A stretch of 37,168 nt of DNA from a virus, in IMG/VR virus record IMGVR_UViG_3300025122_000002, positions 1 to 37,168 of that record. The stretch is one strand, 5' to 3'. The notes below the pieces were generated by a model. The model did no database searches, was not told where the DNA came from, and saw nothing but the letters and a program-made list of their open reading frames with translations. Of the stretch, positions 1 to 37,168 are shown piece by piece (within the stretch, counting starts at the first letter, position 1; each line of letters begins with the position of its first letter). The position numbers and the translations under genes were made by a program.

Positions 1-127
1 AAGACTATAGTTATTTTCAATCTGACTGTAGTATGCTAAAAACCTATCCGGTATATATAACGCATCTTTCCAATCCAATTTTAAAATGTCATGCAATTTA
101 GATTCTATATCCATAGCTAAATTTTCA
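1..127. repeat. Terminal direct repeat, left copy (contig overlap)
   Basis: These 127 bases are identical to the last 127 bases of the window. An exact overlap of this size is typical of an assembler k-mer closing a circular molecule. It lies inside the helicase coding sequence, whose frame continues correctly across the join, so it is most likely an overlap artefact of a circular or circularly permuted genome. A genuine short terminal repeat cannot be ruled out from sequence alone. Confidence 0.95.
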
Positions 128-1233
128 TGTAGCGTGCGTGTTAATAATTTCCATTCCTTATCTTTTAATTCAATCTCTCGATTTTCGATTTGCTTGATCT
201 CAATAAACAATTGAATAGCTTTAAAGTACATATTTTGTAGCGGCCCTGGCCTCCCGTTATCCGTGTGATAAGGTAATCCCATAGCCATGAGATAATCTTC
301 CGGTAACTCCCTCATATTGTGATTCCGGTACAATATCAAGATATCTTTTTTATTTTCAAGGTTCGGTATTTCTTCAATCTCACTGTAATAATCTAGTGTC
401 CCGGATGTGTCAAGGGGACTATATATCTTGTTTGCCCTGCCTACAATATCATTGACTATGTTAATTGCTTTAGTGTGTACCTTTTTAGGCACTCGGTGCG
501 ACTTCTGTAAAATAATAGTGTTAGGTTTGTATCTATTTTCAAACTCTAACATTCCGGTTGGGTTCGCCCCCGCCCACTCGTATATTGCTTGATCATCATC
601 CCCCGCAATATGTATATGCTCAATATGTTGCATCCAGTATTCTATAAGTCGCCACTGTAGCGGACTTAGGTCTTGTGCCTCGTCTATAAATAATACCTCT
701 AAATCAGGTGCAGATACACTTAACGCTAAATTCAACATATCGTTAAAATCAATGTACCCGTTTTCTTTTTTCCATGTTCTATAACTCTCGACAAAAAATA
801 AAAACTCCTCTCTATCCCCTAACATGTCCGATTTTTGATAGGTGTCTTCTACATCTTCCGCTAGGCGTGCTTGGTGCAACCCATATAAATACATATAGTA
901 ATCACCATTTTGCAACTCGTTGTCCGTCTCATCAGGGTCACACCCTGTAAAGTCTATACCTACAATTTCAGAAAAGCCTTTTAATTTTGTTTTTGTGACA
1001 GTCTGCGCTTTGGTACACCCCGCCTGCTTGAATGCAAGGCTATGTAAAGTGCCTACATATTTACTTTTAAGGCCGGTTTTACTGACTAAAACCTGTGCGG
1101 CTGCTTTAGTGTATGAACATAGCCCTATCTTGCTTTTATCTATTCCTTTCTGAATGTAATTGTTTAACCGATTTACAATCTCAGTGCTTTTGCCCGTCCC
1201 CGGCGGACCGTATATCAAGTGTGTCTCTCTCAT
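1..1233 (-). CDS. UvrD/Rep-type superfamily 1 DNA helicase, N-terminal part (gene crosses the circle join)
   Basis: The gene starts at the ATG at 1233 and reads off the left end, continuing in frame at 37041 down to 36823. The whole protein would be 483 residues. My translation shows a Walker A motif GPPGTGKS at residues 9-16, a Walker B/motif II FIDEAQDLSPLQ and a motif III IAGDDDQAIYEWAGA, all diagnostic of UvrD/PcrA/Rep-like 3'-5' translocases. It is shorter than UvrD itself (about 720 residues), as phage versions often are. It is the last gene after the ssDNA-binding-like protein and a 40-residue ORF that ends 13 bases upstream. With no DnaB-type helicase in the genome, it may be the replicative or recombination helicase; that role is inference. 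Confidence 0.93.
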   Translation of the reverse strand, partial: MRETHLIYGPPGTGKSTEIVNRLNNYIQKGIDKSKIGLCSYTKAAAQVLVSKTGLKSKYVGTLHSLAFKQAGCTKAQTVTKTKLKGFSEIVGIDFTGCDPDETDNELQNGDYYMYLYGLHQARLAEDVEDTYQKSDMLGDREEFLFFVESYRTWKKENGYIDFNDMLNLALSVSAPDLEVLFIDEAQDLSPLQWRLIEYWMQHIEHIHIAGDDDQAIYEWAGANPTGMLEFENRYKPNTIILQKSHRVPKKVHTKAINIVNDIVGRANKIYSPLDTSGTLDYYSEIEEIPNLENKKDILILYRNHNMRELPEDYLMAMGLPYHTDNGRPGPLQNMYFKAIQLFIEIKQIENREIELKDKEWKLLTRTLHENLAMDIESKLHDILKLDWKDALYIPDRFLAYYSQIENNYSL

Positions 1234-1246
1234 ATCTTACCACATT

Positions 1247-1369
1247 CTAATCTATATCAGGGTATAGCGGTAACTGTTCTGCTCTATTAATTTCCCCATG
1301 AAGAAGATCAACTGTTCTTTTTATAATTATATAAATATCCCATTCTAAATCCCAATCAATAGCTTTCAT
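1247..1369 (-). CDS. Small protein of unknown function, 40 residues
   Basis: The frame runs from the ATG at 1369 to the TAG at 1247. It is preceded by a strong ribosome binding site (GGAGGAG) and ends 13 bases before the helicase start, so the two are likely co-translated. The protein begins MKAIDWDLEWDIYIIIKR and is rich in acidic and aromatic residues, with no recognisable domain. The good ribosome site, tight packing and lack of any other gene here support it. The alternative is a leader peptide for the helicase. Confidence 0.5.
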   Translation of the reverse strand: MKAIDWDLEWDIYIIIKRTVDLLHGEINRAEQLPLYPDID

Positions 1370-1380
1370 GTTAACTCCTC

Positions 1381-1405
1381 CCCCACACCCTAATTGAATG
1401 TGGGG
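1381..1405 (-). promoter_or_regulatory. Stem-loop directly against a ribosome binding site
   Basis: A 7-base-pair GC-rich stem (CCCCACA with TGTGGGG) encloses an 11-base loop. On the transcribed minus strand its 3' arm runs straight into the GGAGGAG ribosome site of the 40-residue ORF and is preceded by an A tract. The T tract that would make it a classic terminator is on the other side (plus direction), where there are no genes. A translational control hairpin or weak bidirectional terminator is possible. Confidence 0.45.
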
Positions 1406-1422
1406 ATGTTTTTTAATTTAAA

Positions 1423-2175
1423 TTAGTACTCTGTTTTAACCTCTTTTGTGTCCTCATGTACATCATCAAAATCCTCATTCACCTTTAAATCGCCTGCCTT
1501 AGACATATTATATATTTTTTCAGCTTCTAAATAGATTTTTTCAGATGGATAACCAACTGGGTCAAAACTATAGTTATAATAAGCGTCACCCCTTCCATTT
1601 TGTTCCTGCACGGTAAATAGTCTAAATACTCTTGAAAACCTTGCCCCACGTTGCATACTGATAACAGAATTTAAACGCCTTGATACCTTCTCTTTAGTTT
1701 TCGCCATAGAAATGCTAATCGGCTGCCCTAGTCCTGTTTTTTTATCCAAAATAAACCCGTAATGTTGATGTGTTTTTTGTGCCTCAGGTCCTTTAGCTGT
1801 GGCCTCCTCTCCTAACGCATCAATAGCTGTATTCGCTGCATCTAAACTGTCGTATGCCCCAAAAAAACCACCGCCCTTTTTACGATCACCCCATACTAGA
1901 TATTTCACCTCAAAGCCACCAAAAACAATGTGTACATCTTCACCGTATAGTTGACGTGTAACGTTGTTATACAACATACCTTCATCGGCACCCTCAATAT
2001 ACTCTGAATCGGTTTTTTTACGGCAAGCAGATAAGGACTGTACTATTTCCAGACGTGGTACTGTCATCTCATCCATTGATACATTTTCGTTGCCCCGCTT
2101 ATCTTCTAGTTTACCTTTAAGATAATCCGGCACTTGTGTTGATACTACTGCTAACTCTTTATTTTCTTTTGTCAT
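1423..2175 (-). CDS. Putative single-stranded DNA-binding protein of phage type
   Basis: A 250-residue protein resembling a widespread family in phage replication modules. It has a conserved early stretch (VPRLEIVQSLSACRKK, then YIEGADEGMLYNNVTR), a central FSRVFRLF segment and a strongly acidic C-terminal tail (NEDFDDVHEDTKE). An acidic tail is the hallmark of phage ssDNA-binding proteins such as T7 gp2.5, where it contacts polymerase and helicase. It lies between a helper-like gene of unknown function and the UvrD-type helicase, which fits a role in coating ssDNA. The assignment rests on remembered family features and context, not on a catalytic motif, so an alternative DNA-metabolism role is possible. 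Confidence 0.55.
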   Translation of the reverse strand: MTKENKELAVVSTQVPDYLKGKLEDKRGNENVSMDEMTVPRLEIVQSLSACRKKTDSEYIEGADEGMLYNNVTRQLYGEDVHIVFGGFEVKYLVWGDRKKGGGFFGAYDSLDAANTAIDALGEEATAKGPEAQKTHQHYGFILDKKTGLGQPISISMAKTKEKVSRRLNSVISMQRGARFSRVFRLFTVQEQNGRGDAYYNYSFDPVGYPSEKIYLEAEKIYNMSKAGDLKVNEDFDDVHEDTKEVKTEY

Positions 2176-2190
2176 TTTATTTTATCCTTT

Positions 2191-2712
2191 TTATTTATTT
2201 ATTGTTTTCCGTTCACTTACTATTTTACTGTATGTGTATGGTGTCACATTAAACAGTTCATCTGGTACTTTTTCACCTCCTTTTATTTTATCTTTCAGAA
2301 GTTTCTTCAAGGTAGCTGTATGTACGGTCTTCTGTATTAATGCGCCGTGACCGTTATCATCTAACCATTCAAAAACTTCTGATTTTTTATTATTTTTAAT
2401 TGATGCGTAAATATCACCAATTAAGGACACACGGCCCACACCTTTAACTGACATCGCTTGGATGTCCTCTTCAAGCATTAATTCAGGCACTTTACCCTTG
2501 CGAAGATACTCGTATAGTTTAACAAGGCTACTTTCAATCAATTTAATAGACTCTATATCTTTCTTAATTAAGTCTTGTAATGCTACTAGGTTTTGTATAT
2601 TTAACTTTTCTATATAATCTTTAGATAACGTTCGCAACATATCGTTAAGCCTAGAACCTAAAAAAGTAACCTCCTCTGAAAAATCAGTAACGGTATTTTT
2701 CATATTATTCAT
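2191..2712 (-). CDS. Conserved phage protein of unknown function in replication operon
   Basis: 173 residues, mostly helical by composition. It has a heptad-like N-terminal half (about residues 10-70) and a basic C-terminal end (KLLKDKIKGGEKVPDELF followed by a short lysine-rich tail). I do not recognise a domain. It is the first gene behind promoter P1 and stops 15 bases before the ssDNA-binding-like gene, so it is probably an early DNA-metabolism accessory protein. The start at 2712 is supported by a GAGGAG ribosome site in the conserved leader; a second ATG three codons in is possible. Confidence 0.8.
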   Translation of the reverse strand: MNNMKNTVTDFSEEVTFLGSRLNDMLRTLSKDYIEKLNIQNLVALQDLIKKDIESIKLIESSLVKLYEYLRKGKVPELMLEEDIQAMSVKGVGRVSLIGDIYASIKNNKKSEVFEWLDDNGHGALIQKTVHTATLKKLLKDKIKGGEKVPDELFNVTPYTYSKIVSERKTINK

Positions 2713-2746
2713 TTTATCATCTCTCCTCTCTAATTAAGATACTAAT

Positions 2747-2775
2747 ATTATACCCCTTCCCCTTTTAGCTGTCAA
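2747..2775 (-). promoter_or_regulatory. Early-type sigma70-like promoter P1
   Basis: On the minus strand it has a perfect TTGACA, a 17-base spacer with two runs of four G, and a perfect TATAAT, followed by the leader ATTAGTATCTTAATTAGAG and a ribosome site. The same arrangement occurs at five other places in the window. It drives the 173-residue gene and probably the ssDNA-binding-like and helicase genes. Confidence 0.88.
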
Positions 2776-3089
2776 GTGTTTATTACAATTGGTGCATATT
2801 GTCTATCTTGGGATGACCACTTTAAAACTCGGATATAACCTTGCTCCGCTAAAATAGCATGGACGCATAGCGATATAACAATAGGATCGCCACTCAACAA
2901 TAGATAATCTGCCGCACTGTTGAAATTAAGTACCATATCTTGAATGTCATCATGTATTACTGTGTTTTGCTTCGAGTTACTTATACTTGAATATTCACCT
3001 TTTGTAACAAACCTTGGTTCCCCAAACTGGTGCGCTTGTGTGTAATTTTTATTATTGTCTTGTGTGATATATACTATTGATTTATTCAT
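2772..3089 (-). CDS. Conserved phage protein of unknown function, 105 residues
   Basis: A soluble 105-residue protein with a conserved-looking core (NFNSAADYLLLSGDPIVISL) seen in many phage hypothetical proteins of about this length. There is no catalytic motif I can name. It is the last gene of the primase-SNF2 operon, 16 bases after the helicase stop, with a good ribosome site (GGAGAGAGAGGATAGC before ATG). Its stop codon overlaps the -35 box of promoter P1, which starts the next unit. Confidence 0.75.
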   Translation of the reverse strand: MNKSIVYITQDNNKNYTQAHQFGEPRFVTKGEYSSISNSKQNTVIHDDIQDMVLNFNSAADYLLLSGDPIVISLCVHAILAEQGYIRVLKWSSQDRQYAPIVINT

Positions 3090-3105
3090 GCTATCCTCTC
3101 TCTCC

Positions 3106-4857
3106 TTATAATATACTTTTTTTATCGTTTTGTAAACACTCCGTCACAAAATCTGCTAAATCTTTTTTATCTGATAGACACGTCAATATTTCATCATCCA
3201 CTGTACCTTTAGCCACCAAATCAATATAATTAACTGATCTTTTCTGACCAATCCTGTGGTTTCTGTCCTCGGACTGCACCCGATGTAAATAGCTAAAAGT
3301 ATTACTGTAATACACAACACAACTAACTGTATTTAGTGTTAAGCCTACGCCCCCGCTCATTTGTGTAGAAATAAAATAACGTACAGCTTTATTGTCAATA
3401 TCGGCAATACTCTGTTTTCTGCTCTGATCGTCACCATCTACAAAAATAACACTTGATTTTTTAAATTTATCCGTTTTATACCCTTCCAGCTCTTTAGCTA
3501 TATCTCGCACTTCTGCCCTAAACCTTGCCCATATAATAAGTTGTTCGTTATCGGGTAGATCGTTAATTATCTCTTTTATCTCTTTTATTTTAGGGTTATT
3601 GGTTGACTTAACCACATTTTTTAATTCTCGTTTTTCAATACCATCTGTGCCGTATTCTCCTGTGCCTACTGTTATATAGCCCCCTGCAACACGTTGTAAC
3701 GCTGTATATTGCGCTAAGACATTCTCAACATCGACAGTTATATCTTGTATTTCAACATATCTATCCTGTTTTAATTTTTTGTAAACTTGTGCTTGATCTT
3801 TGCTCAATTCAACATATCTTTTTGTATATACTTTACTTGGCAAGTCTAACGCTTCCGCTTTAGTGCAAGTAAAAACAAACGGTTTGATTGTGTCCATAAG
3901 TTCATCAACATTCTGATATCCGACCACCTTTTTAAACGTACGCCCTATGTGATAATTATGTTCTTCCTCAATAGCGTACCTTCGCTTAAAACTATAAAAG
4001 TCGCCCACACCTAAAATATCACTAGATAAAAATTGCATTTGTCCGTACAAGTCTAATATCCCTTGCGATATGGGAGTACCTGTCATCGTTAATCTGTATT
4101 TTGCCTTTTGACCTAAATTAATATGATTTTTAGTTCGTAGTGCTTCTGAATTTTTAATCATGTGCGCCTCGTCCACAATAAACATTGATTCACCCTGATC
4201 AAGTAAATTATTAACATATTGATACGCTTTTCCACTTTCACGTGATAATGACTCTATCCCCACTATTAAAATTTTTAGTGATTCTGTTTTTGTGTGGATT
4301 AAGTTTTCTACATCTTTTTTATTTTGACTTGTTTTAAGTTCTGCACTGACAACTTCGTATTTGTCTATCGGTGTATGTTCATGTATAGCACCCTCCCATG
4401 TAGTACGTATGCTACACGGACATGCTACCACCATTATATCTATACCACCCTCTTGATAATGACAAAATGCTTTATCAATAGCTATTTTTGTTTTGCCCAA
4501 CCCCATTTCAACGTGTAAAGCTGAATATCTTAAACCGTATATGTAATTTAATGCTCTTATCTGATGATCATATGGCTTAAACTTATAATTATAATTAACT
4601 GGGAAAGGTAATCTATTTATTTCGATTCCTTTTCCTGTCTGCTGTATTTTATTTTGCGTTTCAACGTCCATATCTAAATTCGGTATATGCTTCCATTCGT
4701 CCAGTACCAAACGTGCATTTAAACGTGTGCAAGGTGCTAACCAAGCCTTATATCTATTCGACCAGCGCCTGTTAGGTAACTTTCTGACATGCCCATTCTC
4801 ATGTATTTTCGTTTCAATGTGCAATGTGTTTGTTTTATTTTCGTATCTTATTCTCAT
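3106..4857 (-). CDS. SNF2-family (superfamily 2) DNA helicase/translocase
   Basis: 583 residues. The N-terminal 55 residues resemble a HARP-like domain (VRKLPNRRWSNRYKAWLAPC). The ATPase follows, with Walker A MGLGKTK at 118-124, DEAH box at 229-232 (FIVDEAHMIKN), motif III LTMTGTPIS, and the C-terminal helicase motifs ending in SEDRNHRIGQKRSV, a signature of SNF2 proteins. These enzymes translocate on double-stranded DNA and remodel protein-DNA complexes or anneal and reverse forks. HARP-like proteins are annealing helicases. Two bases separate it from the primase stop, with a GGAG ribosome site inside the end of the primase gene, so the two are translationally linked replication genes. Confidence 0.95.
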   Translation of the reverse strand: MRIRYENKTNTLHIETKIHENGHVRKLPNRRWSNRYKAWLAPCTRLNARLVLDEWKHIPNLDMDVETQNKIQQTGKGIEINRLPFPVNYNYKFKPYDHQIRALNYIYGLRYSALHVEMGLGKTKIAIDKAFCHYQEGGIDIMVVACPCSIRTTWEGAIHEHTPIDKYEVVSAELKTSQNKKDVENLIHTKTESLKILIVGIESLSRESGKAYQYVNNLLDQGESMFIVDEAHMIKNSEALRTKNHINLGQKAKYRLTMTGTPISQGILDLYGQMQFLSSDILGVGDFYSFKRRYAIEEEHNYHIGRTFKKVVGYQNVDELMDTIKPFVFTCTKAEALDLPSKVYTKRYVELSKDQAQVYKKLKQDRYVEIQDITVDVENVLAQYTALQRVAGGYITVGTGEYGTDGIEKRELKNVVKSTNNPKIKEIKEIINDLPDNEQLIIWARFRAEVRDIAKELEGYKTDKFKKSSVIFVDGDDQSRKQSIADIDNKAVRYFISTQMSGGVGLTLNTVSCVVYYSNTFSYLHRVQSEDRNHRIGQKRSVNYIDLVAKGTVDDEILTCLSDKKDLADFVTECLQNDKKSIL

Positions 4858-4859
4858 TT

Positions 4860-6455
4860 TTAAAACTCCGGTTTAAATTCTCTCATGTCGCTTATACTCG
4901 GTATATTATCTATATCAATATCGGGTACCTGATTGACATTAATGCTTAATTCGTCCGTCTCACCTCGTAAGGGTATACCCCATACATGGACGGTACGTTT
5001 ATCCACACGTATTTTCATTGTGTCTACACCTAATGGCCGTATAGCAAAAAAGATATTACTAGCAACTACATTACCTATTTTTTTGCTCTGTATGTATTTC
5101 CTAAAATCAATCCCCTTAAAAAGCACATATCTTTGATTTTTAATTCGCTGCACCACTGGCCGGCCTGTATTAACTAGTTTTCTACTTTCAATATCTTTGC
5201 CACTATCCTTTAAATTTGCTCGCCTTAGATATTCAAGTAAGCACGCTCTGATAATACCGTCTACGCTTACATCGTCAGGTACGTCAACAAGTTCAATGTT
5301 CTCTATCAGCCCCTCTAATATATTTAACCAAACATCACCTTTAATCGGTTTTAAAACCATGTCCAACTTCTCAAAAACAACTTTTTTAAATAGCCTAAAA
5401 TCTAGTATTTCACTGGTGGACATTGTTAACGTTGTACCATTCATTGCAAGTTCATATCGAACTGGATCAGTAACATACTTACGCAACCTACCAAACTGCG
5501 GTAATGTTGTCATTACAAGTTCGTTTTTTTCTGCTGGTGTTATACCATATTTAAGTACCACACATTTACTGCTATTACACCTTGACTTACACGGCTCCTC
5601 ACTACACTTATATCTATATTCTTTGGCCTCTACACTTTTAATGACACTTGCTGCCTCGTCATGAGTCAAAGGCTCTTTAAAATTCTTAGCGTTATAATCA
5701 TAGGCTTGATCTTTCCAGGAATCGGGAAATGCTTTTTTTACATATACACAATAGTTGAATAGTGCTATATTCCGGCCCCCTTCGTCTAGTACCGTTTTAA
5801 TAAGCGACTGTACACATGGGGGGGCTTGGTCATGCATCTCTGTTCCCAACTGTACCATATATTTATTGTCAATCTTTCGACTATCTGCGAAATTTAAAAA
5901 GCCTTTCAATGATAATTGTTTACCTTGACTTATAGCATATCTATTTGTTTCGTTAACGTTAAAATAAGGTAAGTTAAGCCAATTACCAACTGTACCTGCT
6001 TCTAATCTATCTTGTTTCGGGAAAATCTCAATATCTATTTCACCAAAACCAGTTAACTTATCCGCAAACATACGTAAAGTACGGCGTAAAATGCCAGTGT
6101 TTAAAGGCTCACTACCAAATAAAAAAGCGTGCGCCCCTCCTGATCTTGATCGACACACCACTAAGGGGATTCCCAACCTGTCTGTTTTATCGGATAAGGC
6201 TATTAGATCAACACCATCTATTTTTTTGTGGTTGTCAAAATCTAAACAACCGTATCTGCTGGTGTTTATGTCTAGTAATGGGATGGTACCTAACCCCATT
6301 TTACCGTTTAAGTGACCTTGAAAAACACTATCGTCATACTTACCACGCACTGTTTTAGCTTTGGCGGTACTATTGTCAAAAACACCATATGCCTTTGGAT
6401 TGCCCTTAAATAACGCCATAAATCCCTGCAAATCATCTCTATCTACCAATGTCAT
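4860..6455 (-). CDS. Archaeo-eukaryotic-type primase (TOTE-like primase domain)
   Basis: 531 residues. The N-terminal 190 show AEP primase motifs: DFD metal ligands at 72-74 (GCLDFDNHKK), SGGAHAF with the histidine near 109, and EIDIEIFPKQ near 139-148, followed by GNWLNLPYF typical of the TOTE/AEP group. A cysteine cluster in the middle (CSEEPCKSRCNSSKC) may bind zinc or an Fe-S cluster. The C-terminal half has no helicase motifs, so this is a primase without a fused helicase. It heads the replication operon behind the repeat-rich region 6456-6935. The GGAGG ribosome site abuts the ATG at 6455, so the TTG two codons downstream could be the real start. Confidence 0.9.
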   Translation of the reverse strand: MTLVDRDDLQGFMALFKGNPKAYGVFDNSTAKAKTVRGKYDDSVFQGHLNGKMGLGTIPLLDINTSRYGCLDFDNHKKIDGVDLIALSDKTDRLGIPLVVCRSRSGGAHAFLFGSEPLNTGILRRTLRMFADKLTGFGEIDIEIFPKQDRLEAGTVGNWLNLPYFNVNETNRYAISQGKQLSLKGFLNFADSRKIDNKYMVQLGTEMHDQAPPCVQSLIKTVLDEGGRNIALFNYCVYVKKAFPDSWKDQAYDYNAKNFKEPLTHDEAASVIKSVEAKEYRYKCSEEPCKSRCNSSKCVVLKYGITPAEKNELVMTTLPQFGRLRKYVTDPVRYELAMNGTTLTMSTSEILDFRLFKKVVFEKLDMVLKPIKGDVWLNILEGLIENIELVDVPDDVSVDGIIRACLLEYLRRANLKDSGKDIESRKLVNTGRPVVQRIKNQRYVLFKGIDFRKYIQSKKIGNVVASNIFFAIRPLGVDTMKIRVDKRTVHVWGIPLRGETDELSINVNQVPDIDIDNIPSISDMREFKPEF

Positions 6456-6608
6456 CCTCCTCTCTCAATCTCTTTACGTATATTACATCAATTTTTAAAA
6501 CCTCGCAACACCTTAAAACTCTTATTATGGAAAAGTAATTAAGAAGTAATTAACACACATATAATATAGCTCCACTTAAATAGTAAAAGTAACATTTCAC
6601 AACCCTTT

Positions 6609-6646
6609 GTTACTTTTGCTTATAGTAAAAGTAACGTAAAAGTAAC
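6609..6646. promoter_or_regulatory. Three-site operator/iteron unit A1
   Basis: One GTTACTTTT (6609-6617) faces two AAAAGTAAC copies (6627-6635 and 6638-6646). Start-to-start spacings are 18 and 11 bases. The same spacings occur in units A2, B1 and B2. A further single AAAAGTAAC lies at 6585-6593. It probably binds a protein as a dimer plus an extra subunit. Confidence 0.75.
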
Positions 6647-6876
6647 ATTTGAATTTTCTGTGTTTCGAGTGTAAATAATACAACATTTAGTATATACTTT
6701 ATAATTTGTTACTTGTTACCTCTAAAATATATTTATGTACCAAAAAACCACGTTTTTATACGCTCCATACTATATTTACGCTCGAATGGCCTATTTTACT
6801 ATATTCAGTAAAAATATTTTGGTGGGTAACGGGTAACATTTCTGGGGATAACTCTTTATTTTAGGTTCGTTTTACT

Positions 6877-6885
6877 TGTGGATAA
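6877..6885 (-). promoter_or_regulatory. DnaA box
   Basis: TTATCCACA on the minus strand is an exact match to the bacterial DnaA consensus. A weaker relative (TTATCCCCA) lies 34 bases away at 6843-6851. A single 9-mer could occur by chance, but its position beside iterons and a primase gene makes it meaningful. Confidence 0.6.
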
Positions 6886-6888
6886 CTT

Positions 6889-6926
6889 GTTACTTTTGCG
6901 TTACTTTTGCTCTTAGTAGAAGTAAC
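6889..6926. promoter_or_regulatory. Three-site operator/iteron unit A2
   Basis: Two tandem GTTACTTTT copies (6889-6897 and 6900-6908, 11 bases apart) face AGAAGTAAC (6918-6926, 18 bases on). It is the reverse arrangement of unit A1 and matches B1 base for base at most positions. Confidence 0.75.
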
Positions 6927-6935
6927 AATGTGTTT

Positions 6936-9900
6936 TTATGTGGCGACAATGACCCTTTGAGTGTACGTGCCTACTGTTGATCCTACCACACAAGCTACCC
7001 TGACGTAAAGAACTCCGGTAGCTGATATAGTTTCAGTAGGGGTTGTTGGCGTAGATACGTCTGTATATGTCACGTTATCCGTTGATTTTTGAACTTTATA
7101 ACTTGTGATATTATTTTCGGGGTTCCAAACGGCCACAACACTACCTGATAAAGGCACGTTAGACAACGTTAAACCGCTAATATTCGGGGGTATTGGATCA
7201 CCTGTAGGGGTTGTACTAGGTTTAGTAGGGGGTGTGCCTTGATCCGCCGTGTGTATACTGCCATCATAAGGAATACAAGTTATGTTTACAGTCTCATTAT
7301 CCCCACGAGGTTTAACACTGGTAACAAGGCAAGGTTTATTCCAGTTGGTCGAGGGTCCAAATTGATATATAGTAGGGTTCTGATTGTTTAGTGTGGTGAT
7401 AAAAGTAAAGTCTGTCACATCTGAACTTAATATAGCTTGCTTATCATTAGAACCTTGTGTGACAGTGTGTGGACCTGATAAACTCCCATTCGGCCGCATG
7501 AATGACATATAGAAGGGCGCTGAACCTGTCCAATCTAAAGGCTGTGAAGTGGTAATAGTTGTCCCTGATTTATTGGTGACTTGGCCACCTTGACCCCATG
7601 ACGGTAAGTCATAATGCACACTGATCAAATCCCCGTAAAAAGGTATATGGCCTGACATTTCAGTTGAAAAAGAAACTGATACACGCTGCTTTACAATCTG
7701 TGCAGCTAGATATTGCGATTCTCGCCATGCTTGCGCATAGTTGACGCAACCAAAAAAATTTATTTTCTGCGGGTTATTTAGGCCGGGGGTAGATTCAACA
7801 ATAGCTTGACTGTAATTGTTGTCCTCATCTAAATAAGTGATCTTTACCCCGTTAGGTGTTTGCGCATCGGGGAAACTATAATTGATGTTAAAACTACCAG
7901 GTAATATATTATCTGGTGTAAACATAGCGGTATAGACACTCTGTGCGCCATCCCTAACAAATGTTAACGTTGTACCATCGAAAATCGGCCGGCATCGCCC
8001 TGTACGTGCAACTTTAGTCAAAGCCTCCCAAACAGTAATATTGGAGTCAAAAACACCGTCAAACGTGTCACCTCTGGATGTCCAAAGGGTATCTAATGTT
8101 GAAAGTGTTGCAAGATCAATATTTGCTTGTGGCCTACTTGCACCATACGTTGACATCCATATATCCGCAAGCGCCCAGGCTATGGACCGGGTTGGTGTCA
8201 ATCCTGACCAAGCTGACCCTGTCCATGTTTTCAATTTTCGTGTAGCAATTACGTTTATTTTTTTTTGCGTGTTACTAGGTATGCCACCACTATCCCGTAT
8301 GACAACACCTAATATTGAATACGGTCCAAACTTTGATACACTAGTCAAGTTCGATAAAATAGAATGTACTTTAATGTCCATGACAGCGTTATACGTTGAG
8401 TAATCTGCGTAATCTGTCCTGTGTAATCTAGCCTCATATCTACCCGTTGTAGTTATTATATTAAACCCGATCAGATGTTGTGCATGTATAACATCTGATT
8501 TTGAATATCCTAATTCACTAAACGGCATGGTTATATAAGAACCGTCATAAGTGATAGGACCTGTTTTAGTTCCGGTAAAAGTTACCTTAGCCCCACCCCA
8601 CCCGTCCCCATAATCAATACTAGATATATCCCCACTAGGTATAGCTACCCCGTTATCATAAAAAGTAAAAGTTGCGTTTGGGTCCCACCTTCTATGCGTA
8701 GCTGTGGTAGGGTGCCAAGTTATATTATTCCCCGATTCACTAGTCATACCGTCACCAACTATTGGAGTTATTACCCCGGAATAACTCCCATCGTTTTCAA
8801 TAGGGCGTAATAATAATTTGTAGTTCATTCCCCCCTCAATCCGCACATCTGATCCTATTGTGGTCTTATATAAACCTTGTTTAACTTCTAAATTAACATG
8901 TACACTATGGACATCTGTATTCACGGGGTTCGTTATAAAGCTATCTGTAGCGTTAACTGCAAACTGTCTACTGGATAAGGTGGTGGGGTAATCTCTATCC
9001 GTATAGCCGGGATATATGTAAGCTATCTTGTTTTCTTTAGTCAAGGTTACAATACCTGCATTTACTTGATCCCCTGGCCAACCCGCAACATTTGTAAATA
9101 CCAATTCAGTATCGGTTAAAGTGTCTACAGTAAATACTCCATTAAAAGCGGGAAAAGATAACGATATTAAAAATATAGTATCCCCTTCGCTAAACGTTTC
9201 GGATAACCTATCCCCATTATATATACGCTTCCCTGCTTTATCAAAAGAGTAGTTGGGAAAATTATCCGTATTTGTATTTCGGGAGTTGGCGTTTATTATA
9301 GGTGTGGGAACATTACTTACGTTAGGTATCGTATATACATTATCGCCTGTAAACGGTATGGTAAACGTATCGTTAGGTCCACTTAGATATAAATCTACAT
9401 TATCCGCATTTAGTATAGAATTTTCGCCAAGCCTAACATCATGTATAGTAAATTCACCCCAACCAAGTGAAAATATTTGATATATCAGTCTAAGACTTTG
9501 AGGGCGATCCCCCGCAAAACCATACGGTGGATGCTTGATCCAAGGACTAGCCGCTAAATCCGGAAATACTTTAAATTTACCGTATTGCGTAGGTATTGGT
9601 TCCCCTAATCGAGATAAATTACTTTGAGGCCGCAACCGGTAGGCATTACCACGCTCTGGCGTTGAACTGGTTAAATCTTCGGGGTTATCTAATACCGGGG
9701 TACCAAATATAAACTCACCGACTTTAGATACAGCACTACCTACCGCTTCCTCGGCTGTCTGAAATAATCGAGTAATAAAATCCTGATCTTCGTCCCCACC
9801 TAGAAGAGGTTGTATACTTATATCAACAATGTCATTTTGGTTTAAAACAACATCATAATTTTCAACGGGGAGTTTTTTTCGATTTAATTTAATTACGGTA

Positions 9901-10031
9901 GGTAGATTAAATCCGTTAGGGTACTTTTGTTGTAGTAGATCAAGTAATGAATCCCCAACATTTAAAATAAAAGTATCTTTTTCGTATACACTAAAAGGGT
10001 TAGGGTATATATTAACTATTGGATTTTGCAT
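6936..10031 (-). CDS. J: Tail tip attachment protein, lambda J-like, with beta-grasp N-terminus
   Basis: 1031 residues, the largest gene. Residues 1-80 look like a ThiS/MoaD-type beta-grasp fold (VIKLNRKKLPVENYDVVL, then NDIVDISIQPLLGG), which is how lambda gpI begins. A hydrophobic linker leads into the J/TipJ body (RLGEPIPTQYGKFKVFP at about 141-157; DIWMSTYGA and WEALTKVARTGRCRPIFDG at about 623-686). Residues 449-503 form a small beta module also found in tail tube protein 2. Residues 945-1031 look like a fibronectin type III domain. J proteins close the tail tip and bind the host receptor. It follows the NlpC-like gene with a 16-base overlap, as in the lambda L-K-I-J order with I fused to J. 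Confidence 0.92.
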   Translation of the reverse strand: MQNPIVNIYPNPFSVYEKDTFILNVGDSLLDLLQQKYPNGFNLPTVIKLNRKKLPVENYDVVLNQNDIVDISIQPLLGGDEDQDFITRLFQTAEEAVGSAVSKVGEFIFGTPVLDNPEDLTSSTPERGNAYRLRPQSNLSRLGEPIPTQYGKFKVFPDLAASPWIKHPPYGFAGDRPQSLRLIYQIFSLGWGEFTIHDVRLGENSILNADNVDLYLSGPNDTFTIPFTGDNVYTIPNVSNVPTPIINANSRNTNTDNFPNYSFDKAGKRIYNGDRLSETFSEGDTIFLISLSFPAFNGVFTVDTLTDTELVFTNVAGWPGDQVNAGIVTLTKENKIAYIYPGYTDRDYPTTLSSRQFAVNATDSFITNPVNTDVHSVHVNLEVKQGLYKTTIGSDVRIEGGMNYKLLLRPIENDGSYSGVITPIVGDGMTSESGNNITWHPTTATHRRWDPNATFTFYDNGVAIPSGDISSIDYGDGWGGAKVTFTGTKTGPITYDGSYITMPFSELGYSKSDVIHAQHLIGFNIITTTGRYEARLHRTDYADYSTYNAVMDIKVHSILSNLTSVSKFGPYSILGVVIRDSGGIPSNTQKKINVIATRKLKTWTGSAWSGLTPTRSIAWALADIWMSTYGASRPQANIDLATLSTLDTLWTSRGDTFDGVFDSNITVWEALTKVARTGRCRPIFDGTTLTFVRDGAQSVYTAMFTPDNILPGSFNINYSFPDAQTPNGVKITYLDEDNNYSQAIVESTPGLNNPQKINFFGCVNYAQAWRESQYLAAQIVKQRVSVSFSTEMSGHIPFYGDLISVHYDLPSWGQGGQVTNKSGTTITTSQPLDWTGSAPFYMSFMRPNGSLSGPHTVTQGSNDKQAILSSDVTDFTFITTLNNQNPTIYQFGPSTNWNKPCLVTSVKPRGDNETVNITCIPYDGSIHTADQGTPPTKPSTTPTGDPIPPNISGLTLSNVPLSGSVVAVWNPENNITSYKVQKSTDNVTYTDVSTPTTPTETISATGVLYVRVACVVGSTVGTYTQRVIVAT

Positions 10032-10420
10032 TTATAAAACTCTACTTTATTATATTGGTTACGCTTCAAGCCATTCATTGTATTACCGACAACACCTAGT
10101 TTTTCGGTTGCGTGTATACAGTGATCATTATACCAGAATCCTACATGATGTGTTTTTTTATTACGTGATAAAGCCACTGCACAACCATTAATAGGTTTCT
10201 CTATCAAACCCCAATCACCGGAGCCATCAGTCGCACTTGATATAGCCCTGATAATGTTAGGGGTATCCCCTTCTATAATATCATAATCGTATTTAATTGT
10301 AATACCTAATAATTCAAGATAGCAATATTTCAACAAGCCCCAGCAGTCGAAGCCCTCTTCTGGTGATCTACCCCCCATTTTAAATGGTATACCAATTAAA
10401 CTATTAATTGTAATATTCAT
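10016..10420 (-). CDS. K: NlpC/P60 tail peptidase, lambda K-like
   Basis: 134 residues, a minimal NlpC/P60 papain-like domain. The catalytic cysteine is in GFDCWGLL (C26), with histidines in HHVGFWYND (H92) and CIHATEKLG (H103). The family cuts peptide bonds in peptidoglycan stem peptides; in tails it helps assembly or DNA entry. Lambda gpK has an extra N-terminal JAMM domain that is absent here. Its start overlaps the DUF1833 gene by 4 bases and its end overlaps the J-like gene by 16, which confirms the tail tip cassette. Confidence 0.9.
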   Translation of the reverse strand: MNITINSLIGIPFKMGGRSPEEGFDCWGLLKYCYLELLGITIKYDYDIIEGDTPNIIRAISSATDGSGDWGLIEKPINGCAVALSRNKKTHHVGFWYNDHCIHATEKLGVVGNTMNGLKRNQYNKVEFYKCKIQ

Positions 10421-10923
10421 AGTTCGTGGTATAGTGATTGAAATGTACTACCGTACACTACACTAGGAAATTTTTTATTAACTAAGTTGATTAACTCAGC
10501 TTGTGCCGTTAATTTTAAATTATCCGCTTTGATATTACGCACATATAATTTAAGGGGTGGGTCTATCTGCGGTCCTGATGTATCTGAATCGATATATACC
10601 CGATATGTAACCTCAATAGGCACGTTGTTAGTATCCAAAACTGCTGTTTCAAGTAAATTAATTAACTCTTGGCTCACACTATCCACCTGAATATTTAGTA
10701 TTTGCGTACCGTTAACGTCTTTATTGGGTCCCGACACTGAAAATGCAAAACGTTTAAATAGTACACTTGGTCCTGAGTTTTCAAGATTAGCTGTAAAATC
10801 TTGCCAATCTCGAACAATATAGAAAGGGGTAGCCCATGTACTATGGTTAAAAGCTAATGTGTGCAGTATAACATTAGTACCCCCGCTAACATATACCTCT
10901 TTTAATTCAGTACTTAATGTCAT
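10417..10923 (-). CDS. DUF1833 minor tail protein, lambda L-like position
   Basis: 168 residues with features of DUF1833: an early AFNHSTWATPFYIVRDWQDF segment, a beta-rich middle with QILNIQVDSVSQELINLL, and an end with FPSVVYGSTFQSLYHEL. In other siphophages DUF1833 proteins sit between the M-like protein and the NlpC protein, the place of lambda gpL, a tail tip component. Lambda gpL is longer and has an iron-sulfur cluster at its C-terminus; this protein has no cysteines for one. Confidence 0.85.
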   Translation of the reverse strand: MTLSTELKEVYVSGGTNVILHTLAFNHSTWATPFYIVRDWQDFTANLENSGPSVLFKRFAFSVSGPNKDVNGTQILNIQVDSVSQELINLLETAVLDTNNVPIEVTYRVYIDSDTSGPQIDPPLKLYVRNIKADNLKLTAQAELINLVNKKFPSVVYGSTFQSLYHEL

Positions 10924-10929
10924 TACCTG

Positions 10930-12057
10930 TTAGTCTACCCAAATTTCACCAGTAGAGCTGTTATATTTTAGAGTCCCATTATCCGTCCCACTCGTAGCCA
11001 AACTCGGCATGAATACTTTGCCAGATGAATTTGCCGTTATTACAGTGGTCGTTCCTCCCCCATTTTGAACAAAAATATCTATTTTACCCACAGAGTTGGG
11101 ATATGTCCCAGCTGTCACAATTTGTCCTGCAATGCCTCCAATCAACCCCCCAGAACCATTGCTAATACTGTAGCTTCCTCTGTTCCCAACTGTATCTGGG
11201 ATGACTATATTGGCAATTGATGAGGATACACCTGTCTGTTCAGAACCCACGACTTGGAGAGGGAAATCTGGACTACTCGTCCCAACCCCCACGTTCCCGG
11301 TTGGGTCGATGGACATAGCATTAAGGTTAAAAGTTCCGTCCTGGTTTGAATCAACAACAAATGATAGGGTTCCGTTATCCGAGGTAATCTGGTGAACGGC
11401 GGGGGTCCCACCTGAAATATCAACAAAAGAAAGTGAGGGCTTGTAGCTGGAAATTAATAAGCCCCCTGAATTATCGTTTTCAGTTGAATTAATTTGCACG
11501 ATTGGAGAATAAGTTGAATTTATTACTGTCGATCCAATAGCCATTTTACCCGATGAATCCCACCTTAACCGCTCAACACCCCCTGTCACAATACCCAAGG
11601 TATCAGCAGACGGGAAGTATATACCAGTATTAGTATCCCCAGTATCTGTTATTGAGGGTGCTGAAGTGCTACCATCAGATACAGTTAATGTGGTTGCATC
11701 GACTGTTCCCGACACGTTTAAATCACCGTTTAAATCTAAATTCCCGGATAAGTTTATCTGGTACAACGCCCATTTATCTGCGGTTAAATCACTAGAGAAG
11801 GTCCCCGATGTGTGCGCCTCTAAACACACATACCAGTTCCCGGACTCCTCGACAATATCTTTAATTGCGTATGCTGTAGCTGTAGCCCATGACCCCCTTA
11901 GTGTGTTAACTGGTAATTCGGCAAGATAACCGCTTATGCTTTTAACGGTGTGTGAATCTAATGTAACAGTCTCATTATAAGCCCCATTGATAATGCTATC
12001 ATACCTAGATAAATTAGTAGTTAACTTATCAATTTGTGCTTGTGTAGGATTAGCCAT
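10930..12057 (-). CDS. Tail fibre-like protein with repeat-rich beta structure
   Basis: 375 residues. The N-terminal 60 residues probably anchor it to the tail. Then a short module (WATATAYAIKDIVEESGNWYVCLEAH) resembles the chitin/carbohydrate-binding type seen in fibres. Next come repeated LDLNGDLNVSGTVDATTLTV stretches and GIYFPSADTLGIVTGGVERL, a pattern common in fibres of marine and cyanobacterial phages. Gly, Ser, Thr and Asn dominate. No C-terminal intramolecular chaperone is evident. It overlaps the 65-residue gene by 8 bases and lies between the M-like and L-like genes, which are normally adjacent, so it looks inserted. Base composition seems less AT-biased than its neighbours. Confidence 0.8.
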   Translation of the reverse strand: MANPTQAQIDKLTTNLSRYDSIINGAYNETVTLDSHTVKSISGYLAELPVNTLRGSWATATAYAIKDIVEESGNWYVCLEAHTSGTFSSDLTADKWALYQINLSGNLDLNGDLNVSGTVDATTLTVSDGSTSAPSITDTGDTNTGIYFPSADTLGIVTGGVERLRWDSSGKMAIGSTVINSTYSPIVQINSTENDNSGGLLISSYKPSLSFVDISGGTPAVHQITSDNGTLSFVVDSNQDGTFNLNAMSIDPTGNVGVGTSSPDFPLQVVGSEQTGVSSSIANIVIPDTVGNRGSYSISNGSGGLIGGIAGQIVTAGTYPNSVGKIDIFVQNGGGTTTVITANSSGKVFMPSLATSGTDNGTLKYNSSTGEIWVD

Positions 12058-12247
12058 TTTTTTTATTATTTCCTTTTTTAACTACTGTTTTAGCTGTGGT
12101 AGGGTTAGTTAACATATTTAAAACAACATTTACTTCAGATATATTTTTTAGCCCTTGTGTTTTAAGTGTAAGATCACACATTGCGGTAATTATAGCTTTT
12201 TCTTTTTCGGATATTACGTATGTTTCGCTCTCTATTTTTTTATTCAT
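12050..12247 (-). CDS. Small protein of unknown function, 65 residues
   Basis: Begins MNKKIESETYVISEKEKAII with a GAGAGG ribosome site 7 bases upstream and ends in a lysine- and asparagine-rich tail (KKGNNKKNG). It is mostly helical by composition. It overlaps the fibre gene start by 8 bases, so the two are probably co-translated and may be functionally paired, for example as a fibre assembly or attachment helper. I do not recognise the family. Confidence 0.65.
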   Translation of the reverse strand: MNKKIESETYVISEKEKAIITAMCDLTLKTQGLKNISEVNVVLNMLTNPTTAKTVVKKGNNKKNG

Positions 12248-12277
12248 TTTAACCTCTCTTTTTTAAGTATCTAGCCC

Positions 12278-12778
12278 TTATACACTTGAAGGATATAATA
12301 TATTAACCTGATTGTCTAATATATCTATATATCGACTTGCTGTATCGAAACCTCTAACACCGCCAATAGTTGCAATAAAATCTTCCATAACAGCGTCATA
12401 ATCTACACCTAAATTAATCTCTACCGCCTCCAATCGCATATCAACACGCCATAACGTGCCATTTAATGTATACCTGGGGTTATCTAATAGCCTGCACTCG
12501 TGTTCACTAACTATAGAATCGCCTACCGGGATATTCATATTAAACCAATTTACACCGTAATTTAAAGTGTTAGCAATCCACGCCTGAAAAAATGAGAGTG
12601 AGGATTGATCTAACAGTATTTGAATGTTAAATATACTATTAATGCGTGTAAATCGTTTACGGATAACACTATAGCCACTATCCATAGTAGTACGTAGTAA
12701 CCTATTGTTTTCGCTGTGTGAAGTGTTAGCAACTAAAGGACTTGGTAAAATGTTATGTGGGTAATCTATAGTTGCCAT
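12278..12778 (-). CDS. Minor tail protein, lambda M-like
   Basis: 166 residues, directly after the tape measure gene (5-base gap). Position and content fit the lambda gpM/distal tail group: a beta-rich protein with RFTRINSIFNIQILLDQSSL, FFQAWIANTLNYGVNWFNM and RNPRYTL-type elements, ending with WRVDMRLEAVEI. Such proteins form the first ring of the tail tip. Sequence similarity to lambda gpM itself is too weak to call by eye, so the name rests mainly on order and overall pattern. Confidence 0.7.
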   Translation of the reverse strand: MATIDYPHNILPSPLVANTSHSENNRLLRTTMDSGYSVIRKRFTRINSIFNIQILLDQSSLSFFQAWIANTLNYGVNWFNMNIPVGDSIVSEHECRLLDNPRYTLNGTLWRVDMRLEAVEINLGVDYDAVMEDFIATIGGVRGFDTASRYIDILDNQVNILYPSSV

Positions 12779-12783
12779 ACTTT

Positions 12784-14847
12784 CTAAAAACCTCCATGCG
12801 CTCTATTTAGTGCGAAAACGTTAGATAATGTTTTGCTTGTTTCAGATGTACCCCTTACTATCCCTTCGGACATTTTAGCGTCTATTTGCTCCATGAGTAT
12901 ATCAATCTTTAGTCCACCTCGTCCATCATTGGATTGCTGTATGTTTGCTGTAGTTCCTTCAATTGGGAATACATTAACCGTAACCCCACCTGAATTACTA
13001 GAACCAGGTTTAGTTATTCCAAAATCCCCAGCCGGCGTAATACTACCTCGTGAATTCCCAGTTGCAAGAAAATCATTGCCCCCAAAGTTAAACATTTCGG
13101 GGCCGTTTTCGTTAACCTTATACACCTGATTAGGGAAAACGTCACCACCTACGGCTCTAGGTGTAAAACTTTGAGAGGCTATAGCATTGGCCTGAACCGC
13201 CATAGCAGCAGCCGCTACCCCCGCAAAAACACCACCTAAAATTGGTCCGCCGATTGAACTACCAAAAGCAAAAGAACTAGCTACGGCTTGTGGTGTTTTA
13301 ACTGCAATGTCAAAAAGTGCTATTGCCTTGGCTAATTCTGCGAATTCTTTACTTGACTGCCCTGCTAGTTGGATATTTTGCTTGAAACTTGCCCCGTTTT
13401 GCCTAAGTTCCTCTTCGCTATCTTGTTTTCGTAATGTTTTCATTGCATCATTATAAGCCTTTGTTATCCCTAATTTCTCAAAAAGATGCTTCTTATATGC
13501 AACTTTCTCATTCTCATTAGTAGCTTGAAGTGCTGTTAATCTTTTCGCTTCCGCTTCGGCCTCTATTTCTGCCAAATTGTCATAAAACGACTTGACAACA
13601 TCTAAATTTGAGATATCGAAATTACTAAGAAAATTTTGAATAAAACTATCCGCTTGACCTCCCTCCCCTGTCTGTTCTTTCATGCTCTGTAAGGTTTCTG
13701 TGTATGTACTTCCTAATTTTGATATCTCATTTCTAGCACTTGTTAAATCCAAGTTACCTAAATGAACAATTGTATTCAATAAAACTTGTGTGGCTGCGGA
13801 CGCTGCATTTAGTTTGTCCCAAAAAACAACAACTGCCGTTGTAAGTGCCACAAAAGGGTTAATCCGGGTTATCGCCAATAGTAAACCATTCGTAACGGTT
13901 AAAAGTCCGTTTACGGCGATTAGAGAACCTTGCAATAAAACAAAAGTGCCTACCATTTTAATTATTTTATTGTTTTCACCTGTCACATCTTTTAATGTTG
14001 TGAAAAGTGCCTCTGTATAAATAGGTAGTTTTTGTAGTTTCTCACCAGCTTTAAAAAAAGCAGTCCCCAATGTTTGAGTTAAACTTACCGATTCGTCTAA
14101 ACCGGCCAAACCTTGCTGTAAACCTAACTGAAACCTCGCAAAGCCTCTTGACATTCGGATAGGTATTTTTTCGGCCTTCTCTGTTATCTCGTCCGCCCTG
14201 TCAACTAATGCCCTGAAAACATCTTCCGATACCAGCTTACCTTCTTTTTTCAGTTTAATTAACTCTTGGACGGTAATCCCCATCCCGGCGGCTATTTCAC
14301 CCGCTATTGCTGGGACGTTTTCTAGCACGCTTTGAAATTCTTGCGCTTGAAAAACACCGGATATTAAACCTTGCGAAAACTGCAACATAGCCGCATTTAA
14401 TAGTTGCGGTGCCGTCCCCGACAACAAGCCTAACTCAGCGAATGATTGTGTTAACCTGATCATTTCTTCATTAGTACCCTTAACGGTTTCTTTAGCGAAA
14501 AGTAATTTTTGGAATCCACCCGCCGTTAGTTCTAGTGCAGCCCCTGTTTTACTTGATATATTTTCAAGTTGAGTAAAGATACTTACTGCCTTATCGACAT
14601 CACCAACAACGGCAGTAACTCTATCTCGCAATAGTCCGTAATTATCAGCCATTAGCGCACTGCGGCGTAATGCTTCAACTGATATTAAAGCACCTAATGT
14701 AGTTTTTAGTTTATTAGCAACATTATTGACACTTTCAAATGATTTATCTGTACTGTTTGTAAAAGAACGTACCCTGCTATCAGCTTTATTTAAACCTGAC
14801 GTGTCTACCCCTAGTTGATAAAATATCTGTCCTAAATTCAATGCCAT
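12784..14847 (-). CDS. Tape measure protein
   Basis: 687 residues. The N-terminal 240 carry the tape measure domain seen in many siphophages (VVGDVDKAVSIFTQLENIS, LTQSFAELGLLSGTAPQLL, QAQEFQSVLENVPAIAGEIA). A hydrophobic stretch (about 295-345) and a second Gly/Ala-rich one (about 535-565, GGPILGGVFAGVAAAAMAVQ) follow, typical of the parts that enter the host membrane. The middle is charged and coiled-coil-like. By the usual rule of about 0.15 nm per residue it would set a tail of roughly 100 nm, a modest siphovirus tail. It starts one base after the stop of the GT frame, the classic order. Confidence 0.95.
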   Translation of the reverse strand: MALNLGQIFYQLGVDTSGLNKADSRVRSFTNSTDKSFESVNNVANKLKTTLGALISVEALRRSALMADNYGLLRDRVTAVVGDVDKAVSIFTQLENISSKTGAALELTAGGFQKLLFAKETVKGTNEEMIRLTQSFAELGLLSGTAPQLLNAAMLQFSQGLISGVFQAQEFQSVLENVPAIAGEIAAGMGITVQELIKLKKEGKLVSEDVFRALVDRADEITEKAEKIPIRMSRGFARFQLGLQQGLAGLDESVSLTQTLGTAFFKAGEKLQKLPIYTEALFTTLKDVTGENNKIIKMVGTFVLLQGSLIAVNGLLTVTNGLLLAITRINPFVALTTAVVVFWDKLNAASAATQVLLNTIVHLGNLDLTSARNEISKLGSTYTETLQSMKEQTGEGGQADSFIQNFLSNFDISNLDVVKSFYDNLAEIEAEAEAKRLTALQATNENEKVAYKKHLFEKLGITKAYNDAMKTLRKQDSEEELRQNGASFKQNIQLAGQSSKEFAELAKAIALFDIAVKTPQAVASSFAFGSSIGGPILGGVFAGVAAAAMAVQANAIASQSFTPRAVGGDVFPNQVYKVNENGPEMFNFGGNDFLATGNSRGSITPAGDFGITKPGSSNSGGVTVNVFPIEGTTANIQQSNDGRGGLKIDILMEQIDAKMSEGIVRGTSETSKTLSNVFALNRAHGGF

Positions 14848-15105
14848 TTAACGAAACCTCTTAGAAACGACAGGATTGTTTTTTTGTTTGTCCTCTTTCC
14901 TCTTTTTTTCTATTCTAGCATTTTTTATCTGAAAATACGAAAGCCAATATATCAACTCGTCGGGGGGCATACGTTCTTCAATATCAACAACTAACATCCC
15001 TAACAGTTCCGCTATTTCAAAAATAGCGTATTTTTCGGGATCAGCTTCTAGTTTTTTTTTGCTTCGTCTGTTGTTATGTTTGAGAGGCGTTGCACCGCTT
15101 CCCAT
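14848..15105 (-). CDS. Tail assembly chaperone, GT extension (-1 frame)
   Basis: This open frame lies -1 to the upstream G-like gene. It is reached by slipping on the A tract at 15051-15059, after which reading continues with CTA (15051-15049). The translated part is therefore 14848-15051, 67 residues, and the fused product has 193 residues. The extension has YAIFEIAELLGMLVVDIEERMP and a lysine/arginine-rich tail. The ATG at 15105 is an artefact lying inside the G gene. In lambda the GT fusion binds the tape measure protein and tail tube during assembly; the tape measure gene follows immediately. Confidence 0.88.
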   Translation of the reverse strand: MGSGATPLKHNNRRSKKKLEADPEKYAIFEIAELLGMLVVDIEERMPPDELIYWLSYFQIKNARIEKKRKEDKQKNNPVVSKRFR

Positions 15106-15428
15106 ATCGCATCAGCATAGCCACCTGTAACACTATCTTTAATATTGTTAAAATCAGTATCATCGAAGATTAACGTGTCTTCACCTGGAACATAAGATGA
15201 AGCAATCACCGCATTTACCTGGAGTTTTAGTAAATTAGCTTGTTGTGTCTCATTCCCTTTACTATCAGTAACCTTATCTAAACTTGCCGTCATGTAATCT
15301 CTGCGTGCAGCTAAACTTAACTGCCTTACTTCAATATTTACGCCCTCAAAACTAACAATTTCACTTTTAAATGTCTTACGCTTACCTACAGTTGCCTCAC
15401 GTATTTTGTCTTTTAATGATTTTGTCAT
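15048..15428 (-). CDS. G: Tail assembly chaperone, lambda G-like
   Basis: 126 residues in the lambda G position, between tail tube and tape measure genes. It contains EGVNIEVRQLSLAARRDYMT, then NAVIASSYVPGEDTLIFDD and a helical end (YADAIWEAVQRLSNITTDEA) that resembles G proteins of other siphophages. The gene ends in GCA followed by nine A, C and the TAG stop. A fraction of ribosomes is expected to shift to -1 there and make the GT form. A ribosome site in AGGAGATATAGAG precedes the ATG. Confidence 0.88.
   Translation of the reverse strand: MTKSLKDKIREATVGKRKTFKSEIVSFEGVNIEVRQLSLAARRDYMTASLDKVTDSKGNETQQANLLKLQVNAVIASSYVPGEDTLIFDDTDFNNIKDSVTGGYADAIWEAVQRLSNITTDEAKKN
15051..15057 (-). promoter_or_regulatory. 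-1 ribosomal frameshift site (AAAAAAC)
   Basis: On the coding strand the heptamer A AAA AAC lies in the right phase for the G frame and immediately before its TAG stop. It is embedded in a run of nine A. A AAA AAC is a well-known -1 slippery sequence in bacteria and phages, and the -1 frame stays open for 67 more codons up to the tape measure gene. Confidence 0.9.
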
Positions 15429-15454
15429 CTCTATATCTCCTCTCTAACTAATTT

Positions 15455-16078
15455 TTATCGGTCTGACCGGGTAAAGGTCTTTCCTAATTCATCGTTACCT
15501 GCCAGTTGAAAAGATAACGACTCCTCTATTAAAGCATTTAAATCAAGATTTTGTCCACTACTTTCACAAATAAACCAACCTCTATATGTCTTAGTAGGTG
15601 CTGGACTAAATTCAACCACAACGGGCGTACGGCTTACTATAAGATCAGTAAAAGCGTGACTGATATCGTCAAAACGCCCTACTGTTATAGTAACGTCATG
15701 TAAACCTGTCATTTTGGTATGGTAGCCCGTATTGGACGTATCAGTATGATCATGAATAGCTGATGTTCTATTCAATGTACCTTCTTTGCACCCGGCTACC
15801 TCAACCATAGGCATATAGGCTCCATCGACTGTAATAGGCTCTGTTTCAGAACCAGTAAAAGTTACTTTGCCGTAAAGATAATCAATACTTGCAATATCTG
15901 CGGCAAGTATCGCTACTCCGTTAGCGTAAAATGTGGGGGTAACGTCCCGATCAAAAACACGTTTATTTGTATCGTCTATTTGATATGTGTTCCCAGTCGT
16001 ATTACTGCACGCTTCCCCAGTAAAGGATGTGCTTACGCCTGATTTTTTAATACTTATTTGATAACCTGGTGTACTCAT
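15455..16078 (-). CDS. Tail tube protein 2, with inserted beta module
   Basis: 207 residues. After a short N-terminus, residues 41-91 form a compact beta module (TPTFYANGVAI, ASIDYLYGKVTFTG, ITVDGAYMPM) that tail tube protein 1 lacks and the J-like protein has. From about 94 on it aligns with tube protein 1 (TLNRTSAIHDHTDTSNTGYHTKMT). The C-terminal half is beta-rich, as in tube proteins that stack as rings around the tape measure. It starts two bases after the stop of tube protein 1. It may be the main tube subunit, a minor ring or a tube terminator; sequence alone cannot say. Confidence 0.78.
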   Translation of the reverse strand: MSTPGYQISIKKSGVSTSFTGEACSNTTGNTYQIDDTNKRVFDRDVTPTFYANGVAILAADIASIDYLYGKVTFTGSETEPITVDGAYMPMVEVAGCKEGTLNRTSAIHDHTDTSNTGYHTKMTGLHDVTITVGRFDDISHAFTDLIVSRTPVVVEFSPAPTKTYRGWFICESSGQNLDLNALIEESLSFQLAGNDELGKTFTRSDR

Positions 16079-16080
16079 TT

Positions 16081-16491
16081 TTAGGCATCATCGGCAACAA
16101 CCGCACCTGCTCCTTGGAAAGAGATATCTACTTTCACTCCATCTGTTACGGCTAAAGGCATTGTGTAATTTTCAACAACAACTGGAAATTTTTTTCCGTT
16201 GCCCGCAGTCCCATCGGGTAACACTTTCACCCATAATGTTGTTCTGTTTTCGTATGCGGATTCAATAGCTAGTAAAGCGGCGTTTGCTGCATCCCAGTTA
16301 GCACTAACGTTACATGCTGAATCTAATAGATTCAACAATCGTGTGTGGTATCCTACATTTGTTGTGTCTGTGTCATCTAGAACGTCTGCTGTTCTATTAA
16401 AAGTACCGTTTGAGCTTGGTATCTCGTTATAAGTGCCTGATTGTGTAGTTGATACACTAACTGTATAATTGTAGCCCGCTTGACCTGACAT
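16081..16491 (-). CDS. Tail tube protein 1
   Basis: 136 residues, the first of two related tail tube genes. Shared with the second are TFNRTADVLDDTDTTNVGYH, then a loop with ANWDAANAALLAIESAYENR, a tube-protein-like beta hairpin (TTLWVKVLPDGT) and an end with VKVDISFQGAGAVV. Its position before the G-like chaperone and after neck proteins is that of lambda V. The ribosome site GGAGG is strong and lies just below an 8-base-pair stem-loop, which fits a highly expressed structural gene. Confidence 0.82.
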   Translation of the reverse strand: MSGQAGYNYTVSVSTTQSGTYNEIPSSNGTFNRTADVLDDTDTTNVGYHTRLLNLLDSACNVSANWDAANAALLAIESAYENRTTLWVKVLPDGTAGNGKKFPVVVENYTMPLAVTDGVKVDISFQGAGAVVADDA

Positions 16492-16502
16492 AAAACTGCC
16501 TC

Positions 16503-16522
16503 CTGTATATTAATATATACAG
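16503..16522 (-). promoter_or_regulatory. Inverted repeat upstream of tail tube gene
   Basis: CTGTATAT and ATATACAG flank a 4-base loop, next to the GGAGG ribosome site of tail tube protein 1. A second AT-only hairpin (AAATAC/GTATTT around 16543-16556) follows the stop codon of the upstream 120-residue gene. They could be an mRNA-stabilising hairpin, an operator or a weak terminator. Confidence 0.35.
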
Positions 16523-16557
16523 AATATATCACACTAAGTAAAAATACAAGTATTTTT

Positions 16558-16920
16558 TTAATCGACTGCTAATACCTTAGGACCCTTACTATCGGTAACA
16601 TCTAGTTGAAATTTAATATTAGAAAAAACAGTTTTTTCTAATCGGTCTTGAATATGATCAAGTATTTCACCTTGCTTGTTTGTTTCCCAATCTACCGCCC
16701 AAATTTCAATTTTAAATTTACCTTTATCAATATTACTCAATTCATACTGATGTACATCTATTAAATTGGCTACACCCAAAACATCAGTTAATTCAGTTGC
16801 TATATATCTATGATTTAAAGGTACACACGGTTCAAATGTATTAAAGCTAGTGTAATAAAAAGTGGCAAGGCCTGTATCTTGATAAATAAGCCTTATTTCG
16901 TATTCTCTAAGTATTAACAT
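16558..16920 (-). CDS. Protein of unknown function with its own early-type promoter, 120 residues
   Basis: A soluble, beta-rich 120-residue protein (begins MLILREYEIRLIYQDTGLA; core with FKIEIWAVDWETNKQGEI). It lies between the tail terminator-like gene and the tail tube genes but has promoter P2 directly upstream, the only promoter of that family inside the structural module. It may be a neck or tail completion protein that also needs early or extra expression, or an inserted moron gene. I do not recognise the family. Confidence 0.75.
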   Translation of the reverse strand: MLILREYEIRLIYQDTGLATFYYTSFNTFEPCVPLNHRYIATELTDVLGVANLIDVHQYELSNIDKGKFKIEIWAVDWETNKQGEILDHIQDRLEKTVFSNIKFQLDVTDSKGPKVLAVD

Positions 16921-16953
16921 ATTTTCTCTCTCCTCTCTATTTAAGATACTAAT

Positions 16954-16981
16954 ATTATACCCCTTACCCCTTAATTGTCAA
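16954..16981 (-). promoter_or_regulatory. Early-type sigma70-like promoter P2
   Basis: TTGACA, a 16-base G-rich spacer and TATAAT on the minus strand, followed by the leader ATTAGTATCTTAAATAGAG and a GGAGAG ribosome site. It is almost identical to P1 but stands within the structural gene cluster, before the 120-residue gene. Confidence 0.87.
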
Positions 16982-16983
16982 CA

Positions 16984-17391
16984 CTATAAACTTTTTCGAT
17001 GTTGTGTACTTAGTGCTGGCTCTACAATTAATCTAAAATTACATACTAAAATACGTCTTTCATTATCGTCTCGCCCTATATCCATAATGCCCGATGAAGC
17101 TAAAATACCGGTATAACGTGTTGTATTTTGTGTGAAAGCGGGACGGCCTAGAAGTAAGTCAAAAACCTCTTGCAGATTGTCATATGCTGTCTCGTAAGCG
17201 TTAGCACGTGACCTCGCTTGTAACCCTGTAAAATCAAGTAGCCATTTTGGGTTAGGTGCCTCACCACCTGTATTATATAATGTGATAACCGCATCTGGTG
17301 TGCTTGGTTCACTTGCAATATAAATAGGTGTTGTTACACCATCAGCGATAAGTACCTCTCTAATATCTTTACCTACGTTGTTTTGTGCCAT
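16984..17391 (-). CDS. Tail terminator/minor capsid-like neck protein
   Basis: 135 residues resembling the Minor_capsid_3/tail terminator group: VLIADGVTTPIYIASEPSTP, an AVITLYNTGGEAPNP turn, then YDNLQEVFDLLLG and a beta-rich C-terminus (ILVCNFRLIVEPAL). These proteins cap the tail tube at the head end. It follows the HK97 gp10-like gene with only one base between stop and start, the usual neck order. Confidence 0.78.
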   Translation of the reverse strand: MAQNNVGKDIREVLIADGVTTPIYIASEPSTPDAVITLYNTGGEAPNPKWLLDFTGLQARSRANAYETAYDNLQEVFDLLLGRPAFTQNTTRYTGILASSGIMDIGRDDNERRILVCNFRLIVEPALSTQHRKSL

Positions 17392-17392
17392 G

Positions 17393-17749
17393 TTATACTT
17401 TTAACCTCGATGTGATAATACGTGTTATATCCGGTATGTTTTCAATAATTGCATTCTCTAAAAATTTTGCTTCTCCTTTAGGATGGTGATTTTCTAAGTT
17501 TTCATGTACATAGATAGCGTATTCCGCCTTATTACCTATTTCACCTACTGGACGTGTCCCTATTTTACCCGTTTCCTTGTAGAAACTACCTTTTAAATTA
17601 CCCGTTTTCCTCGGTGTTTTGCGTATCGCTTTACGTTGTATTAAAGATAAAGCATCTGCAATCCCTTGCACTGTTAACCCTCTTTGGTTACGTATCCAAG
17701 TGTTTAAATTTTTTAAAACTTTATCGTTACCTTTCGGTTTTATAGCCAT
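17393..17749 (-). CDS. HK97 gp10-like tail completion protein
   Basis: 118 residues with the family pattern: IADALSLIQRKAIRKTPRKTGNLKGSFY split by short helices, a YAIYVHENLE motif, and GEAKFLENAI near the end. HK97 gp10-like proteins act at the head-tail junction. The ATG overlaps the end of the stopper-like gene by 10 bases. Length is close to the family norm. Confidence 0.85.
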   Translation of the reverse strand: MAIKPKGNDKVLKNLNTWIRNQRGLTVQGIADALSLIQRKAIRKTPRKTGNLKGSFYKETGKIGTRPVGEIGNKAEYAIYVHENLENHHPKGEAKFLENAIIENIPDITRIITSRLKV

Positions 17750-18063
17750 ATCTTACGTATATACCTATTGCCCTTTACGTTCGGCACCTTATCAAAACGT
17801 CTAATTAAAAATGTTTTAGTTTCATTTTTAGGATTTACTTGTGAGGATGTGCCTAAAAACAAAAAGCCGTTCTCTATTACATCTTGTTTAGTATAAGCAA
17901 CTGATCGTGACATCTGCTCTTTACCGGTAGATTTATCCACAAACATTTCTGTTTTTTCCTCAAAACGTCCAGGGATTGTTACCGGGGCTAAAAAAGATTG
18001 TTCTCCATACTCATTAAGTGTGGAAGGCGCCCAATACGTTAAGGTTTGATGATATTTAGCCAT
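17740..18063 (-). CDS. Head closure/stopper-like protein
   Basis: 107 residues from the ATG at 18063 (MAKYHQTL); a TTG two codons upstream is less likely. The beta-rich pattern TYWAPSTLNEYGEQSF, TIPGRFEEKTEMFVDKSTG and LFLGTSSQVNPKN matches small head-tail stopper proteins that plug the portal after packaging. It lies between adaptor-like and gp10-like genes, which supports the call. The start overlaps the stop of the adaptor gene. Confidence 0.72.
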   Translation of the reverse strand: MAKYHQTLTYWAPSTLNEYGEQSFLAPVTIPGRFEEKTEMFVDKSTGKEQMSRSVAYTKQDVIENGFLFLGTSSQVNPKNETKTFLIRRFDKVPNVKGNRYIRKIWL

Positions 18064-18430
18064 TATCAACGGTTATTGTCTGAATAGATGTTATCTTATT
18101 GCTATAACCTCTAAATGTCCCCGTAGTGTCTAACAACATGACCATCTGTCCGTATTGAGTAGCGTCTAACTGTTTACCAAATGCGCCGGTGTATTTATCC
18201 GTTGCTTCGCCTATTTTTTGTTCTGTTAATTGTCTTTCATCCGGGTGTAGGGCTACCAAATGTGCAGCTAAGTATTTTTCAATTTCTGTCAAGCGTGCAT
18301 CTGATAGCCCGGATGTCCCTAAGTTCTCGTTAACAAGTAGGTTAGCCGTATCGATAAAACTAGTAGTATCTGTTAACACATTAAGTGCTATTATTTTTTG
18401 AACCTCTGTATCATCGGTACGGTTTGCCAT
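18056..18430 (-). CDS. Head-tail adaptor protein (connector)
   Basis: 124 helical residues with the pattern of phage adaptors: LTEIEKYLAAHLVALHPDER, then EATDKYTGAFGKQLDATQYG and MLLDTTGTFR. Proteins like this form the first ring below the portal (HK97 gp6 role) and in similar phages follow the capsid gene. The order here, capsid, small coiled-coil protein, adaptor, stopper, gp10-like, terminator, is canonical. Confidence 0.75.
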   Translation of the reverse strand: MANRTDDTEVQKIIALNVLTDTTSFIDTANLLVNENLGTSGLSDARLTEIEKYLAAHLVALHPDERQLTEQKIGEATDKYTGAFGKQLDATQYGQMVMLLDTTGTFRGYSNKITSIQTITVDNG

Positions 18431-18435
18431 TTATA

Positions 18436-18729
18436 CTAACCTTTAGCTTTTGCTTTAACCTCGGCTTTAGCTTCTTCTAATTCAGCTTTAAGCCCTTCAT
18501 TTTCGGCTTTAGCTTCTTCTAATTCAGCTTTAAGCGTATTGATTAACTTAGAATTTTTATCAGTGCCTACAGTAAAATCTACTCTTTCAAGTTTGTTAAC
18601 ATAGATTTTAGCTTCCGCTTCTTTTTCTGTTAACTCAATAATAGCACCTCTTTCGAGTGTGACCTGTTCTTTATTGATAACAGTAGTATGCGCACCTAAT
18701 AGCTTGTACTTTCTTGTTTTTTTACTCAT
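18436..18729 (-). CDS. Small coiled-coil protein after the capsid gene
   Basis: 97 residues from the ATG at 18729 (CAGGAG ribosome site 9 bases upstream; a TTG one codon earlier is unlikely). The N-terminal 50 residues are mixed (KYKLLGAHTTVINKEQVTLE), and the rest is a charged coiled coil with two near-identical units of KAELEEAKAE encoded by about 30-base direct repeats (18463-18535). It sits between capsid and adaptor genes and may be a head accessory protein. Its function is unknown. Confidence 0.72.
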   Translation of the reverse strand: MSKKTRKYKLLGAHTTVINKEQVTLERGAIIELTEKEAEAKIYVNKLERVDFTVGTDKNSKLINTLKAELEEAKAENEGLKAELEEAKAEVKAKAKG

Positions 18730-18732
18730 CAA

Positions 18733-19680
18733 TTATGCTCCTGTTGCGTGGACAACACCACATTTACCCGCACTATCAGATTTAACACGGACTGCCATAG
18801 CTGCCATGACTGTGAAGTCATGTTGCATTGCGGATGTTTGTGGTTCTTCAAAATTCACGATATCTTGAGCTACCGCTAAATCAACAACATCTTCCGACAT
18901 CTGTACTAATACAAGTTCACCATCTGCTAACTTATCGCCTGGTCTAACTGCTGTAATGTCCGACATACTCTCAAAAATCTTTTTAAAAGTTATATCCGAA
19001 GTTCCAGAACGTGTTTTTTGAATAAATCCCCAATTGTCTTTAGACACGTATAGATTGAAGGGACCAAAGAAATTATCGGCGTACGCTTTTGCTAACATAT
19101 CAAGAACATCCTGCTCAGGATCAGCACTCCCAGTCCCCCATGCATGCGCAATTGAATGTGTATTACGGTTAGGATGTGTAGTATATCCGTATACTTGCGT
19201 ATTGTCTAACACTAAACCAGTTACACCATTGGGAACCATGTTTTCTAATTTATCCGCAACAAGTCGAGTTGCTGTAACAATTTGTGTCGAGGGTAAATTA
19301 CCGCCAGGCTTACGTCTTGAAGCGATAATTTGTCGCTCATTCAGGGTAAACCCTTTATGAAAAATCGGGATAGGTACCCCAGCTTCAGTGAATACTAACC
19401 TGTCTTTTTGCGCTCCGGTAGCCGCATCCATGTCAACGTTTGCCTCTTCCATATCGCTTAGTTTTTCATACTTAGATACGATATCGCCCAAATCAAAATC
19501 AAAATTCGCCAAACCATTATCAATCAAATCTTGAACGAACGTTAATCGTGTTCTAGCAACATCGACCATTTTAGTATCCCACTTAATATAATCTTCATGG
19601 GACAAAGTACCGTTAGTTCGCATTGCGTTAACGTCTAATTGCCCTTCGGCGTTGTAAATTAAACCTTTTGGTATATCCAT
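18733..19680 (-). CDS. Major capsid protein, HK97-fold, encapsulin/linocin-like group
   Basis: 315 residues. It begins with a helical N-arm (DYIKWDTKMVDVARTRLTFV) and has RLVFTEAGVPIPIFHKGFTL, an E-loop-type stretch, and a long helix plus LDMLAKAYADNFFGPFNLYV typical of A-domain parts in the DUF6260/linocin-like capsid group. Position after decoration and protease/scaffold genes confirms it. No separate delta domain is obvious beyond the N-arm, in keeping with a separate scaffold. The ribosome site AAGGAG precedes the ATG. Confidence 0.88.
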   Translation of the reverse strand: MDIPKGLIYNAEGQLDVNAMRTNGTLSHEDYIKWDTKMVDVARTRLTFVQDLIDNGLANFDFDLGDIVSKYEKLSDMEEANVDMDAATGAQKDRLVFTEAGVPIPIFHKGFTLNERQIIASRRKPGGNLPSTQIVTATRLVADKLENMVPNGVTGLVLDNTQVYGYTTHPNRNTHSIAHAWGTGSADPEQDVLDMLAKAYADNFFGPFNLYVSKDNWGFIQKTRSGTSDITFKKIFESMSDITAVRPGDKLADGELVLVQMSEDVVDLAVAQDIVNFEEPQTSAMQHDFTVMAAMAVRVKSDSAGKCGVVHATGA

Positions 19681-19692
19681 TGTTTACTCTCC

Positions 19693-20118
19693 TTATATTA
19701 ATTCAATTCGGATTCTAGCTTTAGAACCACCGCCACTATTGTCTACTGCCTCTAATGCTGTAGCTACTGTAATACCGGATGCCCCTTTTTTGACGCCGCC
19801 TGCGCCATCAAATTCCAGTACATCCCCGATAACAATAGCTGCGGCGCTTGCCGCTACAAATGCGTATACCTCATCCCCGGATTTAAGGTATGTTGCTCTT
19901 ACATTATCACCTGTTGCATAATCATCAGTAATAGTACCTGCAACCAAGTCATTTTCTACTGCAATTAACTTGGGACCATTAATAGACGCTGTATCTTGTC
20001 TCTGAAAATCCCCATCAGTAGCACGTTCAAGAAAATCACCGGGTGTGATTGCTCCATTTGCTGGTGCTTCTTTTAAGTGTAGTGTTCCGACACTGTTTAA
20101 TACTATTGTGTTTGGCAT
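19693..20118 (-). CDS. Capsid decoration/cement protein (DUF2190-like)
   Basis: 141 residues, small, Ala/Gly-rich and beta-rich: GAITPGDFLERATDGDFQRQ, then GDNVRATYLKSGDEVYAFVA and SAAAIVIGDVLEFDGAGGVK, ending in SKARIRIELI. This is the pattern of DUF2190 or related capsid-stabilising proteins that are encoded just before the capsid gene. The ribosome site AGGAGAATAAAAC precedes the ATG. Confidence 0.78.
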   Translation of the reverse strand: MPNTIVLNSVGTLHLKEAPANGAITPGDFLERATDGDFQRQDTASINGPKLIAVENDLVAGTITDDYATGDNVRATYLKSGDEVYAFVAASAAAIVIGDVLEFDGAGGVKKGASGITVATALEAVDNSGGGSKARIRIELI

Positions 20119-20121
20119 GTT

Positions 20122-20586
20122 TTATTCTCCTTTACTAAAAATAGAAGGTGTTTTGTATGCTACTTGGCTATTAACATTACTTGCACATCTTCCGCTATAA
20201 TCCGGTTTTTTCAAACTCTTAGCTAGTTTTTCAATCTGATTAAAATGCATAGCTTCAAGTTCTTCTTTCGTAAATTCACTGTTCTTCACGATATCTGAAA
20301 TAAGGTTTGTTTTTTCGGTGTTGTGCTTACTAACGGCATTGCCTAAAAACTCTTTTACTTCTGAATCCTCAACACCTTCAAGTAAACTGTTTACCTTTTG
20401 ATCGGTAGTTTCTTCTTGTGCTGGCTCCTGTTCTGGCTCCTGTTCAAGTGTTGCGGTCGCATTAACTACAGGGTGCATTTTTTCAAGTACGTGTACTTCT
20501 AACGCTTCAAGACTCTCTTTGTCTTCAATCGTAAAAGATGTACTTTTGTTATCAATGATACTCTGTACCAATTCGGACTTATCCAT
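20122..20586 (-). CDS. Nested in-frame scaffold protein (internal start)
   Basis: The ATG at 20586 is codon 305 of the protease gene and is preceded by AAAGGAG with 8 bases of spacing, an ideal ribosome site inside coding sequence. The product would have 154 residues, acidic and helical, with the same C-terminus as the protease. Lambda (C and Nu3) and related phages use exactly this arrangement. Expression is inference; the site itself is visible. Confidence 0.65.
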   Translation of the reverse strand: MDKSELVQSIIDNKSTSFTIEDKESLEALEVHVLEKMHPVVNATATLEQEPEQEPAQEETTDQKVNSLLEGVEDSEVKEFLGNAVSKHNTEKTNLISDIVKNSEFTKEELEAMHFNQIEKLAKSLKKPDYSGRCASNVNSQVAYKTPSIFSKGE

Positions 20587-21498
20587 ACTTTCATCTCCTT
20601 TTATGTTAGCTTCATTACTCTTAATGATAGGTGTGTATGTGGTTTTTCGGACTACCTCTTGTGTGTCATCTCCCAATACTGCCTTACCATCTTGAATAAT
20701 ATAGCTTTGTTTATATAGGGTATTACCCTTATCGTAAATAACCTCAGTGTCAAAAATGTCTATTATAAACAGATAATCTATACCTTTTGACATCTCATGT
20801 AATGCGTTTACAACCTTTGATTGTATCTCAGTATAAGAGTCTTTATTAACACTTAAACCTAATTTATCACCCACCAATCGTAATGCCTTATTGAACTTAT
20901 CTATTATTGTTTTCGGCTCTTCACATTCACAATTATTTTTCATAGCCCCACACCCATCCTTTATACTACAAGCTCCTATTTCATCCGGTAACAAGGCCAA
21001 ATGATCGGGGCGTATATGTCTAACTATACCATCATAAGGTACACCATTAAAAGTGCCTTTTTTATCTTCAATATTTGAAAAAAGTCCCGTTGATACTTCC
21101 ACGATTTCGCCTTTTTCAAACTTCTCTACAATATCCATATGTTTTAACTTTTCAACTTTATCTAAATTCAACCAGATTTCACCTTTTAATTTATTGTCTT
21201 GGGTGAACTCAACATTATAAAACCAGCCTATATTATTCTGCTCGTGTATACGTGGGCTTTTAGCAGATACGTGCAAACCATTAACTTGGGGATGTCTTAC
21301 GGGAACTGGTACCCCATTCCAAGTACTCACCCAATCTTTAAACTCTTCGGCCGGATAAAAAAGGCCATTCATGACCATCTCTTTCGCTGCAATAACCGGT
21401 ACTACAAGGTGTTCAACATCGTCAAATGTCTCACGTTTAATTTTAACCTCTGTGTCAACATTAGATACTATAAAAGATTGTGATAATATATTACTCAT
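20122..21498 (-). CDS. DUF2213 prohead protease fused to scaffold domain
   Basis: 458 residues. Residues 1-200 are a DUF2213 protease domain: PVPVRHPQVNG with probable catalytic His69 and EIVEVSTGLF with probable Ser136. Then come a C-rich linker (CSIKDGCGAMKNNCECEEP, 177-195) and a charged, coiled-coil scaffold-type C-terminus (305-458) with an EQEPEQEPAQEE patch. Proteases of this type mature the capsid and remove the scaffold. An internal start with a strong ribosome site at codon 305 would release the scaffold part alone. Confidence 0.85.
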   Translation of the reverse strand: MSNILSQSFIVSNVDTEVKIKRETFDDVEHLVVPVIAAKEMVMNGLFYPAEEFKDWVSTWNGVPVPVRHPQVNGLHVSAKSPRIHEQNNIGWFYNVEFTQDNKLKGEIWLNLDKVEKLKHMDIVEKFEKGEIVEVSTGLFSNIEDKKGTFNGVPYDGIVRHIRPDHLALLPDEIGACSIKDGCGAMKNNCECEEPKTIIDKFNKALRLVGDKLGLSVNKDSYTEIQSKVVNALHEMSKGIDYLFIIDIFDTEVIYDKGNTLYKQSYIIQDGKAVLGDDTQEVVRKTTYTPIIKSNEANIKGDESMDKSELVQSIIDNKSTSFTIEDKESLEALEVHVLEKMHPVVNATATLEQEPEQEPAQEETTDQKVNSLLEGVEDSEVKEFLGNAVSKHNTEKTNLISDIVKNSEFTKEELEAMHFNQIEKLAKSLKKPDYSGRCASNVNSQVAYKTPSIFSKGE

Positions 21499-21522
21499 AT
21501 TTGTATCTTAACACACTTGATA

Positions 21523-22386
21523 TTACTTTCCAATAACTTTAACCCCTTCTGGTAATTGGCTTTCAGGTATAGCGGGTGTAGAACATCTACAATTTGGCTC
21601 ACCTATAAGTTGTGATACTTTTTCATAAGTATAAAATTTATTGTTTCGGTTTATATGTGAATCCCTTACTTTTATATCTTCGGCTGTGATCCACTCATAA
21701 TATACGTTTTCACCTAGTAATTCACCTAGTGCTTGCCCTTCGTTAATCATCCCTAGATTGTGTGTGTTTATGATTTCAGTGCGTGCGAGTAATCTTGATC
21801 GTGTCTTACCTATCACATCTATTCTTTCATTTAGTGTCTTAGCTATTTTATTGGGATTCTGCCCTTTAAGCAACCCTTCGGATAAATAAAAAGATAACTG
21901 CTGACTGACCACATCCGTGATGCCTTTCAACTGTGCAAAATTTCTTGTAAATAATAGTGAGGTTTTCGCTATATGATAAGGTATACTAAAAACGTCTACT
22001 CGGTTAGGTATCTGATTACGGCCATATATTCCCGCAAAGTTGTTATTTGTTTTTTTAACCCCTCTCGCATAGGATTCGTTAAAATAATGTAACATCCAAT
22101 TTAATTGTGCGCTGTTCGGCGTTGTTGTACCACCTAGGATAATTTCATTCATAACAGAAGTTAACCAAACGTCAAACGCTTCTAATTTATCCGGGGATCT
22201 TAAAAAAACAAAATCATTTTGATCTAATGCTCGTGCATTACTGAAAATCTTGTTTGTTACTATACTTTCAGTGACTAACCTTTGAACTTTAGTGTATTTC
22301 CTGTTTATTTCCCCGACCACCCGATTTCGTAATGTTATTGTTCTAGTCGGGTCTGTTTTAAGTAGATTTTTACTCCGCTTCGCCAT
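21523..22386 (-). CDS. Mu F-like (SPP1 gp7-like) head morphogenesis protein
   Basis: 287 residues. The C-terminal half carries the Mu F signature: RSRLLARTEIINTHNLGMI, YYEWITAEDIKVRDSHINRN and the closing EPNCRCSTP motif. The N-terminal half is helical. These minor head proteins sit next to the portal and may pass into the host or guide assembly. It overlaps the portal gene by 17 bases and precedes the protease gene, the usual order. Confidence 0.9.
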   Translation of the reverse strand: MAKRSKNLLKTDPTRTITLRNRVVGEINRKYTKVQRLVTESIVTNKIFSNARALDQNDFVFLRSPDKLEAFDVWLTSVMNEIILGGTTTPNSAQLNWMLHYFNESYARGVKKTNNNFAGIYGRNQIPNRVDVFSIPYHIAKTSLLFTRNFAQLKGITDVVSQQLSFYLSEGLLKGQNPNKIAKTLNERIDVIGKTRSRLLARTEIINTHNLGMINEGQALGELLGENVYYEWITAEDIKVRDSHINRNNKFYTYEKVSQLIGEPNCRCSTPAIPESQLPEGVKVIGK

Positions 22387-23806
22387 CTTCTAGTTCGTCA
22401 CTATCATCATTATCCGGTAAGTCATCGGGTCTATATTCTAAACCTAACACATCTTCAAAAAGCTGTTTGGGCGGCATAACCATATCCGCCCCATTAGCAT
22501 TTAGATAATTGTTAAGTGCCTGCATTTTTTTAACCGCAACTTCGGCCTTATCCATATCGGATACACTTTTAAGGTCAGGCCATGTAATTTTATACCTACC
22601 ATTTTTAGGTGCAACTAAAACCCCATTTAATATAAACCAATCTATCAAGGGGCGTAATATTTGAAGTTCACAAAAATCTTTTTGGCGTTCCCTTACTCTA
22701 GCTATCCAGTTGTTTTCGTCTTGGCTTGATGCTAATTGACCCTGCTCCGAACCTGTCAATATCCTCTTGGGTATCCCTGTGGACGCTGATATTAAAGAGA
22801 TGATCACATCAAAATGATTTTTAGGGTCCGCAATGTTAAAATTAAGGACGTTCACGTCTACACCAGCAGTTTTTAAATATCGCGTTAAATTATGACTAAA
22901 ATCTTGCATATTCTCTTCTAATGCTTTCTTATCATCTGGCTGCAAGATACTATCGCCAGGCATAGAAAAATGCATACCCCCTCTAGCATTTAAATAAAAT
23001 GTTTCGGCGCTTCCCCCCACAATTTTTTCTAAGTCAATCAACCTGTTAATAACCGGTTCAAGTCTTGGCGTTCCCACAATATCATTGTCTAACACCCCTT
23101 CCGCAACGTGTATAATACGAGTATAATGTACCTCTAGCGGCGCACGTTTTAAAACCGTCCCCGTTTCATTTTTATCGTATCCATTAGTACCTAATTTATA
23201 CATGACGGGTAGTCCGTACCTTCGGCTTTGGGGGTCCTCATCATATTTAGATATAGTTATGTCACTTTCGGCATAAGGCGCAAAAAATAAAATATCATCT
23301 ATGTTAATTTTAGTGTCTAACGGCAATTGCGCTTTTTTACCGTCTCTAACACCAATAAATAGGACGGCAAAGCAACCTAATGACATAACTTTGTCAAGCC
23401 TGCGTATGTAATGATATATTTTTAATTGAGGATGTTCTATAATCTCTTTCAGTGCCTTGTCAAATATAGTATCCCCTTGCATGTCATCATTATCCGTAAT
23501 TATAGGCTCAGAACTCCAGCACGCATCGGGATAAGCGGATACTATTCGTTTAGCGATATCCTGGCGAGCGAAACGTTCCCTGTAATCTTCTTGTGTGATC
23601 ACACCACTATAGCCAAAAACATCATATAGATTACGTTTACCGTTGTGTGTAGATTGTACAAGTGCGGCAAACGCTCTGCGTGATGTTATCGCCATATTCA
23701 CACTGACCCCCGTTGTTTTTTGTCTTTTCGCCATATCACCATTTAATTTTTTCTGGCTTTTAAGTAGATTTAATTCACTTTTTTGCCTGTAGTCCTTACT
23801 GTTCAT
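22370..23806 (-). CDS. Portal protein, DUF1073 family
   Basis: 478 residues with DUF1073 (phage_portal_3) features: an early FGYSGVITQEDYRERFARQD and IVSAYPDACWSSEP, then RLDKVMSLGCFAVLFIGVRD, an EVHYTRIIHVAEGVLDND segment and ASTGIPKRILTGSEQGQLAS. The portal forms the dodecameric DNA gate at one capsid vertex. It follows the large terminase gene. The related name Acb1-like is sometimes attached to this family in databases, but here the position and length indicate the portal. Confidence 0.9.
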   Translation of the reverse strand: MNSKDYRQKSELNLLKSQKKLNGDMAKRQKTTGVSVNMAITSRRAFAALVQSTHNGKRNLYDVFGYSGVITQEDYRERFARQDIAKRIVSAYPDACWSSEPIITDNDDMQGDTIFDKALKEIIEHPQLKIYHYIRRLDKVMSLGCFAVLFIGVRDGKKAQLPLDTKINIDDILFFAPYAESDITISKYDEDPQSRRYGLPVMYKLGTNGYDKNETGTVLKRAPLEVHYTRIIHVAEGVLDNDIVGTPRLEPVINRLIDLEKIVGGSAETFYLNARGGMHFSMPGDSILQPDDKKALEENMQDFSHNLTRYLKTAGVDVNVLNFNIADPKNHFDVIISLISASTGIPKRILTGSEQGQLASSQDENNWIARVRERQKDFCELQILRPLIDWFILNGVLVAPKNGRYKITWPDLKSVSDMDKAEVAVKKMQALNNYLNANGADMVMPPKQLFEDVLGLEYRPDDLPDNDDSDELEDGEAE

Positions 23807-23865
23807 TTATGCCTCACAATATGGTATATATAACACTATACCACCTACTTTTTAAATTTACTATC

Positions 23866-25335
23866 TCAAAATGTACCTACCCGGACCCCTTTCGTCATTA
23901 ACCCTATTTCAACCCCATCCATGAACATATCCACCTGATCATCATATTTGTGTGTGCCCATGGGTGTGAACTTGCGTATTTCGTCTTTAAAATCAGATAG
24001 CCAAGGGGCGTTATTGGGTAGGTGAACAAACCCCGATGTAAGATAGGGTACTGTATCGTGCGCTCGTGCTACTTTACAACGGTTGCGCTGTATATCTTTA
24101 ATTGGCATACCTTCACGTTTTAATGATTGAATTAAATCCGTTCCGCTTGCTTTATCTTCGATATGTACCCATCTTAATCTTCCTATTGGTGCTGTAGCAT
24201 GTTTATGTTTATTATACATGTCTACTAACGCACGCCTAAGTTCTGGTGCTTCCCATTTACTCTTAACCACATCTATAATATATAAATTGTTTTTGTATAC
24301 CCCAAAACAACCAAAAACTGATCTATCATTATGTTCTGCTTTTTTCTGTGCAGTGTCGCCCGTAATAAACCTATATTCAAATTGTGGGGGTACTTGTTCG
24401 TTATAGTATGACCACCATTCATCTTTAAAAATACCGCCCCCCAACGGTGACGGCCTCTGGTCGTATTGGCTTGACGTTGTGTATGGGTCCGCTTTACGCA
24501 TCGTATTCAGAATAGGTAAAGTATGTTTATACGGCCATAATGGTCCCACTTCTAAATTGTGTTTAATTGGTATACCGTATTTATATGCGCTTGGGTATAC
24601 ATAATCTTTCTCTATTTCAGCGGGTAAAACCAGATGATGCCATTTTTCACCTGTGCCACCTTCGACCAAAAACCCTGTGCAATCTTCCTCATGCAACCGT
24701 TGCATAATTAATATTATAGGTACTTTCTCGTGCGCTAACCTTGATTTTAACGTGTTCATAATACGATTATTGACTCTATTTCTTTTCGCATCGCTGTAAG
24801 CATCGTCTGGTTTTAAGGGATCATCGATAACTATAGCACCACTAAAACCATCTACCATACGCCCCGCCCTAAATCCCGTGATAGTACCTCCCGATGCAAC
24901 GGCCAAAACACCCCCGCCCTGCTCAGTATACCAACTTTTTTTAGATTGATTGTCTTTGCGTAATTGTAAAGGCCACAATTCCTGATACTCATGACTAAGC
25001 ACAATATCACGTATCGTTAACGAGTTTTGTAGTGCCAGGCTATCGGCATACGAAGTGTGTATAAACTTAGAGTCTGGATTGTACGCTAAACCCCTCGCAA
25101 TAAAAGACAATACCGCCATCTCTGTCTTAGTGTAACCAGGTGGAACGTTAATTATTAACCTAGTTATTTCACCTCTAAAAACACGATCCATAGTATCCGC
25201 CATGACTTGATGGTGCGGATTAACTATGAACTGTGCGTTTTCTCGATGCTTAAAAAAATATCGGGTAAAGACAATATGCTTATCGATACACAACTGTTTT
25301 AATATGCTTTTATTTGTATCGCAATCAATTAACAT
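23866..25335 (-). CDS. terL: Terminase large subunit
   Basis: 489 residues. The ATPase domain has a Walker A of the VPPGYTKTE kind (about 64-72), a Walker B GAIVIDDPLKPDD and the usual FIHTSYADSLALQNS stretch. The nuclease domain shows RFITGDTAQKKAEHNDRS, then VHIEDKASGTDLIQSL and KYDDQVDMFMDG with acidic metal ligands. The enzyme cuts and pumps DNA into the capsid. Its start shares one base with the stop of the small subunit gene (TAATG), so the two are coupled. Confidence 0.95.
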   Translation of the reverse strand: MLIDCDTNKSILKQLCIDKHIVFTRYFFKHRENAQFIVNPHHQVMADTMDRVFRGEITRLIINVPPGYTKTEMAVLSFIARGLAYNPDSKFIHTSYADSLALQNSLTIRDIVLSHEYQELWPLQLRKDNQSKKSWYTEQGGGVLAVASGGTITGFRAGRMVDGFSGAIVIDDPLKPDDAYSDAKRNRVNNRIMNTLKSRLAHEKVPIILIMQRLHEEDCTGFLVEGGTGEKWHHLVLPAEIEKDYVYPSAYKYGIPIKHNLEVGPLWPYKHTLPILNTMRKADPYTTSSQYDQRPSPLGGGIFKDEWWSYYNEQVPPQFEYRFITGDTAQKKAEHNDRSVFGCFGVYKNNLYIIDVVKSKWEAPELRRALVDMYNKHKHATAPIGRLRWVHIEDKASGTDLIQSLKREGMPIKDIQRNRCKVARAHDTVPYLTSGFVHLPNNAPWLSDFKDEIRKFTPMGTHKYDDQVDMFMDGVEIGLMTKGVRVGTF

Positions 25336-25835
25336 TAATATTCAGAGTTAAACATCTTCTCAAATTTAAGTAGATCATCCTCGGCAAGATTGATACTTGG
25401 TATCTGGCTCTGATTGTTTTGAAATGAATCGCCCGATAACATATTCTTATGCTTAAAAAGCATTTCAAGAACCTTAGTTGCACCCTTCGAATCTAATGTG
25501 TATTCGCCTGTCGGATGACCTTTTTTATCCAATACGGGCATAGGTGACATACACTTATCTAGTAAATTTAACGCACGTAAGGATATATCTTCTCTTGTGA
25601 TAAAGACTTTTCGCATCTGCCTTTTCCTTAATGTTAAATACTCTTGGACTATAGGTTTAGTATATATCAAATTACCCCTATGGCCGGGATTTAGCTCGTC
25701 AAAATCAATCTTCGCCATCGCTAATGGTATAGACATGCACTTTAAATACTCCTCACAAAATCGGTATTCCGTTTCTGTGAGTTTTTTTGCTAACCCCTCA
25801 ATTTTTTTATTTTCGTTCTCTTCGTTTAAGTTCAT
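25335..25835 (-). CDS. terS: Terminase small subunit
   Basis: 166 residues. A helical DNA-binding N-terminus (LTETEYRFCEEYLKCMSIPL) is followed by a region with KPIVQEYLTLRKRQMRKVFI and a helix that probably makes the ring (ISLRALNLLDKCMS). The pattern resembles Terminase_2-like small subunits. It directly precedes the large subunit. The small subunit recognises the packaging site, which is often inside or near its own gene; no cos or pac site can be identified here. Confidence 0.82.
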   Translation of the reverse strand: MNLNEENENKKIEGLAKKLTETEYRFCEEYLKCMSIPLAMAKIDFDELNPGHRGNLIYTKPIVQEYLTLRKRQMRKVFITREDISLRALNLLDKCMSPMPVLDKKGHPTGEYTLDSKGATKVLEMLFKHKNMLSGDSFQNNQSQIPSINLAEDDLLKFEKMFNSEY

Positions 25836-26076
25836 ATAGTATACTCTCTAATGTCCCCGTTAACTTCGCCAATTCCACCTTAATATTGTTTTGCGATTCT
25901 ATCAAGTCTTTGATATCCGGGGCTACTGATATAGGCGCCTCTTTTGTAATCATCAACGATACTTCTTGACGGTCTGGTACATTTTGCAACTGTAAGAGAT
26001 GACTAGGCGCACCCCCCACTAAAATACCCATGCAAATCATAGCTATGGACTTCCATACGGGCATTGCATTTAACAC
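25807..26076 (-). CDS. Membrane-anchored small protein, possible inner spanin
   Basis: 89 residues with an N-terminal hydrophobic segment (WKSIAMICMGILVGGAPSH, about 8-26) and a helical, charged C-terminus (IKDLIESQNNIKVELAKLTG). That layout, one signal-anchor plus a periplasmic coiled coil, fits an inner-membrane spanin, and it follows the holin-like gene. No partner outer spanin is apparent. It overlaps the small terminase gene by 29 bases. It could also be an unrelated membrane protein. Confidence 0.6.
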   Translation of the reverse strand: MLNAMPVWKSIAMICMGILVGGAPSHLLQLQNVPDRQEVSLMITKEAPISVAPDIKDLIESQNNIKVELAKLTGTLESILYELKRRERK

Positions 26077-26088
26077 TATCTATACCCT

Positions 26089-26475
26089 TTATCTTTTAAT
26101 TTTTTCAACACTACGGCCACCAAAATAAGCACCTGTGACAACGGTTAAAACTAACTGTAACATATCAACCCATGCAGGTTTAACGTTAAATTTAATTGAA
26201 CCTGAATCAATGAAAATCAGTAAAACAGTTGCTACATAAATAAATATTACAACCATTGGCCGGATGTTTTTTGAAAGCCAGGAATCCGACTTCATGTCCG
26301 ACTGCCATCTATCAGTTACATTTTTTTGAGTTTTTGCATCATGATCTAAAATCAACTCTTTAATTTTTCGCTCCGCCTCTAACTTTTCTTCGGATGTCGT
26401 AGTTAAGGAATCTAACACCCCACCTACACTCTTAACTAAATCGCTTGCGCCTGATCCTAGAAATTTTGATAACAT
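26089..26475 (-). CDS. Holin-like protein from internal start
   Basis: The in-frame ATG at 26475 (codon 144) is preceded by AAAGGAGAG and 7 A, a strong ribosome site. The 128-residue product has two or three hydrophobic helices (about 208-222 and 242-260 of the full protein) and a charged tail, matching the 3TM/GTA holin pattern. It is likely expressed as a separate holin for host lysis. Confidence 0.6.
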   Translation of the reverse strand: MLSKFLGSGASDLVKSVGGVLDSLTTTSEEKLEAERKIKELILDHDAKTQKNVTDRWQSDMKSDSWLSKNIRPMVVIFIYVATVLLIFIDSGSIKFNVKPAWVDMLQLVLTVVTGAYFGGRSVEKIKR

Positions 26476-26904
26476 TTTTTTCTCTCCTTTTTTTGTTACT
26501 TGTAATGTAAGCGGCTCATTGTGCTTAAGCGCCTCAATCAACCTACTATACAATTTATAGTAGGTTGGCCGTGACACACCTAAACACCCTTTTTCCTCAT
26601 CTCTCGTTTTTGCAGGGGCTATACACCCTTTAAGTTCATTGGGGCTATTGGCTGGATGTAACAATATATATTCTCGCCCCTTAACCTGTATTTCAATCAT
26701 ACCCTTAAACTGGTCTTTGTACCCTAGTTTTTCTTTTTCCATGTTGTACCATCCGCCGGATGTCCTAAATCCCAATTTAAAGTTGTCGCATGGTATCAAA
26801 GTAGACGCATTTTCGAGCGTTTCGCACTGGTGAACATTATCAATATAAAGTTTGCCAAATTGTGAGTTACTGATAATGTTGTCTCTAACTAATTCGATTT
26901 TCAT
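26089..26904 (-). CDS. DUF5675 protein fused to a holin-like domain
   Basis: 271 residues in two parts. Residues 1-138 match the DUF5675 pattern (LGFRTSGGWYNMEKEKLGYK, YILLHPANSPNELKGCIAPA, CLGVSRPTY), a phage family often found in lysis regions. Residues 144-271 resemble GTA-type holins: RWQSDMKSDSWLSKNIRPM, then hydrophobic segments VVIFIYVATVLLIFI and MLQLVLTVVTGAYFGG. The junction has a ribosome site and ATG in frame at 26475, so the holin can be made alone. Separate genes in an ancestor may have merged here by an indel in the A tracts; that is inference. It is the first gene of the structural module. Confidence 0.78.
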   Translation of the reverse strand: MKIELVRDNIISNSQFGKLYIDNVHQCETLENASTLIPCDNFKLGFRTSGGWYNMEKEKLGYKDQFKGMIEIQVKGREYILLHPANSPNELKGCIAPAKTRDEEKGCLGVSRPTYYKLYSRLIEALKHNEPLTLQVTKKGEKKMLSKFLGSGASDLVKSVGGVLDSLTTTSEEKLEAERKIKELILDHDAKTQKNVTDRWQSDMKSDSWLSKNIRPMVVIFIYVATVLLIFIDSGSIKFNVKPAWVDMLQLVLTVVTGAYFGGRSVEKIKR

Positions 26905-27053
26905 TATTTTAAACCTTACCTACACTATATCACAATCTTGTTTTTTAAGTCTACCTAAATTTCCAGTAAATTAAATCCCGTTGACAGTATGTTTAAAATA
27001 CTTTAAAGTATGTGTTCGGCTAGTTGTACCAACTACAATTAAAACATAATGAT

Positions 27054-27091
27054 GTTACTTTCGTGTTACTTTTGCTCGGAGTAAAAGTAAC
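27054..27091. promoter_or_regulatory. Three-site operator/iteron unit B1
   Basis: GTTACTTTC (27054-27062) and GTTACTTTT (27065-27073), 11 bases apart, face AAAAGTAAC (27083-27091), 18 bases on. Same order as A2, with one changed base in the first site. Confidence 0.72.
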
Positions 27092-27329
27092 ATTTTAATT
27101 TACACTCAAAATCAAACCTTTTTACACTCAAAAAATAAACGTAAATTACACCTTCCAGTTTTGATCCATTTTGGTGTCCCCCTCTCCCCCACTGTTCAAT
27201 ACGGAAGTAACTTTTAGATCAAAAATAGCAAGGGGTAGGGGGCTTTCAGTTTTTATATTGTGGAGTAGTATATATACGGTAGTTATAGTATATAATATGA
27301 GGCTCCACTTAAATAGAGAATTTAAAAAT

Positions 27330-27367
27330 GTTACTTTTAGTCTTAGTAAAAGTAACGCAAAAGTAAC
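27330..27367. promoter_or_regulatory. Three-site operator/iteron unit B2
   Basis: GTTACTTTT (27330-27338) faces AAAAGTAAC at 27348-27356 and 27359-27367. Same geometry and orientation as A1, and embedded in the block shared with 6561-6712 (CTCCACTTAAATAG before, GAGTGTAAATA and AATTTGTTAC after). Confidence 0.75.
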
Positions 27368-27775
27368 ATTTCTTGAACTTGCTATTTTGAGTGTAAATAG
27401 TACATTAATATGACACTTATTTTACAATTTGTTACCGTTACTTCTTCTAAAAAACACGTTTTTTTAGGGCTTTTGCGTGTTTTGCTCCATAAGTAACATT
27501 TTCTCACGCTCGCCACATCCCCTTAAAAACACCTCAAAAAAGCCTATTTCACGTCAAAAACCGACCAAAAACCCCAAAAAAGCCTATTTTGCACCAAAAA
27601 ACACCCTTAAAAACCACAATGTTACTTTTAATGTAACACACAATATATACCGTAATCACGGTCAATTTTCTACACTAAAAAGTTTAAAAATCAAAATGTT
27701 ACTTTTGCTAAAAGTACCTTAAAAAACGTGTTTTTTCGTCAATTTTCAAATATAACAGTAAATTTGGGTATATCG

Positions 27776-27994
27776 TTATTTTGTTGAAATATTGTCAATA
27801 TAGCGATTAAAAAACCATCTTCTTGAAAAAGAAAAAATGGTGTTAATGCTCTGAGCAAGTAACCACAACTTTAACGAAGTACTTAGTTTGACATTATACA
27901 CACTGTTAGCTATCCATATGATAAATAAATTGGTAATATTGTCATGGACAAGGGTAACTATTGTCTCAATTGTCATTTGTCTCTTATTTTGCAT
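27776..27994 (-). CDS. Small membrane protein, DUF7220-like
   Basis: 72 residues from the ATG at 27994 (MQNKRQMTIE), preceded by GAGAGG; a GTG three codons earlier is less likely. Two hydrophobic stretches (NLFIIWIANSVY and LKLWLLAQSINTIFSFS) end in a basic SRRWFFNRYI motif. That resembles the DUF7220-type small phage membrane proteins (two helices followed by R-x-x-x-R/W-FN). The role is unknown. It is the last gene of the accessory operon before the control region. Confidence 0.72.
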   Translation of the reverse strand: MQNKRQMTIETIVTLVHDNITNLFIIWIANSVYNVKLSTSLKLWLLAQSINTIFSFSRRWFFNRYIDNISTK

Positions 27995-28010
27995 TTTAAG
28001 CACCTCTCAA

Positions 28011-28169
28011 CTATGGTTCTCTTAAATCCTCAATATTTCTATCTAAATCTTTAATGCAAAATAAACCTTGGGCGATGTGCCTATTCTCACAATCAAATGC
28101 TTCATGTTTTAACTTGTAGGCCTTACCACAAAAATCGCATATGTATACTGTTAGTGTTTGTTGTCTCAT
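28011..28169 (-). CDS. Small zinc-finger-like protein, 52 residues
   Basis: The frame from the ATG at 28169 to the TAG at 28011 has a GAGGAG ribosome site. The protein begins MRQQTLTVYICDFCGKAY and has a CxxC at 11-14, a further C-x3-H near 27-31 and a C at 38. This looks like a short zinc finger that may bind DNA or RNA. It sits between the methyltransferase and the small membrane protein gene. Function unknown. Confidence 0.65.
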   Translation of the reverse strand: MRQQTLTVYICDFCGKAYKLKHEAFDCENRHIAQGLFCIKDLDRNIEDLREP

Positions 28170-28204
28170 TACTTATTCTCCTCTAACTCAGCATTTTCAT
28201 TTCT

Positions 28205-28918
28205 TCATATCTCCTTAATTCCTTTTAGAATCTGATAAGCAACTTGTGGCACGATTGCATTCCCTAACCCTTTAACTCTGTCCACCCTATGGGATAGCCC
28301 ATCATCCATTCGTATATTCTTGGGGATATTCGGGTATTCCATCTCGTAGTCATAATTAAAGCCCCTGACGGAGAATCTCTTTTTTTTACTGCTCTGTACT
28401 GTGTTGGTGTTGGATTGCTGAAGTCTCGAAAATCTCTCGTTGTCGGCGTGGGCCACAATCCACACTCTATCTCTTTTGTGTGGCGCATTGACACCGCAAG
28501 CTGGAATAATAAATGGTTGCACTTCGTACCCTTCACTTTCCAAATCAGTTTTCGTGCGTTGGAATGCCATATTGACGAAGTTAGCAACGTTTTCGCCAAT
28601 GATCCAAGTGGGCTTAAATTCTTGTATAACTCTAAGCATTTCCGGCCAGAGGTCACGGTCATCTTCCGTTCCTTTTTTTCGTCCGGCAATGCTGAAAGGC
28701 TGGCAGGGGAATCCCCCGGTAATAATGTCAATTGTTCCATTAATATCACTCCTTTTTAAATTTTTTATGTCTGAAAATATTGGAATATCCGGAAAATTCT
28801 TTTTTAGTACTTTTTGGCAGTAAGGTTCTTTTTCACAAAACGCAACTGTGTCTATCCCTGCCCAATGCGCCGCTAAGGAAAAGCCTCCAATACCACTAAA
28901 TAAGTCCAGCATTTTCAT
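28205..28918 (-). CDS. C5 DNA cytosine methyltransferase (orphan)
   Basis: 237 residues from the ATG at 28918 (MKMLDLFSG; GGAGG ribosome site upstream). All key motifs are visible: motif I DLFSGIGG (5-12), motif IV GGFPCQPFS with catalytic Cys72, motif VI GENVANF (108-114), motif VIII HKRDRVWIVAH (147-157) and motif X GNAIVPQ (219-225). The target recognition part (about 158-210) is very short. No partner restriction enzyme is nearby, so it probably modifies phage DNA against host restriction. Its ATG overlaps the upstream stop. Confidence 0.95.
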   Translation of the reverse strand: MKMLDLFSGIGGFSLAAHWAGIDTVAFCEKEPYCQKVLKKNFPDIPIFSDIKNLKRSDINGTIDIITGGFPCQPFSIAGRKKGTEDDRDLWPEMLRVIQEFKPTWIIGENVANFVNMAFQRTKTDLESEGYEVQPFIIPACGVNAPHKRDRVWIVAHADNERFSRLQQSNTNTVQSSKKKRFSVRGFNYDYEMEYPNIPKNIRMDDGLSHRVDRVKGLGNAIVPQVAYQILKGIKEI

Positions 28919-29208
28919 TTTAAATCCCTCCAACCATCCACATTAAAAGTACAACGTGTTATGCTGTTGTACTTGTCTAGGACATACCAGCCGTGCTTAA
29001 CTATTTCAGTTGAGTTACCTTCCGAGTAAAAAACACGTCGAGTACCTAAAATATTCCAAGAAACATTGCAATCTTTAGCGTAGGTTACAGGGTTTAAAGG
29101 TACATAGAAGCCTACCGCCTTGTGTCTTTTATTGTTTTTGTAGCCTGCTATTTCTAAAATCTTCATGTTAGGTGCTTCATCAACACTTAAACATCGCCAT
29201 ATATTCAT
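28915..29208 (-). CDS. Protein of unknown function upstream of the methyltransferase
   Basis: 97 residues from the ATG at 29208 (MNIWRCLSVDEAPNMKIL), which lies 4 bases after the stop of the 25-residue ORF. Longer starts at 29256 or 29223 would overlap that ORF. The sequence is beta-rich and soluble (RHKAVGFYVPLNPVTYAKDC). No known family. The stop overlaps the methyltransferase start, so the pair is translationally coupled. Confidence 0.65.
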   Translation of the reverse strand: MNIWRCLSVDEAPNMKILEIAGYKNNKRHKAVGFYVPLNPVTYAKDCNVSWNILGTRRVFYSEGNSTEIVKHGWYVLDKYNSITRCTFNVDGWRDLK

Positions 29209-29212
29209 TATA

Positions 29213-29290
29213 CTATCCATCATTTTTACCGCTATAATACCACTCAGCAACTTCATAGCCCGGATATGCTTTTTCTTTATCTGTTTTCAT
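29213..29290 (-). CDS. Microprotein of 25 residues with KAYPGYEV motif
   Basis: The frame begins with the ATG at 29290, sharing bases with the YopX stop (TAATG), and has a GGAGGAGAAATA ribosome site. Its protein, MKTDKEKAYPGYEVAEWYYS followed by GKNDG, closely resembles the C-terminal end of the 74-residue protein at 29750 (EKAYPGYEVEEW). It may be a duplicated remnant or a genuine small regulator. Confidence 0.5.
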   Translation of the reverse strand: MKTDKEKAYPGYEVAEWYYSGKNDG

Positions 29291-29763
29291 TATTTCTCCT
29301 CCCACAACGTTGGGTTTTCGTGGATGTTGCTTATGACTTCAATTGATTTAATACAACAGTCACCTCCACAAATTTCAATAAACCCGATGTCCCCTTCAAT
29401 ATCTTTACCCTTCAAATAAAATCCAGTGTTATGGTACCCAATAAGGTACTTAGTTGAAGGGTTACAAACATCTTCATGCATCACAACATCAACAATATCT
29501 CCCCCGTAAATCTCTTTGTTGTGTTTGTCTTTACGGCCTATGTATTGCCCAACTGTTTCTGGGTCTACGAGTTCATAAATAGTCCAATCTGTCACTGGTG
29601 GATAAGAAGGATTATTATCACTATCAATTACAATATTTCTAATATTATGATCCTTGGGTTTGTCCTCATAAACAATATACGTTGCACCTGATCTTCTCAG
29701 CAAATCCCCATAAACCCATTCCCCATTGTCTAATCGCTTTCCTCTGAATTTAATTTCTCTCAT
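29290..29763 (-). CDS. YopX-family protein
   Basis: 157 residues, typical YopX start (MREIKFRGKRLDNGEWVYGD) and the core TVGQYIGRKDKHNKEIYGGD, DIVDVVMHED, ending in a helix-like IEVISNIHENPTL. YopX proteins are frequent in Gram-positive and Gram-negative phages and fold as beta barrels; their function is not established. It overlaps the 74-residue gene by 14 bases. Confidence 0.92.
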   Translation of the reverse strand: MREIKFRGKRLDNGEWVYGDLLRRSGATYIVYEDKPKDHNIRNIVIDSDNNPSYPPVTDWTIYELVDPETVGQYIGRKDKHNKEIYGGDIVDVVMHEDVCNPSTKYLIGYHNTGFYLKGKDIEGDIGFIEICGGDCCIKSIEVISNIHENPTLWEEK

Positions 29764-29974
29764 TATTTTCCTCCAACCACTCCTCGACTTCGTACCCTGG
29801 GTATGCTTTCTCTGCGGCTTCTTTACTTTTGAAGATGGGCGCTACCCTTAGCATCCCATCTTCCCAAACCAGTTCAGAATCGTGTAGTATGGGATTTTTG
29901 ATATATGATAAGTTGACACTTACTTTTATATTTTCCTGGAGCTTTTGGACTACATATATTTTATTTAGTTTCAT
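29750..29974 (-). CDS. Small conserved phage protein with AYPGYEV end
   Basis: 74 residues: a beta-rich N-terminus (LNKIYVVQKLQENIKVSVNL) and a C-terminal KSKEAAEKAYPGYEVEEWLE. The ending recurs in the 25-residue ORF at 29213. Its start overlaps the stop of the upstream gene by 4 bases, so it is expressed as part of this early operon. Function unknown. Confidence 0.78.
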   Translation of the reverse strand: MKLNKIYVVQKLQENIKVSVNLSYIKNPILHDSELVWEDGMLRVAPIFKSKEAAEKAYPGYEVEEWLEENNERN

Positions 29975-30444
29975 GATTTACCATCCTCTTTTTCTATTTC
30001 ACTGTTCCCATATAAAGTGTGTAATGCTTTAAATAATCCCTCCATTAAAGGATCACGCCACACCCCCCTTGAATAAGTCCTGGGATTTGTGTAGTGGTAG
30101 TGGTTACAGGCTATATGATTTTTAGCTGACTCTCGGGTTAGAAATGCAAGTTCTTTGGTTTCCCAGAGCGCTTGATATTCAACCTGACTGAAATCATCCG
30201 CACAATAGTCTTGGTTCTCATCTAAAAACGTATCTAATTCTTCATCAGTATAAAATGTAAGTTCACCATCATCGTTGTGCCGATACCAAACACCATCCCC
30301 ACAGCCATCAGCAGCTGTTAATCTTCGTCTCTCTTGTATGTAAAATAAAGTTGGTTTAGAATCTACCCCCCCTTCTTTTTTATCTGATTCTTTTATTTTT
30401 CTAACTAATTTAGTCAGAAACTCATGAGCATCTTTCTTATTCAT
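29971..30444 (-). CDS. Conserved phage protein of unknown function behind promoter P3
   Basis: 157 residues, rich in acidic and aromatic residues. Signature segments RRRLTAADGCGDGVWYRHND and ELAFLTRESAKNHIACNHYH are common in early-region proteins of unrelated phages. No transmembrane segment. It is the first gene after promoter P3, with a GAGGAT ribosome site, and overlaps the next gene by 4 bases. Function unknown. Confidence 0.78.
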   Translation of the reverse strand: MNKKDAHEFLTKLVRKIKESDKKEGGVDSKPTLFYIQERRRLTAADGCGDGVWYRHNDDGELTFYTDEELDTFLDENQDYCADDFSQVEYQALWETKELAFLTRESAKNHIACNHYHYTNPRTYSRGVWRDPLMEGLFKALHTLYGNSEIEKEDGKS

Positions 30445-30473
30445 TATCTATCCTCTCTAATTAAGATACTAAT

Positions 30474-30503
30474 AGTATACCCCCTTCCCCCTTATACTGT
30501 CAA
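30474..30503 (-). promoter_or_regulatory. Early-type sigma70-like promoter P3
   Basis: TTGACA, an 18-base spacer with runs of G, and TATACT (one mismatch from TATAAT), followed by ATTAGTATCTTAATTAGAG and a GAGGAT ribosome site. It drives the 157-residue gene and the YopX/methyltransferase operon. Confidence 0.82.
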
Positions 30504-30506
30504 CAC

Positions 30507-30962
30507 TTAATTCAAATTGATACGAACTCGCAATATATCATACAACATTAAAAGTAAATATTTTAGATTGATATTGAGCATCTGACATAGCATACACAAT
30601 ATAGATACACATAACGATATAAGGCTTAACTTCACGCTGCTAAACCTTTTTTTACCTACTTGGAAAATAGTGTTTACTTCTGCCGTCTGTATCCGTAACA
30701 CTAACTCGTCTTTTATTTTTTCGTTATTTACTCGATCTTTCTCTACCTCAATGACTAATCTATCTACCGTGTCAATAACCCCGTTTATTTTATCGATGGG
30801 CATTTTCGACCAGTTAAACTTTGCAATTCTGGCGGCTGGCTGTAATTCTTCCGTAACAGTCTTTGCCGCTGGGATCAACAAAGTAGTCATAACTGTACCC
30901 ATCCATGCCACAACCTCCTCAGTTGTTTTTAATTCATGTACAGGCCGGATGTCATTAGCCAT
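30507..30962 (-). CDS. Membrane-associated protein of unknown function
   Basis: 151 residues. The N-terminal two-thirds are helical and charged (DTVDRLVIEVEKDRVNNEKI); one strong hydrophobic segment follows (SLISLCVSILCMLCQML, about 113-129), then a leucine-rich amphipathic end (LKYLLLMLYDILRV). It overlaps the permuted NlpC-like gene by 8 bases. It could be a membrane-bound effector, for example in superinfection exclusion; that is speculation. Confidence 0.72.
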   Translation of the reverse strand: MANDIRPVHELKTTEEVVAWMGTVMTTLLIPAAKTVTEELQPAARIAKFNWSKMPIDKINGVIDTVDRLVIEVEKDRVNNEKIKDELVLRIQTAEVNTIFQVGKKRFSSVKLSLISLCVSILCMLCQMLNINLKYLLLMLYDILRVRINLN

Positions 30963-31431
30963 AGTGTCCTAACTCATATCCATTAGCCAAGGTTACTATA
31001 GTTTTGGGGGACCAGTTAGTATTATCAATATATATTTTACATTTCAAGTAGTGTGTGAAGTAATATCGCCCCATCTCAACACAAAAATCCCTATCCCGGT
31101 CTTGTATTTTCAACCCAAAAAAACCTAATAGAACAGCCCGCAAATCGTATTTTAATCCTACCCTAGTATCAAGAAACTTGATAAACTCGATACCTTCCTT
31201 TGATTCTGAATCAAAGGGCAATTTAATACTATATAGTAGATTTCTTGTGTGGTAGCTCTTTTTAGTGACACCCTCTTTAAATGTGGCTTCGTAGATACCT
31301 AAACTTGCCCTTGTCACCTTATGTAAAGGTTCAATGGACACATGATCACATTTTGAGTTGGTTTTACACCTAATAATTTTCGAGAAAAACTTAAAAAAGC
31401 CCTTTGATGAATATGCGTGTATATATAACAT
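30955..31431 (-). CDS. Permuted NlpC/P60-like (YiiX-type) protein
   Basis: 158 residues with the permuted papain-like layout: a histidine motif near the N-terminus (SKCDHVSIEP, H30), GIYEATFKEGV (about 45-55), and a cysteine motif further on (DRDFCVEMGRYYF, C117). YiiX/DUF830 proteins have this order (His before Cys) and may cleave amide or thioester bonds in lipids or peptides; the substrate is unknown. The usual CSE form is replaced by CVE here. The gene lies in the accessory region and is preceded by a 52-base gap. Confidence 0.65.
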   Translation of the reverse strand: MLYIHAYSSKGFFKFFSKIIRCKTNSKCDHVSIEPLHKVTRASLGIYEATFKEGVTKKSYHTRNLLYSIKLPFDSESKEGIEFIKFLDTRVGLKYDLRAVLLGFFGLKIQDRDRDFCVEMGRYYFTHYLKCKIYIDNTNWSPKTIVTLANGYELGHYG

Positions 31432-31483
31432 CTAAACCCTCGTTAGCAACATTGTATTTTAAATGACAAAATTACTATATAGC

Positions 31484-31924
31484 TTATTTATCGTTTTGAC
31501 TAGGTTTAGAAAACAGGTAAGTTTTAATGTCCCAGTTTAAGCCTACAGCTTGGTAACTGTTATACACTAAGTAAGTTACAGGATGTGTGGCTCCTGATAT
31601 GTGCTGCACGATGTTACCCTCATAGAACACCCCTAACCGATCAAAAGGGCGATATGTGAACTTTAAACCCGCCCGATTTACTGCATGGTTATAAGTTAAA
31701 ATAGAATTTCTAGGTGACGTGAATCCAGTAGACAAGCCGCCCTGCAATGTGTATTTTTCAGAAATATCTAATCTGAATTTAAAGTATTGCATTTCCATGA
31801 AACCGTTACCGTTTTCCTCTTTACCAAACTTTAACTGTGGACTGATTCTTAACTCCCCTGACATGTATGCGCTAGATACGTGCATACTTAGTAGTAGCGC
31901 TAATAATATAATTTTAATGTGCAT
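31484..31924 (-). CDS. Small predicted outer membrane beta-barrel protein with signal peptide
   Basis: 146 residues. Residues 1-19 form a signal peptide (IIILLALLLSM-type core, ending in SSA before Y20). The mature part is a series of alternating beta strands (GELRISPQLKFG, MEMQYFKFRLDI, AGLKFTYRPFDR, LGVFYEGNIVQHI) with glycine turns, like small barrel proteins or fragments of them. Phage-encoded secreted barrels can block receptors or change the host surface. The signal and strand pattern are visible; the function is inference. Confidence 0.68.
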   Translation of the reverse strand: MHIKIILLALLLSMHVSSAYMSGELRISPQLKFGKEENGNGFMEMQYFKFRLDISEKYTLQGGLSTGFTSPRNSILTYNHAVNRAGLKFTYRPFDRLGVFYEGNIVQHISGATHPVTYLVYNSYQAVGLNWDIKTYLFSKPSQNDK

Positions 31925-31927
31925 TAT

Positions 31928-32152
31928 TTAAATTCCCTTATTTCGCTTAAAACAAATTTTCACCAATAACTTAACGATTTTTTGAAACATTTTATTTGTA
32001 TGTAAATCGTTTTTAATCAGATAATAAAAAAATCCATTATTAAACATGATATTAATACATTTAAGTACCTCTGCCGTCTGCGCAATATTGACTTGCTCTT
32101 TGCCTCGCTCTAATTTGGTTAAATCTCCGCTAAAATCTGTTATTTTCGCCAT
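31928..32152 (-). CDS. Small protein of unknown function, 74 residues
   Basis: Begins MAKITDFSGDLTKLERGKEQ with an AGGAG ribosome site about 9 bases upstream. Hydrophobic-rich middle (CINIMFNNGFFYYLI) and a basic C-terminus (IVKLLVKICFKRNKG). No recognised domain. It overlaps the upstream small gene by 23 bases, as is usual in compact phage early operons. Confidence 0.68.
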   Translation of the reverse strand: MAKITDFSGDLTKLERGKEQVNIAQTAEVLKCINIMFNNGFFYYLIKNDLHTNKMFQKIVKLLVKICFKRNKGI

Positions 32153-32348
32153 CTTGTCTTACTCCTATTTTTATTTTTCTGATTACAATCATAGCATCTA
32201 ACCTTTTAAATTCGTTAGGTGTAATCACCCCCACATCATATACCCTATCTAAGGTTTTTTCTATCCGGTCTAAATCTTTCAACACTTTTGCTTTTTTAAT
32301 TTTAACTGATAAAAGCCTATAATCTTCTGAATATATTTTATTTTTCAT
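32130..32348 (-). CDS. Small helical phage protein, 72 residues
   Basis: 72 residues from the ATG at 32348 (MKNKIYSEDY; GAGG ribosome site upstream). A TTG five codons earlier would lengthen it into the DUF3310 gene and is unlikely. Helical and basic (VKIKKAKVLKDLDRIEKTLD, then TPNEFKRLDAMIVIRKIKIG), a pattern common to short phage early proteins. Function unknown. Confidence 0.7.
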   Translation of the reverse strand: MKNKIYSEDYRLLSVKIKKAKVLKDLDRIEKTLDRVYDVGVITPNEFKRLDAMIVIRKIKIGVRQDGENNRF

Positions 32349-32355
32349 TGCAACC

Positions 32356-33387
32356 TCAATCAATTAATTTATTTAGATACCACTGCGCTTTTTTAAGGTC
32401 CTCTATTTCGCTGTTTTTGTGACCTGCTCTTGTAATGTATTTTATTATATTACCCATCAAAAACCCTTTAAATTGGTCTTTAGACAATTTTGACTTGATA
32501 ATGTCAATCGTCTCTATGTCTCCTATTTTGTAGTGCTGAGGCTGATTTATGTTGTCATCTAAAGAATATTGATTTTTAGGTGGTACACCACTCCCCCCTT
32601 TAAAAGCTAAGGCTATTTTACGCCAGGTTTCTTTTGCAAGTGCTGTCTCGCTTGGTGTATACCCTTTCTGGCCAGGTCCCATATATTCTATAATTCCTTT
32701 TTTAACCTCTTTATAATCTCTTAATTCTGAATTACTACTAGCCCATACTTTTGAATTACTACTAGCCCATACTTTTGAATTACCAAAAGCATTTACTTCT
32801 GAATTACTACTAGCCCATACTTTTGAATTACCAAAAGCATTTACTTCTGAATTACTACTAGCCCATACTTTTGAATTACTACTAGCCCATACTTTTGAAT
32901 TACCAAAAGCATTTACTTCTGAATTACTACTAGCCCATACTTTTGAATTATCAGAAGCCTTTACTTTTGAATTACCAAAAGCATTTACTTCTGAATTATC
33001 AAAAGCCTCTACTTCTGAATTACTACTAGCCCATACTTTTGAATTACCAAAAGCATTTACTTCTGAATTATCATAAGCCCTTACTTTTGAGTTGTTATAA
33101 GCCCATACTTCTGAATTATCATAAGCCCTTACTTTTGAGTTGTTATAAGCCCATACTTCTGAATTAGCATTAGCACTTACTTCTACATTATCATGAGCCT
33201 TTACTTCTGAATTAGCATTAGCCCATACTACTGAATTATCATAAGCCCATACTTCTACATTATCATGAGCCTTTACTTTTACATCACCAAAACAATAAAA
33301 TTTACCTCCTGTAAGTACGTAGTAACCATATTCGTTTAATTCACCTTCTTCTACTGGGTTTTTTTTCTCTACATCATAATATATCAT
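32356..33387 (-). CDS. DUF3310 protein with 23 octapeptide repeats
   Basis: 343 residues in three parts. Residues 1-37 form a cap (ELNEYGYYVLTGGKFYCFGD). Residues 38-221 are 23 units of eight residues with a V at position 1, an aromatic or small residue at 2-4 and NS near 6-7 (such as VWASSNSE and VNAFGNSK), probably a beta-helix. Residues about 270-343 are DUF3310 (NQPQHYKIGDIETIDII and MGNIIKYITRAGHKN), a domain often found in phage early genes and sometimes called a nucleotide kinase. Promoter P4 is directly upstream. The units become more identical towards the C-terminal end of the repeat. Confidence 0.85.
   Translation of the reverse strand: MIYYDVEKKNPVEEGELNEYGYYVLTGGKFYCFGDVKVKAHDNVEVWAYDNSVVWANANSEVKAHDNVEVSANANSEVWAYNNSKVRAYDNSEVWAYNNSKVRAYDNSEVNAFGNSKVWASSNSEVEAFDNSEVNAFGNSKVKASDNSKVWASSNSEVNAFGNSKVWASSNSKVWASSNSEVNAFGNSKVWASSNSEVNAFGNSKVWASSNSKVWASSNSELRDYKEVKKGIIEYMGPGQKGYTPSETALAKETWRKIALAFKGGSGVPPKNQYSLDDNINQPQHYKIGDIETIDIIKSKLSKDQFKGFLMGNIIKYITRAGHKNSEIEDLKKAQWYLNKLID
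32725..33276 (-). repeat. 24-base coding tandem repeat (23 units)
   Basis: Tandem 24-base units encoding the octapeptide repeats of the DUF3310 gene. The units at the low-coordinate end are almost identical in DNA, with alternation of two types (VNAFGNSK and VWASSNSK/E), while units at the other end have diverged. This is the mark of recent expansion by slippage or unequal recombination. Assembly could have collapsed or expanded the copy number. Confidence 0.93.
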
Positions 33388-33415
33388 TTAACTCTCCTCT
33401 CTATTTGATAACACT

Positions 33416-33445
33416 ATTATACCCCTTTCCCCCTTTAGTTGTCAA
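33416..33445 (-). promoter_or_regulatory. Early-type sigma70-like promoter P4
   Basis: TTGACA, an 18-base spacer with runs of five and four G, and TATAAT, followed by AGTGTTATCAAATAGAG and a GGAGAG ribosome site. Its leader matches that of P6. It overlaps the stop of the nuclease gene by a few bases. Confidence 0.88.
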
Positions 33446-33879
33446 CAGAGTCCTAATAGTTCTTCTTCTAAACAGTTTAAGTTGATATTTAAGTTTTTAA
33501 CGTCTTCTGTTTTATATTTGACTGGGTAGTTGAACACTCCCCGATCATCAACACCGAACTCCTCAAACATATTCGCTAAGGTTGTATCTAATAAAACGTC
33601 ATAACCCTGTACCCGTAGCATTAAAAATATAGTGTTACTTTCTCCTCTATCTCGCATCCATTTACGCTGCGGTCCTGTCCAATGTGAGCAACGTCCGGGC
33701 AACTTACCGTAATGTACTTTAAACTCAATCCAGCCGTTAACGCCGTTTAAGCAGTAAGCGTAATCGGGTGTCCCATTTCGTGCAATATTTTCAACTCGCT
33801 CATGTTGCATATCTGGCATGCGATTAAAAACATTAATCCAATCGTTTCTTAATTCATCTTCTGGTTTTAATTTCGGCAT
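33442..33879 (-). CDS. PD-(D/E)XK nuclease, VRR-NUC-like
   Basis: 145 residues. The active-site pattern is GTPDYAYC (D39) and then WIEFKV (E52, K54), with a basic helical N-terminus and KWMRDRGESNTIFLMLRVQG after it. VRR-NUC proteins are small structure-specific nucleases often found next to phage polymerases and helicases, where they resolve branched DNA. It is the last gene of the P5 unit and overlaps a small cysteine-rich ORF by 26 bases. Confidence 0.85.
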   Translation of the reverse strand: MPKLKPEDELRNDWINVFNRMPDMQHERVENIARNGTPDYAYCLNGVNGWIEFKVHYGKLPGRCSHWTGPQRKWMRDRGESNTIFLMLRVQGYDVLLDTTLANMFEEFGVDDRGVFNYPVKYKTEDVKNLNINLNCLEEELLGLC

Positions 33880-33991
33880 CTTTTTTATCCTTACGCTTCG
33901 TTGTTAAAAAAACACATTTTTTATTGCAAACACACACCTTGACATTACATTTAACTTTATCTTTTTCGTTTTGTATGTTTAAAGGCTTCAT
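33854..33991 (-). CDS. Small cysteine-rich protein, 45 residues
   Basis: The ATG at 33991 shares ATGA with the stop of the membrane protein gene upstream, and a GGGAGG ribosome site is 9 bases away. The sequence has a central cluster of cysteines (KCNVKVCVCNKKC) and a lysine/arginine-rich end (TTKRKDKKDAEIKTRR), so a small zinc-binding nucleic-acid protein is plausible. It overlaps the nuclease gene by 26 bases in another frame. Coding is supported only by spacing and ribosome site. Confidence 0.45.
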   Translation of the reverse strand: MKPLNIQNEKDKVKCNVKVCVCNKKCVFLTTKRKDKKDAEIKTRR

Positions 33992-34161
33992 AAGTACGTG
34001 TCCTCCCTTAACTTAACACATATCACACACACCAAAACAATAACATATAGTACCAACTGTACCCATAAAGGCCACAATACCCTATACCACCCCCATGTGA
34101 TATTATCAGTTACCTTTAAAACTATAAATACAACAAGTAAACTAGGTAGTACATACTGCAT
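33988..34161 (-). CDS. Small membrane protein, TMEM fragile-X-F-like
   Basis: 57 residues from the ATG at 34161 with a GGAGGA ribosome site. It contains LLVVFIVLKVTDNITWGWYR and then LWPLWVQLVLYVIVLVCV, two hydrophobic helices with the tryptophan-rich turn (ITWGW, VLWPLW) typical of the small phage TMEM fragile-X-F family. Function unknown. It lies between the zinc-ribbon and the cysteine-rich ORF in the P5 unit. Confidence 0.68.
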   Translation of the reverse strand: MQYVLPSLLVVFIVLKVTDNITWGWYRVLWPLWVQLVLYVIVLVCVICVKLREDTYL

Positions 34162-34162
34162 A

Positions 34163-34519
34163 CTATAAATCCTCCGCTTTAATTATTTCATTACACTTAT
34201 AACATTGCCATTTTAGGGGCGTTCCCTTTGGCGTTTTAACGGTTCGGTTATGATGCATAACACTGTTACATATATTACACCTTGGCTTATCTATGATAGA
34301 TATTGCATCTATACCTTGAATTATTTTACCACGTAAATCAAGTAGATTAACATTTGATCTTTTTGCTTTTTTTGCAAGTTTTAATTTAGACCACCACTTT
34401 TTCTGATTTAAATTAGCGCATGGCGTACATATCCAATCATAACGTTTTGTGCGTGATTCACTAAACCCATTTTTAGGTACTTCACCACATACCCGACATT
34501 TTTTATCTTCTATTTGCAT
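34163..34519 (-). CDS. Double zinc-ribbon protein
   Basis: 118 residues with two cysteine pairs at each end: KCRVCGEVP and ICTPCANL near the N-terminus, and RCNICNSVM and WQCYKCNEI near the C-terminus, giving two probable zinc ribbons joined by a basic region (KLKLAKKAKRSN). No HNH or endonuclease VII residues are visible. It probably binds DNA or RNA. It is the first gene behind promoter P5, with a GAGGAG ribosome site. Confidence 0.75.
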   Translation of the reverse strand: MQIEDKKCRVCGEVPKNGFSESRTKRYDWICTPCANLNQKKWWSKLKLAKKAKRSNVNLLDLRGKIIQGIDAISIIDKPRCNICNSVMHHNRTVKTPKGTPLKWQCYKCNEIIKAEDL

Positions 34520-34543
34520 ATACGCTCCTCTCTTTTTTTATGT

Positions 34544-34572
34544 ATGATACCCTTTACCCTTTTAATTGTCAA
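34544..34572 (-). promoter_or_regulatory. Early-type promoter P5 (weaker -10)
   Basis: TTGACA, a 17-base G-rich spacer and TATCAT in the -10 place, followed by a short leader and the GAGGAG ribosome site of the zinc-ribbon gene. The spacer and -35 match the other promoters of the family. Weaker than P1 and P4 by consensus. Confidence 0.72.
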
Positions 34573-36428
34573 GCACCTTTCCCGGATGCTTCCGCCCAAC
34601 TATACCCCATCCCAAAATCAGTGCGTATCGGCACACGTAATTTAATGGGGCAACTTTCGCTTGAATAGTCCTCAAGTATATTTTTCACCGTACGTATAAT
34701 TTTCCTTAGTTTAGGGTGTTTTTTAGGTATACCCAGATTAATCTCATCATGCACCGATAAATACATCCTACAATCAGGGTGCTCACTCTGAAAATAATTA
34801 AAAATATCGATCATTTTTTGCTTCATGCAATCCGCGCTAGAACCTTGACATAAAATCGCTTTAGCTTTGCTCAGTCGATACCTATTTGGATATCGCATAT
34901 GCCGCCCCGCAATACTGCGGATATAGCCCCTTGATTTACCTACAGCTTTCACCTTATCGTATAGCTGTCTGACACCTGGGATAGCTGTATGGTACTTCTC
35001 AATAATACATTTAGCCTCATCACCTGCCTTTTGGTAGGTTACTGTTCTACCTTCCCTATCAGTAAATAAGTATATTTCAGGGTCTAGGGGTAACCCTAGT
35101 GTACGGCATATACTCGCCTCACCCATATCATAGATCATAGATAGATTCAGTTGTTTAGCGTTAGCCCCTCCCGATACGGGCGCATTTCGTGGTAAACCTG
35201 TTAAATCTGCAACCATCTGATGATAATCAAATTTAGGGTTTTTCCTGTATATGTCAAGTATTTTAGGGTCGTTTACATAATGTGAAAACATCCTATATTC
35301 AAACTGATCATAATCCCAACAACACCATATGTAATCTTCATCCGGTACAAACAAAGGTCTCAATATACTTGCAATATCTTTATCCCTTGCCGGTATCTGC
35401 TGCAATGCTGGCTGTGTGTAACTCAGTCTACCCGTACCAGTTCCCCCTTGGTCGCCTTTTACTTGATTGATGTTAGGATGTAAAAGCCCATTATGTGAGT
35501 GTCCTAAAATATGCCCTTTTAGGAATGTATCTCGACACCTTGTTATTTTACGTATTTTAACAATTAAAGACGCTGCCGGGTGTTTCATGTTACGTAAAGC
35601 CTCTGTATTGATACACGGCTTACCTGCGGGTGTATTAGCTAAGATAGTACCGTCAATAGCTTCCCACTTATCATCACTATTCTTGATGGGGCTAAAAAGT
35701 TTGTGTATATCCCCCGATGGATTAGGATTACACTCAAAACCTGCTTTTTCGTTTAATTTTTCTTTTAACATGTCTATCTCTAAAGTTAATTTCCCAACTG
35801 CCGTATGCGCTTTAGCTTCATCAACACACACGCCCTTTCTTTCCATGTCAAACACGCACGGGAATAGTTTTTGTTCAAAATCAACAATACACCGTAACCC
35901 TTGGCGATCTATTTCTTTTTCTTGCCATTCCCAAAGGCGTAAAGCTAGACGGGTGTCTTTTTTAGCGTAGGGTGCTACTAATTCAGCGTTAGCCTTATGT
36001 AAATTCTTTATTTGAACATTACGAGTTGCGGCACCCCCATAAAGTTGTGCAAGTTTAGGGTATATGTCATCTATTTTGTTTTCATCTAAATATTTTTTAG
36101 CTAACCTGTCTAGGCTGTACCCTTCTAAATGCTCATTTATTAAATTAGCTCGCACCATTGTACACTCACATAATTTAGGATCAAAATTCACCCCTAGATT
36201 ATGCAACATATGTAAATCAAACTTGATATTATGATTAACAATACGGTTAGGTTTCTGTTCCCTTAACCATTGGATACCGTTAGGCTGTCTTCTGATATCG
36301 AAATAGTGATCACTACCATCTGGGTATGATATCGCGATGCCAAAAATACCTTCATCTGGTAGCCACCATTTTAAGCCGTATGTTTCAACGTCAATAGCAA
36401 CATAGGGGAAATTTTTAAATGGTTTCAT
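34569..36428 (-). CDS. DNA polymerase, family A with 3'-5' exonuclease
   Basis: 619 residues from the ATG at 36428 (MKPFKNFPYVAIDVET). The GTG five codons upstream is the alternative start. The exonuclease has motif I AIDVET, motif II NHNIKFD and motif III YAKKDT. The polymerase has TGTGRLSYTQPALQQIP, motif A WDYDQFEYR, motif B NAKQLNLSMIYDMG and motif C SVHDEI. It copies the genome together with the AEP primase and helicases. Motif B is odd: Leu stands where E. coli Pol I has Phe762, Gly where it has Arg754 and Asp where the YG glycine is expected. Length fits the T7-like small group. Confidence 0.95.
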   Translation of the reverse strand: MKPFKNFPYVAIDVETYGLKWWLPDEGIFGIAISYPDGSDHYFDIRRQPNGIQWLREQKPNRIVNHNIKFDLHMLHNLGVNFDPKLCECTMVRANLINEHLEGYSLDRLAKKYLDENKIDDIYPKLAQLYGGAATRNVQIKNLHKANAELVAPYAKKDTRLALRLWEWQEKEIDRQGLRCIVDFEQKLFPCVFDMERKGVCVDEAKAHTAVGKLTLEIDMLKEKLNEKAGFECNPNPSGDIHKLFSPIKNSDDKWEAIDGTILANTPAGKPCINTEALRNMKHPAASLIVKIRKITRCRDTFLKGHILGHSHNGLLHPNINQVKGDQGGTGTGRLSYTQPALQQIPARDKDIASILRPLFVPDEDYIWCCWDYDQFEYRMFSHYVNDPKILDIYRKNPKFDYHQMVADLTGLPRNAPVSGGANAKQLNLSMIYDMGEASICRTLGLPLDPEIYLFTDREGRTVTYQKAGDEAKCIIEKYHTAIPGVRQLYDKVKAVGKSRGYIRSIAGRHMRYPNRYRLSKAKAILCQGSSADCMKQKMIDIFNYFQSEHPDCRMYLSVHDEINLGIPKKHPKLRKIIRTVKNILEDYSSESCPIKLRVPIRTDFGMGYSWAEASGKGA

Positions 36429-36432
36429 CTCG

Positions 36433-36627
36433 CTATTTATCACTTAAAATCATGTATATTAATGTAGGACCTAATAACCCAATTAAAAACAAAACGCACC
36501 ATGTTAAAACGTGAATATCTAAACTATTAATGTAATCTAAAAAAATCATGTTAATATACCCTACCCCTAAGATAATCCCTGCAACCATAGCAACCATAGC
36601 ATTGATAGCAATTAAAACACCTTTCAT
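36433..36627 (-). CDS. Small membrane protein, 64 residues
   Basis: MKGVLIAINAMVAMVAGIIL begins the first of two hydrophobic helices; the second is VLTWCVLFLIGLLGPTLIYM. The C-terminus is short and charged (SDK). It overlaps the 69-residue gene by 77 bases in a different frame and the region of the polymerase start. The ribosome site is weak. It is more convincing as a protein than the C-terminal part of the overlapping frame because of its clear two-helix layout. Confidence 0.6.
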   Translation of the reverse strand: MKGVLIAINAMVAMVAGIILGVGYINMIFLDYINSLDIHVLTWCVLFLIGLLGPTLIYMILSDK

Positions 36628-36760
36628 TTTTTCTGTTTGATACTATAAATTTATCTAAATCACCATTGAAATATTTATCTAAAAACTTTTGCGTACAACC
36701 GTTTTGCCTTTGCTTTTGCTTTTCTCTTCGGCTAAACTCTTCGTAATTTTTGTAAATCAT
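36551..36760 (-). CDS. Small protein of unknown function behind promoter P6, 69 residues
   Basis: A GGAGGAG-type ribosome site in the conserved promoter leader precedes the ATG. Residues 1-45 are basic and helical (MIYKNYEEFSRREKQKQRQN). The end is cysteine-rich (CFNCYQCYGCYGC) only because it lies over the membrane protein gene in another frame. The N-terminal part is probably real; the cysteine tail may be a zinc-binding end or a by-product of overprinting. Confidence 0.65.
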   Translation of the reverse strand: MIYKNYEEFSRREKQKQRQNGCTQKFLDKYFNGDLDKFIVSNRKNERCFNCYQCYGCYGCRDYLRGRVY

Positions 36761-36790
36761 GTTAATATCTCCTCTCTATTTGATAACACT

Positions 36791-36820
36791 ACTATACCCT
36801 TTCCCCCCTTTAATTGTCAA
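36791..36820 (-). promoter_or_regulatory. Early-type sigma70-like promoter P6
   Basis: TTGACA, an 18-base spacer with G runs, and TATAGT (one mismatch from TATAAT), followed by AGTGTTATCAAATAGAGAGG in the leader, as in P4. It drives the 69-residue gene, the membrane protein and the DNA polymerase. It lies just after the helicase stop at 36823. Confidence 0.83.
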
Positions 36821-36822
36821 CA

Positions 36823-37168
36823 CTATATTATATCTAACCCATTATCCCCTTGTATAATATACAATTCATTCTTAGTCCGGGTAACACCGACATAAAAAAC
36901 ACGTTTTTCTGCGCACGTCTCCCCTTGATAATAAGCGCCTGCGGCTCTTTCGCCCATCCCATTATACAGAATGACACAATCGGCCTCTTTACCTTTCGCC
37001 CCGTGTATAGTGCTTAAATGGATGTTAGGTTCAATATCAAGAAGACTATAGTTATTTTCAATCTGACTGTAGTATGCTAAAAACCTATCCGGTATATATA
37101 ACGCATCTTTCCAATCCAATTTTAAAATGTCATGCAATTTAGATTCTATATCCATAGCTAAATTTTCA
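36823..37168 (-). CDS. UvrD/Rep-type helicase, C-terminal part (gene crosses the circle join)
   Basis: This is the C-terminal end of the helicase that begins at 1233. It carries helicase motif V (STIHGAKGKEADCVIL) and motif VI (FYVGVTRTKNELYII), which belong to the second RecA-like domain and complete the set seen at the left end. Frame check: 1233 bases on the left plus 219 bases from 37041 to the stop at 36823 give 484 codons without a break. The stop codon lies just before the promoter of the next gene set (36791-36820). A stand-alone 110-residue reading from the internal ATG at 37155 is an artefact of the linear cut. Confidence 0.93.
   Translation of the reverse strand, partial: ENLAMDIESKLHDILKLDWKDALYIPDRFLAYYSQIENNYSLLDIEPNIHLSTIHGAKGKEADCVILYNGMGERAAGAYYQGETCAEKRVFYVGVTRTKNELYIIQGDNGLDII
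37042..37168. repeat. Terminal direct repeat, right copy (contig overlap)
   Basis: Exact copy of bases 1-127. Trimming one copy gives a 37041-base circle in which the helicase gene is continuous. Confidence 0.95.

Follow-up and report, generated by a model that had tools for sequence, protein, structure and literature searches.

Which protein reads the three-site units that stand before the two main operons of this phage, and what would its binding do there? The window, which is the whole stretch of 37,168 nucleotides analysed here, is a complete circular phage genome with a 127-bp end overlap, and its main genes are located on the - strand. The units lie in two intergenic regions, A and B, which bracket the early/replication block (Table 1). 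Downstream of region A are the genes coding for the primase, a helicase, Pam3 gp32/33/34-like proteins, a second helicase, and a PolA polymerase. The density of GTTAC cores is 22.9/kb in region A, 14.9/kb in region B, and 2.0/kb in the rest of the window.

Table 1. Regions, units, associated signals, and candidate reader genes in the window.
Feature	Position	Strand	Remarks
Region A	6456..6935	-	Intergenic; between the end of a tail gene (6936-10031) and the primase gene start
Region B	26905..27775	-	Intergenic; upstream of the holin/TerS/TerL/structural operon
Unit 1	6609..6646	-	Sites 6609+/6627-/6638-; T orientation on - strand; GTTAC-11-GTTAC-22-GTAAC
Unit 2	6889..6926	+	Sites 6889+/6900+/6918-; T on + strand; third site with 1 mismatch
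Unit 3	27054..27091	+	Sites 27054+/27065+/27083-; T on + strand; first site with 1 mismatch
Unit 4	27330..27367	-	Sites 27330+/27348-/27359-; T on - strand
Isolated exact 9-mer	6585..6593	-	Adjoins unit 1
Isolated exact 9-mer	27621..27629	+	Region B; retained in L006 and L172
Isolated exact 9-mer	27698..27706	+	Region B; retained in L006 and L172
DnaA-box-like sequences (two)	6843-6851, 6877-6885	-	TTATCCCCA and TTATCCACA, respectively; adjoin unit 2
CTATTTAAGTGGAGC	6569..6583	-	Region A; just downstream of T unit; promoter-like position
CTATTTAAGTGGAGC	27302..27316	-	Region B copy; just downstream of T unit
Archaeo-eukaryotic primase	4860..6455	-	AEP core; first gene after region A; preferred candidate binder
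Primase C-terminal part (residues 315-531)	4863..5513	-	Confident prediction; winged-helix-like end
SNF2-like SF2 helicase	3106-4857	-	Conserved with the arrays; other candidate
Pam3 gp32-, gp33-, gp34-like proteins	2772-3089, 2191-2712, 1423-2175	-	Conserved with the arrays; other candidates
Terminase small subunit-like protein	25335..25835	-	Candidate if the arrays serve packaging

A preliminary description of this DNA had reported four groups of a 9-mer, each with two tandem sites 11 bases apart and a third site facing them 18 bases away, one pair of groups preceding the primase operon and the other the structural operon. Every group was found at its exact position, regions A and B are placed as described, and the geometry was constant: in 4/4 units there are 11 bp between the starts of the two tandem 9-mers and 18 bp between the start of the facing site and that of the closer tandem site, with the GTTAC and GTAAC core starts separated by 22 bp. 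The T unit reads GTTACTTTTRC-GTTACTTTTRC-TNNNA-GYAAAAGTAAC. The exact 9-mer is present at 10 of the 12 sites, the others differing by one mismatch (6918, GTTACTTCT; 27054, GTTACTTTC), and a further exact copy outside the units lies at 2662. Followed in the direction of transcription (- strand), the order is T'...T in region A and T...T' in region B. Tandem and inverted copies of one short word in non-coding DNA are the arrangement of iteron-type origins.

The 9-mer with at most one mismatch was matched 57 times in the window, compared with 24.4 +/- 5.0 times in shuffles. Because the motif had been picked after looking, the search was rerun free of any chosen 9-mer, accepting any word in such an arrangement with at most one mismatch per site. 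Units were detected at the four known places only, while 40 first-order Markov randomisations gave a mean of 0.25 units and never two sharing one geometry; the arrangement is thus not equally frequent in randomised sequence. A generalised spaced pattern likewise occurred 4 times, all within regions A and B, where 0.05 were expected.

All four units were kept in a close relative, IMGVR_UViG_3300030332_001196, and both units of region B were kept in a third relative, L172. Between the window and the close relative, 1/108 bases within the 9-mers had changed, compared with 5/44 in the unit spacers (p=0.008) and 109/1199 in the rest of regions A and B (p=0.0009). The close relative has, in addition, one more complete three-site unit, its fifth, located between the genes for the helicase and the gp32-like protein (L004 4731-4768), where the window has 16 bp, suggesting that units can be copied. 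These arrays are real, conserved, and informative.

Phages with the same replication gene order were located via the primase, and eight named phages (SH-Ab 15497, Bhz20, 53, Kokobel2, PSA28, VLCpiS6a, PMBT28, and Barton) were compared with the window; their primases were 36-40% identical to that of the window in full-length alignments. In line with the earlier proposal that the unit be sought in such relatives, equivalent arrays were present: word clusters occurred in 8/8 phages, in the intergenic region before the primase (A) and at the early/late junction (B). The full word was lineage-specific (AAAAGTAAC, AGCAACCG, AGTAACCG, TGGAACCG, TGGAACGG). SH-Ab 15497 carries AGCAACCG, Bhz20 AGTAACCG, phage 53 AG(A/T)AACCG, and Kokobel2 TGGAACCG; PSA28, VLCpiS6a, and PMBT28 carry TGGAACGG, and Barton has GGGGTAAC with AGCAAACG/AGCGAACG. 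A GNAAC core was common to most words and absent from one Barton word. The lineage differences occurred in A and B together, and the two regions shared 22-52 10-mers, where the shuffle maxima were 2-4, or 17 in the AT-rich window.

The spacing was also conserved. The pattern GTTNC-11/12-GTTNC-22/24-GNAAC was found in six genomes and was confined to A and B in five of them (the window, Kokobel2, PSA28, VLCpiS6a, and PMBT28), with 0.02-0.05 expected per genome; in the sixth, the close relative, it was found in A, B, the extra unit, and once within coding sequence. In SH-Ab 15497, Bhz20, 53, PSA28, VLCpiS6a, and PMBT28, regions A and B each contained one GNAAC triple with 8-bp spacing; in Kokobel2 this triple was present in region B only, and Barton had neither pattern. 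Relative to A, the B array is reversed in the Acinetobacter phages and in several IMG/VR contigs, and runs in the same direction in Kokobel2, PSA28, VLCpiS6a, and PMBT28, where B is located some genes upstream of the late operon. An antipodal arrangement of A and B was considered and rejected, the arcs being 45-50% in the window and the eight named phages and ~36-40% in ~55 kb IMG/VR contigs; the constant feature of placement across relatives is the position of A and B on either side of the early block. A nucleotide search of region B against the named phages gave just three short matches, in methyltransferase-like sequence.

Since A and B carry the same private word, which differs by lineage, a reader that acts in trans on both is required, and the action of one sequence-specific protein at the two places is strongly supported by this comparison. 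The words differ between close relatives that share a host genus, so the reader is most simply phage-encoded. The preliminary description had likewise proposed one DNA-binding protein, either a regulator coupling replication and late expression or a replication initiator. The single protein stands; between the two roles the initiator is favoured, and sequence alone is not decisive. We therefore tentatively regard the units as iteron-like arrays bound by a single replication protein of the phage, the preferred candidate for which is the primase, an account that we put a little short of an even chance. One protein would read short GNAAC-core words about one turn apart and in opposition, at A and at B. 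Its binding at A, beside the primase gene, would probably open or prime the phage origin, and its binding to the second array at B may serve a second initiation site or tie late transcription to replication.

The initiator is favoured because replication proteins make up nearly everything that the window has in common with the named phages. The shared set comprises the primase, the SF2 and SF1 helicases, the gp32/33/34-like proteins, PolA, a VRR-NUC-like protein, a short zinc-ribbon-like stretch, and TerS; some tail genes are shared as well, with the Acinetobacter phages. It is favoured also because the primase gene adjoins region A in every relative and codes for a predicted winged-helix C-terminus. 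The DnaA-box-like pair in region A counts for a role in replication as well; both copies are TTATCCACA in the close relative, and a same-strand pair within 60 bp arose in 1/200 randomisations. Several results count against such a role. GC and AT skew at fourfold sites revealed no strand-composition switch at A or B, no DnaA boxes were found in region A of the more distant named relatives checked, and the array centre in G+C-rich relatives is a G+C-rich hairpin with no AT-rich opening region. Moreover, ct3Et533 has the replication proteins and no such array, the identical word and spacing also occur in phages without this primase, and the fold match of the primase C-terminus is weak.

The preliminary description had held that no gene for the binding protein could be named; a short list of predicted candidates with a preferred member can now be given (Table 1). 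The most likely binder would be the archaeo-eukaryotic primase, acting through its modelled C-terminal winged helix. This protein has an AEP catalytic domain (Pfam AEP-TOTE match, 3.4e-15). PriCT-1 was matched above the cut-off in SH-Ab 15497 and weakly, below the cut-off, in the window primase (residues 218-280). The nearest solved folds are CAPP (CRISPR-associated Prim-Pol) and then, more weakly, RSF1010 RepB' and S-2L PrimPol. The C-terminal part (mean pLDDT 83) is predicted to have a helix-helix-strand-strand-helix-helix-strand-strand order, which is winged-helix-like, and its top fold match is the SaPIBov1 replication initiator, with a probability of 0.95 and a weak E value (E=0.05), so this match is a lead only. 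Winged helices of such primases, which share this domain order with primases of other mobile elements, have been discussed as possible origin-recognition domains, and the PriCT-1/HTH part of ColE2 Rep has been discussed as DNA-unwinding (PMC5862659). The arrays point to two short regions and a short protein list that are directly testable, and the related phages with different words (AGCAACCG, AGTAACCG, AG(A/T)AACCG) offer a ready-made series in which to identify the reader and the residues that set its specificity. A comparison of the SH-Ab 15497, Bhz20, 53, and Barton proteins gave too many differences to single out the binder.

A serious rival, which we nevertheless consider doubtful, is that a single transcription regulator of the phage uses the arrays as operators, controlling the early operon from A and the late one from B. 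The two regions do precede the two operons, visual inspection of several relatives showed sigma-70-like promoters in the DNA that separates the arrays from the genes downstream, and in both regions of the window the T unit is followed by the promoter-like CTATTTAAGTGGAGC. However, the genes shared with relatives include no regulator-like gene, and promoter matches in the window were not above chance. The direction of B relative to A varies by group, which is odd for sites that engage RNA polymerase and is a mild argument against a strict promoter-operator reading; the distance of B from the late operon in Kokobel2 and the three phages sharing TGGAACGG points the same way. Binding by the terminase is less likely. 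The B array, with A derived by duplication, would then be a pac packaging start read by the terminase small subunit, which we judge improbable. P1 pac is likewise built of short words in two clusters, and phage pac and cosB arrays resemble the present ones as short-word clusters near terminase genes. B is close to or at TerS/TerL: in SH-Ab 15497 and Barton it immediately precedes TerS, and in contigs G004 and G002, which were checked in detail, it is 0.8-0.9 kb before TerL; TerS is also common to the window and the named phages, where the other packaging and head proteins have no detectable homology. Against this, a second full array at the primase is unexpected for a pac site, as the PrimPol phages carry two arrays per genome instead of a single one at the terminase genes, and no TerS is conserved across all array-bearing phages, a search of the fetched array-bearing 55-kb contigs having detected no TerS homologue.

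That the units act as single-strand hairpins, like the RSF1010 ssiA/ssiB priming sites used by RepB' primase, seems very unlikely. Three of the 4 units fold with 9-11-bp arms (z -2.7 to -3.4), the units stand in opposed pairs like the hairpin-capable sites of RSF1010 oriV, and RepB' is among the primase fold matches. However, unit 2 folds weakly (z -1.4), no RepC-type iteron protein was identified here, and the relatives keep the words and spacing without the long palindromes, so the conserved feature looks like double-strand sites. There is an equally slight chance that the reader is a host DNA-binding protein, which would account for TGGAAC at 8-bp spacing in unrelated phages. In an IMG/VR scan with TGGAACNNTGGAACNNTGGAAC, at least 120 stretches carried the 8-bp triple, compared with about two expected by estimate, and nearly all were without this replication module, the full module being present in just one among the matches listed. 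However, closely related Acinetobacter phages of one host genus differ in the word in A and B together, which a phage-encoded reader explains more easily.

The preferred reading, a phage-encoded replication protein, also has to accommodate this wider distribution. Among IMG/VR contigs carrying the replication module, TGKAACNNTGKAAC was matched in 15/16, with control counts of 1 in all 16 records. It was located at two places in 11 contigs, with ~19-22 kb between them (in two contigs, 36 kb along the other arc), and at a single place in four more, three of which are fragments. Stretches with the 8-bp triple TGGAACNNTGGAACNNTGGAAC and no replication module include L180, L182, L187, L191, L205, L235, L237, L244, and others. 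Several unrelated phages of 35-39 kb contain a single ~300-bp dyad array, with 8-bp triples face to face and 12-bp pairs outside, between a ~630-residue primase-like gene (phrog_21086/35358) and a small gene in the position of TerS before TerL. This placement favours the packaging reading, and the absence of a Pfam TerS match in these small genes speaks against it. No significant sequence homology was found between the primase C-terminal domains of the present group and those of the unrelated array-bearing phages. The presence of arrays in phages with unrelated primases indicates that the array grammar is wider than this replication module, which a common reader, exchange, or convergence may explain. 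In a fuller model, which is rather unlikely to hold as a whole, one protein would recognise a word with a GNAAC core at each end of the replication block, by way of constant spacings of 8, 11/12, and 22/24 bp. The word and the protein would co-evolve, giving each lineage a private code, and phages with unrelated primases would have adopted the grammar. It would then be a module for initiation or control that phages can exchange, and a genome might have two origins.

Similar arrangements are known in several replication systems. The iteron origins of P1 (oriR), lambda (ori), and SaPI likewise have short direct or inverted words beside a replication gene, which in the window are about one turn apart, and the DnaA-box-like pair of the window and its close relative is a possible further likeness. 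Unlike them, two arrays rather than one bracket the early block here, tandem words in relatives are spaced by 8 bp, there is no proven AT-rich opening element, and the origin role is putative. The ColE2-type and PrimPol-PV1 initiator primases (PMC5862659) share with the window the AEP primase, a putative PriCT-1 domain (matched weakly in the window), the predicted C-terminal winged helix, and an adjacent array. They differ in that the phage has separate helicase genes and its own PolA, its arrays lie upstream of the gene and are duplicated, and its binding is putative. No described origin or replication regulator was found in the literature searched for this phage group, which includes isolates with 2-aminoadenine genes. 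That literature, which omits most subscription journals, yielded no description of these arrays, and the Loki and Septimatrevirus literature contained nothing relevant to them.

Other signals in regions A and B were also considered. As a T7-type promoter, CTATTTAAGTGGAGC was rejected, having two copies only and no conserved following sequence; the early genes scanned included none recognisable as a single-subunit RNA polymerase gene. The units were rejected as terminators, since their terminator-like matches are on the + strand and the main genes on the - strand. Rfam gave no match. In the named relatives, a TGTCGCC-N-GACA-like palindrome was observed upstream of the tandem words (L085, L086, L088, and L089, regions A and B), and in many of them a G+C-rich hairpin of the CCCCGTCCGACGGGG type lies mid-array (L085, L086, L088, and L089). 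Region B of the window contains an imperfect 40-bp tandem repeat (27520-27619), upstream of unit 4 in the transcription direction.

Several features of the surrounding genome are worth recording. The head, packaging, and most tail genes (10930-25335) have no detectable homology to genes of the named relatives, while TerS and the last tail genes do, indicating a mosaic junction. The PolA polymerase (34569-36443) is close kin of the PolAs of 2-aminoadenine (PurZ) phages, but none of the window's genes was recognised as a homologue of PurZ or DatZ. A C-5 cytosine DNA methyltransferase gene (28205-28933) is located close to the end of the early block. In addition, gene 32356-33387, whose C-terminus is DUF3310, contains an imperfect 24-bp repeat (8 codons) in ~23 copies at 32725-33278.
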